From Moniliella sp. 'wahieum' (lineage: Eukaryota; Basidiomycota; Moniliellomycetes; Moniliellales; Moniliellaceae), in assembly GCA_003971905.1 (NCBI GenBank), contig RSEE01000007.1, positions 1,054,001 to 1,118,000 on the forward strand: a stretch of 64,000 nucleotides of DNA, read 5' to 3'. The stretch's first letter is position 1, and every line of letters begins with the position of its first letter. The notes below the pieces were generated by a model. That model was not told where the DNA came from. It made no database searches and saw only the letters and a program-made list of their open reading frames with translations. This document shows, piece after piece, positions 1 through 64,000 of this stretch. The translations under genes and the position numbers were made by a program.

Positions 1-213
1 AAGGGGTGCTGCGCTTAACGGATGGGTCCAGGCTATAAACCAGCGTTTGCGGCAGTTTTTGGCGCTGCGGCCGGGGAGCTGCTCGGCGAGTTCTTGCCAG
101 CGGCTGCTTTTGCCGCGGGCAGTGCCGTACTGGGCAACGAGCGAACGGAGTTTATTGTCCTCGTCCTTGGACCAGGGAGTGTACTCGTCAAATGCGCGGC
201 GGGTGGGGGCCAT
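1..213 (-). CDS. Myb/SANT DNA-binding protein, N-terminal part (runs off window)
   Basis: The minus strand from the ATG at 213 opens with MAPTRRAFDEYTPWSKDEDN and continues into a full Myb/SANT repeat. The three helix tryptophans (PWSKDED, SRWQELAEQL, KRWF) and the family signature PGRSAKNCRKRWF are visible. After RKRWF the frame slips by one base. With one T restored to a T run, the next residues read as the usual repeat linker (SLDPSVKR), which normally leads into a second repeat beyond the edge. The start context (AGC ATG G) is good. Such proteins bind DNA in the nucleus as transcription or snRNA-gene factors; the target cannot be told from one repeat. It is transcribed away from NAP1. Confidence 0.75.
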   Translation of the reverse strand, partial: MAPTRRAFDEYTPWSKDEDNKLRSLVAQYGTARGKSSRWQELAEQLPGRSAKNCRKRWFIAWTHPLSAAPL

Positions 214-1291
214 GCTGCATGGGGCTTCGGCTGGAGAGAAAGCGCGAGTGGTAGCGATGGCAGCGGCGGACGCGGAGGTGCGGTGTGGTGGGGCTCGGTT
301 GCGCACAGTCTCCGATTGGGGGGCCGAGGCGGCTATACCCGAGCGCGGCCTAGAAGAACCCAACGGCGGCAAGGGCGGGGCGGGCACACTGGCGCTGAGC
401 CCAGCGGTGCCTGTAAACATGCAAACGTCAAGCGCTAATCGGCGCGCTCGGCCTGGCTGATTACCACAATCTCGTAATCAATCGCTATACCCGCGGCCCG
501 GCTGGGAGCGCAGCTCAGACTGGTGCTGTGCGGCTGCGGTTGCTGGGGCAGGTGTTCACCATTTCAGCACCGCAGTGCGGCCGCATAACTGGTCCACCTG
601 GTCTGCGTCCCAGACGGTCTACCGACGACTGCTGCGCAAGCCTGGCAACCCTAGCCCCCCCCCGCACCCGGCCATCTCCGAACTCCGAGACTGTTCCGCC
701 CCCCCATTGCTCAGGCACTTCCTGGGGCTGCTCATGCTCATGTGGGCAGTGGGCTCTTCGGGGTTCCACGTCCTGCTGGCACCATTCCGCGTTCCACGTT
801 CACAAGCCCATAATACTGGTGGCCCTGATATCGGATGTAAACGTTAAACCAGCGTGTATACGCCGGCCGGGAGATCACACATTATCAGCGTACGCGTTAT
901 CCAGTAACTAGTAACCGGGCAAGCCAAACGCCAAGCCTCAAGCCCTCGGGCGCCAGGATGATGTGGGGGTTGCGGATTGGTGCGGAAGATCAACACTTGC
1001 ACCGACCATGCCCTCCGGTGGCTGGCATTGCCCAGCACACCTCGGGGCGCGTTGGGAAAAGGACAGAGGCACGGGGCCAGTGTGCACGGCTTATGTCAGC
1101 AGGGTGCCTGCATGGCGTCAGTGCCCAGGCGCGGCGCGTCTGATTTTTTCTTTTGCGCATGCCGACGGGGAGGGCAAGTGGGGCGGGGACTGGGTGGCTG
1201 ACGCCTGGGCCAGGCCGACGCAGCTGGCCTTCCTTTCACCACCATCGCTCCCCTTTGTGCAGTGCCCGTGTCTGCATCGCTGTCCACCACC
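214..1291. other. Intergenic region between divergent Myb gene and NAP1
   Basis: No open frame here has recognisable protein similarity. The stretch is GC-rich on the Myb side and must hold both promoters. I see no clear TATA box and no tandem array. Confidence 0.5.
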
Positions 1292-2550
1292 ATGTCCGAG
1301 CGCGTCAACATCAGCTCCCGGCCAGAGGATGAGCTCGTGGCCCCCACCCCGCAGAACACCCCGCTACAGAACCAGCCCCTCACCCGCGAGGCCCTCAGCC
1401 GCCCTACTGTCGGCACTGTGGAGGAGGAGGACGAGGAGGCGGCAGCCGCCAATGCCCCCAACGAGGCTGCGGCCGCTACACTTGCTTCCAACCCCGCCCT
1501 GGCTGCCATGATTGCTGAGCGTCTGGGCAACCTGAACGGCGCGAGCAGCGGCTACGTTGAGGGTTTGCCTGATTACCTGCGCCGCCGGGTGGCCGGTCTC
1601 GAGGGCCTCCAGGCTCAGCACCTCAAGATCGAGGCTGAGTTCCAAAAGGAAATTATGGAGCTGGAGCGCAAGTTCCAGGTCAAGTACGCCCCGCTGTACC
1701 AGCAACGCAAGGACATCATTCTTGGTGCGCAGGAGCCTTCGGCTACGCTTGTTCTGGAGGGTGAGAAGGCCACCGAGGCCAAACTGGGTGAGAATGACGA
1801 TGAGGACGAGAAGAAGGAGTCCCTGTCCGAGGTCAAGGCACCTGCCGATGGCGAGAAGGGCATCCCTCAATTCTGGCTCACTGCTCTCCGCACCCACACC
1901 GCCCTGTCCGAGATCATCACGGAGCGGGACGAAGAGGCGCTGCAGTTCCTGCAGGACATTCGGATGAACACTTGCCCTCGGCGGGCAAGCCGGGTTTCCA
2001 GCTTTTCTTTGACTTTGCGCCGAACAATGGTTTCTTCACCAACGCCACGTTGACCAAGACGTACTACTACCGTGACGACGTGGGCGCCAACGGCGACCTG
2101 ATCTACGACCATGCCGAAGGCACGCCGATCGAATGGGTGAGCGCGGACAAGGACCTGACCAAGCGGATTGAGACCAAGAAGCAGCGCAACAAGCACACCA
2201 ACGAGACGCGTGTGGTTAAGCGCTCTGTGCCTACCGCGTCCTTTTTCAACTTTTTCCAGCCGCCGCAGCCGCCTTCGGACGCGGACAACGAGTCGGAGGA
2301 CGAAGGTTTGGCGGAGCTGGAGGAGCGGTTGGAGCTGGACTACCAGTTGGGTGAAGACCTCAAGGACCGGATTGTGCCGCATGCGATTACTTACTTTACG
2401 GGCGAGGCGCTGCAATACGAGGAGTTTGACGAGCTCGATGGGTTTGAGGACGACGAGGATGACGACGACGACGAGGATGACGAGGATGGTCCCGCCCCTG
2501 GGGGCGCCACTGCCCAATCCGCAGACCCGCAAGAGTGCCGCCAGCAGTAA
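1292..2550 (+). CDS. NAP1: Nucleosome assembly protein NAP1 (one frameshift)
   Basis: NAP1-family histone chaperone, which carries H2A-H2B, shuttles between nucleus and cytoplasm and assembles nucleosomes. The ATG at 1292 sits in CACCATGT context. An acidic, disordered N-terminus (about residues 1-85) is followed by the NAP fold. This starts with the long dimerisation helix around LPDYLRRRVAGLEGLQ (about residue 89), with family markers QVKYAPLYQQR and GIPQFWLTALRTH (about residue 190), then LFFDFAPNNGFF and SFFNFFQPP. The tail is strongly acidic (about residues 378-405), as expected for histone binding. Length of about 419 residues is normal. The frame breaks at 1967-1972; restoring a single base gives IRMN-H/Y-LPSAGKPGFQ and continuity to the TAA at 2548-2550. 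No intron was seen. Confidence 0.93.
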
Positions 2551-2930
2551 CCGCAGTACATATTCGGTGTAACCTCGCCTCGGGGACACTCTGCGCATGC
2601 ATCCTTACTCAGGTTGTCTAGATACGGCATGAATCGTTTCCTTCCTCCCTATGTGGTGAAATGCGGTAGTGGGGGTGGGCCTTAGGCCGTTTGATAGGGG
2701 GGGCTGGCTATGTGGAGTGCCAGGTGGCCTCAGATTCGAGAGGCAGGCGGGCGGTAGAATCAATCCTGAGGATTAGCAGCTGTAGGTGTTCAGGCCGCGG
2801 AACGAGGGCAGAGTCAATTCCGCCTTGCGCCGAACGCGTCACTCAGCCAACAGCAGCCGACCAGCCCAACCTCGGCCAGCTGGGGCGCACCTTGACTAGC
2901 CACAGTGGCTGCCCACCACCTCCCTCGACC
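2551..2930. other. Spacer between NAP1 and RPT6
   Basis: 380 nt without a recognisable gene. It must contain the NAP1 3' end and the RPT6 promoter and leader. The last 60 nt are C-rich and lead into the ATG at 2931. Confidence 0.5.
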
Positions 2931-4175
2931 ATGGCCACCGCGACAGTATCAAAGGCTCAGGCCGCTGGCGCGAGCACCTCTACCCCCGCCCCTGTCGGTG
3001 ATGTGCGTGCCTCTGGGATTGGCTCGTTCTATGCCGCCAAGATGCAGGCGTACGAGCTGGAGATTAACGACAAGACCCAGAATCTGCGCCGGCTCGAGGC
3101 GCAGCGCAATGCGCTCAACGCGCGCGTGCGCCTTTGCGCGAGGAGCTGCAGCTACTGCATGAGCCTGGCAGCAGTGTGGGTGAAGTGGTCAAAGTAATGG
3201 GCAAGAAGAAGGTGTTGGTCAAAATCCAGCCAGAGGGCAAGTTTGTCGTTGATTTTGCCGATGACATTGACCCTGCGTCGCTCAAGCCCGCTCTGCGGGT
3301 AGCTCTGCGGCCGGATAACTACCAACTGCACAGATTCTTCCCAACAAGGTGGACCCGCTTGTATCGCTCATGATGGTGGAGAAGGTGCCGGATTCGACGT
3401 ACGAACAAGTGGGTGGTCTGGACCGGCAGATCAAGGAGATCAAAGAAGTGATTGAGTTGCCTGTGAAGCATCCTGAGCTGTTTGAGAGCTTAGGCATTGC
3501 CCAACCCAAAGGTGTTCTCCTCTATGGCCCGCCCGGGACAGGAAAGACGCTGCTGGCCCGTGCAGTGGCGCACCATACCGACACGCGCTTCATCCGTGTC
3601 AGTGGGTCGGAACTGGTACAAAGTACATTGGCGAAGGTCGCGAATGGTGCGTGAGTTGTTCGTCATGGCCCGCGAACATGCTCCTTCAATCATCTTTTGG
3701 ACGAGATTGACTCGATTGGCTCCTCGCGCGGAGACAGTGGGAGCAACGGCGACTCGGAAGTGCAGCGAACCATGCTGGAGCTGCTCAACCAGTTGGATGG
3801 CTTTGAGGGGACAAAGAACATCAAAGTGATTATGGCTACCAATCGAATCGATATCTTGGACCCGGCCCTACTTCGTCCTGGGCGGATTGACCGCAAGATC
3901 GAGTTCCCTCCCCCCGGGCCTGAGGCCCGTGTTGCCATTCTGCGCATCCACTCGCGTCGGATGAGTTTGCAGCGCGGCGTCAACCTTCGTGCGTTGGCGG
4001 AAAAGATGGGTCAAGCATCGGGGGCAGAGGTGCGCGGTATCTGCACTGAAGCTGGTATGTACGCTCTGCGTGAACGTCGCCAACATGTTTCCCACGAGGA
4101 CTTTGAGCTGGCCGTGTCCAAGGTACTCAAGCGCCAGCAGAAGGCAGTATGAGCGTCAACAAGCTCTTTACGTGA
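2931..4175 (+). CDS. RPT6: 26S proteasome regulatory ATPase Rpt6 (PSMC5), six frame breaks
   Basis: AAA+ ATPase of the 19S proteasome base that unfolds substrates and opens the 20S gate. In order: N-terminal coiled coil ([18 protein letters not shown]), OB region ([13 protein letters not shown]), the AAA entry motif [16 protein letters not shown], Walker [16 protein letters not shown] (about residue 198), Walker B SIIF-DEIDSIG (about 254), and the arginine-finger region [17 protein letters not shown]. Single missing bases occur near 3132, 3332, 3620, 3640 and 3700. The apparent stop at 4150-4152 is also a shift: with one A restored the frame reads SMSVNKLFT and ends at 4173-4175, matching the C-terminal end of Rpt6 proteins. 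The correct end is therefore 4175. Repaired length of about 417 residues is normal. No intron was seen. Confidence 0.95.
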
Positions 4176-4649
4176 TGGCCTATGCATTCATTTCGGTACT
4201 ATTCGGCGCCCTCTGCAGATATGATTGTCGTAGCGCTCAGTCGGCAGATGAACGACCAGATTGAGAGTTGAGACGTTGGGACTGGATGGACTCATCATAT
4301 GTCAGAAAGGTAGTCAATGGCGTTGAGCCACCGCGGGGGGTCGTGATTTTCGGCGGACGTCCCTTCAGCCCCTCCTCAGGCCTAGGAGTTCCTCGGGTTT
4401 CTCGTTGCTTCTGATTTCCTTGTTCCTTGATCCGCAGCCGAGCCCCTGGTTGCCACTGGCTGCTTTTGATATTCCTCTGTAGACGAAGTCGGTTGGCTTA
4501 GTCCACCACCACCCGCATCACCCTCTCGAGAACCATCACGACGCCAGCTCGTGGATCAGCAGTCAAGCTTCAAGCTTGGAGTCGGATGGGAAACCAAAAC
4601 GCTCCTTCGAATGATGAGCTTCAAGGGGCGGGGCGCGCAAAAAAAATCA
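4176..4649. other. Spacer between RPT6 and tRNA-Arg
   Basis: No gene recognised. A CTTCAAG element occurs near 4566-4576 inside GTCAAGCTTCAAGCTTGG, the heptamer class described for the deserts. Confidence 0.5.
4639..4646 (-). terminator. RNA polymerase III terminator of tRNA-Arg
   Basis: Eight consecutive T residues on the minus strand begin three bases after the tRNA 3' end, a standard Pol III stop. Confidence 0.85.
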
Positions 4650-4720
4650 GCTCGACGTGGGACTCGAACCCACAACCTTCTCTTTAGGAGAGAGATGCGC
4701 TACCTTTGCGCCAGCCGAGC
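4650..4720 (-). tRNA. tRNA-Arg (anticodon CCT)
   Basis: A complete cloverleaf of 71 nt. The acceptor stem pairs GCTCGGC with GTCGAGC. The D arm is GCGC-AAAGGTA-GCGC, the anticodon arm is TCTCT-CTCCTAA-AGAGA with CCT in the loop, the variable loop is five bases, and the T arm is GTGGG-TTCGAGT-CCCAC. There is no intron. It reads AGG codons. Internal A and B boxes are present, and a T8 terminator follows directly. Confidence 0.95.
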
Positions 4721-6095
4721 GTTACCTGTTTTTCTAGGTCACGCTAATAAGACTATGAAAGAAAATATTAATTTTGATCAAATACTGCCTAGTGAAAAAA
4801 CAACGAAGACCGCTCAGGCCCTCAGGCCACGGCGTCAAGGTAACGCGTTCCTCACAGACGCTTGTAGGCTACCTACGTTGACATACAGAATCTGTGGATC
4901 GAAACATGCCACAAATGAAAGCGAGAACGATACGCCAAGGATAGGAGAGTAAGACAGTTGTTATCGGGGGTAGGACGAAAACTATATGGAGTGTGTGTGG
5001 ACAAAGAATAAAAGGACCATTTACTCACATGGCGCGCATCTTTCGTCTTCCTCCTCCCGAGAAAGTACCCTATACGTGCGTGATTGGTATTGCTCGGCCG
5101 CACATCTCGGCCGCTTGGGCTACCAAGCTTGCTCATCCGGAGTTTCTCTCGTGCTCGTTGGCGCGAACCCAATCCAGAGGCCAAAATGGACTGGTAATGC
5201 AACAGATATGAGGTCAGCTCTCTTTGGCTCCCGCGATTATAGTTTCCCAACCCCCGTAGCGCGCGTAAACATATGCGAATGGCATCTGAGTGATGGATCA
5301 TCTCCAATGGCACCCTTCAGTAAATGTGTTCCACAGTGTTCAAACATCTTTTTGTTGGCCGTCTTGACTTGCGGCATATACTATGAGGCTGACTCATTCG
5401 TCGTGATGACCACCACACAGGGGAAACTCTTTTTTTGAATGCGTCTCCTCTGTATGTGGTGCTTGGCGTTCTTTTCGCATTCCGTTTATACGCAAAAACA
5501 GTAGTTGGTACAGCACAGCTCCTGAAACGCTGCGCCTGCTCTCATCCGATGTGTGTTGCTTGCTGGCGCCAAAAACCTGTGTAGGGAAGAACCAGGGGAA
5601 TCGCCAACAGATCAGGACCCTCTGGTACTAGACATCCGAGCGGTGAACCATCTCCATTGAGACCATTGAGACTCGGTAGTCAATTCTTCCTTTGCTAAAA
5701 CATCATTTCTTGCTCGCCGTCCGTTTTAGTGATAATGTCGAACAATCCTCTCGCACTAATATAATGGGCTCACTTTTCTCTCAGTTGTTGGGCGACCTGA
5801 ATTATGTCCCCCGTGTCCCTATGCCTCCTCTCCCGGATCCGCTTTCAGTACACCCAGTGGTGCCTGATGGTTGTAATTTAGCCATCCGTTGCAGGGATTG
5901 AACATGATGGAAGTTCCCTGAAGACCATGGGGACGCGGCTCCCTCCTGGCGAACTGGAGGGAGGACAGGGGACATCCCGCATGACGGATAAGATCCAGAT
6001 AAGGAGGTAATCGATAAGAAAAAGAAAAGGTGGTAATCTATATCTTCATCGATCATCGATCTGGCACACATATACCGTTTCGGTGTCACATGCCC

Positions 6096-6123
6096 CATGT
6101 TACATGTTACATGTCACGCATCA
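6096..6123. repeat. Heptamer array CATGTTA/CATGTCA
   Basis: Units CATGTTA, CATGTTA, CATGTCA, CGCATCA in one 7-nt register. In rotated form the first units are TGT-T-ACA and TGT-C-ACA, each its own reverse complement except for the middle base. Confidence 0.85.
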
Positions 6124-6540
6124 CGCCGTTTTGCTGGGGTTTTTCCTTCGGGCGAGGAGACGCCGGATGAGTACTCAAACTGAGCATACACATGAGTGTT
6201 GCATGAATCGTTGGGGAGGTTTTGTATGGGACCGAATCGATAACAACAAGAACGAAGCAGTGATGAAGAGGCCAGTGACTAGTGAGATTACTGAGGGGTC
6301 CACAGAATGACACGGATTTATCAGTGCGACAATTGGTTGAACTTTGATATGCACGCTGATGCACTGATGCGTTTGACGCATCTATCGAGTTCCTATATAG
6401 ATCCGCATTGGCACGTTGACCGTAGAAAGCATGTTAAACGTGACCGAGAAGACGGTGACCAGGTTGACGACAACGTTAACCGTTCTCTCTGCTGGTTGAA
6501 CCGCTGCTGAGTTGAGAGCGACGCTTGAGAAGCTTGCATC

Positions 6541-6561
6541 TTCAAGCTTCAAGCTTCAAGA
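6541..6561. repeat. Heptamer array TTCAAGC (CTT-C-AAG)
   Basis: Three consecutive TTCAAGC-type units. The rotated unit is CTT-C-AAG, so unit junctions create AAGCTT. Further AAGCTTC words follow directly. Confidence 0.85.
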
Positions 6562-7407
6562 AGCTTCAACGACAACTGTGGTCCACCCAAACACCCATAC
6601 GTCCACACCTTGACAGTAGCAGATATAGAATCCCAGGAAAATCCCAACATGTGCTGCATGGGAGTGTGGGGCGAACAAAACACAGGGGATTTTGGTGCTT
6701 GGGGCAGCGATGAAAAGATCCGACGTACGGCATGGCGACGGAGGATGCCCGATGATCGATCAATGATCCATGCTCTAAGTAAAAATATCGCAAGGAGATA
6801 TATACTGCGTGCGGTCGCGCTGAGAGAAGCGTAGAGAGGAGGAAGGTGCTACTATAGGAGCGTGGATAGAGGTTGCCCTCGGATGCGACATGTAACCGTG
6901 CAGTACGTGTTCCTATACTCTCCCAATATATATGCGATCATCGATTACAAAAGAGCGTGTTTGGGCCATGTGGCTGCGTGACCCCCTACCATGGCGGTGC
7001 CAAGCATACCCCACACATGCCCACGTATGACGGACAGAGAGCGGCACACAGCAGAACATTCGTAGCGGCGAAAAGAGCGTAGTCCTGGAGGGAGAAACAG
7101 CAAGGAGAGGGCAGCAAGGGCTATCTCCCACAAAGGCTATCCCACCCGGATATGGTTATCGCGAGGTTCTCACTATAGGTCGGTTGTGGATCGGATCTCT
7201 GCCCCAACGGAAACGACACTCAAGTGGAGTTCCACTTTCGTATCTGTGGGAGAGAGGGCTATCCGTATCTCAATTACCTCCGCACTACGATCTGCCCTGT
7301 AATCCAGTCGATGCTACGTAGCCAGCGCCGCCATTCCGAGCTTCTTTGGCGCTTTTTTGACTTTGACGGGATCGATGATCCCGATGATCCCGATGTCGTG
7401 TGCATGT

Positions 7408-7435
7408 GATGGATGATGGATGATGGATGATGGAT
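7408..7435. repeat. Heptamer array (GATGGAT)x4
   Basis: Four perfect GATGGAT copies. It keeps the 7-nt period but is not palindromic, so period and palindromy are separable. Confidence 0.9.
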
Positions 7436-7582
7436 GACTGACCTGAGTGGATGGAGGTAGGGGCGGGGAAGGCCACTGCTGTCTATCGCCTGGCAAGCTT
7501 CAAGCTCCAAGGCCTGCCCCTGCCTAGCGGCAGCCACACAGTGTTGGCACGCTGTGGCCGAGACGAGACGGCTTAGTAAGCC

Positions 7583-7600
7583 GATGATCGATGATCGATT
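7583..7600. repeat. Heptamer array GATGATC (GAT-G-ATC)
   Basis: Two perfect copies plus a partial third. The unit is an odd palindrome GAT-G-ATC. Confidence 0.8.
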
Positions 7601-8290
7601 ACTGATTGCGGGTGCCAAGCGCGAAGAGCAGTGCTTTATCGCTTAAGCTTTCCGCTTCACGCTTCCAGCTTCCAGTTTAGCTTGCTGCGCATGCCACTCT
7701 GTTGCCCACACCATGTGCCCATGGGTGTGGCATTTCCATCCGACGGGTGGCGCTGGTTGGGGTGCATCATGCATCGTCATCAGCCACCCGTCACGTATCA
7801 CAGACATCATTCACTCCGTTAATCACGCATCCCATGTCACATGTCACACACCACGCGGCACACAAGGCTCGCGCTCAGGCTCAGGCCTCAGGCTGATCAG
7901 GCTCAGCCGCTCAGCTTAATGTCCCGCATGAACACGCACTGAGCCCTACTGCGCCTCGGGGGCAGCACAGCGCGGTCAATTGCGCCGAGTAACAAAATGG
8001 GAACGTTGGCAGCACCACACAGCAGTACCTAGTAAAGCGTAACGTTTACGCGTACGCAAAACGATAGTACGATTTGATTGGTTGAATATGGGCATTGATC
8101 CCCACAGGCAACAGCCAGCCACACCCTTCTCTCGTCCTTGTGGTGCTAGGGCACTGGCGCTATCTCGTTACGATCTTATCGATCGCCCCTCCCTTTGCCG
8201 CGCGTCTTCATGCCCTGGCCCCGACCCTCCCTCCCAGTCACGGGTCATCGTCCAATGACGCGCACGGCCCTGGCACTTCTCTCTACAGAC

Positions 8291-8297
8291 ATAAAAG
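8291..8297 (+). promoter_or_regulatory. TATA-like box upstream of the 8366 peptide
   Basis: ATAAAAG lies about 70 nt before the ATG at 8366 and is followed by a pyrimidine-rich leader (CTCTCTCCCTCTTACC), a layout typical of strongly expressed fungal genes. Confidence 0.4.
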
Positions 8298-8365
8298 CAG
8301 ACCAGCTGAGAACGTTCTCCACTTCTTTTTCCCCACCAACCTTCTATCTCTCTCTCCCTCTTACC

Positions 8366-8530
8366 ATGAAGTTCTCCTACGCCGCCATCTTCGCTGTCCT
8401 GGCCGCCGTCGCGGTCTCGGCTCGCTGCTCGTACGTGCTTTTCCTTCCTCTTTGGGCTGCAGGTTCTTCTTTTTAATTGGCTTGTGGGCAGTGGCTGACG
8501 TCTCCTTTCCCACGATCCAACAGCCGCTAG
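8366..8530 (+). CDS. Possible small secreted peptide, two exons
   Basis: From the ATG at 8366 the frame reads MKFSYAAIFAVLAAVAVSAR, a textbook signal peptide (Lys at position 2, hydrophobic core, small residues before the cleavage site). A good intron follows at 8431-8523: donor GTACGT, branch GGCTGACG, acceptor CAACAG. As printed, the second exon stops almost at once (Ser-Arg-stop, TAG at 8528). Because the window loses homopolymer bases widely, a missing base in exon 2 could hide a longer secreted protein, and two other frames stay open for 13 to about 90 codons. Signal peptide and intron are seen; the mature product is unknown. Confidence 0.4.
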
Positions 8531-8949
8531 GACGAGGGTGCCAGGGCGCGGCCGCAAGGCCTAAGTTCGCCAGTGCGAATTCGTCCTTGGCCATTGGAAC
8601 CGATGGTCGGGCGCCCCCTCTCTTCTTTTGCCTTGCAGTAAGCGCAGTGCATGGGTGTGTGCTTCCCTCCGTTGCCTGTTCAGCTGCTCTTGCTCCACAG
8701 CTCTCCGCTTTTAAACCGTTTAACACAAACGCTTGCATGTGTCCCTCGCATAGATCCTACTGCTGTATATGTACGGTATGGAAAAGCTTGTGATGGTGTG
8801 GAACTTCGACGTTGATTAATGATTAAGGAGGAGGCTACTGAGTCGAGTGTTGAGCCGCTCAGGCTGAGCTCCAAATGATGCATTAGTACGAGAAAGTCGC
8901 TCCCCTTCTGTTCTCTCTCCTTGTTCGCCGATATGCTGTAACATGTAAG

Positions 8950-8970
8950 GCGTCACGCGTCACGCGTCCC
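8950..8970. repeat. Heptamer array GCGTCAC (CGT-C-ACG)
   Basis: GCGTCAC twice, then GCGTCCC, in register. The rotated unit is CGT-C-ACG. Confidence 0.8.
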
Positions 8971-8990
8971 ACCTCAGGCGGGTCGTATAT

Positions 8991-9011
8991 ATCACGCATC
9001 ACGCATCACGC
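8991..9011. repeat. Heptamer array (ATCACGC)x3
   Basis: Three perfect copies of ATCACGC. The period is 7 but the unit is not an odd palindrome. Confidence 0.85.
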
Positions 9012-9403
9012 GACCCTGCAGACTTTTTAAGTCAAAAACACGTAACAATCCAAGCCCTGCGAGACTCGGCGACTTGCAGCTCCAACAGAATTTCCCGAAA
9101 CGGGTGCAGGCGGTGCGGGGAAGCGTCCATCCCAGACACGAGAACCTGCGCTGAGATCGTGCGACCCAGGGCAGGGGGCGCTGCTGTTTCTGTGGCTGTT
9201 TCTTGGCCCGAGCGCCAGGGGCTCGAAAGAGAATCTCGAATGGTTAATGCATAATGGTCGAGTCTGAGTCTGGTTCCACGGCTTCGATGGACGAGGCCTT
9301 GTCGGGAAAGGCCGCGCAGCGTACCGTGGACCATGTACCGCCCACTCCTAACACGTAACGCGCGCATACTGCTACCGATGGACAGACGCATTGACGATCG
9401 GGA

Positions 9404-9424
9404 TTACGCGTTACGCGTTACGCG
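9404..9424. repeat. Heptamer array (TTACGCG)x3 (CGT-T-ACG)
   Basis: Three perfect copies. The rotated unit is CGT-T-ACG, and junctions create ACGCGT. Confidence 0.9.
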
Positions 9425-9428
9425 TAAC

Positions 9429-9449
9429 GATCATCGATCACCGATCACC
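9429..9449. repeat. Heptamer array GATCATC/GATCACC
   Basis: GATCATC followed by GATCACC twice, in one 7-nt register. The first unit is GAT-C-ATC. Confidence 0.85.
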
Positions 9450-9704
9450 TACTATCGACCACCCATCTGCATCATCGAACATCGATCAATCAATGAATCT
9501 TCGGCGGGCCGACCTGGGTTTACGCGTTTACGACGTTCATGTTGGGGTTGGGGTCAACCGATCAAACGTTAATCCTTAAACGTAAGCTTTAAGGCCTAAG
9601 GCTACCTGTTACATGTTATGCGTTACGTCTGGGTACGATGATCAAATGTCCCACAGCCTCCCACCGCGCGAAAATGAAGCTTGAATCTGCCCCTCAGGGC
9701 TGGG

Positions 9705-9718
9705 CCTCAGGCCTCAGG
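9705..9718. repeat. Tandem CCTCAGG (CCT-C-AGG)
   Basis: Two abutting CCTCAGG heptamers, with a third copy at 9692-9698. Each is CCT-C-AGG. Confidence 0.8.
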
Positions 9719-9826
9719 GCGTCACTTGCAGTCTGTCTGTTCGGAGGTGGGACGCGCGGGTGGCGGATGCGTCGATAAGGCCACACCGGCCCACACCTCC
9801 TCGGCCCCTCTCAGATCTAGCCCTGG

Positions 9827-9847
9827 TCAAGCTTCAAGCTTCAAGTG
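9827..9847. repeat. Heptamer array TCAAGCT (CTT-C-AAG)
   Basis: TCAAGCT twice, then TCAAGTG, in register. The rotated unit is CTT-C-AAG, the same as at 6541 and near 28365. Confidence 0.85.
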
Positions 9848-10441
9848 CCTACTAGTCAGACTAGTGACTGGTGCAGTCACCGGTCGCCGCTCTGCTCACC
9901 AGTCCAGCGACACTCGCTTGGTCGGACCTGCCACATATGTTAGCCACTTGGTGACTGTATCTTGTTCGTGTGTGGCGTTGCACGGCACATGTCACACATT
10001 GTGACATCATGCATCACAGCCATCCCGACTCATTGTAGTCAGAATCACGGCATCGTCTTGCCTGGAAGCATGAGTGTTGGTTGCCGGCTGCCGGGAGGGA
10101 GAGAGGATGGGCGGTGTGTGGTGTGATGGGTGATGGCATGCGACCGGTGACCCAACCCCCGATTGTCGGGAGGAGCTAGCCACGAGCAACCCGCGACTAG
10201 CACTAGTCCCTAGCCAGTCCCACGGCTGGCGCTGGCATGAATTTGGCACACTCGTCATGGGTCACGCTCGCAGCGCTCACTCGTCGCTCGAGGCTCAGCG
10301 CCAGTGGCCCCCGCGGCGTGGCGGGCTGCTGGGACGGCGTGCACGGGGTCCTGCATGCTCCGGGCGCCAGCCACCCACACCCACCACTTCCCTGCCTGTT
10401 GCGCCCCTCGGCCTCTCTTTCTCACCAGCGTCCCGGCCAGC

Positions 10442-13400
10442 ATGGACGCCATCCCGCCCGACGATCCGTCCCCCTTCGCATTCACGTCCCACCGCCCAGC
10501 CCGCCGTCGGATGTGTCCGACGCAGACACCGAGCCCGAGCGCCCACGCTTCCGCCCGGCACCAGCCGTCGCCCGCCGCCGCCGCCGCCTCGGCCCCGTTC
10601 TTGTTTGGCTCCGTTGGGGGCGACGGCCATGTCCTTCACAGCAATCCTCTCCAACGCCCCAGCACGAGCCGCGGCACTCCGTCCACGCCGACCGCTGCGC
10701 CTGCTGGTGCGTCATCCCGCGCCTTCCTCACCTCGGCTCGGCCCCTGACCAGCACTGGCCCGCCAGCATCCCCATCCGCGCCTACCTCAGTCCTTGCGGC
10801 TGCATCACCACTCGCTTCTCCATCTGCAGTGCACCTGACCTCTCCCGCCCTTTGACGTCCACCTCCCGCCCCAAGACCGTGTTCGCGACCAACCTGGCCT
10901 CCGAGCGGAGGTCTGCTCACCCCCCCCGTCTCTTCCGAGGGTTTGCAGCCCATTGTCTCGCTCAACAAGAATGGTCGCTCTACCGCCGAAGAGGAAATGC
11001 GTGCGCCGCATGATCCGCGAAGAGTACGAGGAGGATTCAGAGGAAGAGGATCTGACCGGTGTCTTTGCTTTTATGCGTCCCATCACACCCTTGGAACCAA
11101 TCCAGGCGGGGGGCTCCTTTGAGATTCCACGCGACTCCCCCTCACCTCCCCCCCTGCTCTGCCACCAGCTTCCAGTGATCCTCCCAACGACGTGCAGGAC
11201 ACTGCTACCTTCCCTACCAACCCCAACCCCAACCTCAACCAATACGAGACACAAACGACCCACCTCCATCTCAACCACCTTCGATCCCCACCAGTCCACC
11301 ATTCCAACGCTCCCCTCTGGTGCCCCACACCCATCCTACTACTACGACCCTGGACCTACCGACCTCCCCATCCCTCTCACGATACTGATCGCTCCAAGCA
11401 ACAGCCCTCCTCTTCCGGCTCGAACGGCCTGCCTACCGCGTCGAACAGCCACGACTTGGCCCCAGAAATCAGGGTGGATGCTTCGTTCCCATATAATCCT
11501 GCCGCAGCCCAATCCAAGGGAGCTGGGCACACACATGTTTTTGGCCCTGTGGCAAATGAGTCCCTGGCTTCTCTGCAGGCGTCGGGGAAAGAGGGAAAGA
11601 CATGTACCCATGGCGACGCTCGGAGCTGGGCCCCTGCCCACCCTGCGCAAGACGATGGATGAAGCCGAGGACCGACCAAGCGGATCCAGTGGTCCCCGTC
11701 CCGCCGATTTTGTGTACGAGACGCGCCAGGTTCGAAAGAGAAAACCCCAGATGGTGGTTGTAGAGAACACGCCCGGCGGGGACAGCCCGTACATTGAGGT
11801 CCGATGCAGCGTTCAGAGCGACGACGATACGACCGAGGAGTGCAACACGCTCCGTGTGTGGGTGATTGCCTTTGTCGTTCTCACAGTCACGCTTGCTGCC
11901 AACTGTTATTACCTTCCGTTCCCCTTCGCCCACCTTTACGGTTCCGCTCATTGTTCTCTTTACCTGGCCGTTGGGACGGGCGTGGGCACGCTACATGCCC
12001 AACGTGGCCATTCCACTGCCCGCTCTGCTTTTCGGACAAGGGGCGCGACTTGCTATTAACCCTTACCCTGGACCATGGACGATGAAGGAGCACGCCCTCA
12101 TTTCCCAGCTGGGGATGGTGACCATCAACAGCTACATTACCTACCCCATCTACACGCTCACCGCCATTGACAACCGGTTTCTTTGGGACCACAACATTAA
12201 GGGTGGGGCGTTCGCCTATGGCTTGCTCATCGCCTGGTCGGCTGCTCTGTTTTTGGAATCGGGATGGCCGGCGTCACACGCAGTTTCCTGGTGCAAGCGG
12301 CCAGTACGATTTGGCCGCACAACCTTTCGATCTCGCTCTTGATTAACATTCTTCATGCCGAGGAGGACCCGCCGCCGGGGGAGTTGGGCCGGGTGCAGTA
12401 CTTCCAAGTTGTTCTGCTGGGCATGTTTTGCTGGCAATGGATTCCCACCTACTTGTTCACTGGTCTGAGCATGTTCAACTTCATCTGTTGGGCTGCACCC
12501 AATTCCGTCGTGGCCAATCACCTCTTTGGATACCGCAACGGCCTGAGCCTCTTGCCCCTCACGTTTGACTGGTCCCAGGTCCACATTCTGTTCGCCACTG
12601 ATCCCCCGTGGTGGACGGGACTCAATCTCTTAATCACCTATGGGTTCTTTTGGGTCTTCCTCGGTACCGTGCTCTTGTTTACCAATGTAGGTCTCCCCTC
12701 CGCGCCCCTCCACCTTTCTCCACATGCTAACCTTTTTGACTTACAGAGCATGGACATGGGCTACCTTCCTATGTTGGGGTCGGGGCTGTACAACAAATTT
12801 GGTCAGTCGTACGACGTTCTTCGCGTGTTAAACCACCCGCATGGCGTACTCGATGAAGCCAACTACGAGGCCTATTCGCCGCTGTACGTTTCGTACGGGT
12901 ACTACATGATGTACTACGCTGGTTTGGCCATGCCCATGGCGCTTCTCGTTCACTTTGCCTTGCACCACCACTCGTCTGTGGTCCATACCATCAAATTTGG
13001 CAAACCTGAAAAGGACGATATTCACGCCAAGCTCATGAGCCATTACCCCCAGGTGCCTACCTGGGTCTACCTCTTACTTTTCCCCTCCTTTGCTGTGGCA
13101 GTGGGGGTGGTACGGGGGCTGGAGACGGGAATGCCAATCTACAGTGTGCTGGTTGCATTTGGCATTGTTCTGTCTTTTTCCTTCCTGCTGGCGTTGTCTT
13201 TGCCCAGACCAACTTGTTCATGACGTTCACCAATACACTGTGCGAGCTGGTGGCAGGCTACCTCCATCCAGGCTCTGCAACAGTCAACATTATGTTCAAG
13301 ACGATTGCCATCACCTCGAACAATGTTGGCATTTGTTTGCTGCGGGATGAAGATGGGGCACTACCTCAAGGTACCTCCTCGGCTCACCTTTGTTAGCCAG

Positions 13401-14001
13401 TTGCTCGCCATTCTCTGGGCGTTTGCCGTGCAGTTTGCCGTCAAAGCCTTCTTTCATGCCACGGTCCACGATCTGTGCAGCCCCAAACAGATCAACGGTA
13501 TGGTCTGCCCCGGCTCGCAGACCACGTACGCCAGCTCGGTCGCATGGGGGACGATTGGACCACAGCGCATGTTTGGGCATCGTGGGTTGTACGGTTCGCT
13601 GTACTGGAGCATGCTGTTGGTGCGTTGCTCCCGTTGCCCATTTGGCTGCTCAATAAGCGCTACAAGATGGCGCAGTTTGTCTCGGCTCCCATCTTGCTGT
13701 TGGGTGCGACCTTTATCCCTTCCTACAACCCCATCTCGGTCGTGGTCTACATCTTGCCCAACTTTATCACCCAGTGGTACGTCCGTCGTCGCTCGTTCAA
13801 GTTTTGGGATCGGTACCAGTACATCACGTCGGCCGCGCTGGATGCAGGTGCACGTTGGCCAGCTTGGCCATCTTCTTTTGTCTCCAGTTGCCCAAGCACG
13901 GCACCATCCAGCTCAATTGGGCCGGGAACGATGTGTACAAGAACAACCGCGATCATAAAGGCACTTCTTGGCTGCACGTTCCCGCACAAGGCTTCTCTTG
14001 A
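10442..14001 (+). CDS. OPT-family oligopeptide transporter (many frame breaks, long N-terminus)
   Basis: Proton-coupled oligopeptide transporter of the OPT family, a plasma-membrane protein with about 12-16 helices that imports small peptides. Family marks in order: SPYIEVRCSVQSDDD and CNTLRVW before helix 1; PLPALLFGQGARLAINPYPG; the FNIKEH-like block GPWTMKEHALISQLG; AGVTRSFLVQ; WPHNLSISLLINILHAEE; the OPT core (FTNTLCELVAGYLHPGSA); MGHYLKVPPR; and the C-terminus ending at TGA 13999-14001. An in-frame 60-nt intron (12687-12746; branch GCTAAC) is seen. Single missing bases fall near 11900 (two), 12270, 13200, 13345, 13620 and 13845. Upstream of about 11650 the frames are disordered and Pro/Ser-rich. 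10442 is the earliest plausible ATG, but a later start such as 11611 is possible. Confidence 0.85.
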
Positions 14002-14921
14002 TCGTTTCTTTGTTCCATTTTGCACGGCTTGATCATCCCACCTTCATCCCACCTCTCCCGTCACCCTCTCACTCTCTCTCTCTCGCCTTTCACCATCATT
14101 CCATTTCTGTTTTTCCTCACGTTCCTTTTGTGGCTGGCAGCGGCAGCTGCTGCGCTACCCAACACGCATACGCAACCGCATTTTGTGCATTTTTTTTTCA
14201 CTCATTGTTACCACAACTTTCTCATCACTGACCCTAACGTACCGTGAGCAATCCCATTGACCACCTGGTGCTTTGCATGTCGATGGAGTAGTAGCTGGGA
14301 AATCCGCCTATGGGACGTTTTTTCTGAAAGCATAGCCCAGAGCATAGCCACGTCTAATACTCGGTGCCTTTGAAATCTGGGCACGGTGTGTACATGATGG
14401 CGGAGAAGGCGAGGCGGCCGCGTGGCACCCGGCAGAGTGCCAGCGGGGTGTGATGAGGCGGGGTAAACCCACGCTGCTCCGACGCATGAGGTATGATGTG
14501 GCGGTGATGAGGGCGGTGCACATCACACTCGCCGTCTGCCGACATTTTTTCCTGGCTGGGCCTGCGATCTTCTGTGCGCCGGCGACCTCCACACGCCCAG
14601 CACGCCCAGTCCCCGCCTGGCTTTGCTGGCCCGTCGTCTGCTGGCGTGTCTGCTGTGGTTGTGCGCTCTCCGTGCTGCTGCTGGGTGAGTGTGGCTGTCG
14701 TGCTGTCCATGCCCCCCGCCCCGACCCGCACCCCCGCTCGCTTGTCCGCCGCGTGCCGAGCCTGAGCCTGCTCGGCCCTCTGTTGCCGTGCCCGTTGCTG
14801 CTGCCCGCTGCCGCTGCCCGCTTGCCCTTGCCGCTTGCCCCTTGCCGCTTGCCCCTTGCTCCTTGCCCTTGCTGCTGCCCCTGGCCTCTGTCGCTTGCCT
14901 CGCTGCGCGCGTCTGCCTGCC
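14002..14921. other. Spacer between OPT gene and C2H2 gene
   Basis: No protein recognised. Long open frames on both strands (for example minus 14308-15123) are GC-driven shadows. A CT-rich patch lies near 14067-14090 and a 7-nt C-rich array at 14821-14869, just before the next ATG. Confidence 0.5.
14821..14869. repeat. C-rich heptamer array CTTGCCN/TTGCCGC
   Basis: Seven units in one register: CTTGCCC, TTGCCGC, TTGCCCC, TTGCCGC, TTGCCCC, TTGCTCC, TTGCCCT. It lies in the presumed leader of the downstream C2H2 gene. The period is 7 with no palindrome. Confidence 0.85.
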
Positions 14922-16241
14922 ATGTCCGCCCACTCGCCTCCTCCGAAGCTCGCCGCCCCCGCCGCCCCGCCCGCTGCGGCGGCCCCGAGCCCCCAAACCC
15001 TCCGACCCGCTGCCTCCTTCCTCGCCCCTGCCGCCCCCCCCCCCCCGCCGTCGCTGGCCATCGGCACCAACACCAGCCATGCCCTCGACGCTCCCGCAGC
15101 CGCCGTGGCCGCACCAGCGCCAACCCCAGCCCCAGCGCCAGCCGATGGCTCCGCTCGACTCACTCCTCCTCTCCAACCCTTCTACTCCCCAGTGCGAGTC
15201 CTTTTCCCCCCGGCCAGCCCCAGTGCGGCGCTGAGCCTCTCGGAGGAGGGCCCGCTGGGCGCATCAGGCGCTTCGCCTGCCTTCCCCCACTTCAAAGGCT
15301 TTGAATCCCCCACTTTTCCCTCGGCCACCACGGCCAGGTGCAGCCGTCGCAGTTGCAGCAGCACCTCGCTCCTGTTGCTCCCCATCCGGCCGACCTGCTG
15401 CTTGCGTCCGAGCCAGATGCCCAGCCCTCCCTCACGGCATCCACTTCCGGTCCGTTCTTCCAGGACATGGCCTCCATGGTTCAGCCCCTGCCTTCCACCA
15501 TGCCTGGCGCTACATCTCAACCTGCGCTGTCGTCCCTGCCGGGCCCGATCCCTTCCGCTCCCGCCCAATGCAGCTGAGGGACCCGTGCACATGGCCCTGT
15601 CGAGCACAGCATGCACTTCCCCAGCTCCATCTCCCATCTCTTCTTTCAGCATGCCCAGCTGTGGCCCGCGCCATCCGCCTACTTTTACCAGCCGCGGGCG
15701 GGACCTGTGACAGCCATGCCAGCTGGCTCGCCCGATCGCTTGAACTTCTTTTCCACTACATCAAGCAGCATCTCAACCTCGCCTGCCAGTGTCATGACGG
15801 CGAGCACGAGTGCTAGCGCTTTGCATACGCCAGACAACATGGCTGGCTCGCCAATCCAGCGGCGGTCTCGTCGATCGCTCGGTGCTACGGTCGATGCACG
15901 CATGCCGGCATCCGTGGACGCATGCGGGCCAAGGGCACGTTTTCCTGCTGTTTCTGTGGCATCAATGTCAGCCGTGTGGACAGCCTCACCCGCACATCAA
16001 GCGCAAACATCCCCTTGAAGTTCAGCAAGCGGGCGGGAATCTAGGACTGGGCCCCTTGGGTCTCCCGCGCTTTTCGCCGCCGCGGCCAAGCCCCGCCCCG
16101 TCGACGAGTGCCAGTGTGGCCTCTTCCCCGGGGGAAAGTATGTCGGGCTCGGGCAAGCGAATCCTCTGCCAACTCTGTGGTCTGTCTCTTTCGCGTACCG
16201 ACAGTTTGGCGCGCCACATCAAGAAACAGCACCCCCATTAA
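14922..16241 (+). CDS. C2H2 zinc-finger protein with two C-terminal fingers (frame breaks)
   Basis: Putative nuclear transcription factor. The ATG at 14922 starts MSAHSPPPKLAAP and a long disordered Ala/Pro/Ser region (about residues 1-330). Two classical fingers lie at the C-terminus. The first is CCFCGINVSRVDSLTR-HIKRKH (around 15945-16012, needing one restored C). The second is CQLCGLSLSRTDSLARHIKK ending in QH (around 16168-16236). Both are C-x2-C-x12-H-x4-H and share SR-DSL-RHIK, so they look like an internal duplication. The TAA is at 16239-16241. Frame changes occur near 15330, 15575, 15655, 15930 and 15995. The fingers identify the class only; no orthologue was recognised. Confidence 0.8.
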
Positions 16242-16726
16242 CCTGTGCCCCCATCCCTTGCTCCCGCCCTGTGTAGCATGTTCTGGTGCGCTCATCCCCT
16301 GCTCCTTTGTCATTCACTTCCTATTGGTGCGCCCCCCCTCCTCCCCCCCCTATTCAACGATCCCATCGCATCTTTTGTTTTCACCCCGACTTGATTTAGC
16401 GCACCATACAATCACGACTCTCTTTGCATGCTCCATGGCCTTGTACCTCTCCTCAGCTTGCGCTTGCCTCTCGTATACCATCCCACCATTGCCCCCTGAG
16501 GCCTGAGCTCAGATAATACCCAGATTGAAAATCGGCCCTACTGTCCAGTTGCCCCAACAGCTCGAAGAATCCCTATCCATCGCACCTCTGACTAAGTGCA
16601 CTGAGACAGCATAGGGAGAGAGGCGACGGGACCTACTCGAATCCGATGCCTGTAAGTCAACTAGATCATACAATGAGCTCTCTGAGCAAGGTTTGAGTAC
16701 GGTCCCAAACGTAGAGAGAGGTCCCA
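16242..16726. other. Convergent 3' spacer between C2H2 gene and eIF3h
   Basis: 485 nt without a recognisable gene, holding the 3' untranslated regions of two convergent genes. Pyrimidine-rich around 16320-16400. Confidence 0.5.
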
Positions 16727-17931
16727 TCAGATGGCGCCCGGCTTGACCGCGTTGAGCTGCACCGAGCCCACAGCCGCAATGCCCGCCAGTGTCTTGGCCG
16801 CTTCGTCCAACTGGCCAAGGAGGAGAACCGAGTCGAGACGAGAAGGTTGTTGGTTCAGCTTGAAGAGCTTGTTCACATCTCCACGGGCAGAGGAGCTTGT
16901 CCCTGAGCCTCCCGTGCTGCGTTCTCGGCCGTCTTACGCTCCAGGTACTCGGCCGCGCGCGCCCGCTCGCGCGTCAACTGCCGCAGCTGGAATCCAATGT
17001 TGCCTGCCTCGCTCGAGTACTCGTCGAGACTGTCCAAGGTCGTTTCCACCGCCGTCGTGAGCGTCGGGGTCAGCGCCAAGGTCAAGTTGGCATTCGGCAC
17101 ATGCGTGTCGAGAGGCACCGACGGGCCACGGAGCAGTTCCTGCGTCGACAGTGGCACAGCGCGAGGAGCAGCCTCAGGCACAGTCGAAAGCGTAGGATGA
17201 ACGCATCCAAAATGCCGTGTTGTGCAACGTCACCGGAATCTCAATCAGCACCTTGGAGAAGGTGAGCTCGTGGTCAATCAAACTCTGTACGTTGAACTTG
17301 CCCTCGGTGTAAGCAGCAATAAACTCGGGAGAGAGACGGAAAGCACGAAGGGCAGTGTTGCCCATGGCCGACTGGGCCAAGTCGTGGGCCAACAGGATGG
17401 CCCGTCCAGCACCAGGCGTGCCCGATTTTTCAATCAGACTCGACACGGCAAACAGCGCGTCGATGACGGTTGCATTGAGGAACTGACCCATGAAGCAGCC
17501 CACATACAGACCCACCGGGTTGGCATCCGCGTTTACTTCGCGCAGGTTGCGGATCATCGCCGCCGTATAGCGCGAAACAAGCTTCTTGACCGCATTCTCC
17601 AGCTCGGCGCCCTCCTCACGTTCCGAGTGGGAGGGAAGCGCCGGAAGAGCAAAGCCATTGCTCGCCTCGACAGAGCCACCGAGGTCAAGCCCAAGAAGCA
17701 CGCCGTAGGCAGGGGAGGGTGGGAGTCGCGGCTGTGCTGGACAAGCTTGCTGAGGGCAAGGCCATCAAGACGGAGGGACGTGGTGGTCTCCTTGGACGCC
17801 TCGTGGAGCGCCCAAGCCGCCTTGTCAAGTTGACGTTGGGCAGCCTCGCTGCGTTTTTCAGTCTTCTTCTCCTCGGCTTGTTGCTGGGCAGCAACAGCAG
17901 CCGCTGCCGTCTGGGCAAAGGGAATGGCCAT
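16727..17931 (-). CDS. Translation initiation factor eIF3 subunit h (several frame breaks)
   Basis: MPN-domain subunit h of eIF3, which helps recruit mRNA to the 40S ribosome in the cytoplasm. The ATG at 17931 opens MAIPFAQTAAAAVAAQQQAE, an extension with charged Q/E/K-rich sequence (to about residue 52) not usual in this family. Family hallmarks follow: LDGLALSKLVQHSRDS, LLGLDLGGSVEASNGFALP, MIRNLREVNADANPVGLYVG, LRAFRLSPEFI, LIDHELTFSKVLIEIPV and the C-terminal NKLFKLNQQPSRLDSVLLL. The JAMM metal ligands are absent, as expected for subunit h. Breaks near 17705, 17190, 17180 and 16876 are each solved by one homopolymer base. The true stop is TGA at 16727-16729, beyond the apparent one at 16873. 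It shares a 209-nt promoter with TOA2. Confidence 0.92.
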
Positions 17932-18140
17932 TGTCGTCGTCAGCGGCGTCGGCGTCGTCGTCGTCGGGGTAAGGCTGGGCGGAGGGACCGAGGGAAGAAA
18001 AAAATGGCACCAGGGGGGCGGGGCGCTAGGGTTGCCTCGGTTCCGCCGCCCACTTCCATTCCGCCCACGCCCTTTGCCATAAAAGGATGCGTGGCCTCGT
18101 GAAGGTACCCGACCACCACCACCCACCTGCTTCGTCCGCG
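17932..18140. promoter_or_regulatory. Divergent promoter of eIF3h and TOA2
   Basis: Only 209 nt separate the two start codons. CGTCGTCGT-type triplets lie just upstream of eIF3h. An ATAAAAG TATA-like box lies at 18079-18085, about 56 nt before the TOA2 ATG. Confidence 0.6.
18079..18085 (+). promoter_or_regulatory. TATA-like box of TOA2
   Basis: ATAAAAG about 56 nt upstream of the TOA2 start codon. Position fits; function is inferred. Confidence 0.4.
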
Positions 18141-18557
18141 ATGGCCTCGAGCACGTCCAACCTATCCTACTACGAGCTGTATCGCCGCAGCAGGTATGGA
18201 CTGTCTTGTTTTGCGTCTACTAGATCACTTTCCCTTGCTGACATCTCGGCTTGCCCTGGGCAGCATCGGGATCCACCTTACCGATGCGCTTGACGAGCTG
18301 ATCCAAGCTGGTTCCATCCCGCCCGTGTTGGCGATGAAGGTGCTGATGCAGTTTGATCGCTCCGTGGCGGAAACGGTGCGCAAACAAGTGAGGAGCAAGT
18401 GTTCGGTCAAAGGCTACCTCAAGCACTACAACCACTGCTACGAGGTTTGGACCTGCAGGTGACCAAGGGCAACCTGAAACTCGACAATGGCCAGCAGATC
18501 CCGATTGACAATGTCCGCATTGTCGCCTGCAAAGCACCAGAAAATACTGGTCGCTAA
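18141..18557 (+). CDS. TOA2: TFIIA small (gamma) subunit, two exons, one frame break
   Basis: Small subunit of TFIIA, which stabilises TBP on DNA during RNA polymerase II initiation. Exon 1 (18141-18193) encodes MASSTSNLSYYELYRRSS, matching the conserved YELYR-S start of the four-helix domain. Intron 18194-18263 has donor GTATGG, branch GCTGAC and acceptor GGGCAG. Exon 2 continues IGIHLTDALDELIQAGSIPP, LAMKVLMQFDRSVAE, SVKGYLKHYNHCYEVWT and the beta-barrel part KGNLKLDNGQQIPIDNVRIV, ending GR-TAA at 18555-18557. The frame breaks at about 18451; restoring one C in the CC run gives EVWTLQVTKGN. Repaired length of about 115 residues is normal. Confidence 0.93.
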
Positions 18558-19145
18558 TACGTCAATTGGGCTTTGCTAGCGTCCAGCTCCCCCTCTCGAC
18601 TTGGGCTCCCCTCATCAAATCGTTCCTGTCATATGTGTACTTTTAGCAAAATTCCCATTCTTATCACCCTACATTGCACCCATCTGAAAGCCTAATTGGT
18701 GATAGTAGTTCGAGCTGCGCCACTCGACTCCCCGCTTCAGATCCGAAATGCGGAGCCCGACAGTCAGAAGGTGGTGTCCATGGGCTCTCGTCCTTCAGCG
18801 GGTCGGGTTGATGGAGAAAGTGCGGAACCTACTATTTGCAAGTCGCCATGGTGAAAGTTCCGTTGTCATGGGGCTGCTTTTCGAACTGCAATAGTGTATG
18901 ACGGTTAGTTCCTTTAGGACCCATCATGAAGATAGTATAGAATTGCAATCGTTGCTGAATATGGAGAACGTCCATCGTGGACACCAAGAGAAGTTGATGA
19001 AACCGATCGGCGATCTATATCTGTGAAAGGAGTGCATAAGCGTCGTCACTGCAGAGACGCTTACCTGTTCGGTCTGGTATACGACATTGCGCTAATGATG
19101 GTCGATAAAAGTAACGTTCAACGATGCTGAGGTACTGATGGACGT

Positions 19146-19166
19146 GTTGAACGTTGAACGTTGAGC
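19146..19166. repeat. Heptamer array GTTGAAC (GTT-G-AAC)
   Basis: GTTGAAC twice, then GTTGAGC, in register. Unit junctions create AACGTT. Confidence 0.88.
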
Positions 19167-19587
19167 ATGGAGCGGCGTACATAATCGAGAAGGTTGCTGG
19201 GAGGGTGGCTACAAGACAACGATGTGCTGTCGAACAGACGCCCAATATTACACACCTGAGGCCTCTCAAGTACACCATGTACCCATTTCCTGTCAGTGGT
19301 GTATTACTAGCTGCCCCGGGGTCACATCATTCAACGTTCAACTTGAATGCTGAAGAAGCGCTGAGGGGCTGATTCAACTCAGAAGACGTTCAGGGAGCGC
19401 TCTGCCTCCCTCTCGCGTTCAGTACCTTCAACTAAACGTTCGGCTGTCAACGCCGTCAACGACTCAACGGTGGAGGTTCAACTTAAACCGCTCAGGCTGA
19501 GTACTTGGTGCGAAAACGTTCAATGCGCAGAAGACCAAGGTGTTCAAGCATGCCACCCCTCAGACCCTCAGGTCTCAGACGGCGCTG

Positions 19588-19607
19588 TCATCATCATCAT
19601 CATCATC
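19588..19607. repeat. TCA trinucleotide microsatellite
   Basis: About six TCA copies in a row in non-coding sequence, a rare non-heptamer tandem in the deserts. Confidence 0.8.
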
Positions 19608-19922
19608 GATCATCGAGAGTGAGATCGATGAGAGCTTGGCGCTTACCCCGGGGATACGGTTTATGCTGTGTCTGGAAACGAAAGTGACATCGCGTCAAAA
19701 AGCGCATGTAGATCGATCCACCAAAGTGGCCAGAGTCTCCCCTCGAGAGCAGTTGTGGTCGTAGTCATGTTCGCGGCCGCCGGGGTGTGACACGTTTGTC
19801 ACAGCATACTATAGGAAAATGTAGTTAGCTCTATTTGCATACAGTACGGGAAGTACAAGAGAAGGATTGCTATGCTATTATACTGTGGAGAGATGAGGGA
19901 AAGTTCGGGGGGAGACAGCCTT

Positions 19923-21216
19923 TTAGCGTTTCTTGCGACGCGAGGGGCGGGTAGGATCGACAATCAAATCAATCCACTCCGCCGGGCAGTCGCTTTGGCG
20001 TATATGCAGTTTGGTAAAGTGTCGACGAGCATCGTACTTGCGCGCAAAAGCTCTGTGGCATGAGGGAACCGGGCAAACGTAGGGGCGAGGTTGCTTGGGA
20101 TCGTGAATGAGGTTATGGGCGGCAAGATTGTAGAATCGGTTGAATCGTCGGCCACATTCGGGCAGATGAAGGTGCCCAGAGCCGAGCGGCCCGTGGCAGG
20201 TCGTCCTGACCAAGCCTCGGGTGCAGACGTGGCACGATGGTTCTCAGCTGAAAAGGTAAGGTCGGACTGGGTGCGCTGGTGGAATGCATGCGATCGAATA
20301 GAGTGGTCGTTTCCTGGAGAGCTGGAGTGCAGTTCCCGTGCCGACGCTCCCCGGTGGAGAGTGCGCAGCGACAAAACGGGAGGTACGCTTGGCATGTCAC
20401 ACCCCATTGCAGCTAGTTCCATCTGCCCTGATGGCACAGGGTTGGGGGAGACAGGAAGCTTCGGGACTAGTTGCGATACTTGGGCAATCATATCCAAGTC
20501 CAAAATCGAGGGGGTGCAACCGCGCAGGGGCAGCTCGAAACGATGGCATGGCGCTAGTGGGTCGCGAGGTCACTTGGTCTCCTAGAGCCTCCATCCCCCA
20601 GAGCGAAGACACAGCCTGAGGTACGGCTTTGAGCTGGGACAAGAACTTTTGTGATTTAATGTTAGTCCAATTAACGTTAACACGACAAAAATCGAAGACG
20701 ATCATCAGAAAAAAAGCTTACTCCTGGCCCATCGAGTTCAGATCCGGTCCGATCAGATGGCGAACTGAGTAGGGGGTGATTGGCTGCGAAGGGAGCGGAC
20801 GGGGCATGCCAGTTCGTTCATCCATCCGGAAATAAGCGCACTGTGCGGATCGGAATGTGGCGATCCCAAAAAGATCTGCGCGCTTTCCGAGTCACTCTGG
20901 GGGTAGCTGGCCTCAGAGGGTGGGAAGGAGGGCGAAACCAGCTCGGGCACTTCTACGCCCCCAGGAACATTGTCTTCACCCAGGCAGTGATCCATTGTAT
21001 GCATGAGCATGGCCCGTCTTGGATCGTCTTGGTAGGTTGGGGGTGGCAGGTCATGTTTGGCGGCGAGACGCAGGAATTGGACATGTTTGGGTCCAAAAAG
21101 GGAAACAAGGCCGACACATTTGACAATGGCAACATAGTCGACCCCATCTCAAAGGGTTGGGCGCTGGTAGGGGCGATCGTCGGTGCGTCGTTGTCGTTTC
21201 GTAGGAAGTTAGACAT
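19923..21216 (-). CDS. C2H2 zinc-finger transcription factor (frame breaks, one intron)
   Basis: The ATG at 21216 starts MSNFLRNDNDAPTIAPTSAQ. A disordered Ser/Pro-rich region follows, interrupted by an intron at 20634-20721 (donor GTAAGC, branch GGACTAAC, acceptor CCCAG). Near the C-terminus are two C2H2 fingers. The first is FICPECGRRFNRFYNLAAH-x3-H (after restoring one C in the TGCCCGAA run near 20165). The second is YVCPVPSCHRAFARKYDARR leading to HFTKLH. The linker H-DPKQPRP joins them. The end is AEWIDLIVDPTRPSRRKKR, a basic tail that could serve in nuclear import, with TAA at 19923-19925. Other frame changes lie near 21030, 20755 and 20400. Target genes are unknown. Confidence 0.82.
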
Positions 21217-23141
21217 GGGGTGAATGCTTCTTCGTTTCTTAGTCGTGAGGTAATGGAAGGGAAGGAGAGAGGTGTGGCCTCAAAAGTAGGACGTGGTGGT
21301 TCGAGCTAAGAAAGAGGGAAGACGAGATATCCAGAAGCTTTATATCGCTAAAGTTGAGTCCGCACAGGCGTTGTCGGGTATGCTGTTGTCATCATCGAGA
21401 TTGCCTGCGATATTGCATGACGGACACACCGTTGGTGTTGCATCAAAAGCACCCTGAACGCCATCGTTTTCTCGATCTCTGCTGCTGTTTAACGTCTAGT
21501 ATACCTTGGAACTGGCGGGGGGGAGAGGTTTGTCTATACTTGGGAGGGTATTTTGGACAAGCTACGGGGCAGAAGCGGCGGCAGTATGTGCCGGCAGCAT
21601 GCATCAGTCGACACCTCAGCACGAGAAATGACGATGATCGAGGCTTGTATGTGGCATTAGTCTGTTGCGCAGAGAGATGATGATCATACAATGCGTGATG
21701 ATGTGTAAGCGTATGAACGCTCAGGCTGAGCGCTGAACGTTTTGAATCACACTTGACATAAAGCTTCAAGCTTCACGCGCAACGCACACGAGGAAGCTGC
21801 TCATCTACGTATCGTATAGGAGACGTTGGCTGACGCGCTGAGAGGCTGAGATCTTGTCTAGGATGTGAGATCCAACGTGTGTTAGAGGGTTGGAAGAGGC
21901 AGGGTCTGGTAGGACTTGTGTACTTAGTCCTTTTGGACCGGGTACCGTTACCGGATCGCGGCTACGGCATCCGAGACAAGTCGCACAGGCTTTGCTTGGC
22001 GGGAAACTCCAGGGCCAGTGTTGTGGAAGCCACAGAATGGGCACTGCGGCAGCTGAATTCCGAGATGGTCGCGCTGGAACTGATCGATCATTGATTGCGA
22101 TGATCATTGCGTTCTCTTTCTCCCTATCTGACTACTTGGAATGTTTTGACTCTGTTTCTCTCTCTTCTTTGCTTGACCTGCCGTTCTCGCTCGTTGGCGG
22201 GGTGTTGTCACCGGGATCACCGGCCGGCGGGGTTGGGGAGTTGCGTTTGTGTTGGGCGGCCGATTGTTCTCCGGTGTTCTGGTTGGCGGGGCTTGAGGCT
22301 TGTGAGGTTGATGGGATATAACGAGCTCAACGGCATCCGTTGCTTGTCTCCTTTCCCCCACCTTTGGCTTCAATTGCCCCCTGACTCCTACCCGGCTTCG
22401 TGCCATCTCGACTCCTCACCTAGCTCGCTGCTTCCCTCTCTGCCCTCGCCTTGATCCCCGGTGCTTCTCTCTGCCACAGACCGTAGTTGTCGCCAGTCCG
22501 ATTGCTCGGCCAACGCAGCAATTGGGGACCCCTAGATGGATCCCAGCCGAACACAGAGAAGGGTAAAACGTTAAGCTTTAAGCTAAGCGTTAAACTACGG
22601 CGAACGTTGATTCGTGAGATCATCGATCCGTGACAAGAGTGATTAGTGACTAATGTTCGAGTGGTAGTGATGTGGTTGTGGGACTTGGGGCATTGAATAT
22701 GGAACGAGGTTGGCACTGGTGTGGCACTCCAGAACCACACGCACAATATCCCAATCGTCTTACCCCCGCTGTCACTTAAACAGAGCCTGCTCTATGTCGC
22801 ATATACACACAGCAATGATTAAAATGAGAAGACCACACACACACAGCGCCGACAATAAACGACTGACGCTTTCTAAGTGATCTGCGCCTCAACCAACGTG
22901 TATATGCAAAGATCTCAAGCTCCTCAAGTCAAGGTATATGCTGCATGCATGGAGATGATCCTCACAGTCAACTATTCCGTCAGCAAATGGGAAAACAATA
23001 AATGTGACTACACGTCCACTGATGCACTGATGTACTGATGGCACTGCATGTATTATGATCACTCAAAATTGGTGTGCCAAACATTTGGGGGGTATGCCCA
23101 TATACATGCGGAAAGCACATGTTTTGTGTGGTCAGGCGACC

Positions 23142-23160
23142 GGGGGGGGGGGGGGGGGGG
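23142..23160. repeat. Run of 19 G with G-rich flank
   Basis: Nineteen uninterrupted G, then T, GGGG, TA and GGGGGG. It could form a G-quadruplex on the plus strand. The true length may be larger because homopolymers appear under-called here. Confidence 0.9.
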
Positions 23161-23730
23161 TGGGGTAGGGGGGACGATAGGGTTGGCTTACTACCTGGCT
23201 TGCTACCGCCCAGTGGCGAAAAATCCTGATACCTTTTCTATACTGAACGTACTGATACAGCCTCTTATCATCTAAGTATGCTATTACTAGCTTACTCTTG
23301 AGTTCGAATAACACTCATCGAATCGCTAGTATTAGTCATTGGTAATAGCTAGTAACTATAGTAACTATAGTCCCAGCCACTAGCCCTAGTCACTGCTCAC
23401 GAGAGGACTCACTTTTCTCTACTATTCTGCACTATGGATACCCGCTCTGGGGTACGTTTTCGCGAGGAGTCGAAGAGGGGGAAGTGCTAGCACCGATCTA
23501 TAGAGATGTGGATTGCAGATTACATGTTACAGAAGGTATTACTCGGACGGCAGCGGTGGTGGTGAAACAAACCAGAGATCTGCCACACATCCGATCAAAC
23601 GCTCTAAGGATCTGGGATTTGATACCAAAGATCTAGCGCCTAGCATACAGTATCTGATATCTGCGATCTGCTATGCACGATGTGAGACGTGACGCGTGAG
23701 AGATCTGAGACATACATGGGATCAATTATG

Positions 23731-23779
23731 TCACATGTCACATGTCACATGTCACATGTCATGCATCATGCATCATGCA
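23731..23779. repeat. Seamless two-sequence heptamer array TCACATGx4 + TCATGCAx3
   Basis: Four perfect TCACATG units (rotated TGT-C-ACA) continue without loss of phase into three perfect TCATGCA units (rotated CAT-C-ATG). Total 49 nt, seven units. Confidence 0.95.
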
Positions 23780-26139
23780 TGTCAATATTCAATCGTTAAT
23801 CATCGATCATAGACTGATCAACAATCAGTCACCTGATGTGTGACGTCTGTGCAATGCTGGCATCCGATTATCTAACCCGGAGGCGTCGGAGCCTGTCTCG
23901 GAGAATTGGTGGAGACCCGTTTACGCCGTAGACCCTAGTAGGCCCTTCCCGATCAAACTGCCGGCTTGGGTCGTCCGCGTTGTGCTGTGCCCTGCTGGGG
24001 AGGGGGCAGGCTGTGGCTGCTGTGGTCTGCTGGGGCTAGAAGGGCTTCTTCGTTGTATTCCAGCTGTCCTGCGACAACTGCGGGGTATACAGACGGACTG
24101 ATTCCATATCCCTATTCTATCATGACGTGCGGTGTCAGGCTTTGCAAGCACAGGTGGGAGATTGGCTTTTTTTATGTGCACACCATCCACGGCGGTTGTA
24201 CAACGACGAATGCATGCAGCAGGGGGGCGCCCGGTTGATTACCGACATGACGCATGAGGCGCACGAGGTCAATGAAACACGAGACAAGCGGGGTGGCTTG
24301 GTGTAGCTGAGATGATGCGCATATGCACGTAAACATGCAGTTACAAAAAACCGTACGAGATGTGGGCCCACGTTTATTTGTTGAGAACAGTCAGATCTCA
24401 GACTTGTCCTAGGAAGCCATCGGAGGGGCGTCTTGAATAAGAGTACAGCGAGGTAGGAAGAAGAGAAGGAGGTATACAGCTCATCATCGATGCGAATCTG
24501 GTATACTGTGTAGTGCTTGGCCACAGAGCAGCATAACCAACACGCGCAATACTAATACTGCACGAGCAATAACATTATGCTTAATGACGTATGCCACAGT
24601 AGATCGAAAACCTCCTTCTGTGTGAAAGACGAAGTAGTAACAACACGACGAGATACGACGACGAGATCAGACAAACAGCATATAGCTGATCATAGATCGA
24701 TCATATATGACGTTAATTAGTTAATGACGAAATATGATATCTCTCTCCGCTTAACGGTTCACATCGTCAAGCTCTGTGTAAGCTGTGGTGAGAACGAAAT
24801 AGGAATGGGTATGTCCCCTCCTATGGGAGAGAGTGATTCGTCGAGAACAGTGTGCAAACATAATGCGGAGCCGCATATACGTGCGCATGAAACCCACCCC
24901 CACATATCTCCTGTTGATACCAAAACCAAAGAGAAAATGGCTATCGATTACAAGATGCCGTGAACGCGAAAACGCCAACACTCAGTCACGCTCGTTGACT
25001 TGGCCGATTCGGATCAGCGACCAGATATAATATGGTCCAGAAGGCAGATTTGATACAGGGCCTTTATCTCCTCCTTTAGGGCTGATACTTGGCCAAACGT
25101 GATCAGCCTACTAATACTCATTTAACCCACATGCCCATGTGAAAGGAGAAGAATTCCTTACGATTGTTTGGCTTATCCACACAGCTGGAATCCGTTCCAT
25201 GCAGAGATTTCCACCTCTTCTCCCTAATCGCCAACCCACGCGATCTGATCAAGCACGTTGCATATCGTTTCAATTCATGATATATTCATGAGATGTTCAC
25301 CACAGCTGCTTCTTGAGACCTTTGCAGGATAATAGCGTCGATAGAATCATGTGAGCTTTTGCCACGGACACAAGTACTTGTTTCCTATGTGTGAATACCT
25401 TCGATCTTGTTGAATCCCACCGCTTTGGGTGGGGGACTCTCACGCATGCAATTGGCAAGCACTTTATTAATGAAGATGCCAAAACAGACTAGCATCCTAT
25501 TGAACAAATGTAGGCCTTCAATGTTCAGGACGGGAGGTGGGGGGGGGCGCATTCTCCATAAACAGAAGTGTCATGAGCTGCACACAGGCACTTACTCCGG
25601 AGGGGAGGGCATATATGAGGCTCATATTGCTTCTCCACAGGAGAGTGGGGGGGTATCATAGTCTGCAGCAGTGAGTTGGACGAGCATCATGGAGTGGACA
25701 AAACAAAAGGTTAATGATTACGAGTCAAAACTCCCCGTTGGGATGATGCTGCATGGAGCCTGGGCAAATCCTCTTGATCCAGCCTCGTCCTGTGAGAGTA
25801 CGAAGAGGAAGGTCTGAGGTTACTGTGGTGCTGGTGACAGAAACGCACACAGCAAGTGCGCATGCCGGCAGACTGCAATAGCTCCTGGACGGTTTGGCGC
25901 AGTTTTACCTCTCGCGCTACGTGCAACATGGCGGGAAGAACCGCTACTTTTCTCTATGAAGGTACACAAATCTTTGGAGTGAGTGACCGCCAGGGGTCGG
26001 TCGATAATTCTGTGCAACATGCGCAGAGCGTTTTGTGCGAGCCGAATGCTACGGTCAAAAGCACGTGTCCATATGGCACGGCTGATCAACCATGAGAGGA
26101 GCAGCAGGGGCGGCAGGGGCAGACCACTCGGGTCCCTGC

Positions 26140-26692
26140 TTAAGCCGAAGCACGAGCGACGGCAGGGTTCAACTTCTTGCCGTCCTTGTGAAACGCACAC
26201 GGACGGGGGGCGCACGGTTGCGGCGGTCAACACGCGAGCGAACACGCACGGTCTTCGAGTGGATCGCGCACGAGACGCAGTAGTGGACCTTGTTGTACAA
26301 CTTGGGCAAGGTGTACTCGGCGTAAACCGAGGCCTCGCTCATGTCGCGCACAGCGGCAGCCTCCACAACGTTGCGGACAGTGAACCGCTTGATCGCCTTG
26401 TCCTTGGGAACAGCGCGGGAGCAGTTCGAGCAACGGACAAAGTTAACGTGGCCACGGCCGTGCTTGTTGCGGCCACCGTTCCTGCGCTTGGTCGTCACTG
26501 GAAAGAAGGGAGGGGGAACAGTCAGTTCAACCTGTCCGCCTGGAGAAGTGCGCTGCAGGGAAGGCGATGGCTGAGAGCGGACGAGAGCCGCGGGCAGAGC
26601 CTTCCAACCGTAAGGCAGCAGGAGTAAAGCGGTAACGACGCCGCGCGAACAGCACGAAACCGCACTGGGTGCCGCGGAAAAATGGACTCACT
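26140..26692 (-). CDS. RPS26: 40S ribosomal protein S26 with intron-split start codon
   Basis: Small-subunit ribosomal protein eS26, at the mRNA exit channel. The coding exon begins TG ACG ACC AAG directly after a CCAG acceptor. Its missing A is the last base of exon 1 (26692), just before the donor GTGAGT. The ATG is therefore made only by splicing of a 194-nt intron (26498-26691; branch AACTGACT). The protein reads [20 protein letters not shown], then [20 protein letters not shown] with the first zinc Cxx[18 protein letters not shown] with the second CxxC, and RRNRAPP. One C is missing near 26203; repaired, the end is [18 protein letters not shown] with TAA at 26140-26142. Length of about 119 residues is typical. 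Confidence 0.95.
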
Positions 26693-26808
26693 GTTGGGCA
26701 ACAGGATCTACTGGCTGGTGAGGAGCAAGCAGATGGCGAGCAAGAGCACGTCGGCGTGCAACGACGAGACCAGCGAACAGCCTCGCGGGGGCAGAACAGT
26801 GCATTATA

Positions 26809-26816
26809 TTAGGGTT
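26809..26816 (-). promoter_or_regulatory. AACCCTAA box upstream of RPS26
   Basis: The minus strand reads AACCCTAA about 120 nt upstream of the split start codon, followed by TATAAT-like sequence. This telomere-like box (Tbf1-type) is known in promoters of many fungal ribosomal-protein genes. Use here is inferred. Confidence 0.45.
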
Positions 26817-26909
26817 CGCGACAGGGTTCGGCGCAATAAATACTGCGACCCAATTGAGGCTGTCACATGTCACGTGATGATGCGTGATGGCGTATGAAAT
26901 CTGTTAGGC

Positions 26910-26933
26910 GATGATCGATGATCGATGATCGAT
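26910..26933. repeat. Heptamer array (GATGATC)x3 (GAT-G-ATC)
   Basis: Three perfect GATGATC copies plus GATC. Unit junctions create ATCGAT. Confidence 0.92.
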
Positions 26934-28490
26934 CTCCAGCAGTGACATCACCGATGGCCGGGGGCGAGCCAGCCAGCCTGATTCAGAATTTGAGGTTCTT
27001 GGTGAGCGGCTGAGCCCACAAGTCAGAGTGACTCAGCAGGGGTTGTGGAGAAAGCCCAGCACCTGTGGCCGAAGATGAAGAGATGCGGAGGTACTCAGGG
27101 CGGGCCATTGTAGCGGGTTTTTAACTAACGATGCGAGTTGGAAGATCCATATAGCGTCATCGCGTCATCATGGACAGGAGGTAGAACGGACCTTTTGGAG
27201 TGTCCGTGGTGTCCTATTCATACTGTTGATGAGAGATGCGTACTCTTATATACGAAGAGACATTTGTGTAAGGATGTGGCCTCCCGGGCGAAGACACACT
27301 ACCTGGGCGGTTGGCCCGAGAAACCGGGTCACGACAGCGAGCGATAGCGAAAGATAAGAACTTGAGTAGTGATAAGGAGAAGAGAAGCTATAAGAAGCGA
27401 GAGCGACGATGACAAAAAGGGAGTGGAGGTGGCTGTGCAAGGCGACTCAGTCGTCGTCCCGTGACAGCTTTTGTTCACACTTAGTACTTATTGCTCTTGC
27501 GATAGAATTATAGGATTCAAAATGTGGAGTAGGAGGTCTCATTCTGAACTGACGTTCTATAGGTATTTGTGGTGGCACGCGTCTCACTAGCAGGTACATG
27601 GCCAGATCTAGTTGCCAGCACGGCTCTCCCAAATTGCGTCCTTTTGTTGGGACCCACGGTTCCGTACATAGGCCAAGGCGCCTTATCACTATGAGCCCCT
27701 TATTTGACCTCCGAAGCCTCCAAGTGTATACTCCGGTTTGTTCGAACATCTGTCTTCGGTAGGAGGGGCGTAAAAGTGCACAGGGCTTATTCTTAACCAC
27801 CACCACTGCGATTGCATATTGCTCTACATTTCCAGAGGTTCTCCACTCAAATCATTGGGTTCCTCCGGTCTTACACCTTCGGCAACCCTCACACTCTAAA
27901 CAGTGCTATACGACATATATACGGCCTTCAAGCTTTAAGCTTGCCGCGATTGCGTTTGGAGATGTAATACCGGGGAGGAATGACTGATATGGGGTAGTGT
28001 GGTTGGGGAATGGGATCGAAGAGCGGGCAATAGACCCTGGACGTGTGTGTGTTCAAAAAAATGAAAACCGGCGGGGCTGAAACTCGCGGATGTGGATGAT
28101 CGATGGAATGTGTGAACGAGCGATGCCGTGAGGAGCCCCAGGCCCGTAAGACGTGAGGCATGGGTTAGGAAGGGGGATTCAGCGCGCTCACTGGTCAACG
28201 TGGTCAACGTTCAACGTCCGACGGTGTTGCTCTCGGTCACACATGCCGCGCAATGATCCGTCGTTGACGTCGTTGTGGTCAAGAACACTGATCTAGTAAC
28301 GTGTGGCGCGCGGTGAAATTAATAGTTTCCCGTGCTTTAATACAACACACTATAGAAGACTCTTCAAGCTTCAAGCTTCACGTTTCCCTCAGGCCTCACA
28401 GCCATCGCATCGAGGACCGACTCCTCAAATATGAGAGTCGCTTTCCCAGCCCACCATGCAGCTCCAGCTTGATTGCTCCGCAACCGTGAA

Positions 28491-28511
28491 CGTTGAACGT
28501 TGAACGTTGAA
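28491..28511. repeat. Heptamer array (CGTTGAA)x3 (GTT-G-AAC)
   Basis: Three perfect copies, the same class as 19146-19166. It starts after CGTGAA, a decayed unit. Confidence 0.9.
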
Positions 28512-29081
28512 CCCCAATAGGTGTGCGTTGTATACAATAAATGATGTGTGGGCTATAACAGTTGTGAGTTTATATTTGACTGGGGGAGGGGGGCGCGGGA
28601 CTGTTTGTCATACGGTTTGTTTGCTTCTCGGATTTCTGCGATCTCATATCTCGGTCTGGGACTTACAAAATTGTTGTATTCGTCGTCTTACTCAGACTGC
28701 TCGGACGCTCTGCTGCTCGCATCCATATTACGAGGGCTGACATGCACTGACATGTGGCTGATAGACTGACACTACGCGCATCTCACAGGATTTCAGTTTG
28801 TTGTTTTTTGTGCGCGTCCATCTTCTTCGATGTATCTCACAGTCTTTCTCCCATCATTTTCTGCTCTCGTCAGTATCCTTTTGGCGCACTCTCACTCCGT
28901 TTCAGCTTTCTACACCACCCACTAACTTCTTCCCCGATCAATCATCAGGGAATCTCGATACGACATCTGGCCACTTCGAAGAGGATTGAGGTGAGAGGGT
29001 TACTATGTATACAAAAAGAGCGCGTTCTCCATGCCCTTCTTCCTTTTCCCTTCACTGTTTCGTCAGTATCCTCACAGCAGC

Positions 29082-31325
29082 ATGGCCCAGTCGTTGGAGC
29101 GCAGCCAGGATACCACCAGCGACAGCACCCATGGTTGCTTACACCGTATCGAAGACACCGCTGTTCTCACAACTGCAACCGCCTCCGTAGGTACGTACAT
29201 CGAATCGAACAGCCCCCCCCCCTCCCCCCCCTCTACGAGTACGACAATATGGCCCGAAAAGCCTAACTACATTTGGGACGTCACCCTCGCCCAATCCAGC
29301 CTGGAAGAGACTGCCGAAAATGATGCCTTCTTCACCTTGACCGACCACTGTGCACCATTGTCCAAACATCTAACCACCGTGCCACCGTTTCCCCTACATC
29401 CACATGTGCTCGGCTGCCTGTGAACTGGCGCATTGACATCTTTATCTTCTTTTCTTATATCTTCTGATTTGCCTCCAAAGGCATGGGTATTAGCCACCCC
29501 ACCTCGGCACTTGCTCCTGCCGTCCTTGGTCCCACTATCCACTTTAGTGACTCTTCGCCTGTTTTTTGCTTGAAAAACGTGAACAAGACGGCACCTGAAC
29601 CAACACCAGACCAACAGGACGAAGCATTGGTCGACGAAGGCCCCTTTCCTCGCTACGTGGGGCTCGCCAGGACATGCTTCCAGAGCCCCCACGGGAGGAC
29701 AAAAGTTTTCTGGCCATGAATTCTCCCCGCTTGGCCCCTTCTCGCTCCGAGTTTCTCGACCCAGCAGCCTCTCCCTCCAGACTCGGATTCAAAACGAAAC
29801 AAGGCATTGGCAAGAAGTCATCATGCCTTTCGATTCGAGCAGAACCCCATGCCAAGGCTACAACCACTTATGTGGACGATCACCTTGTGCCGCCTAGTAG
29901 TACCGAAGAAGGAATTTGGAAGGAGGTGCAAGAGAGCCTGGATTGGCTGCAAGATGAGCTGTCCTCTAGCGATACCAATGGGGGTTCCGCCTTGTCCGCA
30001 TTACCGAGCACAAGTTCGGCAATTTCTTCATCAGCTGTCTTGCCTTATCCTTGTTGCCATGTGCCTCCTCTTCCTCAACCTGATTCTCTCCCCAGTACTC
30101 AGTCTCAATCTCGCTCCTCCTTTGGTGCGTATACCGGGCGAAAACAGTTGAAACGAGCGAACCGGCCTCCGTTCATTTGCACGTCACGCAAGCCCATCAG
30201 TCCCATGACAACGGCCTCGTCCGAGATGAGCGGGTTGTATGGACCGGCTGATAACGATGTTCTCATTTACCCTTCCTCAGCGGGACAAGCCAGCACCCTC
30301 AGTCCCGCTTCCCCCTTCGTCGCGCCCTCTTCCATGGACTCTGAGGACTTCATTTTGCCCAGTCCACGCATCAAGCCTAGGTGCAGTGTACGCTTGCTTC
30401 TCTCGAGGTCCCCGCCGACCGGCATTCTGCCCAGCCAGCTGTGGGGCAGGCCAAGCCATTGCTGCACTCGAAATTGCTTTCGCGATGGTTGAACGAGGCG
30501 ACGGCTATCTCGGATCCCGATAAGTCTTCGGGTGTGCCCTCTTTGCACGCGCTGCATCCGACCGCTTCTAATGGCACATTGAACAACCCCGAGAAGAATT
30601 CTTCCCCCGGTAGAAACATCCCCACGCCTACGCCTGCATTTCGAACAATCAACAACGCAGGAACGGCTGCCAGAACCGACTGTGCTGGTCAGGGGCACAC
30701 CTACCACTCGGATGGGTCTGGGTTTCGGACATGGGACGGGCAAGAGTGGGAACGTCCAATTGCCTCCCATCGTGGTCGATCCTTGTTCCATGCCCTACCC
30801 TCATCCTGGGCCCCACTACCCAGTGTAGGAAACAATGCACCGCCTGTTACCAGTGCTCACCTCGTCTCTCCCCGATCCACCACCACGATCTTCGTACCGG
30901 CCCATTGCCCTAGCAAGCTTGGCACCGCGCAACCGGATGGGGCATTCCGTCGAACGAGCGCCAAAGCGGATCTGGGTCAGGTCAAGGCCAAAGATGTGAC
31001 CTTGGCGACTTCCCCCCGCTACGAAGCCGGGTGCAAACGGCTGCTGCACAGAGAATCGGACTCGGCTTTGCTTCGGCCAGAAAGCAAGACAGGCACTGCT
31101 CCCCTTCCCAACTACGAGGGGCAGAGCGGCGCTGCGCCGTCCAGCTCTCAAATTGACTTGGCCCTTGATGCAAATGAGCAGGAAGGGAGCCATGTTCAGG
31201 CTCTGGCTGATGTTGAGCGGAAGGAGAAAGTGGTGCCTGTGTTTCCGATGGGAGCACCAAGGGGTCATAGGGGATTGGATCGGGCCAAGCGCTTGGCAAG
31301 AGGGTTCATTCTGCCGAAACGGTAA
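29082..31325 (+). CDS. Uncharacterised Ser/Pro-rich protein (frame breaks)
   Basis: I do not recognise this protein. The ATG at 29082 (GCATGG context) gives MAQSLERSQDTTSDS. The best open frames join across breaks near 29390, 29660 and 30390 into about 740 residues ending at TAA 31323-31325. Visible pieces: NYIWDVTLAQSSLEE, an acidic helix-like stretch EEGIWKEVQESLDWLQDELS, long Ser/Thr/Pro-rich disordered sequence, WDGQEWERPIASHRGRS, and a basic C-terminus RGHRGLDRAKRLARGFILPK. No membrane segment or catalytic motif is evident. Another frame stays open after 31325 to 31810 (VKYAYIPLLGELHSRRT), so the real end could be further right if a base is missing near 31318. Confidence 0.55.
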
Positions 31326-31981
31326 AATATGCCTACATCCCTCTTCTAGGCGAACTCCACTCTAGAAGAACCACCTTTCCGATCAGTTCCTTGCCGTCCC
31401 TGCCCCATCGGAGCTCCCCGGCGCTTTCTCGTCCGGCCCATAACGTGCAACCTCCTTACGGACTCCACCTGGCTCTCATCTGCCCGACGAAGAGCAACGC
31501 ACTACTTGCGACCCTCCTACGTTCACACCGGTGTTCCTTGGACGTTGGACCTGAAACGCGTTCAGTTCTCCGCGAGTCTTGTCTCCGATACCAGGCAGGG
31601 AAGGCTCCGCCTCGGAAGCCAGCAACCCCGTTACAACTGCCGTTGAAGTTATGCTCGCCCGTCTTCTCGCCATCTCATGATTCTGACGGTAATGGGTCCT
31701 GTTTCCTCTTACAATCTCAGTACTCATCTCATCGACATGCACACACATATCCCATCGCCGATGCCGCAGCGACAGTGACTACTAAACCAACTTGCGTTTT
31801 GTCGTTCTAGGTCTTGAAATAGCCTGCACCTACAAACTCCTACCAGAGGTATAGTTGGATGTAGGCAATGACCCATCTCCATGAGCTTGCCCCCTTCGCA
31901 ATGCATCCCCCCAAACACCTACACTTCTTCACATGCACTATTATACGGATAGCAGAACGTTGGATGGGCGTCTAATGGCAG
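31326..31981. other. Convergent spacer between the 29-kb gene and RAD23
   Basis: 31326-31810 is open in one plus frame and may be a frame-shifted continuation of the preceding gene. 31811-31981 shows nothing recognisable. Confidence 0.4.
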
Positions 31982-33430
31982 CTACATTAATACTTTGTCA
32001 TGGAGAGGTAAAGGCAATTTTGGCCAGAACGGAAGAGATAGGTACATGGGGGCAGAAAGGGAGGGAGCAGAGTGTGCCCCTCCATAGTAGCACAGATCAG
32101 GGGAATCAGGCATGGCGCGTGGCGCGTGGCGGGAGAACGCGGGGGAACGTCTCCGCCCGAAAGCCAAACGGCAACACCACAGCTGCTCCACAGTTACCTC
32201 CCCCTCGTCAAAGCAGTAGGACACGGCCAACTCGACGTTTTTCCCACAGACAAAGTACGCTTCAATTGCCTTTTCTTGCGCGATGCCCATCGACGTGATG
32301 GTTTCAATGTTGGTGCGGTCCTCGGGCTCGAGCGAATCAAACGTAGGCAAGTCCATCGATTCCATGCCCTCGGCCTGGAAGCCTTGGAGCAAGCGCAGGA
32401 CTTCGGCAGGGTTGGAGTGCAGCGCCTGCGCCAGTTGAGGGTTGTGTTCGGCCAAAGCCTGAACCAGCGGTTGCAGTGCCGCGGGGTTCTCCTCCGCCAA
32501 CGTCTGCAGTTGCCTCAGCATCACCGGGTCTCCCAGGTCCAGCACTTCTTGGCCCTCCTCATCCACTTCGCCCCCAAACGCACCCCCCTCACGACCTTGG
32601 GCCGCCTGCGCCGCAGCGGCGTCAAACAAGTTCCCGGGCGTACGTGGGGCAGCAGCAGAGCCGAGGCAGCAGCACCTGCTCCACCCTCCCTAGGAGCGGA
32701 CGGCGCAGGGGAATCCAGTCCCTGAGGGATGCCCGTCATAAGATATTCAACCGCCCGATCGGGATTGTTGTACGAAGCACGCAAAGCCCGTTTGACCTGG
32801 TCTCGCGGGAACCCCATCTCAACAATTTGGTCCTCGGCCCCGCTCAGCGCGCTGCCCGCCAAAAACTCGTTTGTTCCCCCGGCAACGGCGGGAGCGGCAG
32901 GTGCATCGGTCGGCGCCGACCCCTCGCTCGACGGAGGAGGGGCAGCAGCAGCGGCAGAAGCAGAAGCAGAGCCAGAGTCCGTTTCCATCGGTTCAGGCTC
33001 CGATGGCTTAGTCTCGGATCCGGTCGAACCTGCTGGTTCGGACGGGGCGGCGGACTGGGTCGCAGGCTCGGCGGGCTGGGCTTTTTCTTCTGGCGCCGGG
33101 GCAGCAGGGGCTGGCTTGGCAGTCGCCTTGACGGCCTTGGGCTTGGAAACCATCGAGACAATGAAATCCTTTTCGTGGATGTTGCATGCCTCTACGATTT
33201 GCTCGTTGCTGAGGATCTTGCCAGCAAAAATGATCTTTTGGTTCTCGACGGGGTGGCCCTTGGCTTCGGTAATCTTCTCCTTGACGGTGAGAATCTGACG
33301 AGAAAGGAAGGCGGGTCAGCAGCTGGGAAGCGGGCGGAGGGCGCGGGTGCAAATGCCAACGCACCGTGTCGGAGGGTTCGACATGGACGGTGTAGGTGCC
33401 GCCGGCAAGGGGCTTGACAGTGATCTGCAT
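31982..33430 (-). CDS. RAD23: Rad23 UBL-UBA ubiquitin shuttle (C-terminal end uncertain)
   Basis: Rad23 carries ubiquitylated proteins to the proteasome and partners Rad4/XPC in nucleotide excision repair. The ATG at 33430 opens the ubiquitin-like domain ([20 protein letters not shown]), interrupted by an intron at 33295-33364 (donor GTGCGT, branch GCTGAC, acceptor CGTCAG). It resumes [15 protein letters not shown] and [11 protein letters not shown]. An Ala/Pro-rich linker leads to UBA1 ([20 protein letters not shown]), then the XPC-binding STI1-like region ([18 protein letters not shown]) and UBA2 ([20 protein letters not shown]). One break lies near 32645. Similarity ends at YCFDEGE near 32190. 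From there a GTAACT donor or a missed shift is likely, and the open frame to 31982 is probably not protein. Confidence 0.93.
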
Positions 33431-34111
33431 GGTGGGAGCCCGTAAGGAGGTGGTGGTTGCTCGACGGGCGCCGCCGCCGCATTCTCGCCCAATTCGCTTC
33501 GATCGGGGAGACCAACGCCTTAAGCTCCAGGCACGCGAAAGCACGCCAGGGCTGACGTAACCCGGGTTCCATTGGCTTCAGCCGAACGTTTGAAATCGCA
33601 CTTTGAACATTGCACATCCTGCCCTGGGCGCTGCGATGCGGCTGCCATTGTGAAAGGTTCAGGGGGGCTTTCAATTTGAAAGTGCAGCAGGGACGGAATA
33701 TCAAATTTCATGTTCATCGATCATCCCAGCCGCTGGGGGGGTACTGCGGAGCTCTCCTCCTCTCTTGAGATCTTGAGACGAGACCTGCCTGCCTGGTAAA
33801 ACGGCCCGGTGAAAGCAAGCACGCCTACCTCCCCCCTGCCAGAGCCATCCGGGCGATCCAGCACGATGCATACTTGGACTATTGGTGCACATTCAAACCA
33901 ACGACAGGCACCACGGGCAAGGGACAAAACCATCAGCCTCGATACGAAAAATATATAAGTTGAAGGTTACCCCACGGATGCGATGCTACCAGGCACATGC
34001 CAACGACGCCAACGCTTCGTCCAGCGGCCACAATGGCTTGGTCTGCTCCGGACAGAGCACATACATGAGGTACTCCATCGCCCATGGGAGGGTGGATTTT
34101 GCGCACCACAT
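33431..34111. other. RAD23 upstream region
   Basis: No supported gene. Minus-strand frames at 33933-34211 could belong to the doubtful gene to the right, for example MEYLMYVLCPEQTKPLWPLD near 34073-34015. No coherent reading exists as printed. Confidence 0.35.
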
Positions 34112-35097
34112 TTAATAGCTCATGAAGCCACAGATGGAGCGAAGCAGATTGCGTATTTTGCGTTCGCAACGTGCGCGGCAAGTCAGACGTATCTTCTCGG
34201 CTACTGTCCACCCCCCGTTTTGCGGTGGGTCAGCTTGTACTGGTATCCACTCCAAAATCGCTGGCGGTACAGCGACGGTGCGGGCTACTTCCCCTGTGCC
34301 CAGTGACAGCCTTGATCCCGTTCTGAACAAGACGAATGGCGGCGCTGTCCGCACCGGCCTCTGGGTCAACAGAGGAGCTGGTGCACAGAGGAGCTGGTGC
34401 AATGGTTAAAGCGCGCAGGAACGCTCGCTGTTCGTATTCGACCGAGCTCGCATTGGGCCACTTGTACCCCCCATGGCGCTTTTGGACAGCTTGCGTTGGG
34501 CCAGGTAGATTACGGGTGCGATGCCCCCCGGGCTTGGGTTTGCCGAGTTTAGGGTGTTTGGGGTGCTTGTGGTGCTTGATGGACTGGGCGTTGTGAGGGG
34601 GCAAACCGTGTCTCCCTTCTGATCACACAGCTTGGCGTGTGGGTGCGTGGATGAGGGGGTGATGGCGGTTGAGGCGGAGGCGGAAGGGAAAAGGGAAGGG
34701 GCAATGGACGCGGATACGATGATGGATCTCAAGAAACGGGAGATGTGCTTGGGACACCGTTTGGCCACTGTGCGGCCATATGGGGTCCCTAGTGCGGTGG
34801 GGCCTTGAGGTCAGTAAACAGCAGGCAGGTGATTTCGTTGATATCAAGCGGCTGTCCACGTGATCCTTCCGTTGCTGTCCGGCCGAGCAGGGGTGCGATG
34901 TTCGCGGCACCGTTGGGCCTGCAGGGGAAAGAGCAGTGACAGGCGAAAGACAGAGAGCCCGATGGATGCGAACGATGGATTGAATATGGATTGTTCATGC
35001 GAATCAAGTATAGCCCCCATCCGGCCCAGGGCTCCCCGGCAGCTGCTCCGGAGCTGATGGCCTTACCTAGGAACCCAGCCGGCGCGTCCGACGGCAT
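34112..35097 (-). CDS. Doubtful interrupted gene, unknown product
   Basis: I do not recognise it. An ATG at 35097 gives MPSDAPAGFLG and meets a good donor (GTAAGG). A CCCCTGCAG acceptor at 34919 defines a 148-nt intron. The second exon offers NGAANIAPLLGRTATEGSRG and QPLDINEITCLLFTDLKAP, then breaks. Later minus frames carry VEYEQRAFLRALTIA and VAEKIRLTCRARCERKIRNL, ending GFMSY at 34112. The pieces look protein-like (balanced composition, helix-like) but need several frame changes. The intron and the fragments support a real gene; order and ends are inferred. Confidence 0.35.
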
Positions 35098-35129
35098 GGC
35101 AGCTCGAGCAGCTCGAGCGGGATGGCTGG

Positions 35130-35157
35130 GAGGATGGAGGATGGAGGATGTGAGATG
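35130..35157. repeat. Heptamer array (GAGGATG)x3 + TGAGATG
   Basis: Three perfect GAGGATG units and one TGAGATG in register. Period 7, not palindromic. Confidence 0.88.
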
Positions 35158-35188
35158 GGAGAAGAGAATGTGGACACGCGACGGAGGG

Positions 35189-35202
35189 TCACATGTCACA
35201 TG
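35189..35202. repeat. Tandem TCACATG (TGT-C-ACA)
   Basis: Two perfect TCACATG copies, followed by TCAG. The same unit occurs at 23731. Confidence 0.85.
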
Positions 35203-35771
35203 TCAGTACTCACTAGCTACGCACCACAGCGCAGCCAGAGCGGACTCGGAGCTCCGCAGGCCGCAAGCCTGCTCCACCGCACACACTGGTGCTGTGCAGG
35301 CGAGGCGTGCGTGCATGACGTCGGCCAGCAGCACGCAGCGGGCGGGGCAGTATGCGGGGCTGTGCTGGGGCCTGCTGTGCTGCGTGTGCCTTGCAGCGAG
35401 CGCAGCTGTCCGTGTGAAGCAGCCGCCGATGATTGATGCATGAATTGGTGACCGGCGAGGGCGGCAGGGCGGCCGGGGGGCACTGTCGCTGCGGGTTGCG
35501 CTCGCACTGTCTTGCTTTTAGCCGTCGGCAGCCCAGGCGGTACAAAGCTCAAAGGGCGCACACGCCGCCACCAGCCACTGCGCCTCGGCCCGAGTTTCAC
35601 GCACCGGTCAGCTGACCGGCGACCAGCTCTCCGCTTGAAACGTCACCGCGTCACCCATCCCCATCTTCCCCTGCCAGCCGCCCCGCCAGGGGGAGGCCCG
35701 GCAGCCCCACGGCGGTGGAGCGCTTCGCCTCGTGCTCGCCTGCCGCGCCTGCTCTCCCACCACCTCCCCCC

Positions 35772-37884
35772 ATGCTCATCCCCGCCGCCACCACCCCCAC
35801 GTGGGCGCGCCGCGCCAATGCGACTGCCGCCTCGCTTTCCTCCGCCTCCCACGCCAGCCAGAGCGCCAGTGCCAGCCGTGCCATCGCCTCCCTCTCCTCC
35901 CTCGCCGCTTCGGCCACCAGCGCCATGAGCAGCGAAAGCTCCCTTGCCTCGGGCCAGAAACCCAACCCATCCAGTTTCAAGGTCGTCGGGGTCCTGCTCG
36001 CGGTGCTTTCGGGCGTGTTTATTGGCTCCTCCTTTGTCATCAAGAAGAAGGGCCTGCTGCGCTCCCAGGCCAAGTACCACACCGTGCCTGGCGAAGGCGT
36101 CAAGTACCTTCGCTCTGTACTCTGGTGGACCGGGATGACGGTCATGATCCTGGGCGAGGCATGCAACTTGGTCGCCTACTCGTTTGCCGAACCACTCGCC
36201 GTCACACCCATGGGTGCGCTCTCGGTCGTCATCTCGGCCATCTTGTCCCACTTTGTGCTCAAGGAACGATTGACGCTCTTTGGGTGGCTGGGGTGTGCTC
36301 TGTGTGTGCTAGGTGCTGCTATCATCGGTCTCAATGGCGGCGACTCGGGATCGTCGGGCAACATTCGGGCATTTGAAAAATTGTTTATCGCGCCGGGCTT
36401 CCTTGCGTGGCTGGGCGTGTGCATTGTGGTGGCGATTGTGCTGGCAGTGTATGCCATGCCCGCTGGGGCAAAAAGTTTATGCTTATCCCCATTTCCATCT
36501 GCTCCACCATTGGTGGCTTGAGCGTGACGATGACCTCAGGGGTTGGCGCGTCGATTGTCTTGTCGATCCGCGGGGAGAACCAGGTGACGTACTGGTTCTT
36601 TTGGCTCTTGGTCGTCTTCACGGCCATCACGTTGGTGGTGGAGATTCTCTACCTCAACAAAGCGCTCGAGGTGCACAGTACGGCCATGGTCACGGCCACG
36701 TACTACGTTTTATTTACGAGCATGAGCTTGGTCAGCACCATTGTGCTCAACAAGGGTATGAACGCCGAGCCGAGCCAGATTGTCTCTCTCGTCCTCGCCT
36801 TCCTTGTCACGTGCATTGGCATCTGTGTCCTCCAACTCAGCAAGATCGACCCGACCGACTTGGAGAAAGAGTCCGGGGTGGACCGGAAGAGTTCGATGCT
36901 GCTCAAGGCGTCCCGTACCTACGTTCGGCCCTCGGAGAGCCGCCGGCGCCGCGAGGCAGAAAAGAGCGAGATCGAAGAGGAACCTGGGATGGAGACGTTG
37001 ATGCCCGGGTTGGGTATGGGCGTCGTGGGCTCGATCCTTCGTGCCCGTTCTAGCCGCTCTCGTCGGGGGCAAGCAGACGTGGGAGACGTGACCGACTCGG
37101 CGATTGGCCGACCAGCTGTGTTTGGTACGGCCGAGGAGTACTATGCGCTCCATCCGCAGGGCGCCCCCGACCCGGCTGCACCCTTGGAACCGGGACAGAC
37201 ACGATCGGAATCGTTGCCGGTTGAGACGGAGGATGGGACACGCAAGTACCGGTTGTACGATGGGCCGGTCCAGCAGCGTCCGCTTTCCTCCTCCAAGGGC
37301 ATCCCACTTGGTCTTCGCTCTCCGCCCCCTTCGCATCGCCAGGCGACTGCGATTTCCTGGCCGCCACCACCAGTCCTCGCGCGACGATGAGCGAGCCGGC
37401 ACGAGAAAATGCAGGCGACTCGGCACTGGCACGCCTGCAAGGGACGTGGCTGCAAGGGTACGAGGAGGAAACCGTTTTGGGCGCTGGGGACGCGAACCCT
37501 CATGCCTTTGGCAAGGAAAAGGGTGCGGGCGGGAAGGCGGACGAGGAAGAAGAAGAAGAAGACGAAGGGGAGGAAGGGCTATGTCTCAAGTACGAAGACC
37601 CCTATGAAGCTCAGTCGCTCTACAGCCACGACCCGTTCCCGTACAACGCCTCGCCTGCCGCCGAGGAAAAATACGGGGACGACGATCCCTTTTCCGACAT
37701 GCACGAGCCAAGGGACATTGCGTTGCGCGACTTGGCTGGCGAACGGCACTTGACTGCCCCGCCACTGACCCAACACGTCTCCATCCACTCGGTCCAGCCT
37801 GAGGAAGGATACCTCTCTGCCACCTCCGCCACCTCCGCCACGGCGCCTACGACGCCATCATCTGCACCCCCGCCCAACCCGTGA
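35772..37884 (+). CDS. NIPA-like magnesium transporter with long cytosolic tail (frame breaks)
   Basis: DUF803/NIPA-family membrane protein, linked to Mg2+ transport. The core starts KVVGVLLAVLSGVFIGSSFV and KKKGLLR, then GEACNLVAYSFAEPLAVTPM, ALSVVISAILSHFVLKERLT, FGWLGCALCVLGAAIIGLNG, VEILYLNKALEVHSTAMVTA and YYVLFTSMSLVSTIVLNKGM, giving about nine helices. A hydrophilic tail of roughly 330 residues follows, with phospho-like Ser/Arg clusters and an acidic EEEEEEDEGEE stretch, to TGA at 37882-37884. Frame breaks lie near 36468 (A5 should be A6) and 37362. The upstream ATG at 35772 gives an Ala/Ser-rich leader; the ATG at 35925 (MSSESSLASGQ) may be the real start. Confidence 0.88.
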
Positions 37885-38041
37885 TCTTGATTCCCCTGCT
37901 CTCCACCACTCCTCTCCCCGCCGTTAACTCTGTTTGCTACGCTGCGCTTTGCACTCGGATGGACTTTTCCCCCCACCTTTCCTCCTCCTTGCTGGCCCAT
38001 TTGCTCCTTGTCATACGATTTGAACGATTCTCTTCATTTGT

Positions 38042-38083
38042 CCATACCATACGCCATACGCCATACACCATGGTCCATGGTCC
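38042..38083. repeat. Six-unit heptamer array, three sequences in one phase
   Basis: CCATACC, ATACGCC, ATACGCC, ATACACC, ATGGTCC, ATGGTCC. The register holds while the sequence changes twice. It lies about 160 nt downstream of the NIPA stop. Confidence 0.92.
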
Positions 38084-38326
38084 TTGAGTCATGTCAATTG
38101 GAGTTGTGGTCCGATCAGCAGCACTGATTGTATTTCCCCGCTCTTTCCTTTGTAATGTTGCAAAGGCACGACAGATTGGTTGGTTTCCAAGCCCAATTCC
38201 CAATCCCTCGATGCGGAAACAGCATCGAACACGACACGCTGGGTCCAAGGGCAATTAGATAGATGGGTAGAAGTGTGCAAGTCACCCTCACCCCACCAAA
38301 CCACCAAAACCAACAAACAAAAAGGC

Positions 38327-38331
38327 AAAAA
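38327..38331 (-). terminator. RNA polymerase III terminator of tRNA-Ala
   Basis: Five T on the minus strand, nine bases after the tRNA 3' end, with a second T5 at 38319-38323. Confidence 0.7.
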
Positions 38332-38340
38332 GAACCGATT

Positions 38341-38427
38341 GGACGAATAGGGAATCGAACCCCAGACCTCACACAGACACGCACAGAACATGCGAAGCGT
38401 GCGCTCTACCAACTGAGCTATCCGCCC
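38341..38427 (-). tRNA. tRNA-Ala (anticodon CGC) with 15-nt intron
   Basis: The cloverleaf has acceptor GGGCGGA/TTCGTCC, D arm GCTC-AGTTGGTA-GAGC, anticodon stem CACGC/GTGTG, loop TTCGCA-T, a five-base variable loop and T arm TGGGG-TTCGATT-CCCTA. A 15-nt intron (38376-38390) sits one base 3' of the anticodon, the canonical site. The acceptor stem contains G3:U70, the alanine identity pair, which supports the anticodon reading. Mature length is 72 nt. Confidence 0.92.
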
Positions 38428-38639
38428 TGGCTGGACTACTCTCTCCTGAGTGCACACTTGATCTGCCGGGGGTTAAGGTTGCCACTCTTATGATTGCAGC
38501 GTTCACCTCGATTCGAGACTCGCGCTCCACTCCCCATTTAGCCACTACAATTCATCCGACAAGAACACCGGATTGCAGCAAATCGAATTGCCGATTTACG
38601 TTTGCTACGTTCGCCTTCCGTCGCTTGTGCAACTAAGGC
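38428..38639. other. Short spacer between tRNA-Ala and the bZIP gene
   Basis: Nothing recognisable; it contains the tRNA upstream region and the bZIP 3' end. Confidence 0.5.
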
Positions 38640-39954
38640 CTAACAGTCAAGAGGGCAAAGATCAAATCGATTCGGACGCTTGGCCTGAGAAACAAAGTAG
38701 AACCGATCCCAGAACCAAGGCCACCGGCCCCAAGGGCGGGCATCAGGATAGAACTTGGTAGCAAAGCAAAGCAAAGCAAAGCAAAGCAAAGCAAAGCAAA
38801 GCCAAAGCCGTGGCGGGCACAGCAACATTTTTGGGGGCACGGTCCACAGGCAACCGAGCCAACACACACACGAACACAAACGCAACCGAAACCAAAACCA
38901 AAACGAATCAAATGCACACGGCGCACGGCGCACAGAGGCCGAGGCCGAGATCGACGCCAGCTCGACCTCCAGCTCCAACTCCATCGCTTCGAGGCGACGC
39001 TTGAGCTGTACATTCTCTTGAGCCAAGCGCTCCTTTTCCTGACGCAGTTGCGACATCTCCTCAGCCTTGCGAAGACGCGACTGACGCGCGGCCACCGTGT
39101 TCTTGTGCCGCTTGGCGAGCATGGCTTGCACACTCGAGTCCCCCTCGTCATCCTCCACCTTGGGCAGCTCACGACGCGAGGTGGCACTCGGGGTACGGTA
39201 GGTGCGCTTCTGCACGGGCGCATCGAGGGGGAGCAAGTCGGACGCCTCGAGCACACGACGCTTGCGCTTGGTTGGGCCCGTGCTCGAGCATTCCGTCGCC
39301 GGCGAAAGTGAAGTGCGAGAACGGCCAGATTCACTTGCAGGAGGTGACGCAGAGGCAACCAGTGGCGTTTGACTGGGAGACACCTCACGGGGAGAAATCG
39401 AGCCGGGCGAGATGGGTGTTGCGCCGGCACCGCCATGGAAAGGCGTCTGCATTTGGGTTTGCTCAAGAGCCGCTTGAGTAAGAATCTGAAGCAGAGCCGC
39501 GGTTGAAGCGTCGTCTACCAGACACGGGGGTTCCGGCTGCGGCGCGGTAAACGCCGCCGAGTTGCGTGGGGAAAACGCAAGCTCCATTGGAAGCCCCATT
39601 GGACGGTCCTGACCCGCCGTTGGGGCGGGGAGGGTGTCGACGAGGATGCCCGGGTTGGACTTGAGGTCTTGCGGGAAAGCAAAGTCCTCAAAATCGGGCA
39701 TACCAGTCGAGGCGAGGAAGTCGTCTTCCTCCACCGTGGTGGCATAGCCATCGTCACCCGCATCAACGGCGTCGGAATCCAACAGGCCGGCAAGGCCAGC
39801 CGAGTTGGGACCGAAAAGAGACGCAATATCCACTCCAGCGTCGGTCGGAAACATGGTAGGTTCAATCATAGCTGGAACGACGCAGGGAAAGTCAGTGATG
39901 CTCGAGGCGCATGGCAGGCAGCGACGTACACATGGTAGAGTTCGAAGAGATCAT
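38640..39954 (-). CDS. GCN4/CPC1-like bZIP transcription factor, two exons
   Basis: The basic region reads KRHKNTVAARQSRLRKAEEM with the bZIP signature N-x2-AA-x2-SR. A heptad-repeat leucine zipper follows (QLRQEKERLAQENVQLKRRL). Upstream lies an acidic, Pro/Ser-rich activation region (VEEDDFLASTGMPDFEDFAF). The arrangement, with an acidic domain in front and bZIP near the end, is that of amino-acid-starvation regulators. A 58-nt intron (39872-39929; donor GTACGT, branch CACTGACT, acceptor TTCCAG) joins MISSNSTMS to MIEPTMFPTDAG. The start is the ATG at 39954 or 39933. After about 38930 the frame becomes hydrophobic low complexity that includes a translated pentanucleotide repeat. The true end is probably near VELASISASASV, by splicing or a missed shift. 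Confidence 0.85.
38761..38800. repeat. Pentanucleotide microsatellite (GCAAA)x8
   Basis: Eight perfect GCAAA copies. It falls in the terminal open frame of the bZIP gene, where it would encode repeats of CFALL, but is more likely 3' untranslated or intronic. Confidence 0.95.
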
Positions 39955-40189
39955 AAAGGGGTCGGCTTGGACGGGAAAGGCAAAGCGGACGGCAGTCAAG
40001 TGGGCGCGGGGGGCGGACTGCAGGGGAGTGGGGGCACTCAGTGGGTTGGGGGTTGGGAGAGGGAGAAGTCCGAGAGGCTCGGGAGACAGGGTAGGCGGGA
40101 GGTAAGGGCTGCTGGGATGCTTCAAGCGCAGGGCTGGCAAGGAGGGGGCATGGTGCCGGGAGGGCCGCAGGGGCGAGGGGAGACAACAT
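39862..40189 (-). promoter_or_regulatory. Overlapping upstream ORF in the bZIP leader
   Basis: An upstream ATG at 40189 (CACC ATG T context) opens a frame (MLSPLAPAALPAPC) that is out of phase with the bZIP start. In the spliced message it runs across the 58-nt intron and stops at 39862-39864, just past the bZIP ATGs. Uncorrected base losses could change this. Confidence 0.45.
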
Positions 40190-40874
40190 GGTGGGCTGGG
40201 GAGGGGGTGCAGAGACAACTAGGTTGGTGACAGCACAACTTGGGGAGCCAAATTGTACGTGTGGGGCGGATGCAGGGGGATACGCCGGGATGGTGGTCGG
40301 GGGACCGGTTCGCTTAAGCGGAGAACGCCATGGGGGGCAGATGCGGGGGGGGGTCTAGGGGGCTAGGCTGGGGGGGGCTGGGGGGGTGGGGGCGGAAAGG
40401 CGGCAGGCGGCGCGCCCGCTGCCTTTTATACCGCCGCCCTTGCACGGCGTTGCGCACGCCACACTGCGCTCGTGCCGGCGCGCCGCCGCACCCAGCCCCC
40501 CTCCCCCGGCAGACGGGCACTGTTGCAGTTTTGCTGCGGCCGGCGCCGTGCTCGCCCCACCCCCCCGCCGCGCTGGGCTGGGGCACACGGCCAGTGTGCT
40601 ATGTAAGCATGCCGAGTCGAGTCATCGAGCCAGCTCAGCGAGCCAACTTGAACATTTGCTGGCCTTTCACTTTCGCTCTCCCTTGCATGCGGGCGGGATT
40701 GAATATTGAACGTTGAACTGCACATTGCCCGCTGGGTGCCGGCGCCACGAGTGCGCTTGCACCGACCCACCCGCCGCTGGGTTCTGGGAATTTTTTGGTC
40801 TTTTTTGGGCACTCTACCAGCGTGGGAATTCATAGCCAGCGCCGCCGGCTGGGCCTGCGTCTACACCTCCGTCT
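39955..40874. other. Divergent region between bZIP gene and RRP6
   Basis: It holds the long bZIP leader with uORFs, G-rich tracts at about 40346-40395 on the plus strand, a GC-rich centre and the RRP6 promoter. No further gene is supported. Confidence 0.55.
40122..40151 (-). promoter_or_regulatory. Nine-codon upstream ORF in the bZIP leader
   Basis: ATG at 40151 in CACC context reads MPPPCQPCA-stop. A short uORF plus the overlapping one resembles the translational control known for GCN4/cpc-1/ATF4 genes. Confidence 0.45.
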
Positions 40875-43411
40875 ATGCCTCCGCCTGTCCCCAACCCCGC
40901 CAGCGAGGCAACCGCCTTTCTCCAGCGCCTACAGACCGCACTTGTGCCCGTCACGCGCGCGGCCAGTGCGCTTCCTAATGCCGTGACTGGGCCTTCCACC
41001 TCGTCCTCGACCGTCCGCTCGCCCGCACAGTCGATGCGCAGGCGGCCCGCGTGCTGGCCACAGCAGACCGCCTGCTCGATTGGGTCGCTGCATCAGCCGC
41101 CGGCCCCGCCCCCCAATCTGCCCTTCGCCCCGCACTCGACTTGCGACCGAACCCTCTCGTGATGCTGATCAGGTGTCCGCCGACCAGTTCTCTGCCACGC
41201 TAGGCGACGCCATCGACCATTTACTCTATCAGGCCGACACGTTGCTGGCTGAACACCAAAATTCCCAACCATCCCCTTCCACGTCCCGATCAGCCGAGCG
41301 GCGCATCCCTCAATTCCGCCTAGCCGGCTCTTCGATGCGGGACAAGAATATGCCCTTGCCCCCCCACATTTTGCGTGCGTCCATCGAGCCTCTGCCCCAA
41401 AGAGCATACACCGAAACCAAGCCCGACAACCGGGCGGGCGTTCCATGGTCTCGCCCGTTGCGCTTTGGCAAGCCCAACGCTCGTGAACCTCCGGACGGAT
41501 GGGTGCCACCTTGTCCCGTTGATGCTCAGGGTGTGCCTCTCCCCGACGGCCGCAGGATGGGCACCTACGCCGAGGAGGATGATCCTCGCAAGAACCCTTA
41601 CTATTATGAGATAGTCACATCTGCCCCTCCCGAGCACGCCTTTGTCTTCCCGACCTCCCCTGACGATTTGGTCACGAAGGATTCTTCAGAAGAGAAAATC
41701 GACACCCAACCCGCGGATGGGATCGTGGAACAATCTTCCCCTTCTTCGCCAGAATCGAGAGGCGAGCTGATCGTCCCTACTCCTCTTACGTTTGATAATG
41801 CCAAGGGACTGGCTGGCGTGCCATTTACTTGGATTGACTCGAAAGTAGGAATCGAGGCGTTGCTCTCTCACCTGTCCGATCCACGAGTGAAGGAAATTGC
41901 TGTGGACCTTGAGCACCACAACCTCCACACGTTCCAAGGCCTGACATGTCTCATGCAGATCAGCACACGCTGGCACGACTTTATCATTGACACGCTCGCG
42001 GAGGAGGTGCGAGTCCACGCCGAAAAGCTCAATCAGGTTTTTACCGACCCCAACAAAGTCAAGGTCCTGCATGGTGCCGACGCAGACGTACTCTGGCTTC
42101 AGAGAGATTTGGGACTCTACCTCGTTGGCCTGTTCGATACGTACCACGCTGCTACCCGACTCAGCTTCCCGCAGCGTGGGCTCGCTTACCTTCTCTCCCG
42201 CTACGTTGACTTTGACGCTGACAAGCGCTTTCAACTGGCCGATTGGCGGATTCGCCCCCTTCCGATCGAGATGCTGTTCTATGCTCGTAGTGATACCCAC
42301 CATCTGCTCTACGTGTACGACCGACTGCGCGCAGAACTTTATGCCCAGGGAGGCAGGGAGGCCATCAATGCTGTCTTTGTCGGTCTCAAACGGTCGAAGC
42401 CAAGGTCTATGTCAAGCCCGAATGGAACGAAGATGGATCGGGAGCGGACAGTTGGATCTCCTTCTTCCGACGCTTCTCGCGCCAATTTTCTGCCCCGCGT
42501 TTCTCTCACTCGGACCCATCCGAGGTGCAGACACAAGAAGTGTGGTACATGCTCAAGCGCATGCTCCTTTTACGCGAACTGCACCGCTGGCGTGACTCGA
42601 TTGCCCGGATTGAAGATGACGGAGCCCGGTAGGTCACACGTCTCGTCTCGTCTGCCTTACTCGTTGTCTGGTACTAATTTACGAACTTGACTGCAGGTAC
42701 GTGTTGGGCGGTCATCTATTACTTCAGCTCGTTCAAATGGCGCCCACTACCTCGTCCGAGGTTACCAATGCATTGATGGGGAAGATGGCTCCCCTATTGC
42801 GCAAGTACAGGGACGACATTGCAGCCGTGTTGGCTGCAGCCATCCAGCGGTGGGAGGCCACCGTCCAAAAGGCCAGCTCGGTTATCGACGGCCAACGGCC
42901 CAAATTGACTGAAGCAGTCCTAGTGGTCCGAGATGACCTCAACCTCCCACCTTCGTTGGTCGCTGGCATCCTCCTTGCCGGCATCAAGGAAGACACGCTG
43001 GTCTCCGCCCCGGCCCCTGCCACCGGGGGGATACCCCTCCACCCTTTGGCCCGACTCTTGTCTGCTGCTCAGCAGGCCGACGCGCGCTCTGCTCCCCCAA
43101 CAGAGGAGGTCAGGCAGAGTCTCCCCACGTCCCCATCGGCGATGCAGGCACCACCCAGGTGCTCAGCATTGGATTCCCCCACCGCACAAGACCCGCCTTC
43201 TTCTCCTGCTGCCACGCTCGCGACCACCCTGCCCGGTAGCTCGGGCGATCAGGTACCCGCTGATGAGGTCAAGCAAACCAACCGGAGCACGAAGCGCCAG
43301 GGAGATCCTGTCCCGCTTACCACGTCGATTTCCCCTCGTTCGGAAGGGAGAAAGCGACCCAAAATGGATTCCGTCCTGGGCAAACCGTCGCAAGCGTCAC
43401 CCGAGGCTTAA
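40875..43411 (+). CDS. RRP6: Exosome exonuclease Rrp6 (frame breaks, one intron)
   Basis: Nuclear exosome 3'-5' exoribonuclease that trims rRNA, snoRNA and aberrant transcripts. The ATG at 40875 begins the PMC2NT region (FLQRLQTALVPVTRAASALP, then LARTVDAQAARVLATADRLL after a break). The DEDD-Y nuclease has motif I IAVDLEHHNLHTFQGLTCLM, motif II HGADADVLWLQRDLGLYLVG-LFDTYHAA and motif III YARSDTHHLLYVYDRLR, with the catalytic D, E, D, Y and D residues. The HRDC domain includes EVWYMLKRMLLLRELHRWRD. Intron 42629-42696 (donor GTAGGT, branch TACTAAT, acceptor TGCAG) precedes YVLGGHLLLQL. The tail is Ser/Pro-rich with a basic GRKRPK. Breaks occur near 40980, 41150 and 42395. TAA at 43409-43411. 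Confidence 0.95.
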
Positions 43412-43971
43412 CTGGCGCCATCTTCCTCCCATGCGGTTCAGTCCGTCCGTTCACACATCTAATATCCATCTAGGTTTTATGCATTCCTGCGTCGTATATA
43501 TAGCAATTCCCCCTCATTTTGGCTGCAGAGAGGGGGGGTTGAAGTTGAAATGAGCGGGTGGCACATCTTCTTCTCGCTGCTTGATTGGAGTGAGACTCAG
43601 ATGTAGCTAGTTGGTGGGATCGGGGTGGTTGGCTGAAGGTGCGGGGGAGGGAAGGGATGAGGATGTCAAAAAAGGCCATGATAACGCCGATCATGTCGAT
43701 AATGTGCGTCCTTTTGTTTGGCTCGGGGTTAATCGGTTAATCGCTACCGGCAAAACGTGCGCCACGACGTTGCAGCCAGCACGCCATCACATTGTCGTCA
43801 GCAAGTTCTCTCGCCCTCCACATAATGGTATCAAGCTAGTACTAACACAGGCAAGGTAACTACTATCCTCAGTACCCGCGACTCGTTGCCCCCATCTCTC
43901 GCTTCGCTACCATCATTACCGTCCCCACCTCCATTCGACCGCTTCGTGCCCAGCACCTCAATCCAGCGCCC
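43412..43971. other. Spacer between RRP6 and MsrB
   Basis: No gene recognised; RRP6 3' end and MsrB promoter. Confidence 0.5.
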
Positions 43972-44409
43972 ATGTCCCAGTTTCCCAAAGGCAAAAGCGA
44001 GAGCGAGTGGCGTGCGCAGTTGAGCCCGGCCCAGTTCCGCATCTTACGTGACAAAGGCACGGAGCGTCCGGGAACGGGCGCGTACGATGACTTTTACCAC
44101 GAGGGCATCTACACGTGTGCAGGGTGCCACACTCCACTGTACACGTCTACAACCAAGTTTGACGCTGGCTGTGGCTGGCCCGCGTTTTTTGACGCCCTTC
44201 CCGGCACGATTGACCGGCATGTGGACACGAGCTTGAACCGGCACCGAATTGAGATTACTTGTCGCAACTGTGGTGGTCATTTGGGCCATGTGTTTCAAGG
44301 CGAGGGGTTTCCTACTCCTACCGACCAACGCCATTGCGTCAACTCGATCGCTTTGAACTTCTCCCCCGCCGAGTCGGATGCGCTCCACGAAGCGGTGGCC
44401 AAGGCCTAG
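43972..44409 (+). CDS. msrB: Peptide-methionine (R)-S-oxide reductase (MsrB), intact
   Basis: Reduces methionine-R-sulfoxide in proteins after oxidative damage. The 145-residue frame from the ATG at 43972 (CCCATGT) to TAG is unbroken. Visible family marks: EWRAQLSPAQFRILRDKGTE, zinc CxxC pairs in YTCAGCHTPLY and ITCRNCGGHLGHVF, the block FDAGCGWPAFFDAL, and the catalytic cysteine in RHCVNSIALNF. No targeting presequence is evident, so it is probably cytosolic. It is one of the few genes here without a frame break, which makes it a useful control for sequence quality. There is no intron. Confidence 0.97.
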   Translation: MSQFPKGKSESEWRAQLSPAQFRILRDKGTERPGTGAYDDFYHEGIYTCAGCHTPLYTSTTKFDAGCGWPAFFDALPGTIDRHVDTSLNRHRIEITCRNCGGHLGHVFQGEGFPTPTDQRHCVNSIALNFSPAESDALHEAVAKA

Positions 44410-45523
44410 CCACACACCTAATACTTGGTTTCCACCATCATGCGTTTCTTACACTGGAGTGTGCCCGCGGGGTACGCATGTGTCTGCGCCTCTTTCCTCT
44501 GCATTATTCTGCCTTCGAATCATCGCTATGGTGATAGGCCAGGATGTGGGCATTCATCCGACTTCTGGCTCCGTACCCACCCCATCCACAATCGATGCCA
44601 TCAGTACGGCTTGAGGCAACGAGTCGGCTTGTATTCGGCCACCATTTCTGTATCCTTTTCACATTGTTCTAGCTCGTAGAACAGCCAATTCGTCCCGCTT
44701 CTTATTGGTTCATTGGAACTTGTTGAGCCCTTCCAGATCGGGCTTCTTCTGTTCTTGTTTTGCGCTCCTAGAGGGCCGCCCCCCCCCCACGATTTCTTGT
44801 TTGATGACCTTGTTCTGTCTTGCTGGCCGGCCTCCCTTCTGCTCGCGCTATGCACCCCCGGGGGAAGGAGGGGAGGGAAGCCCGATCCGAGCTTGGGCTA
44901 TAAAGAGAGTGGCGAGAACGGGAAGCGGAAGCGTACCACAATCTCCATGTATATAATAGCCTCTCAACGCACATGTATGCATCTATTCTCAGGCCTACTC
45001 CTCAGGCCGCAATCGCGTAGTATCCACTTGTTGGTTACCACGACGGCAGCCAGGCGCTGGGCATGTAACAGCGTGACAGTCCTTCGTTGCACCACCTGCG
45101 CTGTTCTGCATATATGCCTCGGCTTGGTGTCGATAACCCGTTCTGCGTCGCAAGCATCCACAGGCCTATTATTGTCGGCAGACATATGAAAGCTTGAGCT
45201 AGTAGCACCGTAGTGCCGTTTCCCAGGGGGGATTCTGGGATGGTACGGCGGGAATCAGGCATGCAGCCGCTGGGGTCGCATGTATAGTACCGAATGTGGC
45301 CATTTGCCGAGTCGGGACACTGGGATCCGAGAGCCACGGCGGGCGTGCGAGCGGCCGACCAGCCACGGGCAGGGACATCCTCAATCAACCCCGTTCCCCC
45401 GCTCGGGTATCCTTTACGTGTTCTGGTCCTGCTCCCACCTCCCGCCCCCCCCCGACCACCGACATCTGTCCACCGACATCTGCTGCGGCCATCGCCCCGT
45501 GCCGACGAGCGTTGTTGAGCAAC
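44410..45523. other. Spacer between MsrB and the 45.5-kb gene
   Basis: No gene recognised. Overlapping frames on both strands between 45030 and 45520 have no domain. C-rich leader sequence precedes 45524. Confidence 0.5.
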
Positions 45524-46828
45524 ATGAGCCAGCGACCAGGCCACCGCAACCAGAGCCAGGATCCGAGCCAGGCATCGTCGCCCTCGCGGCGCAGCCGATG
45601 CCGGTCCGGGTCGCCGCAGAAGCGCACCCGCCAACAATGGTTCCACCCGCAGCCAGGCCCCCTCTTCTCCCCCGACCCCTTGCCCGGGATCCCCCTCGCC
45701 CCCTCCGCCCCCACACGCCGCCCGCCCCGCCCGCCCCGCCCCATGGCACGGCAGCACCAGCTTTCGGCGCCGCTGTGGCGCTCGACGTGCCCCTCCACTC
45801 TTCTCCCACCATGCCCATGCTGGGAGAAAAGTCGAACCGCAGCCCGGCCAAGCCAGTATGCCCGCCCATCCACTTCGACATGGAGCCTGCCCGTCTGCCA
45901 GATGAACAGGGGACTCCACTCGTCCCCCCCGCCGGCGCTGACGTTTCCAACACAACACAATTCTCTTCCCCCCACAGTCGCCTGAACCGATCGAGTGCGC
46001 GCCCGCGCCCAGCGACTGGCTCCAAGGAGAGTACATGCCATCCACGCAGCTACCGCGGGAAAAATGGGACGTACCTGAGCTTGAGGCTTTTCCGCACGGC
46101 TACAAGCTCGTATCTTTCCTCGACACCATCTCTTTCTGTCCCCCCTCGCAAGCTGGCTTTCCTTTGGGACACAGTACCTATGGCAGTGCCGATCTCGGTC
46201 TCGCTCCCCACTTGGACCAGGACACGTCGCCCCCCCCCAAAGCGATTGAGCGAGAACGATACTTGGGCGGTGCACCCGAGAGCATGTTCCCCTGGGACCT
46301 GTCCTTGCCAGAATTATCATTGACGGAAGAAAGCTTGACGGACGAGGAGGATGAAGCGTTCCAACTGACCCAGCTGCTCGGTTCTGACCCTTCCTCCTTC
46401 TTGCCCTTCGTCCGGCGCCTGAGCACCCTCTGTCCAAGCCCGATCCCCAACTCCGTCCCCGTCCCAACCCCAATGCCAACCCCAACCCCAATCCCGATCC
46501 CAATCCTAAGCTTCATTCAAGAGCGTCCACCGAACCATACCGCACCACAGCCCGTCGACCTGGGGCCACGAAATCCAGCCTGCTGCGCCCGAGCGGTGGG
46601 ACCGTCGGTCGACCTTAAGCACTCGCCCCCTCCCTGGTCGTTCCCCCTCTTCAGTCGCCACCAACAACAAGGCTCTTCTGCCTCGTGCTGTGCCTGGCCG
46701 CCGCCCGTGCACTTGATCATGATCGGGGTACAGCGCAGTCCCACCCGGGAGGTCAGGCGGGCACGAGGGCGCGGCAGGAGGATGGCGAGGTGTACCTTGA
46801 GCTCAACCCTGCTGAAGCCTTCTTCTAA
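45524..46828 (+). CDS. Uncharacterised Pro-rich protein with conserved-looking C-terminus (frame breaks)
   Basis: I do not recognise this protein. The ATG at 45524 gives MSQRPGHRNQSQDPSQASSP, then an Arg/Ser/Pro-rich segment. Protein-like pieces follow in changing frames: SNRSPAKPVCPPIHFDMEPA, DWLQGEYMPSTQLPREKWDV-PELEAF, PWDLSLPELSLTEESLTDEE (acidic), PNPNANPNPNPDPNP (Pro-Asn repeat), and the end QEDGEVYLELNPAEAFF with TAA at 46826-46828. Breaks lie near 45760, 45965, 46420 and 46640. The acidic and Pro-rich composition suits a nuclear regulatory or adaptor protein, but no function is assigned. It is convergent with ADA2, and both are followed by long pyrimidine tracts. Confidence 0.55.
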
Positions 46829-46848
46829 GATTGGATCCGGCGGAGTTG

Positions 46849-46961
46849 TCCTCCTTCTCCTCCTCTCCTTCTCCTTCTCCTTCTCCTCTCTTCTCCTTTC
46901 CTTTCCTTCTCCTTCTCTTCTCCTTTCTCTCTTCTCTCTTCTCCTTCCTTCTCCTCCTTTC
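46849..46961 (+). repeat. 113-nt uninterrupted polypyrimidine tract
   Basis: Only C and T, mostly CTTCTC/CCTT words, starting 20 nt after the stop of the 45.5-kb gene on its sense strand. It could form triplex DNA or act in 3'-end formation. Confidence 0.92.
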
Positions 46962-47119
46962 ATATACCATTTCCTACTGTGACTGTTTTTCTGAGACTGT
47001 TTTTCACACTCACGTTCCCCTACAATCCGACCTGTTTCGGCAATGGCATGGTTGCCTCCCGGAGCTGACACTAGAGTACATCGGTTGATTTTGGGGGCAA
47101 TTGTACAGCCAGAACGCCC

Positions 47120-47198
47120 AAGGAGAGGAAAAAGGGGGAAAAAGGGGGGGGGGGAAGGGAAGGGGGAAGGGGGAAGGGAAGGGGAAGGGGGAAAGAAA
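47120..47198 (-). repeat. 79-nt polypyrimidine tract on the minus strand
   Basis: The plus strand is all purine (GGGGAA words), so the ADA2 sense strand has a C/T tract 35 nt after its stop. It mirrors the tract at 46849-46961. Confidence 0.9.
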
Positions 47199-47233
47199 CA
47201 AGGGAAACAAGGGGAAAACGCGACCGAGGACAA

Positions 47234-49438
47234 CTATCTCCCGTTCCGTACGTTGGACGGGGCCAAGCCCGGGGCCAACTGGGGCGCAGCGAGATGGGGA
47301 GACCCCACGGCGGCACGATGAGACTGCGACGAGGAACGTTCGGGCGAAGGCACGAGACCCTGTTGCTCCAGCACGTCGTACACCCGTGCCAACCGGGTCG
47401 GGTCGAGCTTGAACATGGCCCGAACATCTTTGCGTTCTAATTTGCCGTCGCGCCGGCGCTGTTCGACGAGGATGGACCGCTTGACAGTCAGGTACGTGGC
47501 AGGTCGAATGCGTTGCTCCGAACAAAGCTTTTGCTCTACTTCCGATAAGAGACCCAAGTTGGGATCGGCACTCAAGTCCAACGGACGCGAAATCGTTCGG
47601 CCGCCCGGTTTGCGTATCGGACCGGATGTTGCCAGCGGGTCCACCGCCGTAGCCGAGGCGGTAAGAGAAACAGAGGACTCCCTACCACGTTGGGCGGGAG
47701 ATCCCTTACGGTTAGCTCCCGATCCGGTCGGACCTCCAGGGGAACCCATGGCGGCGACATGAGCCAAATGCGGAAGGGCAGCCAAGCCACCTTCAGCAAT
47801 TGCTGCCGCACGCTTCTCCCGCTCACTCAGCTCGTGTTCGTATTGTACGCCATCCGCCAACGACGTAATCCCGGCCCGACGCCACCGTTGCAGCTGCGCA
47901 GCTTGGCGGCGCAGCGCATCCTCGTAGCACAAGCCATTGTAAAAGTCTTCGAAATCCTGGCCAGTCTGCAATTGGGAGAAAGTGACGAATGCGATGGAGA
48001 AGGTCGCGTTCTTCCTTGGGCCGTCTCCGCTCGGCGGCCAAGTTGCGACGATAATCAATCAAGTTGCGCTCAAAAATGAACCGCTTGCGCCGCTCCCGTC
48101 GATCCAGCCGTTCGCCATACATGTCCAAAATCGTCAACTTGAGCAACAGATCCGCATCGTCCTCGTCCCAGTCTCCTGGTTTTTCTTCGTCCTCGCCGCC
48201 CGCTGAGGCGCTAGCTTCGGCAGCCGAGGGTGTCGCCACCGACTCGTCTCCGGCCAATTGGGGGACCGCCGACGCAGGTTGCGTTTCGACCTGCGTTTCA
48301 GCCTCAACTTGTTGTGTCTCGTCGCCCAACTCGTTCGCTTCAGGATCGGCCTCGCCATCGGGGCCAGGGAGGGTCTCTTCCATCTCCTGGTCCTCTGCCT
48401 CTCCATTCTCCTCAGGCTCGGGTGCTGTAGGTTGGGCAGAATCCTCCTCTGCCCATTGGGAACGGCGGAAGCATCGCCATCGGGAGCATCCTCCTCAGAG
48501 GTACCCTTGTTTCCCTTGGCAGCTCGTTCCCCGGCGTTGGTACGGGTCGCCGCATTGCCTCGTGCCGAGGGGGGCATACGCGCCTTGCCCTGCACGTTTG
48601 CTGCCCTTCTCCCAGCGCTTCGGAGACCGTCTTGATTTGGTCGCCGCCAAAGCGGTACACCCGACCAAATTCCATATCCTTGTTGAGGTTTTCCGCATCT
48701 TGTTCGTACTCGGTTTCAAACTCGAGACGCCCAGCCATAAAGCCTGCGATCTCGTGGTGAGAGGTAGGGGCAGAAACGAGGGGTTGGGGCCGACTTGAGT
48801 TGGGACGCATGTTGGCTAACGAGAACCTGTTGTGTCTTGCGCAGCGTATCGATCCGCGCGCGCTTGCGTCGCTGAAACTCATCGGCGAGACGGGCGGGAT
48901 GGAAGTGCATGTTGGGACCCATGATCGGCGGTTGTTCCCATGGCGCCTCGTCGGGGGGCAAGGGGCTGCTGCGCTGAGCCGCCCTCTGTCGAGTCAGACG
49001 TTCTTCCTCCTCTTGCGCCCGAATCTCGCCTTCGGGCGTACCATCTTGACCCTCAAGGTAGACCGAGACGTAGTGCCGCTCCACATCTTCGGCAGTGCGG
49101 TTTACCAATATGGTCGGCAATGTCGGCCCAGTTGCCCAGGCCAAAAATGCGACACCCATCAATCAACAACAACTCTTCGTCCGCGCCCCATTGGTCGGTA
49201 AAGATGGGGTAGGCATTGCGCTCAATCACGCGGTACGCGTGCCACGCCTTGTGCGACCCCACTTCGGCGCCGAGCAGAAACAGGTGCCGCACAGGTCAAA
49301 TTCGCTGCACCCACCAGCACACTGCACGCGCACAGTAAGTGTAATGTCCGCACCACACACGTCGCAGTGGTACTTGGTCCCGGGCTCATGGTCCGCCTGC
49401 TCAGTGGCAACCTTGCTCTTCCGGTGCGTGACCGTCAT
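47234..49438 (-). CDS. ADA2: SAGA adaptor Ada2 (ZZ-SANT-SWIRM; many frame breaks)
   Basis: Adaptor that stimulates Gcn5 in the SAGA/ADA histone acetyltransferase complexes. The ATG at 49438 starts [20 protein letters not shown]. The ZZ zinc finger is [20 protein letters not shown] and [12 protein letters not shown]. The SANT domain shows [40 protein letters not shown] and [17 protein letters not shown]. The Ada2 core includes [40 protein letters not shown] and [15 protein letters not shown]. The C-terminal SWIRM is [20 protein letters not shown] with [10 protein letters not shown]. At least seven single-base losses occur (near 49290, 49150, 48850, 48700, 48430 and two near 47970). The stop is at 47234. 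Repaired length of about 735 residues is long but within range. No intron was found. Confidence 0.94.
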
Positions 49439-51655
49439 GGGCGGGGGGGGAGGGGGGGGAGCGCGTCGCAGTGGGTCGCGTGGCGGGGGAAGAGGCCGTG
49501 GTCGCCGTCGGGATGGAGGGGGGGGAGGGGAGGAGGTGGTGGGGCAGGGGCGAGGCAGGGGCGGGGCGGCGGTGGCGAGGCAGCAGGCGTGGCAGGCGGC
49601 AAGAAACGCGCTGCGCTCGGCTGGCTCGACTCGTCTCTCGCGCGAAGGCTGACGCCCAAGCGGAAGCTGAAGCAGCCCGAAGCCTGGAGCGGACAGCAGC
49701 GCACAGCCGCCGCCCGCTCACCGGTCGTCACCGCTCACCGCTCAGCCCAGGGAACGTGTTCCGCCCCGCGCCATTCCGCCCCTGGCTGGCGGGGAGGCAG
49801 TGAGCAGCGCAGGGCGTGACGGCAGCCGCCCAGCCGCCAGCCAGGTAGATAGTACGCGTGCATTCCAATCCGGCCTCGCTTACGCGCTTACTAGTTACTA
49901 GCTTTACTAGTTACTGGCCATCGGAGGCCACACCGGTCCTGATGATGTCGATGATGCACGAGGTGGCGCAGGACGAATGAACCATCTCGTCTGTGGCGGA
50001 TGCCATCGATGCAGATACACTTCCAATGGAGGCTCTGGTTACGTGAGCCCCGCCAGGGACGCGCATCATTGGACAAGGCATGGCCCTTCTCTCTTGCCTC
50101 TTGTGCGCCACAAGGGGTGCGATGGGCATTGGTAACGTTCCATTCTATATGTGCGTCGGCGCGGGGCCCACACGAGCAAACAAGCTCTTCCCGTGGTGAC
50201 CATCAAAAGGAGAATCAGCCACAGGAGGGAAAACGAATATTCGAGTGCTTACGCGGGCGCTTCCGTTCAGTTAATTGTTGTATAGATCCTTATGGGACCC
50301 GGCCACTGAGCTCTTCAAATTGTACGGCATCTTCACGTATAGCAGAGGCGGCTGCAATAACAGTGTGGCGCAAAGTTGCGTGTATGCACCGGCTTGGACG
50401 GTAGTAACGTGGCTGAAGCCTTCGGGGCTCAGCACCCAGGAAGGAGGAAGTGGCAGCGGGGCATCAACAGTACGAGCCTGAGAGCTGGAGCGAGAGCTGG
50501 GCTGGGACTGCGGGCGGCGTGGCTAGAACTAGGGGAGCCCATTGCACTCTGCGGTACTAGACCATTATAGCTTTCAGCGTGGCCCCACGAGTGCACACAC
50601 GAGTTGGGTGGATGAGAAGCTGAGAGCGAAAGACGGGAGCTGGTTGAGGAGCGGAGGAGCAGCTACAAAGAGGAGGAGAAGTTGCCTGAACTGAATCAAC
50701 TGGGGGGAAATGGGCAGGTGTAGGGACAGAACAGGCGAGGATGGACGAAGAAGGGGGAGGGGGTGGAGACGCCAATGGACCGTGGGGGGAAACCCACGAA
50801 CGATTGCTTGCTCACAGGGACAAAAACAAGGAACAACACAATAGAGGAAGAAGAACGGGGGACGGGGGTGTGAAAAAAAGGGGAAACGATTGTCGTGCGG
50901 GAATGTAGAAAGACAAGGTAAACGACACCCGGGGGCGCAACTATAAACAACTTGGTAACCTCGCTGTGGCTACCGACTTCCTTGACCAGAAGGCGACGAT
51001 TTCCGCACGGAAAAACGTGCGACTGGTGTTCTCGCGTTGGTGTTTACGCCGGGCCTCGCGAGCTCGGATCCGAACCGATCCTCACGCGCTTTACGGATGG
51101 GCACAAGTATCTCATTGGTAATCTTCTACTCCGAGGAGGAGACGGTATAACTGTTGGTCATCTTACCAACCTGGGGTCGGGGTTAGGAAAAGGCGAAGGG
51201 AGCGCATAGGCTCCGCCAGGATGATAGCCAGCCCATATTCGCCCGTGCTAGACATGTGACAACAGTCAGGCGCTGAGATAGCGGATCGAGTCGATGGGTA
51301 AGGCGCAACATGCAAAAAGACGCTGTATTAACTGACGGGTAAACCGACCTACAACGCGTGCATATCGGTGGAACGTGGACATGAAGACAGATCGGTGCTT
51401 ACTAGTTACTCTCACCGTCGGGGCTCAGGCGCTCAGGCGCTAAGGCGAGGGAGACCAGAATCGAAACTACTACCATGGCCAAGGGAAGTAGCAATCGTTC
51501 GGGGGGAAAAGCCACAGCAGAGAGGACATGGCGCGAAGCGGAAGAACAGGGACAGGGCGACACGCTGTCAGCACAAAGATTCTGGTAAGGGGGGCGAGAT
51601 GAGCCGACTATGGTCATCCTTACGAGCTACTACTTACTAGTCACGAGTGCAGCTA

Positions 51656-51669
51656 GCATGTGGCATGTG
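51656..51669. repeat. Tandem GCATGTG
   Basis: Two perfect GCATGTG copies followed by GCAGG; period 7. Confidence 0.8.
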
Positions 51670-51861
51670 GCAGGCCATACATCATGTGCCTGTCACGCAT
51701 CATGCATGCCATGTGACATGTGAGCGCGAAGGAGTGGCCCGTCGGCTGAGCTTCTCGGCCTCGCTGCACCACGCGGGTATCACCCATCCTGTATCATGCA
51801 CCAGCCATCCATGTCTCGCCCGACGCGAGGAGCTCGCGCGCCGATCGTCACGCGTCAGGTC

Positions 51862-51882
51862 TGTGACCTGTGACATGTGACA
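51862..51882. repeat. Heptamer array TGTGACC/TGTGACA (TGT-G-ACA)
   Basis: TGTGACC, TGTGACA, TGTGACA in register. The same palindrome as TGT-C-ACA read from the other strand. Confidence 0.88.
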
Positions 51883-52090
51883 TGCTTCGTTGAACACCCT
51901 GAGGCTGAGCCGCCAACAAAAGTGCCTCTGGCTTCCGCACGCTCCAGATTCCACTTCCACAGCGCAGCAGATGACGCCCACCCTGGCCCAGCACCGAAGG
52001 GGCCGCCATCGGGTGCGATGCGACCGCACCAGGGCACCCAATCCATTTGGCAACGCGTCCGCACGTCAACGTTCAACATCCGATGGACTG

Positions 52091-52139
52091 TCCCATGTCC
52101 CATGTCACATGTCGCATCATGCATCATGCATCAGCATCA
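52091..52139. repeat. Seven-unit heptamer array with drifting sequence
   Basis: TCCCATG, TCCCATG, TCACATG, TCGCATC, ATGCATC, ATGCATC, AGCATCA. The 7-nt phase holds for 49 nt while the unit changes stepwise. Confidence 0.92.
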
Positions 52140-52661
52140 GCCGCGAGGCTCCGATGGAGGCCGCATGGGTGTTGAGCTCAAGGTTGCGCGTTGCGCTCAG
52201 CGGCTCAGCCCCGAGGGCTATGTTTCGGCGCAGAGGAACTGAGTACTGAGCCTGAGCGGTATAACCGGGACCAGGTCGTATAGAGTGGAGTTGGGCCGGC
52301 GTTCAACGTTTTCTCAGATCTCACCCGAAACCCTCACACAAAACCCTCAGGCCTCACTCAAAACCCCGTGGGCCATCGGCATTACCGCGCGGCGCGCGCG
52401 CAATAACCTTGCGCAACACGGTAGGCAATAGCTCCATGGAGCCAATCAAGCAGCCCAAGCAAGCCCCAAAACCAGAAGAGGGTTAATTATTACTTCTCAC
52501 CATTACATGAATTACATGGTACTTTTGTGTTACTCTAGGTGTCAACAGGTCAGCGTGTCAACGCTCAGCTTGTGTGGCGGCCTTTTCCGTTGACGCGTTC
52601 GGCTGAGTACCAGCTAATTCATGTTCAGGCGCTCAGGTCCTGAGCCTGAGGCCTGGAGGCC

Positions 52662-52680
52662 TGATGCATGATGCATGATG
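52662..52680. repeat. Heptamer array TGATGCA (CAT-G-ATG class)
   Basis: Two full TGATGCA units and a partial third. It is the complement of the TCATGCA class seen at 23759. Confidence 0.85.
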
Positions 52681-53033
52681 ATTCATTGCTGGAGGCCGGA
52701 GGCTTTTTAAGCAAGGGCGCCTATACCCGACGCGCTGACGACCAGTACCTACGCGATGCCTGCTAATGTTGAATTTGGTTGGCTCAGTGCACGGTGATTT
52801 TGTTCGAGGGTGACCGGTTACTAGGGTTACTGACTAGTGACCGGGAAGACGATGTGTCGAAATGAACACCAACGGGGAGCCAGCGGGTTCTTCAATAACG
52901 TTCTCAAAACGTGCGGTTGAAAAGCACATCCAACCTGGTCCAGGTACTCGACGTACTCAACCGCTTCTTCTCTGTTTCAATGTTCAAGCTCTGGCGATGT
53001 GTGCCAGGCTCCATGGGATGGGCGGATAGGACT

Positions 53034-53047
53034 AGTTACTAGTTACT
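53034..53047. repeat. Tandem AGTTACT (AGT-T-ACT)
   Basis: Two abutting AGTTACT odd palindromes; junction creates ACTAGT. Confidence 0.88.
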
Positions 53048-53180
53048 GGTACTGCATGGTGATCGACAGCCTCATCGATGATCGATGGTGTCGTTGGTGG
53101 AAGAGACTATAGGCCAGACAAGGCCCAGGCCCTAGGTCGCACCTAACATGCATGACACTGCTGGCGTGCCCAGGTGCTCG

Positions 53181-53204
53181 ACGGGGACGGGGACGGGGAC
53201 GGGG
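53181..53204. repeat. Hexamer repeat (ACGGGG)x4
   Basis: Period 6, an exception to the heptamer rule. Runs of four G may be under-called, so the true period could be 7. Confidence 0.8.
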
Positions 53205-54152
53205 TGAAATGTGCATTTAAAGCATTGCATGTGCATGCCGCATGCCGCATTCTTGCGCTGTATTAGGCGGGATCGGATCGAGCACTCCATCCCTGCCGCG
53301 CAGCGCAGACGGTCTTGTGTGGGCTGGCGGCTGGCGTGTGACATGGGATGTGACATGTGACACGCTCATTATGCAGGAGGTGCTTTGCCAGTGCTTCACC
53401 CGGTTGCATGCAGACGTCACACCAAGTCATGTGATGGATGGGGCACCGCAGGTCCCTCAAACCCAGCAGACGCCGACCGCAGAATGTACCACAGTGGCCG
53501 CATGCATCTGTCCCTGTCATGATGAGCAAACCGACCCCGTGCTGGATGCGCGGATGCCGTACGGGGGCACTGTCTCAGGCCGCGTTGCCGCTGCCTTGCC
53601 GTCGCGTGCCGCAGTCGGCCGCAGCAGCCCGGCAAGGCTCGACAGTACGGCGGCCACCAATGCCAAATGGATGGGGCTTGGCTCGCGCGGTGGCCTGCCC
53701 TGCCTGCCCCTGCCTTCGTTGCCGCGCACGCTTCTTGGCCAGGCACGCGTGACGCGTGACATGCGGCGCATGCGACATGTGACAGCCTGGGCGCACCATG
53801 CATCACATGCATGTCACACCCACGCCTGCAGGCGCGGGCAGCATGACTGTCGCGCCGTAGGAGTATTGCGCCCGACAGCTGCCACGCACGGGTCCTTCCT
53901 GTCCAGGGAAGCGAAGAGTTTGGGGCCTGGGCCTGAGGGCAGGGCCCACAACCACACACCACACTCGCCCCGCGCCGCTGCTTGCGCATGTGCGCCAGCC
54001 CAGGTCATGGCCGCAGCCCCCGTATTCGATGCCCTTCGTAGACGCCCAGTACGGAAAACATTATCCCCCCCCCAGTCCGCAGCACTTCCCCACCCCTTTG
54101 TTTCCGCCTCCCACCACCGTTAGCGTTTCGCCCCGCCTGCCCGTCCGCCACG

Positions 54153-55481
54153 ATGCTCGTCACTGGCTCTGCTCTTGTTGCCACCCTCGCTGTCGCCGGC
54201 ACCGCCTCGGCCCGGGGGCTTGCCTACCGCCCCAACAACCCGGCCGCCACCCCCGTCTTCAAGCGGCCGCCTCGTCGTCGTCGTCGGTCAGTATTGTGAC
54301 GACCATGCCTCTTCCCAGCAGCGCCACCACTTCTACCAGCGCCGGCATCTGGTCCACCCGCCCCCAGCCCTTCTCCTACGGCACCCCCAGCCACACCTAC
54401 TGGGGCGTCCAGGGTCGCGGCAAGAATGGCCCAACCAACCCCACCGCGCCTTCGCTCAACACGCCTGTCAACCAGTCCTCCGACGCCCGTCTCGCTACCC
54501 TCAATGGCGTCGATGACTGGTGCACCTTTGGTCCTGAACCTCTCAACAACACTCAGACCATGGGCTACCTGGAGGCCACCACGGTTGCCTACTGCACCAA
54601 GCCTCGCAACAATGCCCGTGTGATTGTAGGTCCTTCCCCCCTGCTTCTGTCTAAGCTTTTAATTGGCTGACTTTTCCTCCTCGTTAGCCCGACGGCACTG
54701 TGACGGCGGTTCAATTCGTCAAGACGCCCCTGTACATCCAACTCTACGCGTTGGGCGACTTTACCAAGATCAACATGGCTCCTGGCGATATGGGCGGTGA
54801 GCTTGACCCCCACGGTGCGACCAACATGGGCAACCCCGTGGGCGGGAATGTGACGTCCAACGTGGTCGACGGCAAGACGGACGTGTTCTACGAAGAGTGG
54901 ATGAACTACATTTCCGTCTCGGAATTGTGCTTCCGCGTGTGCATTGCCGGGTCGGAGCAGGCAACGCCGGCGGTCGAGTGCCAGCACACGCTGGACGAAA
55001 TGGGATGCTCCTTTGTCATGGCCCAGAAGGCCATTACCAACGGTACCTTTGAGTCGTGCGAGGCTGACTCGGCGTACCCGCCTGGCCTGTACCCTCAACC
55101 CGACGGATCCACCTCGACGTTCCAACAGTACTTCTCTGGCGTCTACACTGTCGGTGCGACCGCCTACTCGTTCCAAATGCCCAGTCGGATCAGGTGACAC
55201 CCTCGGCGCCCTACTCCTACCCTACCCTACCCTAGCTCCTGCACGGCCGTTGCGACCATCAGCAACAGGCTCAAGGGCATCGACTACGTCGCTCCCCCTG
55301 CTACTTCGACCAGCTCCTCGGCCGCAGCAAAGGGCAGCTCGACGGGTTCGAAATCGGCTAGTAGCGTCGCTCCGCCGTCCAGTTCCCAGAGCTCCCACTC
55401 CCCGGCGGCCGGAACCAAGTCGTTCCTCTTCCCTGGCTTGGCCTTCTCGGCTGCCTGTTGGCTGGCGCAGCACTGCTGTAA
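54153..55481 (+). CDS. Secreted GPI-anchored glycoprotein, macrophage-activating-glycoprotein family, three exons
   Basis: The signal peptide is MLVTGSALVATLAVAGTASA. A dibasic KR after VF (about residue 38) fits Kex2 processing and is followed by a Ser-rich stretch. The conserved core reads VDDWCTFGPEPLNN, VAYCTKPRNNARVI, PDGTVTAVQFVKTPLYIQLY, GELDPHGATNMGNP, WMNYISVSELCFRVCIAG, CQHTLDEMGCSFVM and FESCEADSAYPPGLYP, all marks of this basidiomycete family. Introns lie at 54626-54687 (branch GGCTGAC) and 55194-55235 (42 nt). The Ser/Ala-rich tail ends in a hydrophobic segment that, with one T restored near 55458, reads FPGLAFSAACLAGAALL-stop (TAA 55479-55481), a GPI signal. Another break lies at about 54272. 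Role: cell wall or surface, function unproven. Confidence 0.88.
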
Positions 55482-55595
55482 TCAACCTTCCCCTCCCCTC
55501 CCCATGGTCTTTTCTCCTTTACAACCGAGCCACCTAGTGCCTCTGATACCGTTCGTCCTTCTTTCTCCTCTCCCCCCAGTGCTCCTGCTGTTCTC

Positions 55596-55637
55596 ATCCA
55601 TGATCGATTATCCATTATTCACTATCCATTATCCGCT
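55596..55637. repeat. Six-unit heptamer array ATCCATT class
   Basis: ATCCATG, ATCGATT, ATCCATT, ATTCACT, ATCCATT, ATCCGCT in one register, about 115 nt downstream of the glycoprotein stop. Confidence 0.9.
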
Positions 55638-56150
55638 GTTCCATTCGTCTTTTATCCAACAGGATTCCTCCTAGTTTCGGATTGACTTGTTGTGTATGGC
55701 GCTGTCTCCTTTTCTTTTGTTTCCCTTTCCCCTTCACCTCGAACAATTTCCACCATGGGTCCGCCCTTGCTTCCCGTACCTGGCCACCGGACATGTATCC
55801 TGCATGTGCGTGTTTTGGATCTGCAGGTGTTGCCATTGTTGGTACACGTAATATGCAGGCGGAGACAGCGTGTACGATTCGTATAGGGCGAGGGACCATC
55901 GCCACGGCAGAGGGAGGATACAGAAGCTACAGTTCAAGGAGGTGAAGCTTGAAACTGCTTCCCTATGATTCTGCGCCAATCGCTCAATTAATGAACCTCT
56001 GCCTCATTTAATGTGTCTACACAGTGGTTACCGGCCACTCTGAGATAGGGCCCAATATAGTAGAGAGCACAAACTAGGACATAGGTCTCATGTTAGAGTC
56101 GCGCCCAGCTCTTCCTTTTTCCAGTCCAACTGCCATCACTAGACTGGACA

Positions 56151-56171
56151 GGTAACGGGTAAGGGGTAACA
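56151..56171. repeat. Heptamer array GGTAACG/GGTAAGG/GGTAACA
   Basis: Three related units in phase. The centre is TAA, matching the TNA-centred class loosely. Confidence 0.8.
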
Positions 56172-56890
56172 AGAGCGATAAACGTCATAATCACCTGCAT
56201 GCGAAGACCACTCTGGGTGTGCATACTGCGAAACACTGATGGTTTCCGTCCGATTAATATCCCTCGTCCGTCGCGACTAACAGAGCGGCAGTTTCAATGT
56301 AACTACACTCCACCAACCGCGTTACCTTGGGATGCTGCCACACAAGTCAATCCGTCTTTGAGGACGAAAGCGCGGATCTCCTCATATTGTCTTCCGATGC
56401 AAAGGCAACTGTATGGCATTAACCTCCATTTCGTCTGGCCCTCCGACAGAGAGAGACGAAAAAGTCGAGGGATCAGAGGAGCGAATACAACGATGGCGAC
56501 TGCTCCGCACAAGGGTCTCCCGTCAGCGCTCAGCCTGGAATACTACCCTTTGAGTCCTGGCATTCCCACACAGTGGGAGGCCGGGCTGGTATGCGTATTA
56601 GCAGTGCTAGACGAGATACTTGGTCGGCGTGCATCAAACTACGCATAGCAGGACACGCAGTTCCACACTGCTCCCATGCCACATTGACAGATCAGTGACC
56701 GGTGACCACTGATCACCGGTCACGTCTTACCCGAATCCCCGATGGCTGCTTCCGCTTCCCCTGGGCCCTACTGCCCCTGCCCAATCCGCCTGCAGCACTC
56801 TGGCAGGCGAAAATATAGCTGACATAAGCAGCTCGACGGCCCGCCGTGTTCGCCGTCACCGCAACGGCAAGGCGGGTGTCGCCACCGCTA

Positions 56891-56926
56891 CCCATTGCCC
56901 ATCGCCCTCATCGCCCATCGCCCATC
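56891..56926. repeat. CCCATCG heptamers in the ESA1 leader
   Basis: CCCATTG, CCCATCG, a 9-nt unit, then CCCATCG twice, ending about 25 nt before the ESA1 ATG. Confidence 0.75.
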
Positions 56927-56950
56927 GCTGCGGCGAGCTGAGAGCTGGCC

Positions 56951-58576
<1,626 letters not shown>

Positions 58577-59197
58577 GATGGTCGACGGTCGATGGTCGAT
58601 GATGCGCCCTCGCACGCGACCGAGGCGCTTGCGCGACCGGAACGCGTCATTGAGTCACTCCTGTAATCCTATTCTTTTGTACATCCTCCCTGCGTCTGTA
58701 CCGACTCGTTCCCCTCTATCCATCCCCCCCCTGTGCACCGTGACAGTAACGTGGGGCAGACCAGGGGGCTTTGTTGCTGTCGTGGAATCATCGATCAGTC
58801 GATCAGTATTCAATGGTTCTACCCGACAGTGGTCCGAGGGGGCTCTTGACAGGTAGCGTGTGCCGGGTACTAGAGTCGTGAGATCTGAGAGCACTGAAAG
58901 GGCCTGTGTGCTCGTGGTCACGATTCAGGACCGAGGACTGGGCCCCAGAGACGGGCGAAGTAAGCGGGGGGCCGTATAGGCCTAAGGCTAAGGCCTGCCA
59001 GCTGAAAGTTCAAAGTGCTCTCCTCGTCCGCGGACAGCGGGCGTGCCGTCTGCCCCCGGCAGCTCCAGTGACTAGGACTAGTGACGAGTGACGAGTAAAC
59101 TATTAGTGACTACTGACTGAGGCTTGAGGCGTGAAGCTTGCCTGGATGCTCCAGCCCCGCCCCCACCACCAATGTGCGCGCCGCCAAGCAGCCGGCG
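58577..59197. other. Spacer between ESA1 and the Zn2Cys6 gene
   Basis: No gene. GGTCGAC/GGTCGAT heptamers at 58580-58600 begin immediately after the ESA1 stop. AGTGACT and GTGACGA words lie near 59068-59115. Confidence 0.55.
58580..58600. repeat. Heptamer array GGTCGAC/GGTCGAT
   Basis: GGTCGAC, GGTCGAT, GGTCGAT in phase, starting 4 nt after the ESA1 stop codon. Confidence 0.85.
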
Positions 59198-61938
59198 ATG
59201 GCCTGCCTCGCCCCCGCCTCCCCACACCCGCCGCGCACTCCGCCTTTCCTCCGCGCCCTCCCGCACGCCGCCCCTCCCTCCGCTTGCCGCCGCCCTCCCA
59301 CCCCCAGCGCCTGCCTCCCTCGCTGCTGCCCTCCCTCCCGCCGCCTCCCCTCCCCCCCGCCCCCCCCGCATGCCCCTGCCGCGGCATCCAAACGCACACT
59401 AGGCAAGCGCCGCCGCTCCAAGCGCGACGTGTCGGGTCCCAGCGCCTCCCCTCCCGCTCCTGGCACCCGAGGCCTGGCTCCACCCGAATCATCCGGCGGA
59501 GACGACAAGTCTCCCGGCCCCACTGGTGGCCCGTTGCGGCTCCTCGCCTGTAGCAATTGCCGTCGACGAAAGCTCAAGTGCGACAAGAAAACCCCGTGTG
59601 GGGCTTGTGTCAGCCGGAATGAAGCGCGGGAATGTGCGCTGGAAGAAGGCATGATTTTGCCGTATGTATTCCCCTTGGAACTTGCCCTTGCCCTCACCCT
59701 CCATGGCCCCTTCGTTTGTTCCGTCTTCGCGACGGTGTGGAACGGCGTGCTGATCCTTCTGTGGCGTGATTACAGTCCCTCCACGGAGCCTTCGCAAGAC
59801 TCCCTCCAAGATCGACTAGAGAAACTCGAGTCCCTTTTGCTCAAGATCACAGACAAGGTGATGCATCAAGCGGATCCCTCGTCCTCCCGGCCGACTGGAG
59901 CTCAACGTTCATCTAGGTCTGCCCCTGCGGAACAATCCCAGTGGGTAGGAGACGGAAACGGAAACACACAGGAACAATACGGCCCCCGGCGAGGAAACTA
60001 GCGCCCAAGGCGCAGGCTTTGATCACCCTTATGCGTCCGATTCTAGCCCTGCTGCGTCCACCCAGGCCCGATCCAAGATTCTTGTGAAGCTCTCGATCTC
60101 TACCCAGATGCGGAAGCTGTGCGAACGTGTTGCTCTGTTTATGTACGTTTTCCCCCCACCATCCTGCACTTTCTCGATGAGCGTTGAATGTTGAACTCTG
60201 ACGGTGAATTTCTTCGTATGTAGTTCAAGGAAGCCGATGCCATGCTCCCCGTCGTCAATGAGACCAAGTTCTGGCGCCAGTTCTCGAAGCATGAGGCGTT
60301 CATTCGCCGTTGCCGCAACCACGAAGTGGTGTGGAGCGAAGAGATCCGAGCCGAGACGACCTTTTTTGCATTGGTCTTGGCTGTGGTGGTGGTGGGACTG
60401 GTGCACTCGTTGGATGTACAACTTTACCGCAAGTTTCGAGAGCGGTACGAGACGCCAGTGCCGATTTTTGTCCATATGACTTTTCGCCTCTTGTTTGTGT
60501 TGGACCATAATGAGCGGCCGACGCTGGACAGTATCCGCGTTGGCTTGGTCACACACCAAATCTTGCTCCAGTCCCGTACCTCTTGGGCCCCCAACATCTT
60601 CTCTGCCATTATGGCCCAGGATGCATTTTTGATCAGCCTACAGGCCGATCCACCACAGGGCTGTCCCAACGACGTGGCCCTGGATCGGATCAGCCTCTGG
60701 GCCAACATTGCTTTGCTGGAATGGTTTAGTTCCATCAAGATGGGCCGTGCCTCGATCATCAACTGCGACGGCTTGATGGCCACGCCTTCGTTCCTCTATT
60801 CTCAAAGCAGCTGGGACCAAGCCAGCATGGATGGGCCCTGGTCTTATTTGCACAAGTACCGTTTCGAGCTGGGCCGGATCGCCATGGCCTCATGCGCCGC
60901 GATGCGATGGGGGAGGAAGAGTCGTTTGAGTACACCCTCACCCTCCAAGCGCGGCTGGACAACTTATTTGAGGTGATGCCTTTGCGGCTCAAGGAGGCGC
61001 TCGAAGACCCTTTCAACGAAGGGCGTCGCTTGGTCTCGGTACTAATCATTGCGCGTTCCATGCACGCATGGCTCGAGATGTTTTTACACGAACGTCACTA
61101 TTGCCGCGGCTGGACCGATCCCAAGTTCAGTATCTCGCGCCAGACGTTTTCCCAAGCTGCCTTGTTCTTTATTTCGACGTTTCTCGAGTACTGGAACGAC
61201 ATGGCGCGTCGGCACCAGCTCAGCCCGGCTAGCTTGCACTCCGATACCTGGCCTGACATTGCCCCTGGCCTCTTATTCCGGCTCTCCCCGCTCGCCCGAA
61301 CCGCATTTACGCTCATGGACCAGGTAGAACGGCACATGGGCCTCGCGCGTGCTTATCCGCACATGGTATCTGACCAAGAACGTGCCGAACACCCTAAACT
61401 TCTCCACTTGACCAACCAGATGAACCAGTTGCGACAACAGTTCCCTCCCCTCTTCTCCTTTGCTGATAAGGACGATTCCGACACCATTGTTCCCATTATC
61501 CCTCGCATTGCTTCTTTGCCCACTGTGCAACTGGCTAACGACCCAGGCAGAGATAACGCCTCCCCTCACCCAATACAGTCTGTTGATCCGTCTGTCAGCA
61601 CCACCCTGTTCCCCGGCGCGCCTAGCGCTAGCATCAGTGCGGCTGGTGCGCCAGCTGGTGCGCCGGCTGGGCCGACTGGTACGACGACAAGTGCGACTAG
61701 TACGCCGGCTGCTGCGACGACAAGTGCGACAAGTGCGACTAGTGCGACGGCTGGTGCAACGACAAGTGCGACTCATGCGACGGCTGGTGCAGCGCCTATC
61801 ACTCCACTGGACTTGGAGACGTTGTTGCAAGTGCCAGTGCTGCAGCCCATGTTTGGCAATGGCGGTCCGTACGACGATAACACTCGGTTGTCCATGTCGT
61901 TTGAAGATTTGCTGCTTGCCTTTAATCCGATCATCTGA
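59198..61938 (+). CDS. Zn(II)2Cys6 fungal transcription factor (frame breaks, two introns)
   Basis: The zinc cluster is ACSNCRRRKLKCDKKTP-CGAC-x8-C (59551-59637), with spacing C-x2-C-x6-C-x5-C-x2-C-x8-C, preceded by a basic KRRRSKRD. Intron 59662-59775 (donor GTATGT) is followed by a coiled coil typical of this class (SLQDRLEKLESLLLKITDKV). Intron 60143-60223 (branch CTCTGACG) lies before the fungal-specific middle homology region (WRQFSKHEAFIRRCRNHEVV, FVHMTFRLLFVLDHNERPTL, WDQASMDGPWSYLHKYRFEL). The C-terminal part is helical, then carries an Ala/Thr/Ser repeat and ends PLDLETLLQVPVLQP and FEDLLLAFNPII, possibly an activation segment. Breaks lie near 59960 and 60895. The start at 59198 is uncertain in a Pro-rich region. 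Targets are unknown. Confidence 0.85.
61639..61796 (+). repeat. In-frame Ala/Thr/Ser repeat in the Zn2Cys6 protein
   Basis: Tandem GCGACAAGTGCGAC-like 9-nt words encode AGAPAGAPAGP, TTTSATST, SATSATSATAG and similar triads. The reading frame stays open, so the period is in codons, unlike the non-coding heptamers. Confidence 0.85.
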
Positions 61939-62479
61939 CCTTGGCCCACTGGGGTCCCAGAGTCCACTTCCAAGTCGCCTCACACGCCTGTCGTGCAGAT
62001 GGGGATGGGGATGGGTCGGAGTCCTCTTTGTTCCTAGTTTGTCATGTTGGGTCTCGCAGTTTTTTTGTTGCGGAAGCGCCGTATCCAATCCACTTCTCCT
62101 TCACGATCGAAACGTTCCATTGAGCAGCGCAGGTCTTATCTGGGAGAATAGTAAAAGGGCCAGCAGGCTGTACGGTTGCGTGAGAAAGAGGAAGGGAGGG
62201 GGAGAGCATTCTGTATAAGCGTTCTGGACCTATTTTGGTTGGGTTGGTCGGGGGGAGGAGATAGTGCACAGCTACCTTGTTTCGTCTTTGTGTAGACGAG
62301 AGAGTGGAGAAGCGGGTATATTGGTACACTGAATACAGGTTGTGTAGGGGGCCGCAGAGATCTGGAAGGATGCTTGGTTGTAGAAAGGGCAAATAAGAGA
62401 GGGTTGCCAGAGAGGTAGTGTGCGCACAAAGTGTGATGCGTATTATATAGGGGGGGTTGGGCATCAGTAGTTGAACCCT
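61939..62479. other. Convergent 3' spacer between Zn2Cys6 gene and HSF gene
   Basis: 541 nt without a supported gene; the two 3' ends meet here. Confidence 0.5.
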
Positions 62480-63767
62480 TCACGTAAGTGCGAAGGGCGG
62501 GTCATCATGCTCAAAGGGGGGCAACCCCACAGAATTGCATGGACCGGGATCCAAAGGTAGAAGAGGAAGGGCATCCGTGAACAACGGTTCAGTGGGAGGG
62601 AAGGTAGAGGGCGGGGAAGTGGCCAAGGAAAAAGGAGGCGAAGAGGTAGGAAACTGATACGAAGGCAGTGGGTTCGGCGGACTCAACTGATTCTGCGCCA
62701 TGACGAGGGTGAGGGAATGGTGCAGTTGGTGAATAACGCGCCACAATTGGGTACGTTCCGATTGAGCGGCTGTCACTGCGTGCTGCAGTGCGCTCAGTTG
62801 TGATTCTAGGTGCGCATACGAGGCGTGGTGCGCGTCAGTCTGCACCGCGGCACGCGTCGCCTCCCACCGTACTGTTTCCGAGTCGAGGGTACGACGACGG
62901 ATGATGGTATCCAACAAGTCGGTCCTTCCCCGACGAAAGTGCGGGTGACTGAATTCCCACAGTTGGGGCTGCCAGCAGCTTTGGAGGAACGAAGGGGCTT
63001 GTTCATCTTGTAAAACCCGTACCTGCACAGCACATTGGTCAGCACCATTGCTTCTTCCATCACTGTCTATCCTTTCCAAACCACACCTCCAAACCACCAC
63101 AGGAAGAGGGGGGACGCGTACATATTGAGCTGGCGGACAAAGGAGCTGAAGTTGTGTGGTTGAAGTGTTGGCCAAGCACGTTGGTCGTAAATGCTTCCAC
63201 GTCGGAAATGATGACACTGGTCCCACTGGCGTTCCAAGCCAGGTGGCCAGCCGGGTCAGCCTCAGCGTCCTGGACCATCTTGTACAGTTTGTACACAAAC
63301 CTCGACTTGCGATCCTTTTCCCGGTAATCCATCAAGCCCTCTGGGACTGCTTGGGACAGAGGCATGGCAGGAGCAGGGAGTAGGACCTCACTGCTTGTCC
63401 TGGGTACAGGGAGGGATGGGGGGCCCGGCGAGCAGGCAAGGAGCTGGCTGGGAGGAGGTCCGCGGGGGCGCGGGTGGGTTGTAAAGTGGCAAAGCAGGAG
63501 TAGGCTGGTGCTTGGTCCTGTCCACGAAGAGACGGCTGTGGGGGAGCACGAGAGGGACAAGTTGGGGTCGCTGGTGCAGAGTTCGGCGCTTGACGTGACC
63601 GTGTGTGGAATAAGCTCATAGGAGCTGGGAGTGTGCTGAACCGGCGGCCAGACGGTCGGTGGGACAGGGGGGAAGGAGTCCCGGAAGAGACCGGAGGTGA
63701 GGGGTGGGCTGGGGGCGAGTGGGAGAGGGGCGCGTGGGGGCTGGTTGTCAGAGATGGGGGTGTGCAT
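62480..63767 (-). CDS. Heat-shock-factor-type DNA-binding protein, two exons (frame breaks)
   Basis: The ATG at 63767 starts MHTPISDNQPPRAPLPLAPS and a Pro/Ser-rich leader. The HSF-type winged-helix domain follows: RFVYKLYKMVQDAEADPAGH, LAWNASGTSVIISDVEAFTT, LGQHFNH, a break near 63150, then NFSSFVRQLNMY. Intron 63023-63121 (donor GTACGC, acceptor GTGCAG) splits the hallmark RQLNMYGFYKMNK exactly where joined exons restore it. The domain ends LWEFSHPHFRRGRTDLLDTI. A heptad-like coiled coil (YAHLESQLSALQHAVTAAQS) could be a shortened oligomerisation region. The tail is Pro/Phe-rich, TGA at 62480-62482. It could be Hsf1/Skn7/Sfl1-like; no receiver domain is seen. A second break lies near 62995. 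Confidence 0.88.
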
Positions 63768-64000
63768 GATCGATGTTGGTGGTTGGGAGAAGGGCAGAGG
63801 GGTTGGAGGCAGGGGCGAAGGGTACTGTCAGGCCAAGGCGAGGCGCGTCTGGTGGATATTTAGTGCATTTGCACGGCCCTTCTCCAACACTCTTTCTGAG
63901 AGGCTAGAGGATGCGGATAGAGGCGGAGGCATATAATGGTTGCGCAGCCTGCCGTGGGGTAGCAAGGGGCGAAAGGGCCCCTATGTATGTGTGCCAGCAT
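63768..64000. other. Upstream region of the HSF gene
   Basis: 233 nt to the window edge with no recognisable gene; presumed promoter of the minus-strand HSF gene. Confidence 0.45.

Follow-up and report, generated by a model that had tools for sequence, protein, structure and literature searches.

The heptamer repeats in a 64-kb window of the Moniliella sp. 'wahieum' genome (the whole stretch of DNA analyzed, whose numbering is used below) are, on balance, probably scars left where a 7-bp target, PQ-TNA-XY, was broken and rejoined. Among single copies, the strong signal comes from a 12-base sequence, TNAXY-Y'X'-TNAXY, together with its mirror, a form absent from what an earlier sequence-only reading of this DNA had described. 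Set against the plain site PQ-TNA-XY, a right-type locus reads PQ-TNA-XYY'X'-TNA-XY and a left-type locus reads PQ-TNA-Q'P'PQ-TNA-XY. The scar thus measures 14 bp instead of 7, with the TNA core and one flank doubled, and its junction is XY/Y'X' or Q'P'/PQ in place of the XY/PQ of a plain duplication. A single extra unit was present at 159 of 202 loci, and plain 7-bp duplications lacking the palindrome numbered at most 11. Most of the window's 74 TNA-palindrome loci fall within 6096..53760 (12 loci with at least two units), and they are denser at about 6.0-10.0, 21.7-28.5 and 49.9-53.8 kb. The loci referred to below, none with an assigned strand, are as follows.

6166..6172, unfilled 7-mer GA-TGA-GT; left-type scar in the other haplotype
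6540..6560, two-unit TCA/AGCT array (CTTCAAG); same in both haplotypes
8937..8950, single left-type scar TG-TAA-CATG-TAA-GG; TGTAAGG in the other haplotype; a CGTCACG array beside it differs by one unit between haplotypes
9518..9524, unfilled 7-mer GT-TTA-CG; right-type scar in the other haplotype
9552..9558, unfilled 7-mer GG-TCA-AC; right-type scar plus one extra G in the other haplotype
19094..19100, unfilled 7-mer AA-TGA-TG; left-type scar in the other haplotype, with one base differing just outside
23729..23777, largest array in the window, one TCA core flanked by TG left and right; four left units (CATG), then two right units (TGCA), giving L,L,L,L,R,R, with perfect runs at 23728-23761 and 23759-23780; the other haplotype has a shorter array
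23798..23804, unfilled 7-mer AA-TCA-TC; left-type scar in the other haplotype
24389..24402, single right-type scar AG-TCA-GATC-TCA-GA; AGTCAGA in the other haplotype
28485..28512, three-unit TGA/ACGT array (GTTGAAC); same in both haplotypes
40698..40718, mixed array built on a single TGA core; ATAT as the left unit, followed by ACGT as the right
51846..51859, TCA with left-type CGCG but right-type GATC on the other haplotype; a neighboring stretch also differs, so not a clean case

The sequence-only reading had proposed that most of the heptamer units are odd palindromes centered on TNA, and this rule was borne out. An odd-palindrome rotation was present in 23 of the 37 perfect period-7 runs of at least 16 bp in the window, and 21 of these 23 were TNA-centered, the exceptions being TGGTCCA at 38068 and TGCCGCA at 53233. 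When the sample was widened to 264 kb (the window plus 20 pieces of 10 kb from the same genome), 56 of 90 perfect period-7 runs were odd palindromes and 54 of the 56 were TNA-centered, all 54 lying in non-coding DNA. At no other period from 4 to 15 did the palindromic share in this sample become comparable, the next best being 2 of 22 at period 9. Identical palindromic hexamer pairs seven apart numbered 75 for A....T, 0 for T....A and 3 each for C....G and G....C. The claimed strand symmetry of the rule held as well, as did its near-absence from called coding DNA, where the 12-mer signature was seen once versus 235 times in non-coding DNA (mean of 20 Markov simulations, 0.65). These coding calls were made by a crude method based on codon usage, its training set down to two ORFs; they agree broadly with the Pfam-supported genes, and the exon edges, the introns and the coding figure of 23% are approximate. 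The further claim that single copies of the heptamers are scattered through the deserts survived only in part. In unmasked non-coding DNA, single TNA heptamers reached 1.45-1.67 of Markov expectation versus 0.84-1.08 for the controls, but outside period-7 runs of at least 12 bp the ratio was 1.00-1.21, near the 0.84-1.10 of the three control centers, and masked coding DNA gave no excess (0.80-0.94). Enrichment of single heptamers, being weak after this masking, was rejected as the main signal.

For one of the 16 forms of the signature we counted 11,845 copies genome-wide versus 18 for the reversed reading. Within TNA-N4-TNA with the same N in both cores, the N4 was palindromic in 115 of 200 cases for TCA, 98 of 175 for TGA, 24 of 43 for TTA and 19 of 38 for TAA, compared with 1.5-7.5% between same-word ANT, CNG and GNC controls (ten words). 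CAT, GAT and ATG gave 28, 20 and 19 in this test, values that we provisionally read as overlaps. Pairs with different N were also palindromic in 44 of 237 cases, and the mixed pair TGA..TCA was likewise high (11 of 29). All 16 tetramers occur between TNA cores. No palindrome excess was found at spacer lengths of 2, 6, 8 or 10 between TNA pairs, and nothing comparable to the TNA/7-bp form emerged at other palindrome lengths, spacers and periods; at the neighboring duplication length (8-bp test) the palindromic form was weak, with 41 cases versus 26 and 28 in the controls. The reversed and complemented 12-mer controls gave 137 and 104 hits versus 245 on one strand. Cores other than TNA made up 194 of 476 both-strand hits to the 12-mer form; among the first 14 listed for each class, many are TNA arrays read a second way (CATCATGCATCA is an example), and a residue of other cores persists, unseparated from a general excess of 7-spaced repeats.

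At most loci the site itself sets the sequence of the palindrome. The outer flank dictated it at 157 of 202 loci, whereas 1000 shuffles of the flanks gave 26 on average and 41 at most; the other 45 loci depart from this rule. When 130 single palindromic sites were sorted by the flank copied, 47 had copied the right only, 37 the left only, 15 both and 31 neither. In mixed arrays, such as those at 23729..23777 and 40698..40718, left types preceded right types in 10 of 12, and the reverse order was seen in none of the 12.

Comparison of the two haplotypes gave clean 7-bp presence/absence differences at six sites, three left and three right (unpolarized). The sites used are those checked by eye, the automatic count of unfilled sites including misplacements within arrays, and candidates such as 21727, 27480 and 52240 were left out because a single clean 7-bp step does not account for their difference. 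At arrays the haplotypes differed in length by 7n bp, reaching four or five units at 9671 and 51700. The four large haplotype insertions (423, 455, 1482 and 237 bp) showed no NNTNANN duplication by eye.

Given this geometry, the scars may be likened to the hairpin-ended, P-nucleotide excision footprints of hAT elements or V(D)J joints, placed on a 7-bp NNTNANN target. The two strands would be cut seven bases apart at PQ-TNA-XY, and each end would be sealed into a hairpin, which would then be opened two bases away from the tip, leaving P nucleotides as 4-base self-complementary overhangs. Joining of the ends would then create a 4-base mismatch that could be resolved to either the left or the right sequence. 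With two TNA cores left in every scar, later events there would extend it by 7-bp units and build arrays, with slippage probably adding units where several are already present. The sequence-only reading had offered a hairpin- or template-switch-driven generator as its alternative, and that suggestion comes close to the break-and-rejoin reaction with palindromic junctions that the data favor.

Neither slippage alone nor bZIP binding alone explains these observations. Replication slippage on self-complementary 7-bp units, stabilized by hairpins, could make and maintain arrays with no break enzyme, and the 7n-base haplotype differences are what it would give; those at 9671 and 51700, which reach about five units at most, suggest slippage or larger steps, second units are by hand estimate in about fourfold excess over what a uniform rate per TNA site predicts, and an ordinary 101-bp heptamer array is present in L020. 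Like heptanucleotide microsatellites, then, the arrays have alleles differing by whole units, but they did not grow only by the copying of neighboring units: most loci are single events with a repeat of just 5 bp, the palindrome is set by the outer flank, and unit copying cannot yield left-then-right mixed arrays on one core. Slippage also fails to explain why TNA is required and why only period 7 is affected, and we regard it as an unlikely origin of the pattern. Somewhat better placed, but still improbable, is template switching or snap-back synthesis during replication or end joining, in which two flank bases are copied backwards before synthesis returns at the T of TNA. The same product is expected (a backward copy of two bases followed by a second core and flank), and synthesis-based models have also been proposed for transposon footprints. 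However, CNG, GNC and ANT cores offer the same one-base return point and yet are near chance, and the fixed two-base step and 7-base period require an extra rule.

A mobile element that duplicates TNA on insertion and leaves two bases of each end behind, as in a mariner-like footprint, would account for TNA repeats around a 4-base palindrome with a constant N; since all 16 tetramers occur and it is the site's outer flank, not a fixed end, that the four bases copy, this is very improbable. The reading that the sequence-only analysis had favored, in which the heptamers are bound by a dimeric factor (the window itself encodes a bZIP-like candidate), fares worst and is now scarcely credible. A bZIP domain is indeed predicted at 38640-39950, at the borderline of the cut-offs (bZIP_1, 27.5 bits against 27.6; bZIP_Maf, 22.0 against 22.0), and the non-coding position of every TNA array would suit regulatory sites. 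The outer bases, however, are free yet pair with one another, following the local flank instead of being shared and constrained, which amounts to no binding preference, and ANT centers, which are AP-1-like, are not enriched. A binding preference predicts neither flank copying nor haplotypes that differ by the presence or absence of exactly seven bases, and the bZIP reading is disfavored for this reason.

For the break-and-rejoin reaction, the cutting enzyme would most likely be transposase-like, either that of an undetected, excised cut-and-paste element or a transposase or nuclease that stands free of any element (domesticated). A search of 304 kb, about 0.4% of the genome, turned up no convincing element that had both inverted ends and a duplication of the right kind. 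Of the 35 candidates that had a 7-bp duplication, the 25 ranked highest comprised some array words and otherwise chance-like cases; two non-array candidates with TNA-centered duplications (near 3950 in L024, and at 12081 of the window, inside a transporter gene) matched at only 9 of 12 inverted end bases. Profile searches for the hAT dimer, Plavaka, MULE, DDE_4 and KDZ gave no match, with positive controls that worked for MULE and DDE_4 only. These negative searches count against the scar reading, as do the loci that depart from the flank rule, the palindromic pairs with different N, the array differences of four or five units and the variety of known hAT footprints. We tentatively raise the possibility, which we hold to be less probable than the scar reading itself, that an element-free enzyme cuts non-coding NNTNANN sites recurrently across the genome, with a seven-base stagger and hairpin ends. 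A class of microsatellites would then arise by cutting and rejoining and not by slippage, and a standing, possibly programmed, break activity would exist.

V(D)J coding joints carry short, flank-derived P-nucleotide palindromes from hairpin opening, with a two-base offset typical of Artemis; they differ in being made in vertebrate lymphocytes, programmed at signal sequences and usually accompanied by trimming and added bases. The Ds target duplication is 8 bp, and the spacing of the scars here is 7, although they share with hAT footprints a kept target-site duplication and a flank-derived palindromic junction. Ac/Ds footprints in plants, budding yeast and Candida albicans have been described in these terms, with palindromic P-nucleotide junctions at hairpin-closed excision sites (PMC5873905). 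The Ds footprints were varied, however, comprising 28 types among 128, with deletions and with palindromes centered on the complement of one base (PMC5873905), whereas here one even form dominates, on a 7-bp TNA-centered target, at very many loci and in arrays. Kat1, a domesticated hAT transposase of Kluyveromyces lactis, resembles the proposed enzyme in that it is fungal, makes hairpin-capped double-strand breaks and is not itself a mobile element, but it works at the mating-type locus and depends on inverted repeats (PMC4763223), whereas the apparent target here is NNTNANN alone, genome-wide. Galileo, a P-superfamily transposon of Drosophila, has a 7-bp target duplication with the odd-palindromic consensus GTAGTAC, but its center is A-G-T, it is a real element, and the available portion of its description mentions no P-nucleotide scars or arrays (PMC2775673). 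The (A)n(T)n microsatellites of Fusarium mitochondrial DNA are likewise palindromic and variable between close relatives; they are mononucleotide runs under no 7-bp or TNA rule (PMC7218506).

P-nucleotide footprints were already known singly, as products of transposon excision or in V(D)J joints, and a literature search of limited depth returned no account that we recognized as matching the TNA heptamer-scar pattern. New here are the single exact form, its many thousands of copies in one genome, its variability between haplotypes and the predictable order of its arrays. If the scar reading is correct, these loci would be a record, legible in sequence only, of a break-repair reaction whose repetition at one spot builds a microsatellite look-alike, giving a class of microsatellites an origin other than slippage and offering a concrete lead to a new cutting enzyme with a TNA-centered target.

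The middle base of the core was C or G in 50 of the 56 palindromic period-7 runs of the 264-kb sample, mostly because TCA and TGA are abundant. An obligatory C or G was ruled out, TTA and TAA cores being palindromic at the same rate, although their scar rates of 8.8 and 9.3 per 1000 sites are about half the 15.9 and 17.6 of the cores with C or G in the middle.

Our sample, 264 kb in total, was the window together with twenty 10-kb pieces cut at one shared coordinate from 20 contigs of its assembly (69.5 Mb, 223 contigs). In this sample, 56 of the 90 perfect period-7 runs of at least 16 bp were odd palindromes and 54 of these 56 were TNA-centred, so the rule put forward by the sequence-only reading, that the heptamer units are odd palindromes around a central TNA, holds. 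In the window alone it fits 21 of 37 such perfect runs, and among perfect runs in the 264 kb no period between 4 and 15 except 7 gave a comparable palindromic share. Palindromic hexamers repeated seven apart point the same way, with 75 pairs for A....T, whereas the three alternative outer pairs gave 0, 3, and 3. Single copies of these words, also said to pepper the deserts, are enriched, but only weakly outside period-7 runs. A period-9 relative at window 23350-23371, TAGTAACTA, is likewise palindromic and TNA-centred; TNA words with palindromic 6-base spacers were too few to distinguish from chance. The perfect 101-bp GACACAG array at L020:5257-5357, on another stretch of the assembly, falls outside the TNA rule and is an ordinary heptamer microsatellite within the same genome.

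At the majority of loci there is no array: the commonest length of an isolated run is 12 bases, with two mirror forms, TNAXY-Y'X'-TNAXY (31) and Y'X'TNA-XY-Y'X'TNA (29). This implies that a site PQ-TNA-XY carries seven extra bases (the scar) whose junction palindrome copies the right flank (XY-Y'X', right type) or the left flank (Q'P'-PQ, left type). Among 130 single palindromic sites, the right flank alone was copied in 47, the left alone in 37, both in 15, and neither in 31; plain 7-bp duplications counted beside them numbered at most 11. Between non-coding TNA words of the same N lying seven apart, the 4-base spacer was palindromic in 115 of 200 TCA, 98 of 175 TGA, 24 of 43 TTA, and 19 of 38 TAA pairs, compared with 1.5-7.5% in ten same-word ANT, CNG, and GNC controls, and all 16 palindromic tetramers were represented. 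On both strands of non-coding DNA the 12-mer occurred 235 times, whereas 20 third-order Markov simulations averaged 0.65; called coding DNA contained a single instance. Genome-wide, the XY = AG form was found 5,984 + 5,861 times versus 7 + 11 for the backwards pattern, a count that takes in repeated array units and leaves the two middle bases free to differ. Product and target are directly visible, as is the dependence of the product on the flanks. The scar rate in non-coding TNAXY sites differs ∼20-fold with the flank dinucleotide, from 33 (AG) down to 1.6 (TA) per 1000, with AG, CA, TG, and CT high, TA, AA, and AT low, and no simple dependence on G+C. Density among the sampled loci ranged from 0 to 2.5 scars per kb of non-coding DNA.

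Scars are also directly seen to be present in one haplotype and absent from the other. Both haplotypes are in the assembly as separate contigs; a DNA search located part of the window a second time on contig C55 (89% identity). The 40 kb taken from this contig (330001-360000 and 370001-380000) is colinear with two stretches of the window, 5.4-33.5 kb and 43.5-53.4 kb, and the aligned bases (window 5383-53437) are 94-97% identical. Arrays are where the haplotypes differ by multiples of seven bases, and at six sites a complete scar faces a bare 7-mer.

Differences between haplotypes, and the window's largest array (L, left-type unit; R, right-type unit)
Near window 6166, 19094, 23798: left-type scar in one haplotype, bare 7-mer in the other
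Window 9518, 9552 (one extra G), 24389: right-type scar in one haplotype, bare 7-mer in the other
Window 8937: seventh scar difference, adjoining an array that also differs between haplotypes
Window 22098-22520: haplotype-specific insertion, 423 bp
L039 344-798: haplotype-specific insertion, 455 bp
L041 about 6366-7847: haplotype-specific insertion, 1482 bp
L042 6656-6892: haplotype-specific insertion, 237 bp, resembling window 4322-4550 (72%)
Window 23729-23777: largest array, order L,L,L,L,R,R

The haplotypes also differ at a shared TCA at window 51846 (CGCG versus GATC), the pair of outcomes expected for one site; because the neighborhood differs as well, the case is not clean.

If arrays arise by repeated hits, each acting on one TNA core and taking either flank, they must begin with left-type units and end with right-type ones, N staying constant. 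Whole loci fitted this in 157 of 202 cases, whereas 1000 trials of shuffling flanks among loci averaged 26 and never exceeded 41; 10 of 12 mixed arrays fitted left-then-right exactly, with none in the reverse order. Two-unit arrays with distinguishable units were LL in 8, RR in 6, and LR in 6; by hand calculation, independent hits would give LR in about one quarter. Second units are ∼4 times as frequent as they would be if all TNA sites were hit at one uniform rate (also by hand), implying that the rate varies among sites or that slippage adds units; haplotype differences of four to five units near 9671 and 51700 favor some slippage.

The proposal that the heptamers are sites of a bZIP-like factor fares poorly, because such a factor would fix the outer bases, which here are free, must pair mutually, and copy the flank of the site; the alternative of a strand-symmetric generator was near the mark. 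Most likely the scars come from hairpin break and rejoining: a staggered break at the 7-base target would have each end sealed as a hairpin, the hairpins would be reopened two bases from the tip, and the four-base overhangs would be joined and then resolved to the left or right sequence. A 7-base duplication with a one-flank junction palindrome is the product expected of such a break; opening at three bases predicts identical letters because the core T and A are complementary. The scars resemble hAT excision footprints, which PMC5873905 explains by hairpin closure with P nucleotides, an explanation that may carry over here, and PMC4763223 describes a domesticated transposase making hairpin-capped breaks in K. 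lactis.

No convincing mobile element was found in the 304 kb searched. Searching with profiles for the hAT dimer, Plavaka, MULE, DDE_4, and KDZ yielded nothing, with controls working for MULE and DDE_4 only; a search for integrase domains gave 148 matches, showing that profile search does detect mobile elements in this genome. By eye, no 7-bp NNTNANN duplication surrounds the 423-, 455-, 1482-, or 237-bp insertions, and in the ∼38 kb aligned six clean scar differences were seen but not one large insertion bearing such a duplication, which leans mildly toward an enzyme acting without an element. The stretch L009:8731-10000 is the end of a repeat with more than 20 other copies at 87-99% identity, probably a gypsy-type retrotransposon because one reading frame, read by eye, has integrase- and chromodomain-like sequence.

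The window itself, which we consider fungal from its gene content, encodes a bZIP-like domain (profile search, at the Pfam cut-off), an ORF with a Zn2Cys6-like cysteine motif (read by eye), and ribosomal protein eS26, whose best PDB match is 9axt, a fission-yeast ribosome.
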